From a virus, in IMG/VR virus record IMGVR_UViG_3300035670_000290, positions 1 through 52,561 of that record: DNA of 52,561 nt; one strand, written 5' to 3'. The translations under genes were made by a program, and so were the position numbers. Shown here piece after piece: positions 1 to 52,561 of this stretch (the stretch's first letter is position 1; every line of letters begins with the position of its first letter). The notes under the pieces were generated by a model that made no database searches, had not been told where the DNA came from, and worked only from the letters and a program-made list of their open reading frames with translations.

Positions 1-2
1 AT

Positions 3-323
3 CGTGACTATATTGATGTTAGGGATTGCGCTAAAGCAATCGATCTGGTCGTCAGAAAGGGCGAATTGGACTCTATCTACAATATTGGAAACGGGAAGCC
101 AATAATCTTCCGAGACGTTATTCGCTATGCTCGAGACGCGATGGATTCAGGTTCTGAAATTCGTACAATTGAACAGAAAGAGTTTCATAAGAAAGTTCAA
201 TCCTCTCGCTCTTTCTTCATGGATAACACCAAGTTGATGGCGCTTGGATACCGCCCAGAATACTCAATCAACGAAACGATTGATGATATTATTCGTGGAA
301 TTCTAACTGAAGAAAATAACTAA
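3..323 (+). CDS. NAD-dependent epimerase/dehydratase, C-terminal part (partial)
   Basis: The reading frame is open from the window edge (first whole codon at base 3), so this is the 3' end of a longer gene. The translation begins RDYIDVRDCAKAIDLVV and continues to IYNIGNGKPIIFRDVI. This matches the C-terminal half of extended short-chain dehydrogenases that act on nucleotide sugars (UDP-glucose 4-epimerase or GDP-mannose dehydratase type), where an R-D-[YF]-[IV]-x-V-x-D segment lies near the sugar-binding region and a YNIG motif follows. The Rossmann nucleotide-binding half and the YxxxK catalytic motif lie outside the window, so the exact substrate cannot be named. In phages such genes usually sit in sugar or capsule-modification modules. 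The TTG at 66 is inside the domain and is not a credible start. Confidence 0.85.
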   Translation, partial: RDYIDVRDCAKAIDLVVRKGELDSIYNIGNGKPIIFRDVIRYARDAMDSGSEIRTIEQKEFHKKVQSSRSFFMDNTKLMALGYRPEYSINETIDDIIRGILTEENN

Positions 324-326
324 ATA
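320..326 (+). promoter_or_regulatory. Putative late promoter element CTAAATA
   Basis: CTAAATA followed by TA overlaps the stop codon of the epimerase gene and ends 27 nt before the ATG at 354. It resembles the T4 late promoter (TATAAATA) and the variants reported for T4-like marine phages. The same element with the same spacing recurs before other transcription units in the window. No -35 element is expected for this class. Confidence 0.55.
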
Positions 327-353
327 TACAATATCCCACAGTGTGGAGAAAGT

Positions 354-1496
354 ATGTTTGGGTTCAGACAATATATTCCGTTTCTAACAGAGCAAAAAGA
401 ACCTGCTCGCGGAATCCAACACCTTCCACACGCATTTGAACCAACTCTCCACGCGACTCGTGGGGGTGTAAACAAAGCCATCTCATCAATTCAAGGTGTT
501 ATTAGCGGTCGCGCTCCACTGACTCGTAAAATCGACGATCGTATGTCGTTTCAGGCTATTCGTACACCTGAAGGAAAGATCGCTGTCAAGTATAAGGGTC
601 CAGGCGCACAATATAATTATTCTGCAGACGATATAAAGAAGCAGTATAGCGAAAAGCCATATATCGCTGGACCGCTGATGAATACTCTCAAGCACATTCA
701 TAAAGTGCTTCCAGAAGGTCCAGGGGAGTATCAAGGTGGATATCTTAGTGCATTAGAGGATCGCACCGAAGAAGATGGTAAGATTGGGCACAAACCAAAT
801 ACTATTCGCTATTCTATAGATAAAAACTCCCCAGAAGGTAAGAAACTCGCAAAGGCTCCGTTGAGTATCGCCTTACACTCTAAACTGGATGCGGAGGGCA
901 AGCCTTCTCCTATTGAAGCAGGTGAATTGAAAGATCACCCTGATGTTCATGTAATGAGCCATCTCATTTCTCCAGAAGAAAGAAAACTCTCTCCTGAAGC
1001 GAAAAGAAAAGCACTAGAACATATCGCTATGGCTAAAAAGATGGCAAAGGGTCATGGTCACGAACATCATGAAGGGCACGAAGAAACATTACAGAGATAT
1101 GCCAACTCTACAATTGATAGTGGTGAGAAACCTTCGGCTAAAGGTTATACAAAGTTCTTAGAGAAACATCATCAGAAACTTATTGATAAAGTCAAAACAG
1201 AAAAAGCAAAAGCTCGTAAGACTGAAGAGATGAAAGCCGCGATCAATCACGTCAACGATAATCTAGAAAAGTTCGATCGCAGTTTCGACATTCATCGTCA
1301 TGTACAGCAAGCGACTTATACAGTTGCTGACGCTCTATCTAAAACTGCTCATGGTGGATATTCGCATCACATCTTTGGTCAAGAGGCTGCTGGAGAGGGA
1401 TTTGTTTCTGGTAATGCTAAATTTGTACCTCGTAAATTTACTGAAGCAAATCGAAAAAGATCAGCCGAACTCAAAGCGCAAAAGAGTATCATATGA
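354..1496 (+). CDS. Conserved phage protein with nucleotidyltransferase/ligase-like core (DUF6267-like)
   Basis: 380 residues; function unknown. Residues about 60-145 read SFQAIRTPEGKIAVKYKGPG, then YNYSADDIKKQYSEKPYIAG, then HKVLPEGPGEYQGGYLS. This is the pattern of a large family of T4-like marine-phage proteins (I believe Pfam DUF6267) in which a VKWDG- or VKYDG-like strand precedes a FNK..Y..DDI segment. That core resembles the adenylation domain of RNA/DNA ligases, but here the usual lysine motif reads KYKGPG, so catalysis is doubtful. The N-terminus MFGFRQYIPFLTEQ fits a T4 capsid-targeting-type leader ending in an LxE cleavage-like site. The C-terminal third is Lys/His-rich. The stop overlaps the next start (ATGA). 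A putative late promoter lies just upstream. Confidence 0.8.
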   Translation: MFGFRQYIPFLTEQKEPARGIQHLPHAFEPTLHATRGGVNKAISSIQGVISGRAPLTRKIDDRMSFQAIRTPEGKIAVKYKGPGAQYNYSADDIKKQYSEKPYIAGPLMNTLKHIHKVLPEGPGEYQGGYLSALEDRTEEDGKIGHKPNTIRYSIDKNSPEGKKLAKAPLSIALHSKLDAEGKPSPIEAGELKDHPDVHVMSHLISPEERKLSPEAKRKALEHIAMAKKMAKGHGHEHHEGHEETLQRYANSTIDSGEKPSAKGYTKFLEKHHQKLIDKVKTEKAKARKTEEMKAAINHVNDNLEKFDRSFDIHRHVQQATYTVADALSKTAHGGYSHHIFGQEAAGEGFVSGNAKFVPRKFTEANRKRSAELKAQKSII

Positions 1497-4219
1497 GTAA
1501 AGCCACGTTCACTTTTGGTCGCTTCAATCCACCAACTGAAGTTGGTCACGGTAAACTTGTATCAGCTGTTCAAGATCATGCCGAGAAAACTGGTGGTCAT
1601 CATTATATTTTCCCATCACACTCACAAGACGCTAAGAAGAATCCATTGAGTCATGGCGACAAAGTTCACGCTATGAATAGAATGTTTCCAAATGCTAACA
1701 TTGTTTCTCAAGGAAAAGTCAGAACAGCAATTGATGCAATGAAGCATATGGAGAAGAAAGGTCACACCGATGTCACTATGGTTGTCGGTTCTGATCGTGT
1801 TGCAGAGTTCCAGGGACTGCTTTCTAAATACAGAAAGAAAGATTTTCCAGGAATCAAAAAAGTAAGAGTAATCTCAGCAGGTCATCGCGATCCAGATGCA
1901 GAAGGCGCAGAAGGTATGTCTGCTTCTAAACTTCGTGGATTGGTTTCTGCTGGAAAGAAAGACGAATTCGTTTCACACTACAGCGACAAAAAACTTGGCG
2001 CGCATATACATGATAAGGTAAAAGCAGGTATGCAAATGGAATCTACTAATCCTATCGGCATTTTTCTACTTGGCGGTCCAGGCAGCGGGAAAGACTATGT
2101 TTTGAAAAACATTTTTTCTCGTTTTGATTTGACCGAAGTCCAAGCTGATCATATTCTAAATGGTGCTGCTGCAGATTTATTCGAATCCAAGCAAAACATC
2201 GTGATCAATGGTGCGAATGATGAAGAAAAAATTTCTGTCATTCAATCAATGCTTGAAGGATATACCTTTGATTTCGTTCATGTCACTGTAACGAATAAAG
2301 TTTCTCGCATGCGCAATGAGCAGCGCGAACAACCAATCGCTGAATCGAAGCGTATTGATAAATTCCTCAAAGCAGAAAAACTCTCAGACACATATGAGTG
2401 CTTCAAGTTCAATAACTCAATCAATCTAAATGAGTCTTCAGAACTAGAGAAAGTTTTCTTCGCTTCACAAATTGAAAAATTGCTAGAACGTATTGTTGAT
2501 CTTGGTCTTGAAATCAAAACAACACCAGAGCCAAAAACATTCACAGTTCTCAAAGAGAAATATTTTCCACCAGTAGCAAAGCACAAGTCAGGTCTACCAA
2601 AGAAGTATGTTGGCAAACTTTCTGACGCAACGGCTGCTGCTCGTAAGGCTCATTGGAAAAAGATGAGCAAGTTGTCAGATAAAGATCCAAGAGCATATGA
2701 ACCAGCTCCTGGTGATAAAACATCAAAGACGAAACCAAGCAAGCATACAATTGCTGTTCGTAAGATGATGGCAAATGAAGCTGAAGAACTTCCAAAGAAA
2801 CTTCGTCACGTTGCAAAGAGCGGAAATATCACTGCGGTGAAAGAGCGTCAAAGAGAAAATAAAATTGAAGAAGGCACTGATTCCTCACTTGCAGCAAAGG
2901 CAGCAAAGTCTGGCATTTCTGTTGGAACTCTTCGCAAGGTTTACAAGCGTGGTGTTGCTGCTTGGAATTCTGGACATCGTCCAGGAACGACACCACAACA
3001 GTGGGGTCATGCTCGCGTGAATTCTTATATCAATAAGGGTAAGACCTATCATACAGCAGATAAAGATCTTCGTGAAGAACTCGAAAACATTGACGAACTA
3101 TTTGAAATGCAATTGGTTGGTACAGATGAATATCGTAAGCATGCCATTGCTATGACACCAGGACAGGGAGAAATTGAGAATGCTTACAGCACTAAAGCGA
3201 CTACTGAAACCAAGAAATCAATCAACGAACATTGTGGTTGCGAAAGCGAGCCAATTACAGAAACTGGAAAGGGACATGGAGAGAGTGTTCGTCGACGTTT
3301 CAGAGATCTCAGAAGCGAAGCCAAGAAAGAAAAAGAAGTCAGCGGAGACTCAACAGTAAATTTGGAACCAGTCTTTGATCCGAAAAAGAAGAAGCCAAAG
3401 AATAGTCAAATTACTCCTCCAACTCACACTGATGCCGCTCTTCAGGGATTGCCAGTTGCTTCTCGCTATACAGCATTCGAAGAGAAAGAACCAAAGAAAG
3501 ATTTCATGCCAACTCCTCGCCAAGTTCCGCCTCCTCCAGGTGGACATGATGTTCCAAAGGGATTCAAGCGAGTTCGCGATAATATCGCTGGCTGGAAACT
3601 TGTAAAAGAAGAAGAAACAGAACTTACTCTCGAAGAAGCAGTTCAGTATCATCTAGAAAATAAAATTTCCTTCACGGAAAACACATTCCGTCCAGGATCT
3701 GAGATGTTCTTCGATATGATTGGTGAGGCAAAACGTCTTTATAAAGAAGGCAAGTATGAGCCAAAAGATGATTGGGAAAGAGATATGCTTGAGTCAAACA
3801 TCGGAGAAATTGCCGAGTTTGAGGGTCAACAAGTTGTTCTTGATTATCCTATTGAAGAAGGTCTTGAGGAGTGTTGGTCAGGATATACTCAACGCGGAAT
3901 GAAGAAGAAGGGCGATAAAATGGTCCCCAACTGCGTTCCTATGAACGAAGAAGGCAAGAGCGATCCAACAGATGGAAAGGGTATCGGCAAACCATTCCGC
4001 TCTGGTGGTGGTGGTGCTGTCTATGTTCGTGTCGGCGACGGAGTTCGTAAGATCAATTTCAGCCAATCTGGAATGACGAAGAAGTATATGGATCCTGCTG
4101 CAACTCGCAGTTTCGTGGCTCGTCATCATTGCTTGACAAATAAAGATAAAACGTCACGTTCCTATTGGGCGTGTCGTTGGCCAAGATTCTTCAGTAACTC
4201 TGGAAAGACATGGTGGTAA
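1493..4219 (+). CDS. Multidomain nucleotidyltransferase + P-loop kinase fusion with phage C-terminal domains
   Basis: 908 residues. Residues 1-~170 form a cytidylyltransferase-like nucleotidyltransferase with GRFNPPTEVGH (9-19) and GMSASKLR (~140-148), the counterparts of the (H/T)xGH and ISSTxxR motifs of NMN/pantetheine adenylyltransferases. The first motif has one extra residue (TxxGH). Residues ~186-330 form a P-loop domain with Walker A GGPGSGKD (~193-200). This order recalls NadR (adenylyltransferase plus kinase), but the substrate is unknown. Then come a basic KHKSGLPKKYV segment (~363), a compact SGISVGTLRKVYKRGVAAW domain (~463-525, DUF5824-like), a CWSGYTQRGMKKKGDKMVPNC segment (~793) and a Cys/Trp-rich C-terminal domain (~835-908). 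Acidic EEETELTLEE-type linkers separate these parts. Similar mosaics occur in T4-like marine phages. It starts inside the previous stop and is followed directly by the cupin-like gene. Confidence 0.85.
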   Translation: MSKATFTFGRFNPPTEVGHGKLVSAVQDHAEKTGGHHYIFPSHSQDAKKNPLSHGDKVHAMNRMFPNANIVSQGKVRTAIDAMKHMEKKGHTDVTMVVGSDRVAEFQGLLSKYRKKDFPGIKKVRVISAGHRDPDAEGAEGMSASKLRGLVSAGKKDEFVSHYSDKKLGAHIHDKVKAGMQMESTNPIGIFLLGGPGSGKDYVLKNIFSRFDLTEVQADHILNGAAADLFESKQNIVINGANDEEKISVIQSMLEGYTFDFVHVTVTNKVSRMRNEQREQPIAESKRIDKFLKAEKLSDTYECFKFNNSINLNESSELEKVFFASQIEKLLERIVDLGLEIKTTPEPKTFTVLKEKYFPPVAKHKSGLPKKYVGKLSDATAAARKAHWKKMSKLSDKDPRAYEPAPGDKTSKTKPSKHTIAVRKMMANEAEELPKKLRHVAKSGNITAVKERQRENKIEEGTDSSLAAKAAKSGISVGTLRKVYKRGVAAWNSGHRPGTTPQQWGHARVNSYINKGKTYHTADKDLREELENIDELFEMQLVGTDEYRKHAIAMTPGQGEIENAYSTKATTETKKSINEHCGCESEPITETGKGHGESVRRRFRDLRSEAKKEKEVSGDSTVNLEPVFDPKKKKPKNSQITPPTHTDAALQGLPVASRYTAFEEKEPKKDFMPTPRQVPPPPGGHDVPKGFKRVRDNIAGWKLVKEEETELTLEEAVQYHLENKISFTENTFRPGSEMFFDMIGEAKRLYKEGKYEPKDDWERDMLESNIGEIAEFEGQQVVLDYPIEEGLEECWSGYTQRGMKKKGDKMVPNCVPMNEEGKSDPTDGKGIGKPFRSGGGGAVYVRVGDGVRKINFSQSGMTKKYMDPAATRSFVARHHCLTNKDKTSRSYWACRWPRFFSNSGKTWW

Positions 4220-4220
4220 T

Positions 4221-4499
4221 GTGGATCAACCATATTTGGATGAAAAACTAAATAATTGGTCGTTCATCCGAACATTCAAACATGATGTTTTGAGCGAAGA
4301 ATTAGTTTGGCATCGAGATGAAAAGGGTAGATATATTGAGGTTTTAGAGGGTAGTGGTTGGGAAATTCAATACGATAATAAACTACCCAAGAAACTTTAT
4401 AAAGGCGATCGGTTTTTTATCCCTGAGAAAACCTTTCATAGAATAAAACGGGGAACGACTGATTTGATCGTAAAGATCGAGGAATTTGATGGAATATAA
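4221..4499 (+). CDS. Small cupin-like phage protein
   Basis: 92 residues starting at GTG one base after the preceding TAA. The segment VLEGSGWEIQYDNKLPK, then GDRFFIPEKTFHRIKRG, has the layout of a small cupin: a glycine turn, a GDxxxIPxxxxH strand and a histidine. Similar small proteins are common in T4-like marine phages and I know of no assigned function. Only one clear metal-type histidine (in KTFHRI) is visible, so enzymatic activity cannot be claimed. Its 3' end overlaps the Dps-like gene by 11 bases, which suggests translational coupling. Confidence 0.75.
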   Translation: MDQPYLDEKLNNWSFIRTFKHDVLSEELVWHRDEKGRYIEVLEGSGWEIQYDNKLPKKLYKGDRFFIPEKTFHRIKRGTTDLIVKIEEFDGI

Positions 4500-4983
4500 T
4501 AGTTTGATTGAACAAGCGGAACAAATGGTTTCTGAACAAACAGAACCTGCTCTGATCGACGCATTGACTAGTGTGATGTCAGATGCATTTGTCTTTTACT
4601 TCAAGGCTCATTCTTTCCATTGGAATGTAACTGGTAAAGACTTTCCTCAGTTGCATAAATTCTTCGGTAAAATTTATGAAGATGTTTTCGAAAATATCGA
4701 TTCTCTCGCCGAACATCTTCGAGCACTCAATGCTCCAGCTCCGATGAATCTATCAACGATACTTGCTAGTTCAAAGATTATGGAAAACAAAGATCCGTTG
4801 ACCGCAATGGAGATGGTTGCTGCTCTTGAAGCAGATAATACCAAAGTTCTTGCTGGTCTTTTGGCATGCGCAAAAATGGCAGAAGCCGCAGATGAAATTG
4901 GGCTAAATGATTTCCTCACACAGCTTTACGACGAGCACAAGAAATTGGCTTGGATGTTGTCCTCAACACTAAAAGGTCTATAA
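4489..4983 (+). CDS. Dps/ferritin-like protein (DUF5856-like)
   Basis: 164 residues from the ATG at 4489; a TTG one codon upstream is less likely. The core is Dps-like: FKAHSFHWNVTG, then LHKFFGKIYEDVFENID, then SLAEHLRAL. The four usual Dps ferroxidase ligands are all present in register (His of HW, His of LH, then Asp and Glu of the D-x3-E pair in IDSLAE). Cellular Dps proteins form 12-subunit shells that oxidise iron and protect DNA. Length and helix pattern (a four-helix bundle without a long DNA-binding tail) fit this family. T4-like phages carry related proteins annotated as DUF5856. A role against peroxide or iron damage, in the cell or inside the capsid, is inferred. The N-terminus MEYNSLIEQ contains an L-I-E site reminiscent of T4 prohead-protease cleavage. 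Confidence 0.9.
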   Translation: MEYNSLIEQAEQMVSEQTEPALIDALTSVMSDAFVFYFKAHSFHWNVTGKDFPQLHKFFGKIYEDVFENIDSLAEHLRALNAPAPMNLSTILASSKIMENKDPLTAMEMVAALEADNTKVLAGLLACAKMAEAADEIGLNDFLTQLYDEHKKLAWMLSSTLKGL

Positions 4984-4985
4984 AA

Positions 4986-6485
4986 ATGGCAGTAAAAGTT
5001 CCACCGCTACTTCATAAAATGTCAGCCAGTGCTCAAAAGGCATGGTATAAGAAGCATGGTATGGAGATGCCAGCAAAAGAAAAGTCTGCTGCAACAGCAG
5101 GTAAGATGAAGCCAGCAGCTGCTAAAAAAGCAGAACCTGTTGCCGCTGATAAGCCAAAGACTGCCAGAGAAATTAGTATGGAACGTCAAAAGGCATATTA
5201 CGCCAAAGGCGGTCGTCAGCCAATCGGCGCAGGTGGCAGTGGTGGTCACTCATCAATGGCTGGTGTCGGTCAATCATCTGCAAAAGAAATTATAAAAGGC
5301 ATCCGCGCTGGAATCAATCCTAAGAGTCGCGGAATAGGTGAAGAAGTCTCTCCAATGATCAAGCCACCTACAAATCGATTTGACAAAAAATCAGACGCCT
5401 TTGCGCATGTAGAGAAGCATGGTGGCAAGGTATACAAACAAACATACACTGACTCAAAAGGTCAACAAACAGTATCATATTCTGTCAAGAAAGAAGAAGT
5501 TGAACTTGATGAGGGTAAGATGAAAGATATCGTCACCGATCGCCAAGAAACAGAACGTCTAGAAAAAGATCTACCATTTACACCAGATAAGAATAAAGTC
5601 CGCAGAGGATCAGGAGGAGCAATGTCTCAAGCAAAATGGCTTGCAAAACAAGCAATGATGAAAAAGATGAAATCAATGGGAATGAAAGAAGAAGCAATCG
5701 TAGAAGTCGCAGATGCTGATAAGGGTGAGTATGACTACGAAGGCGATATGGCAAAGTCTCAGTTGAAGAGCATTATCACTAATGCCCAACGTCTACATGA
5801 CATGCTTGAAGACAACACAAATCTTCCTGAGTGGGTTCAAAGCAAGATCACTCTTGCTGAGGATTATGTTCTAACTGCCGCCAGTTACATGGAAGGTAAG
5901 ATGAACGAAGAAGCACTGACGGAATTGGCTGCTTCACTCGATGAAGAAATCGAATTGTTCGAAAAAGCACCTCCAGGATCAAAGTATGAGCGTATGGTCA
6001 AGCATATCAAGAAAGGATATGCAAAGGGCGGCTTGACTCCAAAAGAAAAATCAATCGCTTATGCAACCGCTTGGAAGGCTTATAAGAAGAATGAAGAAGT
6101 TGAGCAGATCGATGAACTCAAAAAATCAACACTTGCTTCTTATGTCAACAAAGCAGCAAATCAAGTGCGCGCAAAATCAGGAATTGCTGCCAGTTTTGAA
6201 ACGCAAGGCGCAAGAAAAAGAAATCCTGAAAATAAAACAGCATATTGGGATGTAGCACAAGACTATAGAAAGGGTGCTAGAAAACGTCTTACTGGTATTG
6301 AAAAGGCAACTTCTAAATTAGCCAAAGAAGAAGTTGAGCAAGTAACAGAAGCCGAAGGCACTGTTGCTGTAACCCCAAAAGAAAAGGCACTCGCTGCGCA
6401 TCACGGCGATCCAAAGAAAATCACTTACGGTGATGTAATCAAAGCACGTCTAAAGTCAGTCGCTGCAAAGAAAATGGGTAAATAA
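4986..6485 (+). CDS. Lys/Glu-rich, probably head-associated phage protein
   Basis: 499 residues from the ATG at 4986, two bases after the previous stop; the in-frame upstream TTG lies inside the Dps gene. No enzyme motif is visible. Two short KAWYKKHGM- and KAYYAKGGR-type segments occur near the N-terminus. A PPGSKYERMVKHIKKGYAKG segment (~335-370) and a VEQIDELKKSTLASYVNKAA segment (~390) are both recurrent modules in proteins of T4-like marine phages. Acidic repeats of EEVExxDE/TE type (~170, ~240, ~382, ~435) separate basic blocks. The composition fits internal head or scaffold-associated proteins that are processed at I/L-x-E sites. That role is inferred from composition and neighbours. 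Confidence 0.75.
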   Translation: MAVKVPPLLHKMSASAQKAWYKKHGMEMPAKEKSAATAGKMKPAAAKKAEPVAADKPKTAREISMERQKAYYAKGGRQPIGAGGSGGHSSMAGVGQSSAKEIIKGIRAGINPKSRGIGEEVSPMIKPPTNRFDKKSDAFAHVEKHGGKVYKQTYTDSKGQQTVSYSVKKEEVELDEGKMKDIVTDRQETERLEKDLPFTPDKNKVRRGSGGAMSQAKWLAKQAMMKKMKSMGMKEEAIVEVADADKGEYDYEGDMAKSQLKSIITNAQRLHDMLEDNTNLPEWVQSKITLAEDYVLTAASYMEGKMNEEALTELAASLDEEIELFEKAPPGSKYERMVKHIKKGYAKGGLTPKEKSIAYATAWKAYKKNEEVEQIDELKKSTLASYVNKAANQVRAKSGIAASFETQGARKRNPENKTAYWDVAQDYRKGARKRLTGIEKATSKLAKEEVEQVTEAEGTVAVTPKEKALAAHHGDPKKITYGDVIKARLKSVAAKKMGK

Positions 6486-6486
6486 C

Positions 6487-7206
6487 ATGAAGTATCAAGT
6501 ACAAATCTCATACACTAATCCTTCTCACGAACATGTTTCATTGCGTCGTCGAGTTGATACTGTAAATCGTTTGGTTGAAGCATCAAACGAAGATGAAGCC
6601 ATCAATCGCGCAGCAAATCAACAACGTGCTCTTGGATTTAGAATTCAAGAAGCAAAGGTTATCAATGAAGAACAGCGCACAGCCACTTTCCCAATCGGTG
6701 GTGGTGTAGTCAATCTTCCTAAGAATCTACCATCAGAAAAAGATGGCACTGCAAAGGTTTATGACGCAGAGAAAGATGAAAAGAAACTTTCTCCAAAAGG
6801 CGGCTTTGCAGTAAAGAAAGAAGAAGTTGAAGCAGTTACTGAAGCAGACGTAACCAAAGATCTTCGCACTTCAATGAAGGCAATGGATCTTCGTCACGGT
6901 GTTGATGCAGATAAACGCGATGCTGGTTATAAAAAATCACCAGCAGTTGCCGCTGCGCAAAAGAAATTCGACACTCAATCAAAGGGTCAAGGCAAAATGC
7001 GTCCACAGGCTGGAACTCTTGCTGCTGTCCATAAGTCTATGGAACGCACAATGGAACGCGATATGAAGAAAGAAGCAGCAGATCCAGGTTCTGTGAAAGT
7101 GGTAAATAAGAAAGTGAAGGCTGCTGACAAGATGATCAGTGCAGCAAAGAAAGCTGCTACTGTAAATCTAGAGCCAGAACTAAAGATCACACGCCCAATG
7201 GTGTAA
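6487..7206 (+). CDS. Hypothetical Lys/Glu-rich phage protein
   Basis: 239 residues; not recognised. Residues 1-60 look like a small alpha/beta domain (RVDTVNRLVEASNEDEAINR pattern, as in phage domains that place an EASNEDEA helix after a strand). The rest is low-complexity and basic, with one acidic linker (VKKEEVEAVTEA) of the kind seen in the upstream gene. It ends in TVNLEPELKITRPMV, and TVNLEP also occurs in the 908-residue protein. It starts one base after the previous stop and probably belongs with the head-associated group. Confidence 0.7.
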   Translation: MKYQVQISYTNPSHEHVSLRRRVDTVNRLVEASNEDEAINRAANQQRALGFRIQEAKVINEEQRTATFPIGGGVVNLPKNLPSEKDGTAKVYDAEKDEKKLSPKGGFAVKKEEVEAVTEADVTKDLRTSMKAMDLRHGVDADKRDAGYKKSPAVAAAQKKFDTQSKGQGKMRPQAGTLAAVHKSMERTMERDMKKEAADPGSVKVVNKKVKAADKMISAAKKAATVNLEPELKITRPMV

Positions 7207-7211
7207 GCAAA

Positions 7212-7673
7212 ATGCTAAAGTTCAAACAATATATCAATGAAGAAGTTGATGATTCAATCTCTACTGATGAGCGTCGTCTAGAAAATAATCTAGATGCGAT
7301 CAATGATGAATTGGATACATTGACAGATAAGCCATATCAAAACGCTCCAGTGTTTCTATCGCAATTGCGTGGAGTTTGCGAGCGTTATGGTATTCAAATT
7401 CCACAATCAGCAACAACAGAGTTCTTGAATCTGGGTGCTGAACTGGTCTATTCTCTTGGTGCATCTGGCAAATATCTCTATATCGTTTTCGATACAAACG
7501 ATGCAGATGGATTTGTTGATGGTTATGCTCAAGTTGTAAACAGCGATGAGCTGGACGACTTGATGGGTATGACTGGTGACGAATTGGCAGCAGAACGCGA
7601 ACCAATTACTATGCGTCCTTCAACCTGGTATGCAAAACGAGACGACGATTCAGGAAACGACGGCGAATACTAA
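7212..7673 (+). CDS. Hypothetical phage protein with capsid-targeting-like N-terminus
   Basis: 153 residues of unknown function. The N-terminus MLKFKQYINEE resembles the T4 internal-protein leader MKTYQEFIAEA in layout: Met, a basic or polar residue, an aromatic, Gln/Glu, an aromatic, Ile, x, Glu. It ends in an I-x-E site of the type cut by the T4 prohead protease. The remainder is acidic, with a predicted alpha/beta core (GKYLYIVFDTNDADGF) and a charged C-terminus. It starts five bases after the previous stop. Confidence 0.7.
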   Translation: MLKFKQYINEEVDDSISTDERRLENNLDAINDELDTLTDKPYQNAPVFLSQLRGVCERYGIQIPQSATTEFLNLGAELVYSLGASGKYLYIVFDTNDADGFVDGYAQVVNSDELDDLMGMTGDELAAEREPITMRPSTWYAKRDDDSGNDGEY

Positions 7674-7676
7674 TAT

Positions 7677-8066
7677 ATGTTTTTTGATGATTTGAATGAG
7701 TCAAATATTTTGTTATATGCGGCAAAATGCTATGATAAGCCAAACTGCATTGACAGTGAATTCGATGAAGATTATAAAAGAATTCGTTATATAAAGCGAT
7801 TGCTTCATCGATATCGTGTTACTGGAGAGTTGAAAGAAAGGCTTATACTAAACCATCTTGTCGTCGCACAAAATGTATTTGGTGTTGAAGGTTCTACAAG
7901 AATGTTATTTTTGCGAATTGATTCTAAAGATTATAGCGCACTAAAGACATTCTTGATTTATACCTCAGCAATGCCGAACATTGTAAAAGGGATACGTGGA
8001 GAAAATATTATTTCCAGCGATATTCCTTTAGATAATAGAATTGTAGATGTACTGAGAAAACTGTAA
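7677..8066 (+). CDS. Conserved T4-like phage hypothetical protein
   Basis: 129 residues. The segments LLYAAKCYDKPNCIDSEFDE, KRIRYIKRLLHRYRVTGELK, ERLILNHLVVAQNVFG and RMLFLRIDSKDYSALKTFL match a short protein conserved in T4-like marine myoviruses, for which I know of no experimentally assigned function. It is predicted mostly helical, and no catalytic motif is seen. The N-terminus MFFDDLNES carries an L-x-E site. It is packed between two other small genes with 3-base gaps. Confidence 0.75.
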   Translation: MFFDDLNESNILLYAAKCYDKPNCIDSEFDEDYKRIRYIKRLLHRYRVTGELKERLILNHLVVAQNVFGVEGSTRMLFLRIDSKDYSALKTFLIYTSAMPNIVKGIRGENIISSDIPLDNRIVDVLRKL

Positions 8067-8069
8067 CTA

Positions 8070-8438
8070 ATGAAAAGATTCAAACAATTTTCTGAACAAA
8101 TTGCTATGAGCGTCGGTAGCGGTGCAGTCGCAGGAATGCCAACCGCCAGCCCACCCGAGCAAACACCTGTTCCTGCAGGTGTCACAACTAAAAAGAAAAT
8201 GCTCCGTAGAGTCAAACCGCACGATATGTTCGGTGGTATTCCAGTATTCAAAGTCCGCACCGAAGATTATCATAAAGCTGTTCACGGAAAGAAAAAGTTC
8301 AAACACTATACATCATATGTTTCTGGTTCTTTAGGTGAGGATGTACGAGATTTCGCTACGCAAAATCCCAACTCTGGAATTATTGTACAAGATGAAGTTA
8401 CAGGCGCAATGTTTTATTTGAAGCACGGGAAGAAATGA
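8070..8438 (+). CDS. Conserved small phage protein with capsid-targeting-like N-terminus
   Basis: 122 residues. MKRFKQFSEQ at the N-terminus resembles T4 capsid-targeting leaders. After a Pro/Ala-rich linker comes a compact domain with HDMFGGIPVFKVRTEDYHKA, GKKKFKHYTSYV and NSGIIVQDEVTGAMFYLKHG, a pattern common in T4-like marine phages and of unknown function. The ORF ends one base before the next start. Packaging in the head is inferred from the leader only. Confidence 0.72.
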   Translation: MKRFKQFSEQIAMSVGSGAVAGMPTASPPEQTPVPAGVTTKKKMLRRVKPHDMFGGIPVFKVRTEDYHKAVHGKKKFKHYTSYVSGSLGEDVRDFATQNPNSGIIVQDEVTGAMFYLKHGKK

Positions 8439-8439
8439 A

Positions 8440-8682
8440 ATGAAAAAGATCGCTTTCTTACTTGCTTTGTCATTTACCCTAGTTGGGTGTGAAGAAAGAT
8501 ATAGATATCCATGTCAAGATCCAGAAAATGCTGAAAAGGCAGAGTGCAATCGCCCTGTCTGTGAAGCCGATGGCATGTGCTATGATACACTAAATGGGTT
8601 GCCACCACAGCAATCACCAGTTGAAGAAGAAGCAGCTCCAGCTGCAGATTGTAATTGTAATATTGAATCCACAGGAGAATAA
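8440..8682 (+). CDS. Small phage lipoprotein next to lysis genes
   Basis: 80 residues. MKKIAFLLALSFTLVGC is a textbook lipoprotein signal peptide: two lysines, a hydrophobic run and lipobox LVGC with the lipidated Cys at 17. The mature part is short, Cys-rich (YPCQDPENAEKAEC, CEADGMCYD, CNCN) and acidic/Pro-rich. Related YPCQDP lipoproteins occur in marine myoviruses. Being next to a two-helix membrane protein and the endolysin suggests an envelope role at lysis (Rz1-like outer-membrane spanin part) or superinfection exclusion. The sequence does not decide between these, and no i-spanin partner is visible. Confidence 0.75.
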   Translation: MKKIAFLLALSFTLVGCEERYRYPCQDPENAEKAECNRPVCEADGMCYDTLNGLPPQQSPVEEEAAPAADCNCNIESTGE

Positions 8683-8684
8683 TT

Positions 8685-9032
8685 ATGTTTAAGGGTCCAC
8701 GTTATACTGAATCAGAATTGATGGCTCGATTGAAATTCACGGTCGGTCTTTCATTGGCATTTACGCTTACGGGAATCGTGTTTGTAGTTCTCTACTCATT
8801 GATTTTTGTCACGCAGCCAATGCAACAATCACCAAACGACGCAAAGTTTTTTGAGTTGATTACACCTATCGCAACATTCTTGACTGGCATTCTCTCAGGC
8901 ATTATGCTTGGTAAACAAGATGATAAAAAAGAAGAACCAAAACCACCAGTTGATGAAGAACCAAAGCCAGAAGATCTACTTCCTGAGCCTGTAAAGGAAC
9001 TCGTCGAAGAAGTTGAAGATCATATCGCTTGA
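8685..9032 (+). CDS. Two-helix membrane protein, candidate holin
   Basis: 115 residues. It has two hydrophobic helices, about residues 18-42 (FTVGLSLAFTLTGIVFVVLY) and 58-76 (ELITPIATFLTGILSGIMLG), separated by a short polar loop, then a long charged Pro/Glu-rich C-terminus. The opening MFKGPRYTESELMARLKFTV is strongly conserved in T4-like marine phages. Size, topology and position 8 bases before the endolysin gene fit a class II-like holin, but no holin family motif proves it. It forms a lysis-type cluster with the upstream lipoprotein. Confidence 0.75.
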   Translation: MFKGPRYTESELMARLKFTVGLSLAFTLTGIVFVVLYSLIFVTQPMQQSPNDAKFFELITPIATFLTGILSGIMLGKQDDKKEEPKPPVDEEPKPEDLLPEPVKELVEEVEDHIA

Positions 9033-9040
9033 GGTGACTT

Positions 9041-10249
9041 ATGAGTTTGAAATCACTTCAGCAAAAAATTGGTGTAACAGCAGATGGCTTGTGGGGTCCA
9101 GGAACTCTACGCGCTGCAGCGAAATACTATAAACTATCGCCAGCACGTGCTGCTCACTTCTTTGGTCAAACAGCCCACGAAACTGGCGGCTTCAAAGCAT
9201 TCAGTGAAAATCTAAATTACTCTGCGAAAGGTCTTCGTGGAGTATTTGGTAAATATTTTCCAACTGATGCGATTGCAAAAAGATACGAAAGAAACGCGAA
9301 AGCCATTGCAAATAAGGTTTATGCTAATCGTATGGGTAATGGTCCAGAGGCATCTGGTGATGGCTGGAAGTATCGCGGTCGTGGTGCTCTTCAACTAACA
9401 GGCAAGGATAACTACGCTGCATTTGCAAAATACTGCAATCGTCCAGACGTAATGTCAAACCCTGATCTAGTTGCTACTGAATTGGCATTCGAATCAGCAA
9501 TGTTCTTTTTTGAACGAAACAAACTTTGGAGCATTTGCGATCAGGGAGTGAATGATGCTGCGATATTATCCGTTAGTAAGAAAGTTAATGGTGGTACACA
9601 CGGCTTGGAAGATCGCAAGGCTAAGACGAAAACGTACTTCAGCCAATTGAGTGCACCTGCTGGAGCAGCACCTAAAGTTGTAGCACCTGTTACTGAATCA
9701 AAGGGTATTGTTGTTCCACCTCCAGCACAATTGGCTGCTGCAGCGAAACCAGCAACGATCACTTCTGTATCTCCTGAAATGCAGTTGTCTGAACATTTCA
9801 ATCTGAAAGAGTTTACTAAATCAGAAACTGCAATTCGTAAGAGAATTGATAACACTCCAAATGCTGAACATGCTCAAAATCTAAAGAACGTTTGTGATAA
9901 GATTCTTGAGCCAGTTCGTCGCCATTTCAACAAACCTGTTCGTATCAATAGTGGATATCGCGGACCAGCATTGAATAAGGCTGTTGGCGGTTCTGCTAAA
10001 TCGCAGCATTGCAATGGAGAAGCAGTAGACTTTGAGATTGACGGTCTACCAAATCCAGATCTTGCTAAATGGGTGAGCCAGAATTGCGAATTCGATCAGA
10101 TTATTCTAGAATTTTACGATCCTAAAGAAGGACCAAATAGCGGTTGGGTGCATGCTTCTTATACAAGCAAGGGGACCAATCGTAAACAAATTCTAACTGC
10201 GGTAACTGTAAACGGTAAAACTGTTTACAAACCAGGGTTCGTGGTGTAA
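9041..10249 (+). CDS. Bifunctional endolysin: GH19 glycosidase + peptidase M15
   Basis: 402 residues with two catalytic domains. Residues 1-25 resemble a short peptidoglycan-binding motif (GVTADGLWGPGTLRAA). Residues ~25-205 are a GH19 (chitinase/lysozyme-like) domain: QTAHETGGF with E47, then ENLNYSA with E56, the likely catalytic pair, and YRGRGALQLTGKDNY, a family signature. After an Ala/Pro-rich linker (~207-240), residues ~245-400 form a peptidase M15 domain: SGYRGPALNKAVGG, SQHCNGEAVDFE and GWVHASY, giving zinc ligands H323, D330 and H371. The first domain should cut the glycan and the second the peptide stems. It has no signal peptide, so release should need the membrane protein encoded just upstream. 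Its stop is followed directly by a late promoter. Confidence 0.93.
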   Translation: MSLKSLQQKIGVTADGLWGPGTLRAAAKYYKLSPARAAHFFGQTAHETGGFKAFSENLNYSAKGLRGVFGKYFPTDAIAKRYERNAKAIANKVYANRMGNGPEASGDGWKYRGRGALQLTGKDNYAAFAKYCNRPDVMSNPDLVATELAFESAMFFFERNKLWSICDQGVNDAAILSVSKKVNGGTHGLEDRKAKTKTYFSQLSAPAGAAPKVVAPVTESKGIVVPPPAQLAAAAKPATITSVSPEMQLSEHFNLKEFTKSETAIRKRIDNTPNAEHAQNLKNVCDKILEPVRRHFNKPVRINSGYRGPALNKAVGGSAKSQHCNGEAVDFEIDGLPNPDLAKWVSQNCEFDQIILEFYDPKEGPNSGWVHASYTSKGTNRKQILTAVTVNGKTVYKPGFVV

Positions 10250-10251
10250 AA

Positions 10252-10258
10252 ATAAATA
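10252..10258 (+). promoter_or_regulatory. Putative late promoter element ATAAATA
   Basis: AATAAATA sits two bases after the endolysin stop and ends 22 nt before the ATG at 10281. It matches the T4 late consensus except for the first base. Confidence 0.6.
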
Positions 10259-10280
10259 CCAAAAATAACAGTAGTATTCA

Positions 10281-11252
10281 ATGACGACAACATCACTCTC
10301 AGATATCCTTGGTAGCGATAATCCTCCTGGTCCACAAGGACCCCAGGGACCGCAAGGTGTCATAGGTCCTCAGGGTCCATCTGGTCCACAAGGTCCATCT
10401 GGTCCTCTATTCACACTGACTGTTGAAGAAGTTTATGCTTCGAATAATCAGGTAGCGAATACTGTTACCAATGTCAATAAGATTCAATTTGACTTAGAGT
10501 CTGCATTCAATACTGTCGACCAAACAAGTGGAACGGTTCGTGTTGTAACCAGTTCTACTTTCAAATACTGGGAAGTTGATGGTGTTCTAAAACTTACAGC
10601 ACTCGGTCTCGATACGCTCAATTTGCTCTCTGGCGATAACGTCGTAATTGAGGCGAATGCTGCATCTGAGCCACAGAGCATTCGTTTCAGTGTACCGAAC
10701 GTTGATCTGAAAGTTGCAAAATCTGGTGATACTCTCACTGGAACGTTGAATACTACAAGCCTCATTCCTACAACCGATAATGTTTATACTCTTGGTGACT
10801 CTTCGAATCGCTATCGAAAAGTTTCAGTCGGTCCTGCTGGACTTCAAATCGGAACTGCGAATATTACTTACAGCGATGGTCAACTTGTATCAACAGTTCC
10901 CTTTGCATCAGAAGTTTCTGTTATCGGTCCTTCTGTCACGGTGTCAAATACTGTTACAACAACTACAGATTCTGAAGTTGTTATAGATTCATTCCCCTCC
11001 TCTGACTATGTCACGGTGAAATATGTTATTCAGGCTAAAAGCGTCGAAGGCATCCACGCTACAGAATTATTCTGTATGCATGATGGTATGACTGTTCACA
11101 CAACTGAATATGCCATTTTGATTACAAATTATGTTCTTGGAGTCTTTTCTCTCGTTATTGAAAGCGGAATGTGTAAACTCAAGTTTTTCCCAGATAACCC
11201 GCATAATAATTTGATTACAATTCGTTTCCTCAGACAAGCACTAGAGAGCTAG
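10281..11252 (+). CDS. Virion fibre protein with short collagen-like segment
   Basis: 323 residues. Residues ~15-43 are a collagen-like G-P-Q/S run. Next comes a beta-rich region, then TTDNVYTLGDSSNRYRKVS, a motif common in phage fibre proteins at the start of a shaft repeat. The C-terminal ~95 residues (from about 225: SEVVIDSFPSSDYVTVKYVI to the end) are homologous to the C-terminus of the next gene product (QVVLDIFPTTELASAKYFVQ) and belong to a virion structural domain widespread in T4-like marine phages. It is probably a tail-fibre or baseplate-attached protein; which fibre cannot be told. It has its own late promoter and no immediate partner gene. Confidence 0.8.
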   Translation: MTTTSLSDILGSDNPPGPQGPQGPQGVIGPQGPSGPQGPSGPLFTLTVEEVYASNNQVANTVTNVNKIQFDLESAFNTVDQTSGTVRVVTSSTFKYWEVDGVLKLTALGLDTLNLLSGDNVVIEANAASEPQSIRFSVPNVDLKVAKSGDTLTGTLNTTSLIPTTDNVYTLGDSSNRYRKVSVGPAGLQIGTANITYSDGQLVSTVPFASEVSVIGPSVTVSNTVTTTTDSEVVIDSFPSSDYVTVKYVIQAKSVEGIHATELFCMHDGMTVHTTEYAILITNYVLGVFSLVIESGMCKLKFFPDNPHNNLITIRFLRQALES

Positions 11253-11266
11253 AAGGGCAAATTTTA

Positions 11267-11273
11267 CTAAATA
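11267..11273 (+). promoter_or_regulatory. Putative late promoter element CTAAATA
   Basis: ACTAAATATAAA lies in the 63-base gap before the gene at 11316. Its distance to the start codon (42 nt) is longer than at other units because a hairpin is inserted. Confidence 0.5.
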
Positions 11274-11277
11274 TAAA

Positions 11278-11301
11278 AGCCGATTGGTTCAAGAATCGGC
11301 T
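11278..11301 (+). promoter_or_regulatory. 5'-leader hairpin upstream of the coiled-coil fibre gene
   Basis: AGCCGATT pairs perfectly with AATCGGCT (8 bp, 8-nt loop) and lies directly between the late promoter element and the GGAG ribosome-binding site. No U-tract follows, so it is unlikely to be a terminator. It would form at the extreme 5' end of the transcript and may protect or regulate the message. Confidence 0.55.
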
Positions 11302-11315
11302 CCAGGAGATTCTAA

Positions 11316-13661
11316 ATGGCGACAATGAATAGAACGTTTAGTGTTAAAACAGGTATTGACCTTGCTAACACAATTATCCTCGATTCGAATCGTAACATTA
11401 GCAATGTCAATATTGCTAATGTTCATACGGTAAATGCGAATTCCATTGTAACAATCGATGGTCTGAACGTTGTCGATCAAGCCAATACTGCTCGAACAAC
11501 TGCGAACGACGCTTATGCCCAAGCGAATACCGCTCGCGACACTGCCAATGATTCTTATGCTCAGGCTAATACTGCTAGAGCGACTGCTAATGATGCATAT
11601 GGACAGGCTAACGCCGCATATGGTCAAGCAAACTCTGCTCGCGATCAAGCCAATACAGCATATGGTCAAGCCAATGCAGCATACGGTCAGGCTAACGATG
11701 CATTCGGGCAAGCCAATGCTGCTTATAGCCAAGCAAATGTAGCCGCCAATACAGTTTCTATTACTGTCGGCGGTCTAACATTAGATAATAAGAAACTCCT
11801 ACTACAAAATACCAGCTCGATGACAATCGAGTTACTCGACGATGGCACAAATGCTAATCTCGTCCTAAAGAGCAGCGGTGGTATTGCTTATGATACTGCT
11901 AATGCTGCTTACGCTCAAGCCAATTCTGCTAGAGACCAAGCAAATACCGCACGTGGTACAGCTAACGACGCATATGCTCAGGCTAACACAGCACGCGATA
12001 CTGCTAATGACGCATATGGTCAAGCCAATACCGCTCGTGGTGTTGCGAATGCTGCCTATGGCCAAGCGAATGCCGCCTATGGTCAGGCTAATGACGCATT
12101 CGGTCAAGCCAACGCTGCATACTTGCAAGCCAATAATGCATACGCTGAAGCAAATCTAAAACTCAATCTAACTGGCGGTACAATCACTGGTGACTTGGAT
12201 GTTACTGGTAACTTGTACGTTGGTGGTAATACAACATACATCAATGTATCAACATATACTGTTGAAGATCCATTGATCTATCTTGCTGCCAATAATGATC
12301 TCGATGACATGGTTGACATCGGCTTTATGGGTGGTAAGAATGCCGCAGGCATCTACTCTCATACTGGTCTTATCCGTCATGCTGCTGATGATAAGTGGTA
12401 TCTCTTCGATGGTCTAGCCGAAGAAGGACATGTCAATAACGTCGTTGATATTGCGAATACAAGCCTCGCAACTCTCCGCGCAAATCTAGAAGCCAATAGC
12501 ATCTTGTTGATGGGCAACACTGTTGCCACGCAAGCAAATCTAACGATTGCTAATGATCAAGCGAATGCTGCATATCTTCAAGCAAACACGGCTTATGGAC
12601 AGGCTAACGATGCGTATGCTCAAGCCAATGCTGGTTACAGCCAAGCCAATGCTGCTTATGGACAAGCCAATGCAGCATACGGTCAGGCTAACCTAGCATA
12701 TGCTGAAGCCAATGTATCTGCTAATACTGTTCGTGTTTATGCTAATAGTGCTGGTTCGTTATCGAACAAGCATCTAAACTTCGTCAATACTGCAAGTATC
12801 CAAGTCAGTGTAACTGATAATGGCGATGGTAATGCAAATATTACATTCTTTACAACTGGTGCTGCGGTTGCTGACGCTTACGCTCAAGCCAATGCTGCTT
12901 ATGGTCAAGCCAATGCCGCTTACGGTCAGGCAAACACTGGATACGATCAAGCGAATGCAGCATATGGACAGGCTAATGCTGCTTACGCTCAAGCAAACCT
13001 ATCATACGCTCAAGCAAATGCTGCTTATGATGAAGCCAATACGAAAGTTGAAACGATTGTAACTGGTCTTGGATTGTCCAACAGTGTTGCAACGGTTGCT
13101 AATGTAACAACAGTAACGATTACACCAAATATTGCTTCTACGACAGTAATCGGTGTGACGAAACTCGTTGATTCTATCACCTCCACAGATACTGCAAATG
13201 CTGCTACTGCAAATGCTGTCAACTGGCTAGAAACTAAGAAGGTCGATCGCGCTGGCGATACGATGACTGGCAAGTTGACAATCAACGCTGCTGGTGAAGG
13301 TCTTGAAGTTGCTAATGCTAACGTAACGAACACTCTAACCGTCCAAGCATTGCAAGTTACAACTAACACTGTAACGACAGCGGCTTCTGGTCAGGTTGTT
13401 CTAGACATCTTCCCAACAACTGAACTTGCTTCTGCAAAATACTTTGTCCAAGCCAATAGTGGTTCAACATATCATACCACTGAAATTATTCTTGTCCAAG
13501 AAGGCACGAATATTTGGATAACTGAATATGGCACTATCCTAACTGGTGCTTCACTCGGAACGTTCAATGCTGACATTGATAGCGGAAATGTGAGATTGTT
13601 GTTCAACGCAACGCAGTCAATCAATACAATTCGTGCTGTACGTTATGGCATTGTACCATAA
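11316..13661 (+). CDS. Coiled-coil tail-fibre-like protein with AYxQANA heptad repeats
   Basis: 781 residues. The N-terminus (TFSVKTGIDLANTIILDSNR) is shared with the next gene and is probably a docking segment. Four blocks of seven-residue repeats of AYGQANA type (about 54-147, 195-285, 405-470, 515-570) predict alanine-rich, probably trimeric, coiled-coil rods. Between them are beta modules, including LNLTGGTITGDLDVTGNLYV and a DPLIYLAANNDLDDMVDIGF domain (~285-375) typical of structural proteins in T4-like marine phages. The C-terminal ~95 residues (QVVLDIFPTTELASAKYFVQ onward) are homologous to the end of the upstream fibre gene. A role as a long fibre shaft with globular insertions fits all of this. 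Late promoter and leader hairpin lie upstream. Confidence 0.85.
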   Translation: MATMNRTFSVKTGIDLANTIILDSNRNISNVNIANVHTVNANSIVTIDGLNVVDQANTARTTANDAYAQANTARDTANDSYAQANTARATANDAYGQANAAYGQANSARDQANTAYGQANAAYGQANDAFGQANAAYSQANVAANTVSITVGGLTLDNKKLLLQNTSSMTIELLDDGTNANLVLKSSGGIAYDTANAAYAQANSARDQANTARGTANDAYAQANTARDTANDAYGQANTARGVANAAYGQANAAYGQANDAFGQANAAYLQANNAYAEANLKLNLTGGTITGDLDVTGNLYVGGNTTYINVSTYTVEDPLIYLAANNDLDDMVDIGFMGGKNAAGIYSHTGLIRHAADDKWYLFDGLAEEGHVNNVVDIANTSLATLRANLEANSILLMGNTVATQANLTIANDQANAAYLQANTAYGQANDAYAQANAGYSQANAAYGQANAAYGQANLAYAEANVSANTVRVYANSAGSLSNKHLNFVNTASIQVSVTDNGDGNANITFFTTGAAVADAYAQANAAYGQANAAYGQANTGYDQANAAYGQANAAYAQANLSYAQANAAYDEANTKVETIVTGLGLSNSVATVANVTTVTITPNIASTTVIGVTKLVDSITSTDTANAATANAVNWLETKKVDRAGDTMTGKLTINAAGEGLEVANANVTNTLTVQALQVTTNTVTTAASGQVVLDIFPTTELASAKYFVQANSGSTYHTTEIILVQEGTNIWITEYGTILTGASLGTFNADIDSGNVRLLFNATQSINTIRAVRYGIVP
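11460..13040 (+). repeat. 21-bp coding repeats (AYxQANA heptads) in four blocks
   Basis: Degenerate 21-bp units such as GCATATGGTCAAGCCAATGC recur dozens of times in four separated blocks within the fibre gene. Codons vary (GCA/GCT/GCC, CAA/CAG) while the peptide AYGQANA is kept. This indicates protein-level selection and an old array rather than fresh slippage. Confidence 0.8.
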
Positions 13662-13664
13662 ATA
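13657..13664 (+). promoter_or_regulatory. Putative late promoter CATAAATA
   Basis: CATAAATA overlaps the stop codon of the coiled-coil fibre gene. It is among the closest T4-type matches in the window. It starts a 95-nt leader before the giant collagen-like fibre gene. Confidence 0.65.
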
Positions 13665-13689
13665 TAGCTGAACTATAAAATCCATTGGA

Positions 13690-13746
13690 GGATAGTGAAT
13701 CCGATGAGGTCGTGAGTCGCGCTGAAGCGTGATGTTTTACCCATCG
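13690..13746 (+). ncRNA. Structured 5'-leader RNA element (unclassified)
   Basis: The only long untranslated gap in the window (98 bases) can fold into nested helices. The outer helix is CGATG-A-GGT (13702-13710) with ACCCATCG (13739-13746): 8 bp with one bulged A. The inner hairpin is GTCGCGC (13716-13722) with GCGTGAT (13727-13733), closed by a UGAA tetraloop and containing two G-U pairs. The two are joined by a symmetric 5x5 internal loop. A small GGAT/ATCC hairpin (13690-13702) just upstream would compete for one base. No riboswitch or ribozyme class is recognised. It probably acts on stability or translation of the 1260-residue fibre mRNA. Confidence 0.45.
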
Positions 13747-13759
13747 CATTCCTTTCAAT

Positions 13760-16700
13760 ATGCCGACCACACCTAAAACATTTAGCGTAAAAAATGGTAT
13801 TGACGTCGCCAATACCATAATTGTCGATTCGAATCGCAATCTCTCCAATGTGGTTTCTGCAAATGTCGCTGGTATTGACGTTGCGCCAGCACTCAATTCA
13901 GCCGCCAATACCGTTGCTGTTTCTGTCAATAATAACAGCGTTCTATACGGCAAGAAACTCAATTTCGTCAACACCGCCAATGTAACTATTTCTATCACCG
14001 ATGCTGGTGAAGGGAATGCAAACATTGCGATTTTTTCTTTAGGTGGTGGAGAAGGTGGTGGTGGCACTGGTACTGGTAATCCTGGATCAACTCGTAATGA
14101 GTTTACAGGTGACGGAAACACAGCAACATTTTCGCTTTCAGTTGTTCCAACCAGTGAAGCGCATACAATCGTCTTTGTAGACGGTGTTGTTCAGCTAAAC
14201 TCAGATTATAATATTTCTGGTCCAATCCTTCAATTTGTGGTGCCACCAGAAGATAACACAGCAATTCTAGTTTATACAATCGGCGATTCTGGTCCGCAAG
14301 GTCCTACTGGTCCTTCAGGTCCTGCTGGTGCAAATGGAACTATTGGTGTAGACGGTGCTGTTGGTCCGCAAGGTCCACAGGGTCCATCAGGTGCCACTGG
14401 TCCAACAGGTCCTGGTGGTACAGGCACAGGTAATCCTGGATCTACACGAGATCAGTTCACTGGTGACGGCGTAAGCAATACATTCACACTTACCGTTCCA
14501 CCAACAAGCGAAGAACACACTCTCGTTTTTGTTGATGCGATACTACAACCTAATTCTGAATATAGTGTTGCGAATGATCAATTGGTGTTTGAAAACACAC
14601 CTGATAGCAACTCACTAATCATTGTTTATACAATTGGTGACTCAGGTCCGCAAGGTCCAACTGGTCCATCAGGTCCAGGAGGAACTGGTCCTCAGGGTCC
14701 ACAAGGACCGCAAGGTCCATCTGGTGTTCAAGGTAATGATGGTCCATCTGGTCCATCTGGTGCTGTTGGTCCTCAAGGTCCTCAAGGTCCGCAAGGTGTA
14801 GCTGGTCCTCAAGGTCCGCAAGGCGACATCGGACCACAAGGACCTCAAGGTCCACAAGGTGTTGCTGGTGACGCTGGTCCGCAAGGTCCACAAGGACCAA
14901 AGGGTGATCCTGGCGACTTCGGTGGTGCAAGTTTCTACTATCAATTTGATACCGATATTGATGTAGAAAATGTTGCTAATGGTTATGTGATTATTGAGAA
15001 TACTGATTTCTCACTAGCCAATACCATGAGTATCTCTGTCATTGACAGAAGTTCATCAAATATTGCATCGTTTATTCAAACAATTGACGATTCTACAAGT
15101 TCCATCAAAGGAACAATCAAGATCACTGAAGAAGCGAACACGGCTAATTTCGTATTCTTCGCAATTATTGGCACTCATACTGATCACAATGATCACTTTG
15201 ATGTCCCTATTTCTTACACATCAGGTGTTACAACACAATTTGCAGATAACGCAAATGTTGTAATTACGTTTGTTGTTACAGGCGATCGTGGTGATGTTGG
15301 TCCACAGGGTCCACAAGGACCGCAAGGACCACAGGGTCCTCAAGGACCACAGGGTGTCGCTGGTCCACAAGGTCCTCAAGGCGATCTAGGTCCACAAGGT
15401 CCACAAGGTCCATCAGGTGTAAACGGTGATGCTGGTCCTCAAGGTCCACAAGGTCCGCAGGGTGATGCATCAACAGTTCCTGGTCCACAGGGTCCTACTG
15501 GTCCAGCAGGTCCGACTGGTCCATCTGGCACAGGCACAGGTAATCCTGGTTCTACGCGCAATGAATATACTGGTGATGGTAACACCACTATATTTGCTCT
15601 CACTGTTCCACCAACAAGTGAAGAACATACTCTCGTCTTTGTTGATGGTCTAATTCAACCTAACTCATCATATAATATCTCAGGCGCAAATGTGGTATTC
15701 ACTACAGCGCCAGATGCTAATACGCAGATTGGAATTTATACCATTGGTGACTCTGGTCCTCAAGGACCAACTGGTCCATCAGGTCCTGCTGGCGCAAACG
15801 GAACTATTGGTGTTGACGGTGCTGTTGGTCCTCAAGGTCCACAGGGTCCAGCAGGTCCGACTGGTCCTAGCGGAACAGGTACTGGTAATCCTGGTGCGTT
15901 CAAAGATTCATTCGTTGGTGATGGAGCGAATACTGTATTCACTCTTACAATTCCACCAACCAGTGAAGCGCATACTCTTGTCTTTGTAGACAGTATTCTA
16001 CAAACGAATTCAGATTATAATGTAGCAGCATCAAATATTGAATTCACTTCGCCACCAGCATCAAATGCTGCAATTGAAGTTATCATCATTGGCGACTCTG
16101 GTCCACAAGGACCAACAGGTCCATCTGGTTCTAATGGTGCTGCAGGTGATGCTGGTCCTCAAGGTCCTACTGGTCCTGCAGGTCCGACTGGTCCATCAGG
16201 AACTGGTACTGGTAATCCTGGATCAACTCGCGATCAATTTACTGGTGATGGCAATACCGATACATTTATACTCACTGTTCCGCCAACTAGTGAAGCGCAT
16301 ACTCTTGTATTCGTAAATGCAGTACTACAGCCAAATGCTTCTTATAATATCTCTGACGCAAATGTAGTATTCACCGCACCACCAGAATCAAACGCATCAA
16401 TTATTGTTTACACAATTGGTGACTCAGGTCCGCAGGGACCAACTGGTGCTGCTGGTCCAACAGGTCCATCTGGTGCCAATGGTGCTGATGGTCCGCAAGG
16501 TCCTCAAGGACCACAAGGTGTTGCTGGCGATACTGGTCCAACAGGTCCATCTGGTGCCAATGGTGCTGATGGTCCACAAGGACCACAAGGTGATGTTGGT
16601 CCAACTGGTCCAGAAGGTCCTCAAGGACCACAAGGTGATGTTGGTCCAACTGGTCCAGAAGGTCCTCAAGGACCACAAGGTCCAGAAGGTCCGCAAGGTC

Positions 16701-17542
16701 CAGAAGGTCCTCAAGGTCCACAAGGTGATGTTGGTCCAACTGGTCCAGAAGGTCCTCAAGGTCCACAAGGTGATGTTGGTCCAACTGGTCCAGAAGGTCC
16801 ACAGGGTCCATCTGGTCCAACAGGTAATTCGATCTTTGTAACGCAAAATAGCGCAGGATCGATTACAACCAATACAATCAATTTTGTCAATACATCAACC
16901 ATTACGATTGAAACATCAAACAATAATGGTATCCTCAATGTAGCCTTCACGAGCATTGGTGGTGGCGGTGGTGGTGATGGTAATGCAAATCTTACCGTTT
17001 CTGTCAGCGCTCCAACCAGCCCACGCGCAAATCAAGACTTGTGGTGGAATAGTAACACAGGCGCATTGAAGATCTATTATGATGATGGAACTTCAAGTCA
17101 GTGGGTTGATGCATTCGTACCAAAAGGTCCATCAGGTCCTTCTGGTCCAAGTGGTCCGTCTGGTCCAGGAGGAACAGGAACAGGTAATCCTGGATCTACG
17201 AGAGATATTTTCCTCGGTGATGGAACAACTGATACGTTTACGTTGAATGTTACACCTACCAGTGAATCACATACAATCGTCTTTGTTGGCGCAATTCTAC
17301 AAGGTAATGGCGAATATAATATTGCGGATGCAAATATTGTCTTCACCACACCACCTGCCAACAATGATGAAGTTATTGTTTATACAATCGGCGATTCTGG
17401 TCCGCAAGGTCCAACAGGTGCTGCTGGACCAACAGGTCCTGCAGGATCAAATGGTGATGCGGGTCCACAAGGTCCACAAGGTCCATCGGGTCCATCAGGT
17501 GCTTCTGGTGGCGCAGATTTTCATCCATTCTTATTCCTGTGA
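13760..17542 (+). CDS. Giant collagen-like fibre with six repeated beta modules
   Basis: 1260 residues. The N-terminus ([20 protein letters not shown]) is paralogous to the upstream coiled-coil fibre. Six homologous ~65-residue beta modules (starting about 107, 225, 594, 710, 820 and 1143) share the pattern NPGSTRxxFTGDG, [22 protein letters not shown]. Each is followed by collagen-like Gly-Pro-Gln/Thr/Ser/Glu triplets of varied length. A different beta domain lies at ~390-510, and a [20 protein letters not shown] module at ~1055-1085 is also found in the gene at 19691. The protein ends in a Gly-rich linker and the hydrophobic tail ADFHPFLFL. Proline is always in the X position of G-X-Y. A trimeric triple-helical stalk is expected. 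It is the first gene of cassette 1, ahead of the 110-residue and glycine-rich genes. Confidence 0.88.
16589..16813 (+). repeat. 45-bp tandem repeats in collagen-like region
   Basis: Five adjacent 45-bp blocks. Four encode [15 protein letters not shown] or a close variant and are nearly identical in DNA (16589, 16634, 16724, 16769); the middle one (16679) encodes [15 protein letters not shown]. High DNA identity suggests recent expansion by slippage or unequal crossing-over inside the fibre gene. Confidence 0.8.
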
Positions 17543-17551
17543 GATATTCAA

Positions 17552-17884
17552 ATGCCAAGCACATATAAAGTATTAGGTCAAGTTGCTCCTTCTGCAAATA
17601 GCGTTTCAAATGTATACACTGTTCCAGCAGCAACGCAAGCAGTTGTATCTTCTATTATCATTACAAATCGTAATAATGATGCAAATGCAACATACCGACT
17701 TGCTGTTCAACCAGCTGGTGCTGCACTAGCAAATCAACATTACATTGCTTATGATGCTCCAATCACTGCTCTTGACTCAGTGTCATTGCAGTTAGGGTTG
17801 TCACTTGGTAATACTGATGTTCTTTCTGTATCATCAGCAAATGCAAATATTTCATTCAGTGTCTTTGGTGTAGAGATTACCTGA
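17552..17884 (+). CDS. ~110-residue virion beta protein (cassette 1, middle gene)
   Basis: 110 residues: YKVLGQVAPSANSVSNVYTV, PAATQAVVSSIIITNRN, HYIAYDAPITALDS, and the C-terminus SFSVFGVEIT. It is closely related to the genes at 36656 and 48999 and to short structural proteins common in T4-like marine phages. It is predicted an all-beta sandwich with no signal peptide or catalytic motif. It lies 9 bases after a fibre with a hydrophobic tail and 7 bases before a glycine-rich gene, an order repeated elsewhere. I infer a cap or adaptor between stalk and adhesin. Confidence 0.82.
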   Translation: MPSTYKVLGQVAPSANSVSNVYTVPAATQAVVSSIIITNRNNDANATYRLAVQPAGAALANQHYIAYDAPITALDSVSLQLGLSLGNTDVLSVSSANANISFSVFGVEIT

Positions 17885-17891
17885 TAAAATC

Positions 17892-19655
17892 ATGGCTGTA
17901 AAGTATCATTCATTGCAATCTATTCTAACCAGAGGTCTAATACCATCTGTTGTTTATGCAGCACAGAATCCAAATAGAGCAAGAAATCCTAATTGGAGTT
18001 TCGGTAGAACAGTTGTTTTATTATTCAAAGAATCAGCATCATGGACAGCACCAGAAGGTGTTTCTGAGGTTGATTATCTTGTTATCGCTGGCGGTGGCGG
18101 TGGTGGTAAAGGTGGCAGCGCTTCAGCAGGCACAGGCGGTGCTGGTGGTGCTGGTGGTTTTTTAGCAGGTTCTGGTTTTTCAGTAACTCCTGGCAACACA
18201 TACACAATTACAGTTGGTGCTGGTGGCACAGGTGCAACATCACCTGCTGCAGTTGGTGCAAATGGGTCAAATTCTATTTTTGCCACCATTCTTTCTCAAG
18301 GCGGCGGTGGCGGTGGTGGTGAAAGTTCGTACAATGGTCGAAACGGTGGATCTGGTGGTGGAACAAATCATCCATCAGGAGTAGGTGGAAGCGCAAATAC
18401 CACGCCTGTAAGACAGGGATATGATGGAGGTTCTGGTCAAGCAGGACCACCAAATTATGGTAATCCTGGCGCAGGTGGTGCAGGAGGTGCTGGGCAACCT
18501 GGAACATCCACATCTGGTGGTGCTGGAGGATTGGCTTTAGCCACTACGATTACAGGCACAGCTGTCTATTATGCAGGTGGTGGCGGTGGTTCAACATGGG
18601 GCGGATCAGCTCCAGCACTTTCGCCTGGAAGCACTGGTGGTTTAGGTGGAGGCACTTCGACACCTTCTCAGAAAGGTGGTGCTGGTGATGGTGCTGCTGG
18701 ATCAGGTTCTGCTGGTTCTGGGCAAAATAATACTGGTGGTGGCGGCGGTGGCTCTGGTGGTTACTTTGCTGGAGCACCTAATCCATCAAATACTTTAGGA
18801 AATGGTGGTTCTGGTGGTTCAGGTATTGTTATTCTCAAATATTCAATTCCAACAACATCAAATGTGCAAATATTTACATCATCTGTAGATTGGATTTGTC
18901 CAGAGGGCATAACTTCTGTTGATTATCTCGTTGTCGCTGGCGGTGGCGGAGGCGGAGGCTCAGGTGGTGGTGGTGGTGCAGGTGGGTTTAGAACAGGAAC
19001 TGCATACCCAGTCACTGCTGGAAATACTTACACGATTACAGTTGGTGCTGGTGGTGGCGGTGGAGTAGGTAATCCTGGTGGATTTGCAGATGGTGGAGCT
19101 GGTGCTAATGGTTCTAGTTCAATATTTGATACAATAACTTCTGCTGGTGGTGGAGGTGGTGGCGCTCAAAATGCTGCTGCTGGTCGCGCTGGCGGTTCTG
19201 GCGGTGGTGGTAGTGCTGGAACTAACACACCAAAACCAGGTGGCGCGGGAAATACACCTTCCACATCACCTTCACAAGGAAATAATGGTGGATCTGGATT
19301 CACAGGACCAAATGCTTGCGGAGGCGGAGGAGGTGGTGGAGCTGGTGCTACTGGAGGAAACGGATCACCAACTATTGGCGGAAATGGTGGTGTTGGAGTT
19401 GCATCTTCTCTTTCAGGAACATCAGTAACATATGCTGGTGGTGGTGGTGCTGGTGGTGTCGGTGGAGGTGGTACAGGCGGTGCTGGTGGTGGTGGAAATG
19501 GTTCTGGAACTCCACCTGGTGCTGGAACTGCAGGAACAACAAACACTGGCGGTGGTGGAGGTGGATCTGGTTCACCAGGTGCGCCAGCATTTACATCATC
19601 AAATGGTGGTGCTGGTGGCTCTGGTATTGTAATTATCAAACTGAACTCAAACTAA
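17892..19655 (+). CDS. Glycine-rich adhesin-like protein, two poly-Gly domains (cassette 1)
   Basis: 587 residues. A ~40-residue N-terminus (RGLIPSV, then NPNWSFGRTVV) is paralogous to the gene at 49333. Two glycine-rich domains follow (~60-315 and ~343-587). Each begins with W-x-x-PEG(V/I)-VDYLVxAGGGGGG and ends with GGSGIVILKY or GGSGIVIIKL. Inside are GNTYTITVGAGG and GNTPSTSPSQGNNGG motifs. Glycine-loop architecture of this kind is known from the gp38 adhesin of T-even and S16 phages, where glycine motifs pack as polyglycine-II helices under variable loops. This Gly-rich family is common in marine phage tails. Receptor recognition is inferred, not shown. Confidence 0.82.
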   Translation: MAVKYHSLQSILTRGLIPSVVYAAQNPNRARNPNWSFGRTVVLLFKESASWTAPEGVSEVDYLVIAGGGGGGKGGSASAGTGGAGGAGGFLAGSGFSVTPGNTYTITVGAGGTGATSPAAVGANGSNSIFATILSQGGGGGGGESSYNGRNGGSGGGTNHPSGVGGSANTTPVRQGYDGGSGQAGPPNYGNPGAGGAGGAGQPGTSTSGGAGGLALATTITGTAVYYAGGGGGSTWGGSAPALSPGSTGGLGGGTSTPSQKGGAGDGAAGSGSAGSGQNNTGGGGGGSGGYFAGAPNPSNTLGNGGSGGSGIVILKYSIPTTSNVQIFTSSVDWICPEGITSVDYLVVAGGGGGGGSGGGGGAGGFRTGTAYPVTAGNTYTITVGAGGGGGVGNPGGFADGGAGANGSSSIFDTITSAGGGGGGAQNAAAGRAGGSGGGGSAGTNTPKPGGAGNTPSTSPSQGNNGGSGFTGPNACGGGGGGGAGATGGNGSPTIGGNGGVGVASSLSGTSVTYAGGGGAGGVGGGGTGGAGGGGNGSGTPPGAGTAGTTNTGGGGGGSGSPGAPAFTSSNGGAGGSGIVIIKLNSN

Positions 19656-19659
19656 CCAA

Positions 19660-19667
19660 AATAAATA
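19660..19667 (+). promoter_or_regulatory. Putative late promoter AATAAATA
   Basis: AATAAATA lies in the 35-base gap and ends 23 nt before the ATG at 19691, consistent with the other units. Confidence 0.6.
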
Positions 19668-19690
19668 TGAGATAATCGGATAAAGAATTC

Positions 19691-20725
19691 ATGGCAATAA
19701 ATTTTCCAAGTTCACCAAGTCTAAATGACATCTATTCCTACGGTGGTAACACCTGGCAGTGGGACGGTGAGTCTTGGGCATCCGTCGCAGGAACTGGTGG
19801 TGGAGGTTCTGATCTTTATATCACTGCGAATAGCGCATCGAATACACTCACAAATGTAATCAACTTCATCAATACCAGCAGTGTTACTGTAGAAGTTTCA
19901 AATGCTGCTGGTGTCACCAACGTCGCATTTACTAGCCTTGGTGGAGGCGGTGGTGGATCTACTGCTACTCTAAGAGATGAATTTGTTGGTACTGGCGCAT
20001 GTACAACGTTCACATTGAGCACAACACCAAACACTGAGTCTCAAACTCTTGTTTTCGTCAATTATGTTATTCAGGAAAATGCTTCGTATAATATCTCAAA
20101 CGATACGATCGTTTTCAGTTCTCCCCCACCAAATAATTCATCGATCATCGCATACACGATCAGAGATGCTGGTCCAACAGGTCCATCTGGTCCACAGGGT
20201 AACATTGGTAATACAGGTCCTCAAGGTCCACAAGGTCCGATTGGTCCAACAGGTCCATCAGGTGGTCCTCAAGGTCCACAGGGTCCAGTCGGTCCTGTTG
20301 GTTCAGGATCTACAATCAATGTAACTGAAAATAATAACTCACCATACCTCACAAGCACTCTAAACTTTGCGAATACATCAACTGTAAATGTTAGTACATC
20401 TAATGCGAATGGTGTGACAACCATTTCATTTATTGCAGGTAGTGCAAGCGTTGGTATTGCAGAAACACCACCCGCCAGCCCAGAAGCAAATTCATTGTGG
20501 TGGGATAGCAATACTGGTGTGTTGAAAATCTATTATAGTGATGGCACATCAAGTCAGTGGGTTGATGCATCGCCAGCAGGTGCTGTTGGTCCGACTGGTC
20601 CAAGTGGTCCAAGTGGTGCAGCTGGCACTAATGGCACTAACGGTGCTATAGGTCCACAAGGTCCACAGGGTCCTGGTGGTGATCTAAATCTCAGTTTCGC
20701 GTTCTCTTATTTCTTAGGTTTCTAA
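19691..20725 (+). CDS. Collagen-like fibre with hydrophobic C-tail (cassette 2)
   Basis: 344 residues. The N-terminus MAINFPSSPSLNDIYSYGG, followed by WQWDG, is a docking segment shared with the gene at 22861 and common in phage fibre proteins. It is followed by a short beta module, one ~65-residue TFTLSTTPNTESQTLVFVN module like those in the giant fibre, collagen-like triplets (~155-195), an ANSLWWDSNTGVLKIYYSDG module (~265-290), a second collagen-like run and the C-terminal hydrophobic tail LNLSFAFSYFLGF. It is the first gene of cassette 2. Fibre function is supported by domain content; which virion structure carries it is unknown. Confidence 0.83.
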   Translation: MAINFPSSPSLNDIYSYGGNTWQWDGESWASVAGTGGGGSDLYITANSASNTLTNVINFINTSSVTVEVSNAAGVTNVAFTSLGGGGGGSTATLRDEFVGTGACTTFTLSTTPNTESQTLVFVNYVIQENASYNISNDTIVFSSPPPNNSSIIAYTIRDAGPTGPSGPQGNIGNTGPQGPQGPIGPTGPSGGPQGPQGPVGPVGSGSTINVTENNNSPYLTSTLNFANTSTVNVSTSNANGVTTISFIAGSASVGIAETPPASPEANSLWWDSNTGVLKIYYSDGTSSQWVDASPAGAVGPTGPSGPSGAAGTNGTNGAIGPQGPQGPGGDLNLSFAFSYFLGF

Positions 20726-20726
20726 A

Positions 20727-21086
20727 ATGGCAAATCCAAATATTAGACAATTAGTGACAATGACTGGAAATACAGCTGTGATGAATGCCACAACTGAATT
20801 TGCTAATCTTGTTTCAAATGCTGCTGATAGTAATTCAATATACAGAATCATAACACTATCAGCATCAAATCTTGATATAGCTGCAAGTCAAAACGTAAGT
20901 GTTGATTTGTTGCGCAGTTCAGCAAGTTATTCTTTTATTAGAGGCGCAACGATCCCTGCTGGCGCATCACTTGTTGCTGTGTCAAAAGATTCTTCTTTGT
21001 ATCTCGTTGAAGGTGATGTTCTTCAATGTAAGGCTGGAACAAATTCTAATGTTCAAATCATTTGCTCTTATGAGGTTCTCTCATAA
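20727..21086 (+). CDS. ~119-residue virion beta protein (cassette 2, middle gene)
   Basis: 119 residues. Its position is equivalent to the 110-residue genes of cassettes 1, 4 and 5, but the sequence is strongly diverged: IYRIITLSASNLDIAAS, GATIPAGASLVAVSKDS, YLVEGDVLQCKAGTNS. It is predicted all-beta. The pattern of polar strands and an IPAGASLVAVSKDSSLYLVEGD-like hairpin resembles the 33229 product (KLVLEAGDYITANC). Its stop overlaps the next start (TAATG). Inferred cap or adaptor; homology to the other middle genes should be tested by structure prediction. Confidence 0.75.
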   Translation: MANPNIRQLVTMTGNTAVMNATTEFANLVSNAADSNSIYRIITLSASNLDIAASQNVSVDLLRSSASYSFIRGATIPAGASLVAVSKDSSLYLVEGDVLQCKAGTNSNVQIICSYEVLS

Positions 21087-22825
21087 TGAAGTTGAATGGT
21101 GGCATCGTTGGAGCAAACAATAAGCCATCCACTACTGCCGCAAGCGGTATGTGGAAATGGAATGAGTATTTGCTCAACGTTGTCTATGGAACATTTCCTG
21201 GAGGATCATTTGATGTGATTCTAACATTCACATCATCAGGAACTTGGGTTTGCCCAGCTGGTGTCACTGAGGTTGAATATCTAGTCGTCGCTGGTGGTGG
21301 CGGTGGAGCAGATACAGGTGGTGGAGGTGCTGGTGGATTTAGAACTGGCACTGGTCTCGCTGTTGTCGCAGGAAACACATATACAGTAACTGTTGGTGCT
21401 GGTGGCGGTGGTGGTACGAACAATTCACCAGCCAGAGGATCAAATGGTAGCAATAGCACATTCTCAACCATAACATCAAACGGTGGTGGTGGAGGTGGTG
21501 CTGGATTTGCTAATAGTCCAAGTGGCGCAGATGGTGCTGCAGGTGGATCTGGCGGCGGCGGCTCAACCTACGATGGTAGTGGAGTTCAAAGAGTTGGTGG
21601 CGCAGGTAATACACCTGCAACTAGCCCAAGCCAAGGAAATAATGGTGGCGCAAGTTTGCCAAATTATTGGCCAGGTGGTGGCGGTGGTGGTGCAGGCGCT
21701 GTTGGTGGTAATGCAAATCCAAGCACTCAGGCTGGAGGAAACGGTGGCGATGGTGCCGTGTCGACAATCACTGGTACATCAGTAACTTATGCTGGTGGTG
21801 GCGGTGGTGGCGCTTTTGCAGCAGGTGGTGGATTAGGTGGAGCTGGCGGTGGCGGCGTTGGTGAAATCAACACTGGTTCAACTCGGGCACCATCAAGTGG
21901 TAATACAAACACTGGTGGCGGTGGAGGCGGCAGCTGGGAAGCACCCGCTGCAGGATCTGGCGGATCAGGTATTGTAATCATCAAATATAGAATTCCTGCA
22001 ACAGGCGTTCAAGTATTCACATCATCAGCACAATGGACATGTCCAGTAGGTATCACTTCTGTTGGTTATCTCGTCGTTGGTGGCGGTGGTGGCGGTGGCT
22101 TTGATGCTGGCGGTGGTGGTGGCGCAGGTGGATTTAGAACAGGATCAGGATTTGCCGTAACTCCTGGTCAAACGTATACAATTACAGTTGGTGCTGGCGG
22201 ATCTGGCAGTCCAGGCGCAGGTTCATCAGCTGGTGGAAATAGTACATTCTCAACAATCACTTCTAATGGCGGTGGAACAGGTGGTGATGGCATTGCTGGA
22301 AGTGGAAGTGCTGCAGGCGGTAGTGGTGGTTCTGGTGGCGGTGGCTGCGGCGATAATCCAGGAAATGTTGTATTTGCAGGAGGAAACGGAAATACTCCAG
22401 CCACATCTCCATCACAAGGCAATAATGGCGGTTCTGGGTTCCATACTCCAGGATTCAATTCTGGCGGTGGTGGTGGAGGAGGAGCAAGTGCTGTTGGCCA
22501 AAGCCAGCCAAATGCACCATCAGCACCAAATCCACAACCAGGAGGCAACGGTGGCGCTGGATCATCATCAACAATTTCTGGTACGTCAGTAACTTACGCT
22601 GGCGGTGGTGGCGGTGGAATCAATAATGATGGTGGAAATACTGGTGCCGCAGGAGCTGGTGGTGCTGGCGGTGGTGGTAATGGAAATAATAACGGCGTAG
22701 GAAGCGCAGGAACGACAAACACTGGTGGTGGCGGTGGTGGTGGATCAAGAACAGGTCCAGCATATACAGGTGGATTGGGTGGTGCTGGTGGTTCTGGAAT
22801 CGTAATTATCAAACTCAATGGTTGA
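21086..22825 (+). CDS. Glycine-rich adhesin-like protein, two poly-Gly domains (cassette 2)
   Basis: 579 residues. The unique ~40-residue N-terminus contains MWKWNEYLLNVVYG. Two glycine-rich domains (~62-297 and ~325-579) each open with TSSGTWVCPAGVTEVEYLVV- or AQWTCPVGITSVGYLVV-type sequence and close with GSGIVIIK. Both contain the conserved GNTPATSPSQGNNGG insert. Antisense and alternate-frame ORFs here are compositional shadows of glycine codons. Same inferred adhesin role as its paralogues, on a different N-terminal adaptor. Confidence 0.82.
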   Translation: MKLNGGIVGANNKPSTTAASGMWKWNEYLLNVVYGTFPGGSFDVILTFTSSGTWVCPAGVTEVEYLVVAGGGGGADTGGGGAGGFRTGTGLAVVAGNTYTVTVGAGGGGGTNNSPARGSNGSNSTFSTITSNGGGGGGAGFANSPSGADGAAGGSGGGGSTYDGSGVQRVGGAGNTPATSPSQGNNGGASLPNYWPGGGGGGAGAVGGNANPSTQAGGNGGDGAVSTITGTSVTYAGGGGGGAFAAGGGLGGAGGGGVGEINTGSTRAPSSGNTNTGGGGGGSWEAPAAGSGGSGIVIIKYRIPATGVQVFTSSAQWTCPVGITSVGYLVVGGGGGGGFDAGGGGGAGGFRTGSGFAVTPGQTYTITVGAGGSGSPGAGSSAGGNSTFSTITSNGGGTGGDGIAGSGSAAGGSGGSGGGGCGDNPGNVVFAGGNGNTPATSPSQGNNGGSGFHTPGFNSGGGGGGGASAVGQSQPNAPSAPNPQPGGNGGAGSSSTISGTSVTYAGGGGGGINNDGGNTGAAGAGGAGGGGNGNNNGVGSAGTTNTGGGGGGGSRTGPAYTGGLGGAGGSGIVIIKLNG

Positions 22826-22826
22826 A

Positions 22827-22834
22827 AATAAATA
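22827..22834 (+). promoter_or_regulatory. Putative late promoter AATAAATA
   Basis: AATAAATA starts one base after the preceding TGA and ends 26 nt before the ATG at 22861. A second AT-rich stretch (TATAATAC) lies just downstream. Confidence 0.6.
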
Positions 22835-22860
22835 GTATAATACTAGGATACATGCGATAA

Positions 22861-24069
22861 ATGGCAATAAATTTTCCAAATTCACCAAGTCTGAATGACA
22901 CATATTCCTATGGTCAGTTTACCTGGCAATGGAATGGTGTTTCATGGGTCAGCTTGGGTAGAGTGCCATCACAAAATCCTGGTTCAACTCGCAATGAGTT
23001 TACTGGTGATGGAACTACCACAACGTTCTCACTTACATATGCTCCATTAGATCAAGACGCAACAATTGTATTCGTCAATACTGTGCTGCAGCCAAATGCC
23101 GCATATAGTTTGAATGGCGCAAATCTTATCTTTACTACAGCGCCAGCAAATAATGCACCAATTGATGTTTATACAATCAGTGAAGCAGGTCCTCAAGGAC
23201 CGCAAGGACCACAGGGTGTGTTTGGACCACAAGGTCCACAAGGTCCACAGGGACCACAGGGTCCACAAGGTATTCAGGGTGAGTCTGGTGGTCCAACAGG
23301 TCCACAAGGTCCACAGGGACCAACTGGTCCTCGTGGTAATCCAACAACTTATGACTACTACACAGGAACTGGTGCGTGCACAACGTTTGCGCTCAGCACA
23401 ACACCAAATAATGCGAATGGTGTTCTTGTATTTGTCGACAAGGTTCTTCAGAGAAACGTAGATTATTCTATCTCTGGCGCAAATGTTGTATTCTTTGTCG
23501 CACCAGAAGCCAATTCAACAGTTGATGCGTATACAATCGAAGGTGCTGGTCCAACAGGTCCATCTGGTCCATCAGGTCCTGCAGGAACTGCAGATATTAG
23601 CGGAACAACTTCAAATACCGAAATTGTTTTCAATCTTTCTGGTTCTCCAGAAAGCACATCAAACCTCACATTTGACATAACATCAAATGTGTTTTCTGTT
23701 TCAACAACTCTAACTGCGAATGTTTCAAATAACAACGTCACAGTTGGCAATAATATCTACATTGCTGGTGAAGTCAGCTGCAATAATCTAGTTGAAACAT
23801 CAACAGTCTTGGTCAAAGAAAATGTCATCCCAATCACTGATGCATTATCAATAATAGAAAGTTTATCAGGTGTCACATATAATCGTATTGGTGACAGCAG
23901 AAGAGAGGCTGGATTGTTGGCAGAGCAGGTTGCTCCGTTGGCTCCAGAATTAGTACAGTTTGATGCTGCAGGTAATCCAATCGGCATTTATTATACCAAA
24001 CTCACAGCATATTTGATTGAAACGATCAAAGAACTACATACTAAGATCAAGAGACTAGAGAACAAATAA
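22861..24069 (+). CDS. Collagen-like fibre with C-terminal S74 intramolecular chaperone
   Basis: 402 residues. The N-terminal docking segment [19 protein letters not shown] is shared with 19691. Two beta modules (~45-105 and ~160-225) flank a collagen-like run (~105-155). The last ~90 residues are a Peptidase_S74 chaperone domain: [62 protein letters not shown]. In this family a Ser-Lys dyad cuts the chaperone off after it has helped the trimeric fibre fold. Here S314 and K319 are in the expected S-x4-K spacing, although the usual SD reads ST. Mature fibre is therefore predicted to end near residue 313. Confidence 0.87.
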
Positions 24070-24070
24070 G

Positions 24071-25726
24071 ATGGCAATACTCAAGAATACAGTCATCGAC
24101 GGACATTTGATTCCAGCAAACAACGAATTGTTTGATTTAGGAACAGCAAATGGTCGTTTCCGCGACATGTATCTCAGCGGAAGCACCATTGATCTTGGTG
24201 GTGCTCGATTGTCAATTGATGCGAATACAGGAACTGTTGCTATCATTGGAAAACCAACAGAAAATGTTCCAAATCCAAAAGCATTGATCATCACTACTGA
24301 AGGTAAAACAGCAACTTCTAACACAACAAATGGTTCTCTGAATATTGCTGAAATTGAAAGCGTTGTTGCATCAAACGTTGGTTTTAGCGGTGATGTAATG
24401 GAACTCAACTCTGTTGAAAAATTCCCACCAGAAGTTTTGAACTTCACTCTTGATGCTCATGGAATGGGCGCATCAGGATCATGGTCATGGTCATGGCTTC
24501 CAAATGGTAATCCATATAATAGAACAGAAACAATAGACCAGTTAGATCCAGCCCTCACTCTTCATAGAAAAGGTATCTATACTTGGACTAATAAAGCCAG
24601 CAATCTAAATGTGACGAGCGTCATAGGTGCAACTCATGTCCACAATGCATTCATCAAATGGATTCCAGGCGCAGGTAATGATAATCTAGTTGATGGTGTT
24701 GTGTATGCAAATACAACAATCAACGGAAACGTTGTACAAACTCTTTCTTGGACCATTCCAGAAACTTTTGGTAACGTAGCACCAACTCTAACAGCTCCAA
24801 ATGTCAATATCACCTTCGAAGGAATGATGACGCATGCAGGAGGTGGAGTTCCTGCTCACTGGCATGTGGACGAAAGCCATAACTATAATGAAGAGATTAT
24901 TGTTTATCGGGGTGGCGCATATCAATTTCAAGTCATTGGAGAAGAAACAAATCACCCACTCTATTTGACAACTTCTAGTAATGCAGAATTCGTTTCTGGG
25001 CAGTATGTCGGAGAATATCTAGAAGGTGTTACTGGTTCAAGAGCCACTTCTGGAAACACACTCACATGGGTTGTTGCTGCAAATACACCAAATAACATTT
25101 ATTATTCTTGCGGAAATCATGGAACGATGCGCGGAAATGTCGTTGTTCGTGATTTGCAAGTAAATCTAGGCGCAAACTCAATTCCGAAAGTATATCTCCA
25201 GCATCGTAAGAATGGAATGTATAATGAACTTACGGTTGATAATCCTCTTGCTGGCGATTTGGCGATGTCTTTCTTATGGAAAGATACGCTAACAGGTAAA
25301 TGGATTCCTAAGAACTTTGTTGATTATGCGAATACGACTTCAGAGTTTATCAATTGGGTCGCGGGTCAGGCTGATTCTAGAATCAATGCAAATAAGACCG
25401 TTCTTGAGAGACATTATAATAAGATCGGAAATCTAACGGTTTCTGCAGGAACTCAGAGATGGTATGTCCCAAGTAATATCACTCTTACAGGCGTTCAAAC
25501 CAGACTCGGAACTGCTCCAGAAGGTTCGAATGCTCGATTCGTTATTCTAAAAAATGGTTCGAATTTCTTGACTCTGAATATACTTTCTGGACAAACCTCA
25601 ACAATACTCGGTAATTTATCCTCAAATATAAATACTGGAGATTATATTTCCGTAGATACCGAAGCATTTGGCTCTGGTGTGCCTGGTGCCGATCTTACTG
25701 TAACTTTCTTATATACTAGGAACTAA
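24071..25726 (+). CDS. Fibre-type structural protein carrying a cupredoxin-like domain
   Basis: 551 residues. The N-terminus (NNELFDLGTANGRFRDMYLSG) is a fibre-type shaft motif. Residues ~275-362 match the cupredoxin fold: NHPLYL with H295, a beta-hairpin (YLEGVTGSRA), then IYYSCGNHGTMRGNVVV with C347, H350 and M353. The C-x2-H-x2-M spacing and trailing RGxVVV are those of amicyanin-type blue-copper proteins, and all four type-1 copper ligand positions appear filled. A His-rich stretch (PAHWHVDESH) lies ahead of it. Whether it binds copper or uses the fold as a beta scaffold is unknown. The C-terminal ~120 residues form another beta domain (RWYVPSNITLTGVQTRLG). It starts one base after the S74 fibre gene. 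Confidence 0.78.
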   Translation: MAILKNTVIDGHLIPANNELFDLGTANGRFRDMYLSGSTIDLGGARLSIDANTGTVAIIGKPTENVPNPKALIITTEGKTATSNTTNGSLNIAEIESVVASNVGFSGDVMELNSVEKFPPEVLNFTLDAHGMGASGSWSWSWLPNGNPYNRTETIDQLDPALTLHRKGIYTWTNKASNLNVTSVIGATHVHNAFIKWIPGAGNDNLVDGVVYANTTINGNVVQTLSWTIPETFGNVAPTLTAPNVNITFEGMMTHAGGGVPAHWHVDESHNYNEEIIVYRGGAYQFQVIGEETNHPLYLTTSSNAEFVSGQYVGEYLEGVTGSRATSGNTLTWVVAANTPNNIYYSCGNHGTMRGNVVVRDLQVNLGANSIPKVYLQHRKNGMYNELTVDNPLAGDLAMSFLWKDTLTGKWIPKNFVDYANTTSEFINWVAGQADSRINANKTVLERHYNKIGNLTVSAGTQRWYVPSNITLTGVQTRLGTAPEGSNARFVILKNGSNFLTLNILSGQTSTILGNLSSNINTGDYISVDTEAFGSGVPGADLTVTFLYTRN

Positions 25727-25728
25727 CA

Positions 25729-25923
25729 ATGGCAATTACAACTCATTATAATGATGGTGTTTTTGAGGCTCGAGATGGGGATCAAATTTTGGTTTATCAG
25801 CCATTCAAACCCACCGCAACAGGAGAACAACCTGCATGGGCAAATCAAGAAGAAGCCGATGCTTGGTGGGAATCAGTCAAACACTTGCATGGTGTTCCAG
25901 TAGAAACACCACCGTCAGAATAA
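25729..25923 (+). CDS. Small hypothetical protein in the fibre cluster
   Basis: 64 residues: MAITTHYNDGVFEARDGDQI, LVYQPFKPTATGEQPAWANQ, EEADAWWESVKHLHG. It is acidic and tryptophan-rich, with no signal or membrane segment. It is not assigned. Size and position between two structural genes would suit a fibre-assembly or small decoration protein. The start is two bases after the preceding stop. Confidence 0.65.
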   Translation: MAITTHYNDGVFEARDGDQILVYQPFKPTATGEQPAWANQEEADAWWESVKHLHGVPVETPPSE

Positions 25924-25933
25924 GGAGCGTAAA

Positions 25934-27640
25934 ATGCCAGAAATTGCAGTAAACAGAACACATCAACAGATGTTTGCAATCATCGAAGATGCAAACCTCT
26001 CTAAAAACAGAATTTTCATCGAAGGTCAAGGATATGATGCAAATACTCTATCCCCACTTTGGATGCAAAAATACCACTTCAATCATGCTGAACTCTTCAC
26101 ATATACATCAGATAATTTTGTAGATGTGGGTCTCATCGAACTATCAAAAGGTACAGCAATATGCTGGGGTAACGCTGACGCGCAGCACTATGGAACTAAT
26201 AACTTTGATAGTCGTTGGCGCGCAATGGATTTTCCTAACTTCCCAGTAAAGAGAAGTTGGAAAACAGCAGGTGGTAAATCTTATTATACCATTCCTGGCA
26301 GATGGAGCGTAAATAATGGTGATAATTACAATAATATTCATATTGTCGCCGATGACGCAACTCTTGGAACATCATATCAGTCAGGTAACGGTGAGGGATA
26401 TCCATCACATTTTGTGTTTGAAGATGCATCAAATAATAGAATGTGGGGATTCTTTGGAAATAGAGCTGAAATCGATCGCGTCATGACGTGGACTGGTTAC
26501 GAGTCAGGAATGACAAGTTTGACAAGACCACTCGACATGAGTGGATATAGACACTTCTTCATGGGTCGCGATGATGCTGGCTTCTTGTATTTCCTTTCTT
26601 GCTATATCGGTCAATATAGTCAGTATAACATCTATAAACTGAACGCATCAACACTTGCATCAACGACTGTGATTTCTGGAAGCACTCGCGGAAACACGAC
26701 TTCTTACAGAAACTCATTCCCAAGTAACATCTATCGTGATAGCGCGACTCGTCGCGTATTCTACGGATGCCACTTCGATGCAACTTATTCTGCGCTTGCT
26801 CCTATTCGCTATGTTTGGAATCCATCTGATGGTTCTATCAGTGCTGCAAACACAACAGTAAACTATGCAGGATCAGATACATATGCAACTCATGCTGCTG
26901 CATACACAACTGAAGGCGCTGACGGTTATCAACGTAACAGCTGGCGTATGCAGCCATGGCAGTTTGTTGTCAATGGCACTCGCTACATCAGCTTCTGGTT
27001 GATCGATAAGTCTGCTGCATTTGGTAACGGATCAAGCCGTTGGAGTAGTGCTGCAAAACGTACAATGATCACTTATTCAATTGGATCAGGAACTGGCGAT
27101 GACGTTCTCACTTATCACAGTAAGTTGACATTCTCTAGCGTAAATGATATGCCAAGAGATATTCTACCAATCAATGCTGATGGAACGCACATGGCAGTTC
27201 CTGTGGTAAATGCTTTGAGATTCTACACCTTCAATGCAAATGATGGATGGGTTCTAACTGGAACATATCCAACAGAGTTTAGAATGATTGGTCTCGATCA
27301 AAGCAACAGACTCTGGGGTTCAAGTAGAGAAAAGGGTTATCATACAATTCATATGATCACACCTTCACTACCAATCACAATCAGTGTTGTGATGGCAAAT
27401 ACCAGTTACACATTCACTGGTAATAACATCTCAACGACTGCAGTTGTCAATGCCTATGATAGTCAGGGTGCTCGTGTTGCTGCAAACGTTTCTCTATCGA
27501 TTGACGGTAATGGAATGATCTTTACCGCAAGCAATAGCAAGAATACAACAGTGACGACAAGCAACTCAGCAAATACCACTGTATCTGTAACGATTTCAAG
27601 TGGTGGATTGAATAATATCATTGCTAGTGTTGACATCTGA
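25934..27640 (+). CDS. Large beta-rich virion protein with C-terminal Ig-like domain
   Basis: 568 residues. Residues ~15-470 are rich in repeated strand patterns with aromatic ends (MWGFFGNRAEIDRVMTWTGY, YRHFFMGRDDAGFLYFLSCY, RRVFYGCHFDATYSALAPIR, NRLWGSSREKGYHTIHMI), which suggests a beta-propeller, although no named repeat is certain. The last ~95 residues (ISTTAVVNAYDSQGARVAAN onward) look like a bacterial Ig-like (Big_1-type) domain. No catalytic motif is seen. A GGAG ribosome-binding site precedes the ATG, and the stop overlaps the next start (TGATG). It is likely a receptor-binding or peripheral tail protein. Confidence 0.72.
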   Translation: MPEIAVNRTHQQMFAIIEDANLSKNRIFIEGQGYDANTLSPLWMQKYHFNHAELFTYTSDNFVDVGLIELSKGTAICWGNADAQHYGTNNFDSRWRAMDFPNFPVKRSWKTAGGKSYYTIPGRWSVNNGDNYNNIHIVADDATLGTSYQSGNGEGYPSHFVFEDASNNRMWGFFGNRAEIDRVMTWTGYESGMTSLTRPLDMSGYRHFFMGRDDAGFLYFLSCYIGQYSQYNIYKLNASTLASTTVISGSTRGNTTSYRNSFPSNIYRDSATRRVFYGCHFDATYSALAPIRYVWNPSDGSISAANTTVNYAGSDTYATHAAAYTTEGADGYQRNSWRMQPWQFVVNGTRYISFWLIDKSAAFGNGSSRWSSAAKRTMITYSIGSGTGDDVLTYHSKLTFSSVNDMPRDILPINADGTHMAVPVVNALRFYTFNANDGWVLTGTYPTEFRMIGLDQSNRLWGSSREKGYHTIHMITPSLPITISVVMANTSYTFTGNNISTTAVVNAYDSQGARVAANVSLSIDGNGMIFTASNSKNTTVTTSNSANTTVSVTISSGGLNNIIASVDI

Positions 27641-28440
27641 TGGCATTAGTTGACACTCGGTTCAACTCTTATCAACCGAACCTAACTGTACTTGCATCGA
27701 ATAATGTAATAAAGTTAGGTTCGGTTATCACAGTTGATGTGAGGTCAACACTGTCTCCTGGTCGAGCAAATGTAAGACCAACTCAGAGTTATAATGCATT
27801 AGTCAAAACTGATTATAGAATTCCCAGTAATATTGGATCAACAACTAACGTTGCGATCTATGTGAATAGTTCTCTGCCATTTGAGTCAAGTAACGCAGGT
27901 TACAGAACATTTAGCACGACTAATCAATTTGTGTCTGTAGTATCTGACGAACAGAACTTCAGAACATATAATCCTAGAGTTGCTGCGGCTGTTCAAGTAA
28001 ATTCTTCTCAAATTATAGCAAACGTTACACCTGTCGTTGTTGAAGAGTCGTCTAGAATTTATGGATATAGAATTCCATATAGAAATAATATGATCTATGT
28101 TGCGATTTCCGAAACTCTTCCTGGAAATAAGAAGTCTGGTATCTTGAGAGAAAATTATGTTTATGTGATGGATGCGAAAAATGAGAATCAAAGTAAGAGT
28201 ATAAAAGAAGATAATCGAATTGTGAATTCTCTTATTGTAAATCGAACAAATTATACCAAAATAACTACGTCATATAAAGACAAAAAACAAGTTCAAGTCA
28301 CAACAAGAAGAACGCCAACATCTATTCAAACATTGATCAAACCAGTCAATGTTATCGATGAAGCAAATGGCGTTTATAGTGGAAGCGGCGCAGGTGGTGG
28401 CGGTGGTGGCGGTGGCGGTATAACAGAATACTGGAGTTAG
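27640..28440 (+). CDS. Hypothetical structural protein ending in Gly9-ITEYWS tail
   Basis: 266 residues. Mostly beta with many Asn/Thr/Ser and Arg residues; no recognised domain. It ends in a run of nine glycines followed by ITEYWS, an aromatic tail after a flexible linker, as in the first genes of the cassettes. It is translationally coupled to the previous gene (TGATG overlap) and followed 7 bases later by an IPT/Gly-rich protein. Confidence 0.68.
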   Translation: MALVDTRFNSYQPNLTVLASNNVIKLGSVITVDVRSTLSPGRANVRPTQSYNALVKTDYRIPSNIGSTTNVAIYVNSSLPFESSNAGYRTFSTTNQFVSVVSDEQNFRTYNPRVAAAVQVNSSQIIANVTPVVVEESSRIYGYRIPYRNNMIYVAISETLPGNKKSGILRENYVYVMDAKNENQSKSIKEDNRIVNSLIVNRTNYTKITTSYKDKKQVQVTTRRTPTSIQTLIKPVNVIDEANGVYSGSGAGGGGGGGGGITEYWS

Positions 28441-28447
28441 TTATTCT

Positions 28448-30901
28448 ATGGCTGGCAAATTATCTGGAAATGCTATCGCGAATGGCACAGTCACGACTGT
28501 ACAGTTGGCTGCTGATGTTTCGCAAGTCATCGCTCAGGGCGGTGGTCCAAAAGTCACTGCTATTGAATATGCTAATGGTACTCTTGCCGCAGACAATACA
28601 GGCAACTCAGTTGTAATTGTTACAGGTACTGGATTCAATCCTGGAGTTGCTGTTTATGTGAATGGTGTTGTATCCTCAACAGTCACCAGAGCAAATGCTA
28701 ATTCTCTTTCTTTCACAGTTCCTGCGAATACTCAAGGAACAACAGTTCCGTTTTATGTTGTAAACACAGACGGTGGTTCGGCTGTCTATTTTCCTGGAAT
28801 TACACTATCAGGAACGCCAACATGGTTGACTAATGCAGATCTGGGCACTGTTTCTCCAAATACTGATGTTTCCCTCGCCCCTTTGTTTGCTTATGCAGAA
28901 GGCGATCTAACTCCAATCTATGCAACTGGCGGTACAGTAGCAAATATCAATAACTACACCATTCATACGTTTACATCAACCTCAACATTCAACGTTTCTT
29001 TTGGTGGTGGTGCAGTTGAATATCTCGTTGTCGCTGCGGGCGGCGGTGGTGGTAACGACATGGGCGGTGGTGGAGGTGGTGGCGGTGTACTCGCAAACAC
29101 CGTAAACGTCACTGCTACAAATTATACCATTACTATTGGTGCTGGTGGTGTTGGCGGAACAGGTTATGCTGCCACACCAACTGCAGGTGCTAATGGCAGT
29201 AATACTTCTTTCGGCAACACTATCATTGCAGTTGGTGGTGGTGGTGCTGGATCAGGTCACAGAACTGATGCTCCTTATGTTGGTGGTAATGCTAGAATTG
29301 GTGGTAGTGGCGGTGGTTCTGCTGCACGATATCGTTACTCAGGTGCACCACAATCATTAGGTGCAGATGCAATTGGTGTTCCGTCATGGCAACTTGGTAC
29401 TCGTGGTGGACACTCGCCAGAAACTCAAGTGAGTGATCAATATTACGCTGGCGGTGGTGGTGGCGCAGGTGGCAATACATCATTGGCTGGAATGGCTAAT
29501 GGAACCATCGATGCTGTAAGCGGAACTCGTGCTGGTCATGGTGGCGATGGATATTCTTCAAATATCTCAGGAACATCATACTATTATGCTGGTGGTGGCG
29601 GTGGCGCAAATCACACTGCTGGAACTGCTGGTAAAGGTGGCTATGGTGGTGGCGGTGGTGGTAGCAGCTGGGGCGCACCTGCAGGTATCGGTGGTCTTGG
29701 TGGTATTGCAAACGGATCAAATGGTGGATCTGCAGCTGGTGCTACTGTTGGTGGTGCTGGTGCAAATAATACTGGTGGTGGCGGTGGTGGTGGAAATCAC
29801 CAAGGAAATGGTGGCGCAGGTGGATCAGGTATTGTCTACATCAAATATCCAAAGAATGATACAGTCGTTAGTAATCTAACATATTCACTCGTTTCAGGCT
29901 CACTACCACCTGGACTCAATCTTGCTTCTAATGGTCAAATCACTGGTAACGTAACCAACCCACCAAACGTAAGCACAACTTATAACTTTACTGTTGCTGC
30001 TGGTCCTGACGCTGAAAATCAATACGGCGAAAGAACATTTAGCCTTACTGTGATCAATCCATCATTGGTGGCTACAGGTGGAACGATCACATATTCTGGC
30101 AATTATAAGATTCATACGTTTACATCTTCTGGAAGTTTTGTAGTTTCCGCAAATCCAAACAGTTTGAATCTTGAGTATCTCGTCGTTGGCGGAGGCGGTG
30201 GTGGTGGTGAAACTATCGGCGGTGGCGGTGGTGGCGGTAACGTTCAAACAGGTAATATCACATCTGCTGCTGTACAAACTTATACAATCACAGTTGGTGC
30301 TGGTGGTGCGGCTGGATATGATGGACAAAATAGTTCATATCCAGGCGGTGTGTCAGGAAACAATTCAAGTATCACAGCAACTGGTGTAAGTATTACTGCC
30401 AATGGCGGCGGCGGTGGTGGTGGATATAACAGCGGCGGTACAGGCACTGGTGGTGGTCACGGTGGTGGTCAAGGTGCTGGTGGCGGTGGTGGTGTTGCTG
30501 CTGGTCCTGGAAATAATGCTGGTGGTACATCAGGAACTAACAATAACTCAGGCGCAGGTGGCGGTGGAGCTGGTGGCGCAGGATCTCCATCATCAAGCGG
30601 CGTTTGTGGTGCGGGTGGTGCAGGTGCTGCATCAAGCATCAGCGGAACACTAGCCTACTATGGTGGTGGCGGTGGAGGTGGTGCTCGTGTTCCAAATGGT
30701 GGCAATGGTGCTACTGGTGGATCAAGTGTCGGTGGAACTGGCGGTACTGGTGGTGGCACTGGCACAGTAAGCGGAACTGCTGGCGCAACAAACACAGGTT
30801 CTGGTGGTGGCGGTGGTGGATATACAGATTCTGGTGCGGTAAATGGTAGCGGCGGTGCTGGTGGCTCAGGTGTGGTAATTATCCGTTATTTGGTAACATG
30901 A
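28448..30901 (+). CDS. Anchor + IPT + two glycine-rich domains + Ig-like protein
   Basis: 817 residues. N-terminal anchor motif (KLSGNAIANGTVTTVQL, then GGGPKV), an IPT/TIG-like domain (~36-125: VVIVTGTGFNPGVAVYVNGV), a glycine-rich domain (~190-465), a putative-Ig (He_PIG-type) domain (~480-545: SGSLPPGLNLASNGQITGNV) and a second glycine-rich domain (~575-817). The anchor is shared with nine other products in the window whose display regions differ. Adhesin-like function is inferred from domain content. The start is a clear ATG 8 bases after the previous stop. Confidence 0.8.
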   Translation: MAGKLSGNAIANGTVTTVQLAADVSQVIAQGGGPKVTAIEYANGTLAADNTGNSVVIVTGTGFNPGVAVYVNGVVSSTVTRANANSLSFTVPANTQGTTVPFYVVNTDGGSAVYFPGITLSGTPTWLTNADLGTVSPNTDVSLAPLFAYAEGDLTPIYATGGTVANINNYTIHTFTSTSTFNVSFGGGAVEYLVVAAGGGGGNDMGGGGGGGGVLANTVNVTATNYTITIGAGGVGGTGYAATPTAGANGSNTSFGNTIIAVGGGGAGSGHRTDAPYVGGNARIGGSGGGSAARYRYSGAPQSLGADAIGVPSWQLGTRGGHSPETQVSDQYYAGGGGGAGGNTSLAGMANGTIDAVSGTRAGHGGDGYSSNISGTSYYYAGGGGGANHTAGTAGKGGYGGGGGGSSWGAPAGIGGLGGIANGSNGGSAAGATVGGAGANNTGGGGGGGNHQGNGGAGGSGIVYIKYPKNDTVVSNLTYSLVSGSLPPGLNLASNGQITGNVTNPPNVSTTYNFTVAAGPDAENQYGERTFSLTVINPSLVATGGTITYSGNYKIHTFTSSGSFVVSANPNSLNLEYLVVGGGGGGGETIGGGGGGGNVQTGNITSAAVQTYTITVGAGGAAGYDGQNSSYPGGVSGNNSSITATGVSITANGGGGGGGYNSGGTGTGGGHGGGQGAGGGGGVAAGPGNNAGGTSGTNNNSGAGGGGAGGAGSPSSSGVCGAGGAGAASSISGTLAYYGGGGGGGARVPNGGNGATGGSSVGGTGGTGGGTGTVSGTAGATNTGSGGGGGGYTDSGAVNGSGGAGGSGVVIIRYLVT

Positions 30902-30902
30902 T

Positions 30903-32405
30903 ATGGCTGGTAAATTAGACGGCACAGCAATTGAAGCTGGAACAGTAGATACAAGTAAACTTGCAGGTGATGTGAGTGCAGTCATTCAGGCTGGCGGCGG
31001 ACCAAAGGTTATTTCAATTGGATATCCTGGAGATGATACTGCTGCGAATACTGGTGGTGGTCAAACAATCACTGTAACTGGATCAGGATTCAATCCTAAC
31101 GTTCGTGTTTTTATTGGAACAGTTTCTGGTGGATCAGAAGCACCAACTGTCTCTAGAGCAAATACAAATTCTCTGTCATTCACAACGCCAGCATTAGCAG
31201 CTGGCATCTACCAGTTATATGTTGTAAATCAGGATGGTGGAGTAGGAACGTTCCCAAGATTTCAGGTTTCTGGTGATCCAACTTGGGTTAGTCCATCATC
31301 GCTCGGACAGTTTGTCATTTCTTCAGGCATGCTCAAGCAACTTGAAGCCACTTCTGACTCAACAATATTGTATACCCTAGCAAACGGAAGTTCGCTCCCT
31401 GCTGGAACTTCATTGGCTTCTAATGGTTTGATTAGTGGATCTTTGACGTCACCTCCTGCAGCAGAAACAACTTATAACTTCAACGTAGTTGCAACTGACC
31501 AAGAAAACCAAAGTTCAGAAAAAGCATTCTCTTATACTGGAATCTTGTTCACGTTTAGCATTTCTCCAGCAGTAAACGGTCAGAGCAATATTGCTCTCAC
31601 AACAGGATCAACATTCAACATTACAACCAATGGCGCATATACTCTAACTCCTCTTGGTGATTTTAGCGCCAATGTTCAGGTTTGGGGAGCTGGAGGCGGC
31701 GGATATGGTGGCGGCACTGGTGGCGGTGGTGGATACTCAACAGGAATAATTTCCTTCAAGAACGGAGTTCAGTATAATGTAGTTGTTGGTTCTGCTGGAG
31801 CCAGCACTCCTTCTGGTCGTGCTGCATCTGGTGCTGGTGCTGGTTCAGGTATTGAATTCAAAACTAACTCAGATCCAATTATTGTTGCAGGTGGTGGCGG
31901 TGGTTCTGCGGGTGGTGGACCAGGACAATCAAGAGGCGGTGCTGGTGGTGGTGGTCCAACTGGCCAAAATGCTCTCAGCGTGGGAGCAGGTGGTTATGGT
32001 GGTACACAATCTGCTGCTGGTGCTGGTGGTTATGGTGGTCGTCGTGCTGGTGCTTCTGGCTCAGGAAGAAATGGTGGCGGTGGCAATACAGGTTCTCCAG
32101 CAGCTGCTGGTGGCGTTGGATTTGGTAATGGCGGAATCGGCACATACAATGGTGGTGACCAAGGCTCTGGTGGTGGCGGTGGTGGATATTGGGGTGGCGG
32201 TGAAGGTGGTGGTGACGCTGGCGGCTTCGGCGGTGGCGGCGGCTCAGGCTTCATAAATACTAATGTTGTGACTAGTGGGAATACGCAACAAGCAAATTAT
32301 AGATGGACTCCAAATACTTCGCCGCAATATTCTCCTAGCATTGGCAATGGTGGTCTTGGAACTTCGAATGGAAGTAACGGAGCAATTATCTTTATAGGAA
32401 TTTGA
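30903..32405 (+). CDS. Anchor + IPT + Ig + single glycine-rich domain protein
   Basis: 500 residues. N-terminal anchor (KLDGTAIEAGTVDTSKL, GGGPKV), IPT/TIG-like domain (~36-122), putative-Ig domain (~150-205: SSLPAGTSLASNGLISGSLT) and a glycine-rich domain of a second subtype (~215-500). This subtype begins FSISPAVNGQSNIALTTG and contains VQVWGAGGGGYGGG, and is closer to the gene at 36995 than to the two-domain proteins. It starts one base after the previous stop and is followed one base later by a 2OG oxygenase gene. Confidence 0.8.
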   Translation: MAGKLDGTAIEAGTVDTSKLAGDVSAVIQAGGGPKVISIGYPGDDTAANTGGGQTITVTGSGFNPNVRVFIGTVSGGSEAPTVSRANTNSLSFTTPALAAGIYQLYVVNQDGGVGTFPRFQVSGDPTWVSPSSLGQFVISSGMLKQLEATSDSTILYTLANGSSLPAGTSLASNGLISGSLTSPPAAETTYNFNVVATDQENQSSEKAFSYTGILFTFSISPAVNGQSNIALTTGSTFNITTNGAYTLTPLGDFSANVQVWGAGGGGYGGGTGGGGGYSTGIISFKNGVQYNVVVGSAGASTPSGRAASGAGAGSGIEFKTNSDPIIVAGGGGGSAGGGPGQSRGGAGGGGPTGQNALSVGAGGYGGTQSAAGAGGYGGRRAGASGSGRNGGGGNTGSPAAAGGVGFGNGGIGTYNGGDQGSGGGGGGYWGGGEGGGDAGGFGGGGGSGFINTNVVTSGNTQQANYRWTPNTSPQYSPSIGNGGLGTSNGSNGAIIFIGI

Positions 32406-32406
32406 T

Positions 32407-32979
32407 ATGAATCATTATAATGCGTTGACACTCTTTCCGTGTCATGTGATGTATAAAGAAGAAAAAAGTCTAGTCACAAAAGATTTGATTTCTACTTCTA
32501 AAGAGATTGTAATAAACAATGCAGATGCACCCTTTCATAGTAAGTGTATCAGTACTGTTCGAACAAAAAGTGATATTTTAGATTTACCAGAATTCGCCAA
32601 TATAAAGCAGTTTCTAGGTAATCTTGTTTATGTCTATTGCGAACAAATGAAAATCGACTACTCAAAATTACACATTTTAGATAGTTGGTTGAATCTATAT
32701 GAAGAGGGTGGTTATCAAGATTTACATAATCATCACGATTCGATGATTTCTGGAGTATTTTGGCTACAGAGCTCGGAAGAAAAAGACTTTGTTTTTCAGG
32801 CTCCATGGCACTTTATGCAACCAAGATTGCCGAATTATACTGAGAACAATCTAAACAATTGCCATAACGTGGAAATAAATAGCAATGTGGGTAGGGGAAT
32901 GGTGTTTATGAGTCATATGCTCCACCGAACTCTCCCAACGAAACAAGAAAGAATTAGCCTGAGTTTCAATGTAGGATAA
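32407..32979 (+). CDS. 2OG-Fe(II) oxygenase (TIGR02466-like), first copy
   Basis: 190 residues. YQDLHNHHDSMISGVFWLQ aligns with the iron-binding block of putative 2OG-Fe(II) oxygenases: H107-N-H109, followed by SGVFW in place of SGVYY. Near the C-terminus, HMLHRTLPTKQERISLSFNV supplies the distal histidine and the arginine that would bind 2-oxoglutarate. Length is normal for the family. Enzymes of this fold hydroxylate proteins, lipids or small molecules; the substrate here is unknown. It lies inside the fibre cluster between two glycine-rich genes, so a phage structural protein is a plausible substrate. A second member is encoded at 35431. Confidence 0.85.
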   Translation: MNHYNALTLFPCHVMYKEEKSLVTKDLISTSKEIVINNADAPFHSKCISTVRTKSDILDLPEFANIKQFLGNLVYVYCEQMKIDYSKLHILDSWLNLYEEGGYQDLHNHHDSMISGVFWLQSSEEKDFVFQAPWHFMQPRLPNYTENNLNNCHNVEINSNVGRGMVFMSHMLHRTLPTKQERISLSFNVG

Positions 32980-32981
32980 AG

Positions 32982-33212
32982 ATGTCAATAAATCTAATAC
33001 CTGGCGAAGCGATTGAGTCGAATACGATTACGACGACTCAAATGAATGAGGATACTTGGGCTCAAGTTTATGCGGCTCTAGCAGCAGCGAATGCGGCATA
33101 CGCAGCCGCTAATGCAGCGTATAATCAAGCAAATACCGCAAACTCGGGTGTAACAACAATTATCAGTACAGGAACTGGCGCATCTTTGGGTCTTGTGATC
33201 GCATTGAGCTGA
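32982..33212 (+). CDS. Short anchor/coiled-coil adaptor with hydrophobic tail (cassette 3)
   Basis: 76 residues. The anchor motif (IPGEAIESNTITTTQM) is followed by four alanine-rich heptads of AAYAAAN type like those of the long fibre at 11316, then a Gly/Ser linker and the hydrophobic tail SLGLVIALS. The protein is essentially anchor, short rod and tail, which would suit a stub fibre. It is the first gene of cassette 3 and very similar in plan to the gene at 48788. Confidence 0.75.
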   Translation: MSINLIPGEAIESNTITTTQMNEDTWAQVYAALAAANAAYAAANAAYNQANTANSGVTTIISTGTGASLGLVIALS

Positions 33213-33228
33213 TCAGTCGGAGAATAAA

Positions 33229-33555
33229 ATGGCAGAAGTATTCAAGATGTACAATCAAACACTGACGACGGCGAATGCCAACGTCTATGTTTGCCCAGCC
33301 AACACAACCGCGATCGTTATCATGGGTCAGGTTGCAAATATTGATGGTGCTAACTCTGCTGACGTCTCAGTTTTTGCTACTGATAGCAGCAATACAAGCA
33401 CCAAATATTTGGCTAAAACTGTTCCAGTTCCAGCAGATGCTGCGATCACCTTTCTAACAGGTAAACTAGTCCTAGAAGCAGGTGATTATATTACAGCAAA
33501 CTGCACAGCAAATGATCATCTAGATGTAACAGTAAGCGTACTACAACTATCGTAA
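33229..33555 (+). CDS. ~108-residue virion beta protein (cassette 3, middle gene)
   Basis: 108 residues, all-beta by pattern: ANVYVCPANTTAIVIMGQVA, AKTVPVPADAAITFLTGKLV, LEAGDYITANCTANDHLDVT. It is diverged from the 17552/36656/48999 group but has the same length, position and strand layout (VYxxPAxTxA near the N-terminus). A GGAG ribosome-binding site precedes the ATG. It ends one base before the glycine-rich gene. Inferred cap or adaptor. Confidence 0.76.
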   Translation: MAEVFKMYNQTLTTANANVYVCPANTTAIVIMGQVANIDGANSADVSVFATDSSNTSTKYLAKTVPVPADAAITFLTGKLVLEAGDYITANCTANDHLDVTVSVLQLS

Positions 33556-33556
33556 A

Positions 33557-35167
33557 ATGACTTCACCATTCATCGGAAAAAGAAATCTTCCTAGTGCTGA
33601 TGCCGCAAATATTGCGGGCATATGGTCAATGAATGACATCGGTGCGTTACGTTATTACAACTTCGTCACTGATACCAGCGGCTATTATGCTGTTTTGGCA
33701 TTCAAGTCATCTGGTGAATGGATATGTCCAGCTGGTGTCAATGAAGTTGAATATCTAATTCTTGCTGGCGGTGGTGGCGGAACCAATGGTGGAAATCCAG
33801 GACTCGGCGTTGGTGGCGGTGGTGGTGGATTTAGAACTGGATCTGGTCTTGCAGTGACTCCTGGAAGTACATACACAATCACCATTGGTGGCGGAGGAGG
33901 AGCCAGTTCTAACGGATCAAATTCATTTTTTGGAATATCACCTGGTGGAATCTTTTCTACTGGTGGTGGCGGTGGCGGTTCAAAATCAGGTGGTTCTGGT
34001 GGCGCACCTGCAGGTCTAGGAAATATAGTTGGATATTCTCCACCAGAAGGCTATGATGCAACTCCTGGACCGACACGTCGTGGTGGTGGTGCTGGTGGTC
34101 CAGGTGGACAAAATGCCACATCAACAATCACTGGCACAACTTTAGGTTATGGTGCTGGTGGTGGTGGAGAAGTATTAGACCCGAATGCAGGAGCACAAGG
34201 AGCATCACCTGGTTCTAGCGGTTTGGCTGATCCTGGTGGATCTGGTGTTGCCAACTTTGGTGGTGGTGGCGGCGGTGGCGGCAGTGGTCCAGGTGGAATG
34301 GGCGGTGGCGGATATGGTGGTCCAGGTGGATCAGGTGTTGTCATCCTTCGATACAAAATTGCATCAGGCAATTCAATTGTTTTCTACAATTCAACTAATT
34401 GGGTTGCTCCACCTGGTTCAGTATCTGTCGATTATCTCATCGTTGGTGGTGGTGGCGGTGGCGGTGCTTGGGTTGGTGGCGGTGGTGGCGCTGGTGGATT
34501 CCGCACTGGAACTGCATATCCAATCACTGCTGGAAATACTTACCCAATTACAATTGGTGCTGGTGGAGTTGGTTGGAGTTTAGGACCAAGTGGAAGTTTG
34601 ACTACAACAGGCACAGTTGGTGGTAATAGTACATTCGCAACTATCACCTCACTTGGTGGTGGATTTGGTGGTGGATACGGTCCGAATAATCCAGGATCTT
34701 CAACAGGTGGTTCTGGTGGTGGTGCTGGTGGTGGCGATGGCTACTCGACCACAGGATCTGCAGGAACTCCAGGACAAGGTTATGCGGGCGGCAATGGAAC
34801 AGGTCAGCCGCTATATTATGGTGGTGGTGGCGGTGGCGCTGGTGCTGCAGGTCAAAATGGCGGAAGTCCATATGGTGGTGGTGCAGGTGGCGCAGGTCTC
34901 TCATCATCACTTTCTGGCGCATCAGTGACCTATGCTGGTGGCGGTGGTGGTGGAAATAATGGAGGAATTCCGAGTGGCGCTGGCGGTGCTGGTGGTGGTG
35001 GATCTGGTTCTGGATTCAATACTAATCCAGCTGGTGGATCAACAGCAAATAATGGAATAGCCAATCTTGGTGGAGGTGGTGGTGGATCAGGTCAAGGGAG
35101 TTCATCACCACAATCCACAGGTGGTAGCGGCGGTTCTGGTATTGTAATTCTAAAAGTAAACTTCTAA
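33557..35167 (+). CDS. Glycine-rich adhesin-like protein, two poly-Gly domains (cassette 3)
   Basis: 536 residues. The unique N-terminus (IGKRNLPSADAANIAGIWSM) is followed by two glycine-rich domains (~63-262 and ~291-536), each opening with GEWICPAGVNEVEYLILAGG- or NWVAPPGSVSVDYLIVGG-type sequence and closing with GSGVVILRY or GSGIVILKV. It lacks the SPSQGNNGG insert found in the other two-domain members, so its internal loops differ. Adhesin role inferred. Confidence 0.82.
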   Translation: MTSPFIGKRNLPSADAANIAGIWSMNDIGALRYYNFVTDTSGYYAVLAFKSSGEWICPAGVNEVEYLILAGGGGGTNGGNPGLGVGGGGGGFRTGSGLAVTPGSTYTITIGGGGGASSNGSNSFFGISPGGIFSTGGGGGGSKSGGSGGAPAGLGNIVGYSPPEGYDATPGPTRRGGGAGGPGGQNATSTITGTTLGYGAGGGGEVLDPNAGAQGASPGSSGLADPGGSGVANFGGGGGGGGSGPGGMGGGGYGGPGGSGVVILRYKIASGNSIVFYNSTNWVAPPGSVSVDYLIVGGGGGGGAWVGGGGGAGGFRTGTAYPITAGNTYPITIGAGGVGWSLGPSGSLTTTGTVGGNSTFATITSLGGGFGGGYGPNNPGSSTGGSGGGAGGGDGYSTTGSAGTPGQGYAGGNGTGQPLYYGGGGGGAGAAGQNGGSPYGGGAGGAGLSSSLSGASVTYAGGGGGGNNGGIPSGAGGAGGGGSGSGFNTNPAGGSTANNGIANLGGGGGGSGQGSSSPQSTGGSGGSGIVILKVNF

Positions 35168-35183
35168 TAGAGGGTGAATAATC

Positions 35184-35429
35184 ATGGAATCAAAAATTTA
35201 TCGTTTTTATGGTATCGACACGGCTATGGAATTGCTTCGTCCAGGAGCAAAGTGGGAAATAACGAATTCTCATTTTACACGCTGGGAAGATGAAAGACCT
35301 CAGCCAACTTGGGAAGAAGTAATGGATACCATGGAGAAAATCAAGGCTTTCGAAGACTCCATAAATACTATTTGGACTGAAAAACAGATTGAAGAAATTA
35401 CTGGTATTATGAAATCTATGGAGCAATAA
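35184..35429 (+). CDS. Small conserved phage protein
   Basis: 81 residues: IYRFYGIDTAMELLRPGAKW, FTRWEDERPQPTWEEVMDTM, EKIKAFEDSINTIWTEKQIE. This W-E-D-x-R-P-x-P-T-W-E-E-V layout is common in small proteins located among tail-fibre genes of marine phages. Function unknown; an assembly or chaperone role is possible. A GAGGGTG ribosome-binding site lies upstream. It is predicted alpha-helical at the C-terminus. Confidence 0.7.
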   Translation: MESKIYRFYGIDTAMELLRPGAKWEITNSHFTRWEDERPQPTWEEVMDTMEKIKAFEDSINTIWTEKQIEEITGIMKSMEQ

Positions 35430-35430
35430 C

Positions 35431-36036
35431 GTGAACTTATATAATATTTTTCCCACGACAGTTGGGATGTTTGATCTAGATCGTACTCTAACAGAATCGG
35501 AAATGAAGTTTATACTCGGGCAAGAACAACGCCCAAATATGGGAAATACAACGAGTGTAAACAACTATCTTCTAAAAGAGAAAAAACTATCTAAACTACA
35601 CGATTTTCTAATTTCTTCAGTAAATAAATACTTCGAAGAAATTTATAAGCCGCAGAATGAAGTGAGTTTGTACATCACTCAATCTTGGGCGAACTATACG
35701 GAAAAGGGGCAGTTTCATCATAAACATGCTCATCCGAATAGTTTTATTTCTGGTGTGTTTTATGTACAATCTGATAATGCAAAAGACAGAATCTATTTTT
35801 ACAAAGATGGATATAGTCAATTGAAAGTGCCGCCAAGAGAATGGAATTTACATAATTCTGACTCTTGGTGGTTCGAGGCGATTACTGGAAGATTGGTTCT
35901 ATTTCCTTCTAGCCTTACACATATGGTGGTGGCTGTAGAGTCGGAACAAACGAGAGTCAGTCTTTCATTCAATACCTTCTTGAAAGGTTATGTTGGTAGC
36001 GAAGATGAACTTACAGGACTACGTTTAGGAGAATAA
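35431..36036 (+). CDS. 2OG-Fe(II) oxygenase (TIGR02466-like), second copy
   Basis: 201 residues from a GTG start one base after the preceding stop. GQFHHKHAHPNSFISGVFYVQ-like block: His-Ala-His followed by PNSFISGVFYV is a close match to the family iron-binding motif. LTHMVVAVESEQTRVSLSFN supplies the distal histidine and 2OG-binding arginine. It is only distantly similar to the copy at 32407, so this is not a recent duplication. Both flank cassette 3. Substrate unknown; modification of fibre proteins is an inference from position. Confidence 0.87.
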   Translation: MNLYNIFPTTVGMFDLDRTLTESEMKFILGQEQRPNMGNTTSVNNYLLKEKKLSKLHDFLISSVNKYFEEIYKPQNEVSLYITQSWANYTEKGQFHHKHAHPNSFISGVFYVQSDNAKDRIYFYKDGYSQLKVPPREWNLHNSDSWWFEAITGRLVLFPSSLTHMVVAVESEQTRVSLSFNTFLKGYVGSEDELTGLRLGE

Positions 36037-36040
36037 AATA

Positions 36041-36412
36041 ATGGCGCATTTTGCTCAATTAGATGCTAACAATGTCGTAACACAAGTTATCGTGGTGGCG
36101 AACAAGGATACTGCTGACGCTAATGGTGTTGAGAAAGAACACATTGGTGCAGCATTCTGCGAGCGTTTGCTCGGCGGTACTTGGAAACAAACATCATACA
36201 ATGCAACCCTCCGCAAAAACTATGCAGGAATTGGTTACACATATGATGCTGATCGCGACGCTTTCATTCCACCAAAACCATACGCTTCTTGGGTGATCAA
36301 TAACGAGACATGCACATGGGAAGCACCAGTTGCTCAGCCAACTGATGGTAAGATGTACAGATGGGATGAAGAAACATTGTCATGGGTTGAAATTCCTGGC
36401 ACTGAAGTCTAA
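36041..36412 (+). CDS. Conserved small tail-region protein
   Basis: 123 residues: MAHFAQLDANNVVTQVIVVA, NKDTADANGVEKEHIGAAFC, NYAGIGYTYDADRDAFIPPK, PYASWVINNETCTWEAPVAQ. It is a very common protein or domain in tail clusters of marine phages, with no function known to me. It is probably small and beta-rich, with conserved aromatics. Its stop overlaps the ATG of the next gene by one base, which links it translationally to cassette 4. Confidence 0.78.
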   Translation: MAHFAQLDANNVVTQVIVVANKDTADANGVEKEHIGAAFCERLLGGTWKQTSYNATLRKNYAGIGYTYDADRDAFIPPKPYASWVINNETCTWEAPVAQPTDGKMYRWDEETLSWVEIPGTEV

Positions 36413-36654
36413 TGACAATCAGAGAGTTGCCTGGATCTGCTATTCAAGACGCAACAATTACTGTTGCGCAGCTGAGTAATACAGCATTTGCAATCCAGTC
36501 AAATACTACTTTGTCTGTAAATGCGAATAGTATCAACTTTGTAAATTCAGCAACTGTACAAGTGACAGTTGAAGAAGGTCAGAGTGGCGCAGCCAACGTA
36601 ACTCTCCGTGGATCTGATACTGGTTTCAATCCATTTATGTTAGCGGGAATGTAA
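36412..36654 (+). CDS. Short anchor protein with hydrophobic tail (cassette 4)
   Basis: 80 residues: anchor motif (LPGSAIQDATITVAQL), a short beta segment (LSVNANSINFVNSATVQVTV) that also occurs in the long fibres, then the tail GFNPFMLAGM, close to the HPFLFL tail of the giant fibre. It is the first gene of cassette 4. It has too little sequence for a shaft and probably acts as an adaptor. Confidence 0.72.
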   Translation: MTIRELPGSAIQDATITVAQLSNTAFAIQSNTTLSVNANSINFVNSATVQVTVEEGQSGAANVTLRGSDTGFNPFMLAGM

Positions 36655-36655
36655 A

Positions 36656-36988
36656 ATGCCAACAGAGTATAAAGTTTTAGGACAGGTTGCTCCATCGTCA
36701 AACTCAATGACGACTTTGTATACCGTTCCTGCAGCAACACAAGCCGTTGTTTCTTCTTTGACTGTGTGCAATAGATCACAATCAGCAAAATCATTTACAA
36801 TTGCTGTTCGTCCAGATGGAGCAGTGCTTGCAAATGAGCATTATATTGCTTTCGATACAGCAGTTGCAGCAGTTGATACAGTAACTCTGACTATTGGTAT
36901 GACTCTTGGTGCTGATGATGTTGTATCAGTCGCATCATTTGACGCTCATAATTGCAGCTTCACACTGTTCGGTTCAGAAGTGACGTGA
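36656..36988 (+). CDS. ~110-residue virion beta protein (cassette 4, middle gene)
   Basis: 110 residues: YKVLGQVAPSSNSMTTLYTV, PAATQAVVSSLTVCNRSQ, HYIAFDTAVAAVDT, with C-terminal SFTLFGSEVT. It is clearly paralogous to 17552 and 48999 along its full length. It starts one base after the hydrophobic-tail gene and is followed 6 bases later by a glycine-rich gene. Confidence 0.82.
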   Translation: MPTEYKVLGQVAPSSNSMTTLYTVPAATQAVVSSLTVCNRSQSAKSFTIAVRPDGAVLANEHYIAFDTAVAAVDTVTLTIGMTLGADDVVSVASFDAHNCSFTLFGSEVT

Positions 36989-36994
36989 TGAAAT

Positions 36995-37927
36995 ATGTCA
37001 ATCAGATCACTCGCTAACACTACAAATTTATCGACGCAGAAATTCAGTGCGCGGCGAGTATCGAGTTCTGCTAATTTATCTTCAAAAAAATTCAATGTTC
37101 GGAGTATTATCAGCCCTGTGCAAGGATATTTTGTCACGATTAGTCCTGCATATAATGGCAATACAACGATTGACTTGACGACAGCGAACATAACACTCGC
37201 AAATTCTGGAACTTGGACAATCGTTCCGCTAGTGACTTTTGCAGTAAATGTTGCTATGTGGGGTGCTGGTGGACAAACAGCATCAAGTGCAGCAGGAACT
37301 GCTGGTGCTGGTGGATATTCACAGGGAACTGTTACGTTCAATTCAGGAACAAGTTACACAATTCGTGTTGGTCAGTGGGATGGCGGCGGTGCTGGTCCTG
37401 GTGATGCTGGTAATGGTGGTGGATATACTGGAGTATTTGCTGGAACCGAAACATTTGCGAACTCTGTCATAATCGCTGGTGGTGGCGGTGGTGGTGCCAA
37501 ATATTATAATTCTACGCAAAATGCTGGAGCTGGTGGAGGACCATCAGGTCAAACAAGTAGTGGTGGTGGTGGAACACAATCTGCTGGTGGTGCTGGTGGT
37601 GTCAATGGTGTATACCCAGCATCAGGTACTGGCGCTGCTGGTGGACAACTGACTGGTGGCGCAGGTGCTACAGGTAATCAAGGATATCCAGGTGGTGGCG
37701 GTGGATCTGGTTATTATGGAGGAGGCGGTGGTTTAGCTCGTGTTGGTGGTGATGGCATTTCTGGTGCTGGTGGTGGTGGATCAGGTTATTTGCATCCGTC
37801 GCTAGTTTCAAACGGAAATACTCAAACTGGATCAACAAGTACTGCAGCAAATAGCGCAAGCAGTTTGAGAGGCACCTCAGGTAATGCAGATTCGAATGGC
37901 AGAATTATACTTCTAAGAGCATTATAA
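36995..37927 (+). CDS. Glycine-rich adhesin-like protein, single domain (cassette 4)
   Basis: 310 residues. The N-terminus contains a repeated LSTQKFSARRV / LSSKKFNVRSI pair. One glycine-rich domain (~45-305) of the subtype seen at 30903: VTISPAYNGNTTIDLTTANI, VAMWGAGGQTASSAAG, ending NGRIILLRAL. It lacks the VEYLVVAGGG opening of the two-domain members. It is the third gene of cassette 4 and the last gene before a late-promoter-like element. Confidence 0.8.
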   Translation: MSIRSLANTTNLSTQKFSARRVSSSANLSSKKFNVRSIISPVQGYFVTISPAYNGNTTIDLTTANITLANSGTWTIVPLVTFAVNVAMWGAGGQTASSAAGTAGAGGYSQGTVTFNSGTSYTIRVGQWDGGGAGPGDAGNGGGYTGVFAGTETFANSVIIAGGGGGGAKYYNSTQNAGAGGGPSGQTSSGGGGTQSAGGAGGVNGVYPASGTGAAGGQLTGGAGATGNQGYPGGGGGSGYYGGGGGLARVGGDGISGAGGGGSGYLHPSLVSNGNTQTGSTSTAANSASSLRGTSGNADSNGRIILLRAL

Positions 37928-37930
37928 ATT
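37923..37930 (+). promoter_or_regulatory. Weak late-promoter-like element TATAAATT
   Basis: TATAAATT matches the T4 late consensus at seven of eight positions. It overlaps the stop of the glycine-rich gene and ends 22 nt before the ATG at 37953, the usual spacing here. Confidence 0.45.
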
Positions 37931-37952
37931 AAGGTATAAAGGAATAAAATAA

Positions 37953-40577
37953 ATGCCTAGACAGTTACTCGGAACCGCGATCGCCGCAAATACGATCACA
38001 ACAACACAGTTACAAACAACTGTTGTGACTCAGATTGAATCTGGTGGTGGACCGAAAGCAAAATCATTAGTTTATCCTGGTGACGATACTGCTGCAAATA
38101 CTGCTGGTGGGCAAACTGTATATCTTTTAGGTTCTGGTTTTGCTGCAAATGCTCAAATTCTTGTGAACGGTTCAGCAGTTCCATCGCAGTCTTTTATCAG
38201 CGCAAGTAATATTGAATTCACAACTCCTGCTCTATCAACTGGAACATATCCAGTTTATGTTGTAAATCCTGAAGATGGTGGAACTGCGATTCTATATCCA
38301 GGATTGCTCGTCTCTGGTGAACCAACATGGGTGACAGAAAGTTCTTTATCAGAAGTTGGAACAACAGATGCGTGGAGTATTTCTCTATCAGCAACTGGTG
38401 ACGCTCCAATAACCTATACACTTGCAAATGGCAGTTCATTGCCATCTGGGATCACACTGGCTGCAAATGGATTGATTAGTGGAACTCTATCACCTGCACC
38501 AGAAAATGATACGCAGTACACATTTAGCGTTATTGCTTCAGATTCACAGAATCAAGATTCAAGCCGACAATTCAATATTACTGCTTCCTCTGGTGAAGGT
38601 TTACCATTTGCTAATAATGTGCTATTGATTCACGCTGATGGCACGAATAATAAGAACAATCACCATTTTATCGATTCTTCAAACAATAATTTTACGATTA
38701 CAAGATATGGGAACACAACACAAGGCACATTTGCTCCTGTCAGCCTAACTGGTTGGAGTAATTACTTCGATGGAAGCGGTGATTGGCTACAAATAGGTAA
38801 CAATTCCGCTCATGAGTTTGGTGGATCTGATTTTACGATTGAGTTTTGGATCAATTTCCCAGTACAACCATCATCTGGCTGGGAGAGCACACAAATTTTG
38901 TTGTCAAAGGGCAATGATCAAAACGGTGGATGGGTTTTCGGTATAGGTCGAGACAATACTGTCTATACATGGTTCGGAAAAGCAAACGCTAGTGACGCAT
39001 TTTCATTCACTTATACACCTATTGCTGGTGTTTGGTATCATGTAGTTTACACTAGAAGTGGGACCGCATTTGCTGCTTATATCAATGGTGCGCGTCAATA
39101 TTATAACGCAAGTTTTGGATCTTCTTGGCCACCTTCTTCTTCTAATGATCTTAGAATTGGAAGAATGCAGAGAGATGACTATCCATATTGGACAAGGGCT
39201 CATATCTCTAATTTCAGAATGGTCAAGGGCAGTTCAGTATACGATCCATCCTCTTCAACAATCACTACACCAGCATCAACTCTTATTGCAGTATCAAATA
39301 CAACACTATTGACTTGTCATTCTAATAGATTTATTGACGGCAGCAACAGTGCATTCTCAATTAGCCGCAACGGTGATGTTCCTGTGCTTCCATATGGACC
39401 ATTTGCCACAAACGTTGCATACTCAGCAGCTACTGTTGGTGGCAGTGGATACTTCGATGGAAGTGGAGACTATTTGACAGTTCCTGCTGGCTCTGCTTTT
39501 GCACCTGGAACTGGCGACTTCACTATTGAGGCGTGGGTATATCCAACAACCAATAGTATTGATCAATACATTTGGACGCAAACAGTTAGTGGAACTAATT
39601 ATTTTCTATTTGCAATGTCCTCAACAGCAGGGTTGACAATGACTACTTCTGGCGGAGGAACGCCAATTAGTGGACCAGCAAATTCTATTAGACCATTTGC
39701 CTGGAATCATGTTGCTGCTGTTCGTTCTGGTGGAACAGTGACAGTGTATGTCAATGGTGTTGCTGGAACACCATCAGTAAATGCACAAGATCTAACGAAT
39801 ACAACATATGTACCAACTATCGGAACATACACCCACAGTACAAGTTCTTCTCCATTGAATGGTTATTTATCAAGTTTACGATATGTCAAAGGAACTGCTG
39901 TTTATACAACTAATTTTACACCATCAGCCACACCATTGACGAATATTGCAAACACATCTTTCTTGTGCAATTTTACCAATGCAGGCATCTTTGATCATAC
40001 AGCGAAAAATATTATTGAGACTGTTGGTGATGCGAAAGTCAGTACTGCACAATACAAGTACGGTACAGGTTCTATGTATTTTGATGGTACTGGAGATTTT
40101 TTGACGATTCCAGACAATATAAATCTAAGAATGGGAACGGGAAATTTCACAATGGAATTCTGGTGGTATCCTGTCAGTATTGCAGGTTATCAAACACCTT
40201 TAGATAAAGGATATACTGGCGCTGGTGCATTGTTATTTCAAACAGGAAATGGTGATGGTAGATTGATAATTTACGCTGGTGGGTCTGGAGTAATCACATC
40301 TAACACAGCAGTCAGCACTAATACTTGGACTCACGTGGCTTTAGTTAGAAATTCATCTACGATGACGTTATATCAAAATGGAAATTCAGTTGGATCAGTT
40401 TCTAACTCTACTGATTTCAGTGATGCAACTATCATGGGTATAGGTTCAAATGCAAGTGGTGCTGGTGGCACACGGTTTGTAATCAATGGATATCTCGATG
40501 ATCTTCGCATCACCAAAGGTTATGCTCGCTACACCTCTAACTTTACTGCACCAACTGCTGCATTGAGAGATAAATAA
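37953..40577 (+). CDS. Anchor + IPT + Ig + three LamG domains
   Basis: 874 residues. Anchor motif (LLGTAIAANTITTTQL, GGGPKA), IPT/TIG-like domain (~36-125: TVYLLGSGFAANAQILVNGS), putative-Ig domain (~128-210: LPSGITLAANGLISGTL) and three concanavalin/LamG-like domains (~216-445, ~450-665, ~668-874). Each LamG opens with a YFDGSGDxL strand and contains DFTIEFW, then WxHVAxVR, then a YINGxR- or NG-type hairpin and a closing LRxxKGxAxY. It ends YTSNFTAPTAALRDK. LamG folds often bind glycans, so a role in binding surface sugars is plausible but not shown. It is the first of four related genes in a row. Confidence 0.85.
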   Translation: MPRQLLGTAIAANTITTTQLQTTVVTQIESGGGPKAKSLVYPGDDTAANTAGGQTVYLLGSGFAANAQILVNGSAVPSQSFISASNIEFTTPALSTGTYPVYVVNPEDGGTAILYPGLLVSGEPTWVTESSLSEVGTTDAWSISLSATGDAPITYTLANGSSLPSGITLAANGLISGTLSPAPENDTQYTFSVIASDSQNQDSSRQFNITASSGEGLPFANNVLLIHADGTNNKNNHHFIDSSNNNFTITRYGNTTQGTFAPVSLTGWSNYFDGSGDWLQIGNNSAHEFGGSDFTIEFWINFPVQPSSGWESTQILLSKGNDQNGGWVFGIGRDNTVYTWFGKANASDAFSFTYTPIAGVWYHVVYTRSGTAFAAYINGARQYYNASFGSSWPPSSSNDLRIGRMQRDDYPYWTRAHISNFRMVKGSSVYDPSSSTITTPASTLIAVSNTTLLTCHSNRFIDGSNSAFSISRNGDVPVLPYGPFATNVAYSAATVGGSGYFDGSGDYLTVPAGSAFAPGTGDFTIEAWVYPTTNSIDQYIWTQTVSGTNYFLFAMSSTAGLTMTTSGGGTPISGPANSIRPFAWNHVAAVRSGGTVTVYVNGVAGTPSVNAQDLTNTTYVPTIGTYTHSTSSSPLNGYLSSLRYVKGTAVYTTNFTPSATPLTNIANTSFLCNFTNAGIFDHTAKNIIETVGDAKVSTAQYKYGTGSMYFDGTGDFLTIPDNINLRMGTGNFTMEFWWYPVSIAGYQTPLDKGYTGAGALLFQTGNGDGRLIIYAGGSGVITSNTAVSTNTWTHVALVRNSSTMTLYQNGNSVGSVSNSTDFSDATIMGIGSNASGAGGTRFVINGYLDDLRITKGYARYTSNFTAPTAALRDK

Positions 40578-40583
40578 TCTATC

Positions 40584-41912
40584 ATGACAATATTCAAACT
40601 TCCAGGAACATCGATTGTAAGCAACACAATCACCACGACTCAGTTGGTGACGACGGTTGTCAATCAGATTTCTCAAGGTGGTGGACCGAAAGTTTCTGGA
40701 ATCACTTATCCAAACAGCGCGACTGCTGCAGCCAATACAGGAAGTGAAACAGTTGTTCTGACTGGAACAGGATTTGAGTCTGGTGTTCAAATCTATATCA
40801 ACGGAAATGCTGTTCCGTCAGTCACTCGAACAAACTCCAATTCTGTTTCGTTCACAACTGCAGCACTCAGCAGCGCCACATATCCAGTTTATGTTGTCAA
40901 TCCTGACGGCGCAACAGCAATCTTGATTCCAGGGATGCAAGTTTCTGGAAAGCCAGTTTGGATAACGACTTCTCCATTGACATCTTGGAGTAAATCAGCA
41001 GCACTTTCGCGAGTATTGCAGGCAAACAGCGACTCTTCTGTCACATATGCTTTAGCAGATGGAAGTTCGCTGCCTTCTGGAATTACACTTGCAGCAAACG
41101 GACTTTTGAGCGGAACATTATCTTCTCCGCCAGCCGATACAACGACCTATAACTTCACCGTTGTTGCTACTGACGCCGAAGGGCAGACGACATCTAGTGC
41201 ATTCAGCATCGACGCTACTGCAATTGCAGCGTTTGTGAATGACGCTAATACAATATTGTTGATACACGCAGATGGAGCAAATAACTCCACGACGTTCACT
41301 GATGATAATGCTAGTGGAGTAAGATCACCAACAAGCACTGTTGGAGCTGGTGGTGGTGTCAAGATAAGCACTGCTCAATATAAATTTGGTACTGGATCAG
41401 CTGTATTTGATGGTAGTGGTGATCACCTAACAGCCACTATACCTAATGGAGCTCCTCAGCAAGGCGATATAACTATAGAACTTTGGGCAAGATTCAACGC
41501 TCTTCCAAGTACAGGCAGCGGCGGTTATATGATTATCACCAGTTGTTCTGGCGCAGAACCTTATATACTCGTCAGTAATAATGGTAGCGGCAACCCATCA
41601 GTTTCATTCGGCTTCAATGGAAAATATGGAACTGCAAGTCTAACATCTACGACCATCACCACAAATACTTGGTATCATATAGCAGCAGTACGCTATAATG
41701 GTACTTGGAAAGTTTATTGGGATGGTGTTGATATGGGCACTATCAATAATGATAGTAACTGGAATACTCTATCGTCAACATTTGAGCCTCTTGCATCTAC
41801 AACGTTCTTTGGTAAGTTTAGTGACGACAGAGGAAGTTGGAATGGATATATGGACGAAATTCGCGTCAGTAAGGTTGCTAGATACACCAGCAATTTCACA
41901 CCAGGAACATAA
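40584..41912 (+). CDS. Anchor + IPT + Ig + one LamG domain
   Basis: 442 residues, the short member of the LamG group. Anchor motif (LPGTSIVSNTITTTQL, GGGPKV), IPT/TIG-like domain (~36-122), putative-Ig domain (~128-208) and a single LamG domain (~215-442: AVFDGSGDHLTATI, WYHIAAVRYNGTWKVYWDG, SKVARYTSNFTPGT). It lacks the first two LamG domains of its neighbours, and its end stops at FTPGT instead of FTxPTxALxDK. It may have arisen by loss of modules or represent the ancestral form. Confidence 0.83.
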   Translation: MTIFKLPGTSIVSNTITTTQLVTTVVNQISQGGGPKVSGITYPNSATAAANTGSETVVLTGTGFESGVQIYINGNAVPSVTRTNSNSVSFTTAALSSATYPVYVVNPDGATAILIPGMQVSGKPVWITTSPLTSWSKSAALSRVLQANSDSSVTYALADGSSLPSGITLAANGLLSGTLSSPPADTTTYNFTVVATDAEGQTTSSAFSIDATAIAAFVNDANTILLIHADGANNSTTFTDDNASGVRSPTSTVGAGGGVKISTAQYKFGTGSAVFDGSGDHLTATIPNGAPQQGDITIELWARFNALPSTGSGGYMIITSCSGAEPYILVSNNGSGNPSVSFGFNGKYGTASLTSTTITTNTWYHIAAVRYNGTWKVYWDGVDMGTINNDSNWNTLSSTFEPLASTTFFGKFSDDRGSWNGYMDEIRVSKVARYTSNFTPGT

Positions 41913-41916
41913 GTAA

Positions 41917-44550
41917 ATGCCGCGCAAATTAGATGGAACATACATTCAAACTGGATCAATTACAACGACTCAGTTATCATCGAATGTTACAGAACAAATT
42001 TCTGCGGGCGGTGGACCAAGAGTTTCTTCTCTGATCTATCCTGGTGACGATACTGCTGCGAATACAGTTGGCGGTCAGACAGTTTATATCAACGGTTCTG
42101 GCTTTGAAACAAACAACGCCATCTATATCAATGGCAATGCTGTTCCATCAAAGTCATTTATCAGCGCGAGCAATGTTTCGTTTACGACACCAGCACTTTC
42201 TGCTGGAATCTATCCAGTCTACTTTATCAATACGGATACTGGTGCCACAGCAATTTTTGTTCCAGGTTTGACCGTTTCTGCTGATCCAACATGGGTAACT
42301 GCAGCAGGAAGTCTAAATGCTTCTCAAGATGAAACATCCGCATGGAGTTATTCTTTGTCAGCAACTGGTGATGATCCAATTACATATGCTCTTGCAGATG
42401 GCAGTTCATTGCCAACTGGAATTTCTTTAGCAGCAAATGGTGTTATCTCAGGAACATTATCTTCACCACCAGGTACAGAAACGACTTATACATTCTCTGT
42501 TGTTGCAACAGATGCTCAGAATCAAGATTCTACAAGACAATTTACTGTGACAACGACCAGTGGTGAAGGTGTTCTGTTTGCCAACAACGTTCTCTTGATT
42601 CACGCTGATGGAACTAACAATCAGAACAATCATGCGTTTCTAGATTCTTCGAATAATAACTTCACAATCACAAGATATGGTAATGCTACGCAGGGATCGT
42701 TTAGTCCATTTAGTCAGACTGGATGGAGTAACTATTTTGATGGAAACGGTGATTACTTGTCATTTCCAAGTGATGCAGCCTTTGGTTTTGGCACAGGTGA
42801 TATTACTATAGAATGTTGGTTTTACCATACAAGCAGATCAACAACAGCAACATTATTCTCAAACGCAAATGATACACTAAATTTATATATCAATACTTCT
42901 GGTGTTTTTGGTGTTTATGATGGTTCTGTCAGAAATAGTAGCCAAACAGTTCCTCTAAATTCATGGAATCACTTCGCTTATGTTCGCTCTTCAGGAACAG
43001 CAAAATTATATTATAATGGAACAGAAGTATTATCATTCTCAAGTTCTACAAATTATGGCACTTCTGCAGTTAGAATTGGTGTGAATTATGGTGGTGGTTC
43101 TGGATCGGATTACGCAACAGGTAGCATCAGCAATTTAAGAGTTGTCAAAGGCACTGCACTTTACACAGAAGCCTTCACACCATCAACAACACCACTTCAA
43201 CCTATCGCAAACACTTCTCTGCTAACCTGTCAGTCTAATCGATTTATTGACAATAGCACCAATAATCTAACCATCACTCGTAATGGTGATACTTCTATTC
43301 AAGCCTTCTCTCCATTCGCACCAACTGCTGCATACTCAACAGCGAATGTTGGTGGTAGTGGGTATTTTGATGGAAGTGGAGATTATCTCACATTACCATC
43401 AAATGATTCTGCTTTCAATTGCGGCGCTGATAGTTTTACGCTTGAATTTTGGTATTATGATGATGGAACTTCAACATTATATCCTAATATTTTTGGATCT
43501 AATGATTGGACTTCGGGTGTCGGTGGAATCAATATAAGATACAACAATACTGGTAATGCAAATAAATTTTATGTAGCGAAATATGCTGGGAACTCTACAC
43601 CTAATGGTGGATCTGGTGTAAATGAATTGATGCTAACAGCTAATACATATGCACCAAAATGTTGGCATCATGTAGCCTTCGTGAGAAATGGGAATAACTT
43701 TAGAATTTATGTAAATGGTGTGAAAGATGCAGAAACCACATCTACAATTTCTGTTGACTGGAATTTGAATTCAGCAGGACCAAGAATTGGTGGTGGTAAT
43801 TGGGATGGAGCAAACAGTAATATCAAGGCTTATGTTTCTGGTCTAAGATTGATCAAAGGCGTTGCGCTTTATACAGACAACTTCACACCCCCAACTGCAC
43901 CATTGACAAATATCGCCAACACATCTCTACTCCTCAACTTCACCAACGCTGGTATTTTTGATCAAACTGCGAAGAATGTAATTGAAACACAAAGTGATGC
44001 AAAAATCAGTACTAGCGTGTATAAGTATGGGACTGGCTCAGTGTATTTTGATGGGACTGGAGACTGGTTGTTGGCTCCTAGCAATGTACTTTTTGATATT
44101 GGTGGAGATTTTACTATTGAGATGTGGTTTTATGCCACCTCAGTAGCACCTACATATCAAGGTCTTTGTGGACGCCGAGCGAGTGCTGCATCATTTGGTC
44201 CATTTTCCATGGGTCTCAATGGATCAGCAATTTTGTTTAGTCTCTCAACCTCTGGTAGTTCATGGGCACTAAATTCTACTGGAGGCACGGTTACTGCAAA
44301 TACATGGAATCATGTCGCGTTTGTTCGAAGTGGAACTTCCTGTGTTGCATACCTAAATGGTACGTCTGTAGTTACAGGTACGGTTTCTGGTGCTCTTGCA
44401 AGTAGTTCGCAAAAGTTAGCCATTGGATCATTTACCAGTGATGGTTCTGATTTGTTTACTGGGTATATCGACGATTTCCGATTTACACGTGGTCAGGCTC
44501 GCTACACATCTAACTTCACACCACCAACTTCTGCACTCAAGGACAAATAA
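41917..44550 (+). CDS. Anchor + IPT + Ig + three LamG domains
   Basis: 877 residues with the same plan as 37953. Anchor (KLDGTYIQTGSITTTQL), IPT (~36-125), Ig (~128-212), LamG 1 (~215-430), LamG 2 (~431-665) and LamG 3 (~667-877). The join segments NTSLLTCQSNRFIDNSTNN and NTSLLLNFTNAGIFDQTAKN are almost the same as in the next gene, including runs of identical DNA. It ends ARYTSNFTPPTSALKDK. Its stop overlaps the next start by one base. Confidence 0.85.
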   Translation: MPRKLDGTYIQTGSITTTQLSSNVTEQISAGGGPRVSSLIYPGDDTAANTVGGQTVYINGSGFETNNAIYINGNAVPSKSFISASNVSFTTPALSAGIYPVYFINTDTGATAIFVPGLTVSADPTWVTAAGSLNASQDETSAWSYSLSATGDDPITYALADGSSLPTGISLAANGVISGTLSSPPGTETTYTFSVVATDAQNQDSTRQFTVTTTSGEGVLFANNVLLIHADGTNNQNNHAFLDSSNNNFTITRYGNATQGSFSPFSQTGWSNYFDGNGDYLSFPSDAAFGFGTGDITIECWFYHTSRSTTATLFSNANDTLNLYINTSGVFGVYDGSVRNSSQTVPLNSWNHFAYVRSSGTAKLYYNGTEVLSFSSSTNYGTSAVRIGVNYGGGSGSDYATGSISNLRVVKGTALYTEAFTPSTTPLQPIANTSLLTCQSNRFIDNSTNNLTITRNGDTSIQAFSPFAPTAAYSTANVGGSGYFDGSGDYLTLPSNDSAFNCGADSFTLEFWYYDDGTSTLYPNIFGSNDWTSGVGGINIRYNNTGNANKFYVAKYAGNSTPNGGSGVNELMLTANTYAPKCWHHVAFVRNGNNFRIYVNGVKDAETTSTISVDWNLNSAGPRIGGGNWDGANSNIKAYVSGLRLIKGVALYTDNFTPPTAPLTNIANTSLLLNFTNAGIFDQTAKNVIETQSDAKISTSVYKYGTGSVYFDGTGDWLLAPSNVLFDIGGDFTIEMWFYATSVAPTYQGLCGRRASAASFGPFSMGLNGSAILFSLSTSGSSWALNSTGGTVTANTWNHVAFVRSGTSCVAYLNGTSVVTGTVSGALASSSQKLAIGSFTSDGSDLFTGYIDDFRFTRGQARYTSNFTPPTSALKDK

Positions 44551-47216
44551 TGGCTCGTAAAATTCCAGGTGGCGCGATTCAAGCCAATACAATTACAGTA
44601 ACACAGTTGCAGACGACTGTTGTCAGTCAGATTTCAGCAGGTGGTGGTCCTCGCGTCTCCTCTCTGATCTATCCTGGAGATGATACTGCAGCAAACACTG
44701 CTGGCGGTCAGACAGTGTATATTACAGGTTCTGGTTTCGCTGCAAATGCGAATGTGTATATCAACGGAAACGCTGTTCCTTCGATCTCCTTTATTTCAGC
44801 AGGTAATCTAGCAATTACAACTCCTGCTCTTTCTTCTGCGACTTATCCAGTTTATGTAATCAATCCAGAAGATGGTGCAACAGCCATTCATATTCCAGGA
44901 TTGAGAGTTTCTGGTGAACCAGTCTGGGTCACCTCTGCTGGAAGTCTTGCTGCTTCTCAAGATGAAGGTTCTGCTTGGAGTTATAGTGTATCAGCAACCA
45001 GTGATTCTTCAGTCACTTATGCTCTTGCTGGTGGCAGTTCATTGCCAACAGGAATTACACTGGCTGCTAACGGATTGATCAGCGGAACATTGAGTTCACC
45101 TCCTGGAACTGAGACGACATACAACTTTTCAGTGATTGCAACTGATGCTGAAAATCAAAGCGCATCATCTAGAGAATTTAGTGTGACTGTTTCTTCAGGT
45201 GAGGGTGTGTTGTTTGCTAACAATGTTTTATTGATTCACGCAGATGGAACCAACAATCAGAACAATCATACATTCGTAGATTCTTCGAATAATAATCTAA
45301 CAATCACAAGATATGGTAATGCTACACAAGGAACGTTTAGTCCATTCAGTCAGACTGGATGGAGTAACTATTTTGATGGTAGCGGAGATAGACTAACAAT
45401 AGCTGATAATACAGCATTGCGTTTCGGTACAGGAGATTTTACTATAGAATTTTGGATGTATCCGAGTCAAACAAATGCGTATATGCGTCCAATTGGAACA
45501 GGAAATACTGAAGCAGGTGCGTGGTCTATTATTTTAAACAATGATGCTACATTTACTCTAGCCTTTGCCACTAGTGGAGTATTTTCTTCTGCTATTTCTT
45601 ATTCAGCCAACATTTGGCAACATATCGCTATCGTAAGAAGCGGCACCACTATTTCTTGTTTTGTTAACGGAATCAGACAACAAACAACTACTAGCAGTTA
45701 TGATTTAAATGCAGCAGCAAGTGTGTTCATAGGATATACTGATGCTGCATCAGCTCAAGCATTTTTAGGATATATGTCTAATGTTCGTTTGGTGAAGGGG
45801 ACCGCAGTATATGATCCATCATTATCGACCCTGACAGTACCAACATCACCACTCACCGCTATTACCAACACTTCTCTGCTGACCTGTCAGAGCAACCGCT
45901 TCGTAGACAATAGCACCAATGCATTCACGATTACTCGCGCTGGCGACACTTCAGTTCAAGCCTTCTCTCCATTCGCACCATCAATTGCATACTCACCAGC
46001 TGCTGTTGGTGGTAGTGTATACTTTGATGGATCAGCTGATTATTTGATGCCAGCAAATAGCACAGCGACAGATTTAGGTATCAGTCAACAACCATTTACT
46101 CTGGAGTGGTGGACTTATTTCACAACCTCTTCTGGTGGACAATATATCATATCCAAAGGTGGCGGTGCTGGTGCATGGAATAGTACAAATGGATGGCAAT
46201 ATATTCTTAGTATAGAATTGAGTAGTGGTGTTATAAGTCTTGGTTATTATAACGGAAGTAGTTACACTTATTGGCAACCAGCATTCACTGTTTCTACTGT
46301 TTTAGGTAGATGGTCTCACATGGCTATGTCCTATGATGGAACCAATTTATCTTTCTATATAAACGGAACAAGAATCGGCACAACAACAGCAACCAATTTC
46401 AGCAAACCTTCTGCATCAGACAAGTGTAGTATAGGTTCTACTGCAGGTGTTACTGAGAGTTATCACTATAGCGGTTATGTTTCTGATCTAAGAATAGTTC
46501 GCGGATCAGCTGTCTATAATCCAACACTCTCAACGTTGACTGTTCCAACAGCACCACTGACAAACATCGCAAACACATCTCTACTCCTCAACTTCACCAA
46601 CGCTGGCATCTTCGATCAAACAGCGAAGAATGTAATTGAAACTGTTGGTGATGCGAAAGTTAGCACTTCACAATATAAGTATGGTACTGCTTCGATGTAC
46701 TTTGATGGTAGTGGGGATTATATCCAAACGCCATCGAGCCCTCAATTTGCATTTGGTGGTGTGGATTTTACAATAGAGTGTTGGGTTTATGGTGTAAGTA
46801 AAGTTCGTTCATTCCCATACATTTATTCAAATAACATAGCGTTTGGAAGCAATTTTATTGGGTTGATTCATAACCACGACTCTTATTCAAATAAGGTTGT
46901 ATTTTATGTTTATAACTCATCAACTTCACCAATTTTGCAAAGCACAACTTCTATCGGAAATAATGAATGGTTTCATGTTGCAGTTTCTAGAAGCGGAAAT
47001 ACTTTTAGATTGTTCATAAATGGTGCGCTTGAAGCCAACACCACATACAGTGGATCTATCGATGGTGGTGGGACAAAACAGGCTCGTATAGGATCAGGTC
47101 CTACTTTGAGTAGTGACGAATTTAATGGTTATCTCGATGACTTCCGTATCACCAAGGGCTACGCTCGTTATACTGCTAACTTCACTCCACCAACTGCTGC
47201 GCTGAGGGACAAGTAA
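44550..47216 (+). CDS. Anchor + IPT + Ig + three LamG domains
   Basis: 888 residues. Anchor (KIPGGAIQANTITVTQL, GGGPRV), IPT (~36-125), Ig (~128-212), LamG 1 (~215-438), LamG 2 (~440-672) and LamG 3 (~674-888). It is closest to the upstream gene. Anchor, IPT, Ig and domain borders are highly conserved, while the faces of the LamG domains differ, as expected for adhesins diversifying after duplication. It ends ARYTANFTPPTAALRDK and abuts the next ATG. Confidence 0.85.
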   Translation: MARKIPGGAIQANTITVTQLQTTVVSQISAGGGPRVSSLIYPGDDTAANTAGGQTVYITGSGFAANANVYINGNAVPSISFISAGNLAITTPALSSATYPVYVINPEDGATAIHIPGLRVSGEPVWVTSAGSLAASQDEGSAWSYSVSATSDSSVTYALAGGSSLPTGITLAANGLISGTLSSPPGTETTYNFSVIATDAENQSASSREFSVTVSSGEGVLFANNVLLIHADGTNNQNNHTFVDSSNNNLTITRYGNATQGTFSPFSQTGWSNYFDGSGDRLTIADNTALRFGTGDFTIEFWMYPSQTNAYMRPIGTGNTEAGAWSIILNNDATFTLAFATSGVFSSAISYSANIWQHIAIVRSGTTISCFVNGIRQQTTTSSYDLNAAASVFIGYTDAASAQAFLGYMSNVRLVKGTAVYDPSLSTLTVPTSPLTAITNTSLLTCQSNRFVDNSTNAFTITRAGDTSVQAFSPFAPSIAYSPAAVGGSVYFDGSADYLMPANSTATDLGISQQPFTLEWWTYFTTSSGGQYIISKGGGAGAWNSTNGWQYILSIELSSGVISLGYYNGSSYTYWQPAFTVSTVLGRWSHMAMSYDGTNLSFYINGTRIGTTTATNFSKPSASDKCSIGSTAGVTESYHYSGYVSDLRIVRGSAVYNPTLSTLTVPTAPLTNIANTSLLLNFTNAGIFDQTAKNVIETVGDAKVSTSQYKYGTASMYFDGSGDYIQTPSSPQFAFGGVDFTIECWVYGVSKVRSFPYIYSNNIAFGSNFIGLIHNHDSYSNKVVFYVYNSSTSPILQSTTSIGNNEWFHVAVSRSGNTFRLFINGALEANTTYSGSIDGGGTKQARIGSGPTLSSDEFNGYLDDFRITKGYARYTANFTPPTAALRDK

Positions 47217-47774
47217 ATGCCAACAGTTTATAAACTTCCAGGTAGTGCTGTTCAAGCAAATACATTGACCACAACTCAGTTGGCTTCTAATATAGCACCA
47301 ACAGACAGAGTCTTGAAAACTGGCGATACAATGACAGGTCAGTTGACAATTTCTGCTGGTGGTTTGAATATGGAAACTACCACGACTCTTCAGCAAACAA
47401 AAGAACGAGTCAATGTGAGCGCAACAGCAATGAGTGCAAATCTAACTGTTGATCTTCTAAACGGTGCTGTGACTTATCTAACGTCGAATTCTACTGCTAA
47501 TTGTACTCTCAATTTTAGAGGCAATAGCACAACAACATTAGATTCTATTTTGTCGAATGGGCAATCAATGACGTCATTGGTTCTAATCACCAATGGCGCT
47601 ACAGGTTATTTGATTTCTAATGTACAAATTGATGATATTCCCGTAACTCCAAAGTGGTCGGGCAACTCAGCTCCAACAGCAAACACTGACGCTATTGATG
47701 CGTTTGGGTTCACAATCATCAAGACAGCTGCAAATACATATACTGTTCTTGGTTCAAAAACTGAATTTGTGTAA
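47217..47774 (+). CDS. Anchor protein with conserved virion domain
   Basis: 185 residues. Anchor motif (LPGSAVQANTLTTTQL), a short KTGDTMTGQLTISAGGLN segment typical of phage fibre shafts, then a ~130-residue domain (ERVNVSATAMSANLTVDLLN, FRGNSTTTLDSILSNGQSM, TPKWSGNSAPTANTDAIDAF, YTVLGSKTEFV) that recurs in structural proteins of T4-like marine phages. No enzyme motif is seen. It starts directly after the LamG gene stop. Confidence 0.8.
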   Translation: MPTVYKLPGSAVQANTLTTTQLASNIAPTDRVLKTGDTMTGQLTISAGGLNMETTTTLQQTKERVNVSATAMSANLTVDLLNGAVTYLTSNSTANCTLNFRGNSTTTLDSILSNGQSMTSLVLITNGATGYLISNVQIDDIPVTPKWSGNSAPTANTDAIDAFGFTIIKTAANTYTVLGSKTEFV

Positions 47775-47779
47775 TAATC

Positions 47780-48760
47780 ATGCCTCTGATCTCTACAATT
47801 GCTAGTGGCTCAATTTCTGTCGTTGGTGGTGTAGGAATTCAAATCGCCAGAAGAAAAGTTATTTCTGGTGCTGCTGGACCAATTTTTGTTGAATATCTAG
47901 TTCTTGCTGGTGGTGGTGGAGGCGGCGGCATCGGTGCAGGTGGTGGAGCTGGTGGTTATCGCACAGGTACAGATTTTGAAGTAACTCCAGGAACAACATA
48001 TACCATCACTGTTGGTAGTGGTGGTACTGGCACTGGCTCTCCATACTCAGTCGGTGGAAGTGGAACTCAATCACTATTTGGTGCAATCACATCCGCTGGC
48101 GGTGGAGGTGGTGGAGGCTATAATTTAGCTGGCGGAAATGGTGGTTCAGGCGGCGGTGGTGCTGCCCCAGCAAATGCTGGTGGTTCAGGTAACACTCCAT
48201 CAACTTCTCCATCTCAAGGTAATGGTGGAGGTTCTGGAGCACTAGCAACACAACGTTTTCTTGGTGGTGGTGGAGGCGGCGCAAGTGCTCCTGGCGGCAG
48301 CGCAAGTTCTTCTCCTGCTCCACGTGGTGATGCAGGTGGTGGCGGTGATGGTTTAGCATCAACGATCACAGGCGTTTCTGTGACTCGCGGTGGCGGTGGT
48401 GGTGGTTGTAGCGGAATTCGAGGAGCCAGTCCAAGTAATCCAGGCACTCCTTCGCAGCAAAAGGCTGGTGGAGCAGGTGGTGGTGGGACAGGTGGTGGAT
48501 CAACTCCAGCGACAGGTGCAGCTGGTAATGGTGGCACCAATCTAGGTGGTGGTGGAGGTGGTGGTGGATTCCATGGCACTCCAACTCCTGCAGGTCCTGG
48601 AGGTAGTGTCAGAAATGGTGGAAACGGTGGTTCTGGTGTGGTCATCATCAAATATCCAGACACAAGTCCTGAAGCCACAACAACAGGTAGCCCAACCGTC
48701 ACCGTTTCTGGTGGATTTAGAATTTATGTTTTCAATGCCTCTGGTAGTATCACATTCTAA
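47780..48760 (+). CDS. Glycine-rich adhesin-like protein, single domain
   Basis: 326 residues. Short N-terminus, then one glycine-rich domain (~37-295) with FVEYLVLAGGGGGG, GTTYTITVGSGG, GNTPSTSPSQGNGGG and VVIIKYP. The last ~30 residues (TVTVSGGFRIYVFNASGSITF) resemble the beginning of a second glycine-rich module (compare ITYSGNYKIHTFTSSGSF in 28448), so the protein ends where a second domain would begin. It is not preceded by a 110-residue gene, unlike the five cassette members. Confidence 0.8.
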   Translation: MPLISTIASGSISVVGGVGIQIARRKVISGAAGPIFVEYLVLAGGGGGGGIGAGGGAGGYRTGTDFEVTPGTTYTITVGSGGTGTGSPYSVGGSGTQSLFGAITSAGGGGGGGYNLAGGNGGSGGGGAAPANAGGSGNTPSTSPSQGNGGGSGALATQRFLGGGGGGASAPGGSASSSPAPRGDAGGGGDGLASTITGVSVTRGGGGGGCSGIRGASPSNPGTPSQQKAGGAGGGGTGGGSTPATGAAGNGGTNLGGGGGGGGFHGTPTPAGPGGSVRNGGNGGSGVVIIKYPDTSPEATTTGSPTVTVSGGFRIYVFNASGSITF

Positions 48761-48763
48761 ATA
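48757..48763 (+). promoter_or_regulatory. Putative late promoter element CTAAATA
   Basis: CTAAATA overlaps the stop of the glycine-rich gene and ends 24 nt before the ATG at 48788. Same arrangement as at 320-326. Confidence 0.55.
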
Positions 48764-48787
48764 CAGTAGAATTGATAGGGACGAATA

Positions 48788-48997
48788 ATGGCAATATACA
48801 AATTTCCTGGCTCCGCTATTGAAGCCAACACAATTACATCAACGCAGATGGATAGCAATACTTGGAATCAGGTATACACTGCTTTGTCTACTGCGAACAC
48901 TGCATACGATCAAGCCAATGCAGCATTTGCGCAAGCGAATACTGGTGGTGGCGGTAGTGGTGGATTCAGTAAATCTTTCCTCATGAGTGGACTCTAA
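48788..48997 (+). CDS. Short anchor/coiled-coil adaptor with hydrophobic tail (cassette 5)
   Basis: 69 residues: anchor motif (FPGSAIEANTITSTQM), about three alanine heptads (TAYDQANAAFAQANT), a GGGGSGG linker and the hydrophobic tail FSKSFLMSGL. Same plan as 32982. It is the first gene of cassette 5. Its stop ends one base before the next start. Confidence 0.75.
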   Translation: MAIYKFPGSAIEANTITSTQMDSNTWNQVYTALSTANTAYDQANAAFAQANTGGGGSGGFSKSFLMSGL

Positions 48998-48998
48998 G

Positions 48999-49331
48999 AT
49001 GGCAGAAACATTTAAAATTCTCGGTCAAATTGCAGCAACTGCAAATACCACACATAATGTCTATACAGTTCCTGCTGCAACTCAAGCAGTGATTTCTTCG
49101 ATTGTAATTGTCAATAGAAATGATAATGCCAATTGCACGTATCGTGTTGCAGCGCAGCCAGCTGGAGCAGCACTTGCAAATGATCACTATATCGCATACG
49201 ATGCTCCGATTGCAGCATTGGATACTGTTGCTCTATCATTGGGTGTAACATTGGGAAATACTGATATTATCTCAGTATACAGCGCAAACGCAAATCTATC
49301 GTTCAGTGTATTCGGAACAGAAATAACCTAA
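48999..49331 (+). CDS. ~110-residue virion beta protein (cassette 5, middle gene)
   Basis: 110 residues from the ATG at 48999; an in-frame ATG at 48987 would overlap the upstream gene and add four residues not found in paralogues. FKILGQIAATANTTHNVYTV, PAATQAVISSIVIVNRN, HYIAYDAPIAALDT and SFSVFGTEIT are close to 17552 along the full length. Middle gene of cassette 5, one base before the glycine-rich gene. Confidence 0.82.
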   Translation: MAETFKILGQIAATANTTHNVYTVPAATQAVISSIVIVNRNDNANCTYRVAAQPAGAALANDHYIAYDAPIAALDTVALSLGVTLGNTDIISVYSANANLSFSVFGTEIT

Positions 49332-49332
49332 T

Positions 49333-51054
49333 ATGGGCTTCAAGACTGGATCATTTCTTTCTATCGCCAATCGTGGATTGAATCCGCTGATCAGCAGCGC
49401 AGTCACAAGAGCTGTCCGCAATCCATTATGGAATTTCGGTAGAACAGTAATTACCACATTCACATCTTCTGGAACATGGACTTGTCCTGTTGACGTAACT
49501 GAGGTGGAATATTTGGTGATTGCTGGAGGAGGCGGCGGCGGTCCTCGCGGTGGAGGTGGAGGTGCTGGTGGATTTAGAACTGGCGCAGGACTTGCAGTTG
49601 TTCCAGGACAAACATATTCTATTATTGTTGGTGCTGGTGGTGCGCAATCTACCGATAGTTCAACTGGTGGAACAACATATAATGGATCAAATAGTTCATT
49701 TTCCACAATAACATCAAATGGTGGTGGAGCTGGTGGAGTATTTCAGGCACCAGGTAATAGTGGTGGTTCTGGTGGTGGTGCAGGAAGAGATTCGAATAAC
49801 GCAGCTGGTGGTGCTGGTAATACTCCACCAGCATCTCCATCACAAGGTAACAATGGTGGAATAAGTCCATCAAATGCCTACTCTGGTGGTGGCGGTGGTG
49901 GGGGAGCAGGTGGAGTTGGTGGTACTGCTGCAGCAGGACAATATTCAGAATATGGCGGCATGGGTGGTGCTGCAGCTGTAAGTTCAATTTCTGGGACAGC
50001 AGTGTATTATGCTGGTGGTGGGGGAGGCGGTGCATTTTCTGGTTCATTGAGTGTTGCCGATTATGGACTAGGTGGTGGAACATCAGTAACTGCAAATAAA
50101 GGTGGTGCTGGAAATGGCGGATATTCAAATGGCCAAGGTGGGTCAAGAAGACCTACAGCTGCGCTCGCCAATTCAGGCGGTGGCGGCGGTGGTGGTGGCG
50201 ATAGTGGCTCTGGTGGATATGTTGGTGGGTTTGATGGTAGTCCAGGTGGCTCTGGCATTGTAATTCTCAAGTATATACTTCCAACATCAAGCGGAATTGT
50301 TTTCACAACAACATCACAATGGACTGTTCCAGAAGGTGTCACTTCTGTTGATTATCTTGTCATTGCTGGCGGTGGTGGTGGTGGATTTGATATAAGGGGT
50401 AATCGTGGTGCTGGTGGTGGTGGCGCAGGTGGCTATCGCGCAGGAGCAAACTTATCTGTAACTCCAGGAAACACATATACAATCACTGTTGGTGCTGGTG
50501 GAGCTGGAGGCAATGGTTCTACAATAAAAGGGACTAATGGTTCTGTTTCAATCTTCAATGATATAACTTCTGCAGGCGGTGGCGGAGGTGGTGGCACAAA
50601 TACAGGCGGAGATCCTGTTCCCAGCCCATCTGCACCTTCTGGTGGCTCAGGTGGAGGTGGATATACCGCAGGTGGTGCTGGAAATACTCCATCAACATCT
50701 CCATCTCAAGGAAATAATGGTGGAAATGGTGGGTATAATCCTGGATTGTTCGGAAGTGGAGGTGGTGGAGCAGGCACTGCTGGTTCAGATGCAACTGGTA
50801 GTTCTGCTGGTAACGGTGGTGATGGAGCAACATCTTCAATTTCTGGTGAAGCAGTTGTACGCGCTGGTGGTGGAGGAGGAGGTCGTGGTGGCTTGGGTGG
50901 TAGCGGCGGTGGTGGAAATGGAAATCCAGGCAGTGGCGGCGGCAACGGATCAGACGGATTGACCAATTATGGTGGCGGTGGTGGGGGTGGAACATCACCT
51001 GGATCTTTTGGTGGTTCTGGTGGCTCTGGTATCGTAATCATCAAACTGAACTAA
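49333..51054 (+). CDS. Glycine-rich adhesin-like protein, two poly-Gly domains (cassette 5)
   Basis: 573 residues. The N-terminus (FLSIANRGLNPLISS, NPLWNFGRTVI) is paralogous to 17892, so cassettes 1 and 5 match in both second and third genes. Glycine-rich domains lie at ~58-312 and ~339-573, each with EVEYLVIAGG or SVDYLVIAGG openings, a GNTP-x-x-SPSQGNNGG insert and GSGIVI(L/I)K closings. Adhesin role inferred. Confidence 0.82.
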   Translation: MGFKTGSFLSIANRGLNPLISSAVTRAVRNPLWNFGRTVITTFTSSGTWTCPVDVTEVEYLVIAGGGGGGPRGGGGGAGGFRTGAGLAVVPGQTYSIIVGAGGAQSTDSSTGGTTYNGSNSSFSTITSNGGGAGGVFQAPGNSGGSGGGAGRDSNNAAGGAGNTPPASPSQGNNGGISPSNAYSGGGGGGGAGGVGGTAAAGQYSEYGGMGGAAAVSSISGTAVYYAGGGGGGAFSGSLSVADYGLGGGTSVTANKGGAGNGGYSNGQGGSRRPTAALANSGGGGGGGGDSGSGGYVGGFDGSPGGSGIVILKYILPTSSGIVFTTTSQWTVPEGVTSVDYLVIAGGGGGGFDIRGNRGAGGGGAGGYRAGANLSVTPGNTYTITVGAGGAGGNGSTIKGTNGSVSIFNDITSAGGGGGGGTNTGGDPVPSPSAPSGGSGGGGYTAGGAGNTPSTSPSQGNNGGNGGYNPGLFGSGGGGAGTAGSDATGSSAGNGGDGATSSISGEAVVRAGGGGGGRGGLGGSGGGGNGNPGSGGGNGSDGLTNYGGGGGGGTSPGSFGGSGGSGIVIIKLN

Positions 51055-51058
51055 AATT

Positions 51059-51883
51059 ATGAAATCACTTGAAGAAAAGAAATTGCTCGTCAAAATGGCT
51101 CGAGCATTTGGTCAGCCAGTCGATCAGGCTTTGATTGAATCCATTGAGAAAGAAGAACGACTCGCTAAACTTCTTTTCAAAGAGTCTGCTGCTGCACCAA
51201 AACCAGTAGAGCAAACTCCAATCGTTGAGGTCGTAGAACCAGCACCAAAACCTGCTGAGACGAATCTACAACCGCCAGAAGATTATCAAGTGCAGCAAGT
51301 CGCTGCTTATCTCGACACAGTCGCAAATACCAAGAAGCCGCCATTAGCCACTGCGTTGATGGATAAGGAATTCGAAGCACTACGCAAGACTGTAATGGAC
51401 TTGCTCAAGAAGGTCAATACACTGTCTTGGGGTGGTGGTGGCACTGGTATTGTTCGTATTTGGGACGCAGATGATCTAGATCGCACTTCTGCCTCAGATG
51501 GATTATATGTCAAATATGATGGTGTGAATCGAATTTTCACATTTGATTCTGGTGGAGGTGGTGGTGGCGGTCCACAAGGTCCACAAGGTCCACAAGGTCC
51601 AGCAGGAACTGGTTTAGTCAATACTGTTCTCATCACTTCCTCAACATACACTGTTGACGCAAATGACTATTACATTGGCGTCAATTATGCTGGTAATGTG
51701 ACAATCACAGTTCCTGCCTCAACAAACGGCAGAATGATTGTTATCAAAGATGAATCTGGTAATTGTTCAAATAATCCAATCATTGCTCTAGGAACAATAG
51801 ATAATGATGCCAATGGTTTCAATCTACAAATAGATAATGGAGCGGTGCATATGCTTTATCGCTCTGGCTGGAGAATCGTCTAA
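51059..51883 (+). CDS. Tail/virion protein with helical N-terminus and short collagen-like linker
   Basis: 274 residues. N-terminal ~110 residues helical and charged (KLLVKMARAFGQPVDQALIE), with an Ala/Pro/Glu-rich linker; then YLDTVANTKKPPLATALMDK and a coiled segment. A GTGIVRIWDADDLDRTSASD module is followed by eight glycines and [13 protein letters not shown], and a C-terminal beta domain (TYTVDANDYYIGVNYAGNVT) ends in MLYRSGWRIV. Proteins of this plan occur near the baseplate or tail-fibre genes of marine myoviruses. Its stop overlaps the next start (TAATG). Confidence 0.76.
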   Translation: MKSLEEKKLLVKMARAFGQPVDQALIESIEKEERLAKLLFKESAAAPKPVEQTPIVEVVEPAPKPAETNLQPPEDYQVQQVAAYLDTVANTKKPPLATALMDKEFEALRKTVMDLLKKVNTLSWGGGGTGIVRIWDADDLDRTSASDGLYVKYDGVNRIFTFDSGGGGGGGPQGPQGPQGPAGTGLVNTVLITSSTYTVDANDYYIGVNYAGNVTITVPASTNGRMIVIKDESGNCSNNPIIALGTIDNDANGFNLQIDNGAVHMLYRSGWRIV

Positions 51884-52561
51884 TGACTTATCTATACAAT
51901 AAAAACGTGAACGTTCTCAATGCGAATGTAATCGTATCGAATACAAATCCATTGCCTGTTACTGCAATTACTAATATCTACAATGCTACAGGTAATCTTG
52001 ATACAACCAAAGACGCATTTGGGAAAGCTCGTGTGGTTGAGCCATATACTCTCTTTGACTCTAATTTTATTTACTCAGATAATTCTCGAGACTGGAACTC
52101 AAATACTGTAAACAGTGGCTCTACTGCATTCGTTGCAAATCAATCTCACATTGCAATGACTGTCACAGGAAGTTCTGGCAGTAAAGTGATTCGAGAAACA
52201 AAGAAAGCGTTCAAGTATCAGCCAGGAAAAAGTTTGCTCACGATGAGTTCTTTTCAAATGGCTCCGATCAATGCTTATGGCGCGAATACAGAACTACGTC
52301 AAAGAGTCGGATATTTCGATGAGAATAACGGAACATATTTGGAAGCCAATGGAAACACGCTGATTCTTGTAATGCGTTCCAACAAGACCAATACAGTAGA
52401 AGAAGTTCGTGTTCCGCAGTCTCAGTGGAGCGTTGATAAACTTGATGGAACTGGTGGGTCGAATCTCACAATCAATATTGCAAACTCACAGATCTTCTGG
52501 ACCGATACTGAATGGCTCGGTGTCGGTTCTGTTCGTGCTGGATTCGTAATCGACGGTCAGT
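51883..52561 (+). CDS. Large virion structural protein, N-terminal part (partial)
   Basis: The ATG at 51883 opens a frame that runs off the window end (226 codons seen). FGKARVVEPYTLFDSNFIYS, KKAFKYQPGKSLLTMSSFQM, LRQRVGYFDENNGTYLEANG and NSQIFWTDTEWLGVGSVRAG match the N-terminal region of a structural protein found in the tail region of many T4-like marine phages. Its exact position in the virion is not known to me. It is translationally coupled to the previous gene. Confidence 0.85.
   Translation, partial: MTYLYNKNVNVLNANVIVSNTNPLPVTAITNIYNATGNLDTTKDAFGKARVVEPYTLFDSNFIYSDNSRDWNSNTVNSGSTAFVANQSHIAMTVTGSSGSKVIRETKKAFKYQPGKSLLTMSSFQMAPINAYGANTELRQRVGYFDENNGTYLEANGNTLILVMRSNKTNTVEEVRVPQSQWSVDKLDGTGGSNLTINIANSQIFWTDTEWLGVGSVRAGFVIDGQ

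Follow-up and report, generated by a model that had tools for sequence, protein, structure and literature searches.

A putative three-part fibre kit with matched short junctions, and a shared N-terminal tag as one of its front ends, in a contig of a T4-like phage

We have analysed the full 52,561 nucleotides of IMG/VR virus record IMGVR_UViG_3300035670_000290 (hereafter the window), a fragment of the genome of a T4-like phage. Genes for a 2OG-Fe(II) oxygenase and an endolysin share its fibre island with those for collagen-like fibres and Gly-rich proteins, and in the close relatives G001-G003 and G008 the same fibre island is adjoined by what we take, from gene names read from the sequence, to be T4-like replication genes. 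Among 15 relatives the T4 major capsid family is present in one 173-kb contig only, and the T4-type late promoter TATAAATA occurs once against 1.6 occurrences expected. All genes of the window described below lie on the plus strand.

The preliminary description had named ten open reading frames that begin with a common motif, and all ten start where it had placed them, with the motif at residues ∼4–22. Six encode single-chain carriers in which the tag is followed by a short helix, the sequence GGGP and a TIG/Ig-like domain, with a second Ig-like domain in five of the six. At 28448..30901, where the tag occupies the first ∼22 codons, a TIG-like domain precedes a Gly-rich region recognised by Pfam, and at 30903..32405 a TIG domain precedes a region that is Gly-rich by composition. 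Three Laminin_G_3 (LamG) domains follow the tag, TIG and Ig-like domains in each of the products of 37953..40577, 41917..44550 and 44550..47216, and one follows TIG-like and Ig-like domains in that of 40584..41912; these LamG carriers are clearly paralogous to one another. A seventh gene, 47217..47774, joins the tag to a phrog_5906 domain and is followed by a gene for a Gly-rich protein (47780..48760), to which its product is possibly joined without a separate connector. The remaining three (32982..33212, 36412..36654 and 48788..48997) are stubs of 76, 80 and 69 aa, respectively, without a recognised domain. Cargo reaching from a 50-residue stub to three LamG domains had been described: this range is as described, the shortest stub (48788) being 69 aa in all. 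The display regions, earlier called unrelated, are so between cargo classes but not wholly, because six of the ten carriers share the GGGP and TIG/Ig-like stretch.

The tag can be written as [PL]GxAIxxNTITTTQL, although the literal pattern is loose. Across the ten reading frames G7 is invariant and I10, T14, T16 and Q19 are at least 90% conserved, with diverged versions in 30903 (TVDTSKL) and 36412 (ATITVAQL). Leave-one-out profiles recovered each of the ten from the other nine with E values of 2.7e-5 to 8.8e-12, all non-members among 936 window ORFs scoring at most 5 bits, and the full profile gave 38.9–51.2 bits for members compared with 9.0 bits for the best decoy in a set of 23,663 reversed ORFs from the window and its relatives. 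Conservation is confined to a block at columns 5–22, where pairwise identity is 55% as opposed to ∼24% in the flanks, and identity after the motif is 14–16% among the stubs and 47217. Within the motif, codons for the same residue agree in 45% of cases, barely above the 39% expected from codon usage, indicating that the motif is old and maintained by selection rather than the product of fresh duplication. Decoy scores, leave-one-out recovery and codon statistics speak against both a chance origin of the motif and recent duplication.

Searches with the tag, proposed earlier as a check, returned relatives that carry the segment at the N-terminus: ∼30 further paralogues in related phage contigs begin with the tag and continue differently. 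The tag is located almost exclusively at the very start of proteins, and is known from about ten viral contigs only, several of them near-identical; no docking partner was found among these few, fragmentary and often closely related contigs. When the N-termini (∼50 aa) were compared by tblastn with 50,697 phage records, no match was obtained, the profile gave only chance matches among PDB sequences (xanthan lyase, E>3), and a scan of ∼85,000 prokaryotic genomes with the motif alignment yielded 36 pattern matches of which none was confirmed as a relative. The number of paralogues had been regarded as unusual; however, the related contig G002 carries seven motif proteins, so that many paralogues are normal in this lineage.

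All three stubs have a hydrophobic tail at the C-terminus. Within 16 bases downstream of each lies a gene for a connector of ∼110 aa, and after that one for a Gly-rich protein. The stub at 32982..33212 ends in the type-B tail SLGLVIALS (33183–33212) and is followed by a type-B connector of 108 aa (33229..33555) and a distal Gly-rich protein (33557..35167). A type-A tail, FNPFMLAGM (36625–36654), ends the stub at 36412..36654, followed by a type-A connector of 110 aa (36656..36988) and a distal Gly-rich protein with the N-terminus MSIRSLANT (36995..37927). The stub at 48788..48997 likewise ends in a type-A tail, FSKSFLMSGL (48968–48997), ahead of a 110-aa type-A connector (48999..49331) and a distal Gly-rich protein with the N-terminus MGFKTGSFLSIANRGLNP (49333..51054). 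The same arrangement is found behind other front ends. A collagen-like anchor with another N-tag (13760..17542) ends in the type-A tail FHPFLFL (17513–17542) and is followed by a type-A connector (17552..17884) and a distal Gly-rich protein (17892..19655), and a second collagen-like anchor, with an INFPSSP N-tag (19691..20725), ends in a divergent type-C tail, SFAFSYFLGF (20696–20725), ahead of a type-C connector of 119 aa (20727..21086) and its distal Gly-rich protein (21086..22825). Thus, the display region of the three stubs is apparently encoded two genes downstream and reached through the C-terminal tail and the connector. The earlier idea of a shared attachment segment with interchangeable cargo is partly upheld, in that the segment is N-terminal, modular and under selection, and has to be amended for the three stubs, which have no display region on the protein itself.

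The pairing of tails with connectors extends well beyond the window. Relatives of the connectors are abundant in public viral contigs, with more than 400 type-A and more than 500 type-C stretches confirmed as minimum counts, and the connector-family proteins in the isolates looked at are mostly annotated as ‘hypothetical’. Proteins encoded upstream of connectors can be as short as about 42 residues or longer than 1600, and they have many unrelated N-termini, whose classes were assigned by eye, regular-expression classing being too crude. Tail consensus sequences are HPFLLMGA or NPFLLAGM for type A, SLGLVIALS for type B and GKAIAMAIVFGG for type C. In 71 non-redundant cases per type, scored at a threshold of >6 bits with leave-out profiles that cover the ten C-terminal residues, type-A tails were recognised in 55 of 71 genes upstream of a connector compared with 15 of 1645 other C-termini, and type-C tails in 64 of 71 compared with 6 of 1645. 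Cross-type matches, A tails to the C profile or C tails to the A profile, numbered zero. The background consisted of other C-termini in the same contigs after removal of redundant true tails; several of the background matches (15 and 6 of 1645) themselves resemble true tails.

Sequence divergence of the type-A connectors is coupled to that of the adjoining ends. Across 56 type-A cassettes, connector distance correlates with distance in the last nine anchor residues (r = 0.32, p<0.001, permutation) and in the first nine distal residues (r = 0.31, p<0.001, permutation), whereas other 9-mers of the same genes give r values of −0.03 to 0.14. The permutation retains shared ancestry, for which the neighbouring 9-mers serve as the control; the coupling is thus confined to the ends. 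In type C the correlation with connector distance was r = 0.18 (p = 0.045) for the tail and absent for the distal start, tails and junctions of this type being too uniform for a co-variation test. All three connector types occur together in the window and in the contigs G002, G008, L027 and L045, the setting in which junctions would have to match.

The type-A connector at 48999..49331 is predicted to form an eight-stranded beta sandwich (pLDDT 92.5). Foldseek returned only generic beta-sandwich/jelly-roll matches in the PDB, with TM scores of at most ∼0.6. Among predicted viral proteins the connector has 144 matches at E≤0.001, some of them in S-SCSM1, S-TIM5 and MaMV-DC to proteins that bear the name virion protein or virion structural protein, others to portions of tail-fibre-like proteins in S-CAM1 and P-SSM2. 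The paper on S-SCSM1 determined virion proteins of that phage by mass spectrometry (PMC9602691). In the protein of S-CAM1 (380 aa) the connector domain, which we read as two copies, lies within the N-terminal half, and the chain ends in VAFSIALG, like a B tail, suggesting that such chains may be extended. HTVC010P gp24, annotated as ‘virion structural protein’, matches type B, and the gene upstream of it ends in TALAIALG. Profile comparison links types A and B (96% probability) and types B and C (98%); no direct link joins A and C (3.7%). In the window, connectors of types A and B match phrog_1276 (E 1e-7 to 5e-10), to which one type-C relative gave a weak match (5e-5) and another none, and type A also matches phrog_11338 (tail fibre). 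The connectors had no match in Pfam or among PDB sequences.

Front ends are exchanged. The B tail is carried by an LPG-tag stub in the window and in G002 and by an INFPNSP-type protein in G008 and L027; TFSVK- and INFP-type anchors are among the many that bear the C tail; and a TIG-LamG protein of the same kind in L226 begins with a different first segment, MTTKITVDNLAP. The same tails behind other N-tags, and the same type of cargo with another tag, indicate that N-tag and cargo move independently.

A virion-attachment element is the best available reading of the tag, if an unproven one, given the N-terminal position, the selection, the exchangeability and the precedent of branched receptor-binding systems (PMC6872550). 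The strongest competitor, which we nevertheless think unlikely, is that the tag is a mere trimerisation or folding nucleus, a first beta element and coiled coil, on carriers that attach at different places. A helix follows the motif directly, or in two stubs (32982 and 48788) an Ala-rich stalk, and a similar stretch, GSVTTAKL, lies inside another ORF (L041). However, the motif is nearly always at the protein start while nuclei can be internal or C-terminal, the Ala-rich stalk is missing from 36412 and 47217, and other N-tags take the place of the motif, either on cargo of the same type or ahead of the same tails. An AlphaFold monomer model of residues 1–217 of the 44550 product gives mostly coil at residues 1–20 (pLDDT 52–57), an uncertain helix at 17–30 and a TIG domain with pLDDT near 90; as a model of the monomer, it neither confirms nor refutes a docking tag that orders upon assembly.

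A second and distinctly improbable alternative is that the tagged proteins decorate the head or the tail tube, as whiskers or head fibres, rather than forming part of the baseplate and tail-fibre network. For the LamG part, some PHROG matches carry a head or virion structural label, and Ig-like domains occur on phage heads. Against this, genes near the tagged ORFs match mostly tail fibre or baseplate families (Pfam/PHROGs), a neighbourhood that suggests that the tagged proteins would be located on the virion, and the island resembles what has been described in T4-like marine phages as the host recognition cluster (PMC7029224). That the ten are recent tandem duplicates with N-termini not yet diverged, the motif having no common role, is highly improbable: the arrangement is tandem and the LamG carriers are paralogous, but synonymous sites in the motif are close to saturated, and the motif is common to proteins without other similarity and persists in distant contigs.

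Virion attachment by the tag, the reading we prefer, can be set beside known fibre systems. The T4 long tail fibre (gp34-gp35-gp36-gp37) is split over several genes, with a small hinge or connector between the proximal and distal parts. The fibre of the window would be similarly split, with a small connector between its parts, and in the window cassettes, in relatives and in P-SSM2 (PSSM2_293-294-295) a connector gene separates the proximal fibre gene from the distal one. Unlike the T4 hinge, the connectors of the window are ∼110 aa in length, and a single genome has several types of them, which pair with short tails at C-termini. No sequence or profile relationship to the known hinge (gp35) was detected in Pfam, PDB or PHROGs, and fold matches in the PDB were generic. 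In systems of the K1-5, G7C and KP32 type, receptor-binding proteins attach to an adapter or anchor by short conserved N-terminal peptides, a hepta- and an undecapeptide in K1-5 (PMC6872550), and several proteins of the window likewise share a conserved N-terminal peptide. Those systems branch at a T4gp10-like domain, the anchor or adapter having such a domain 2/3 (PMC6872550); in the carriers and neighbours scanned with Pfam/PHROGs, on a contig that is a fragment, no gp10-like domain was reported, and PHROG ‘baseplate wedge’ matches map to the LamG part of the carriers. Beyond such systems, the window adds a C-terminal peptide and a small connector gene as a further exchangeable joint. Pelagimyophages and cyanomyophages, T4-like phages of aquatic habitats, likewise have a host recognition cluster, a fibre island that is large and variable and encodes LamG/concanavalin, collagen and further adhesin domains (PMC7029224); the passages of that account consulted deal with the island and not with N-tags, tails or connectors. 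phrog_1276 is a family of unknown function that carries no stated function, partner or neighbouring-gene rule. No description of a three-gene tail, connector and distal code was found in the literature searched, a body lying mostly outside subscription journals, hinting that a three-part fibre kit with matched junctions may be new to the literature.

Combined, these results make it probable that the tag docks fibres to the virion, with cargo carried either in the same chain or through trios of tail, connector and distal protein whose types A, B and C are matched. The tag would attach fibre or adhesin subunits to one shared virion site, and the short helix or coiled-coil stretch after it would probably bundle the chains, presumably as trimers. 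In the single-chain mode (28448, 30903, 37953, 40584, 41917 and 44550) the tag would be continuous with TIG/Ig domains and LamG or Gly-rich parts. In the split mode (32982/33229/33557, 36412/36656/36995 and 48788/48999/49333) the tag and stalk would end in the hydrophobic tail, the beta-sandwich connector would bind that tail, and the distal Gly-rich protein would be held through its first ∼9 residues. Receptor binding would fall to the Gly-rich and LamG parts. N-tags and tails would recombine between phages, and tails and connectors of matching type would allow several fibres to assemble per cell without mixing.

The main finding is thus a putative kit of three fibre parts whose short junctions are matched, in which the N-tag is one front end. 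We lean, by a small measure, towards the general proposition that in several lineages of aquatic tailed phages the fibres consist of three parts, each exchangeable on its own, and that orthogonal codes of short peptides join them, from tag to virion site, from ∼9-residue tail to connector (at least three types) and from connector to adhesin by the first ∼9 residues of the latter. If this is correct, many fibres could be built in parallel without cross-assembly, and any part could be swapped by recombination. It would provide a rule, readable from sequence, by which the fibre parts of aquatic phages could be matched to one another. With it, receptor-binding ends in metagenomes could be identified and attributed to their anchors, and fibre modularity would become a testable set of short peptide-domain interactions.

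At window position 47217-48760, a Gly-rich protein directly follows a phrog_5906 protein carrying the N-terminal tag, with no connector gene, the ~110-aa middle part of a fibre cassette, between them. The phrog_5906-type C-terminus of the 47217 protein (..TYTVLGSKTEFV) is common to tagged proteins of the related viral contigs L014 and L098. Because the connector gene is absent and this C-terminus recurs, it and the adjoining Gly-rich protein may constitute a fourth junction type, beside the matching A, B and C classes of anchor tail and connector. Clear C or A tails are also borne by genes with no recognised connector directly after them in three other contigs (L161 3091-4077, L197 1265-4441 and L056 4201-5961), which may be a sign of further connector types or of broken cassettes.

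A TIG-LamG protein of the kind found in the window begins with another segment, MTTKITVDNLAPTLVTTI, in L226 (7992-10574), and a similar start is found on a type-C anchor of L187. In the collagen-like fibres at 13760-17542 and 19691-24069, collagen blocks alternate with repeated DUF4183-like segments (VFVN.VLQPN..Y), and a Peptidase_S74 chaperone domain forms the end of the 22861 product.

Located between the cassettes are a putative 2OG-Fe(II) oxygenase (32407-32979, Pfam) and a second ORF resembling it by eye (35431-36036), the products of which could modify fibre proteins, for example the collagen-like ones. A small protein, MAHFAQLDANNVVTQVIVVAN.. (36041-36412), is also present in the fibre islands of contigs G002, G008 and L045 and of Pontimonas phage phiPsal1 (L104 9245-9625). 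The edges of the window's fibre island comprise an endolysin (9041-10249), the two halves of which match two different PHROG endolysin families, and an open frame, TYLYNKNVNVLNANVIVSNTNPLPVTAITN.., truncated by the contig end (51886-52561), with intact homologues at the same island edge in G002 and G008.

The S-CAM1 tail fibre protein YP_007673128 (L219 2848-3990, minus strand) has, by eye, two connector-like domains at its start and a B-like tail at its end, a layout which suggests fibre chains with more than three parts.
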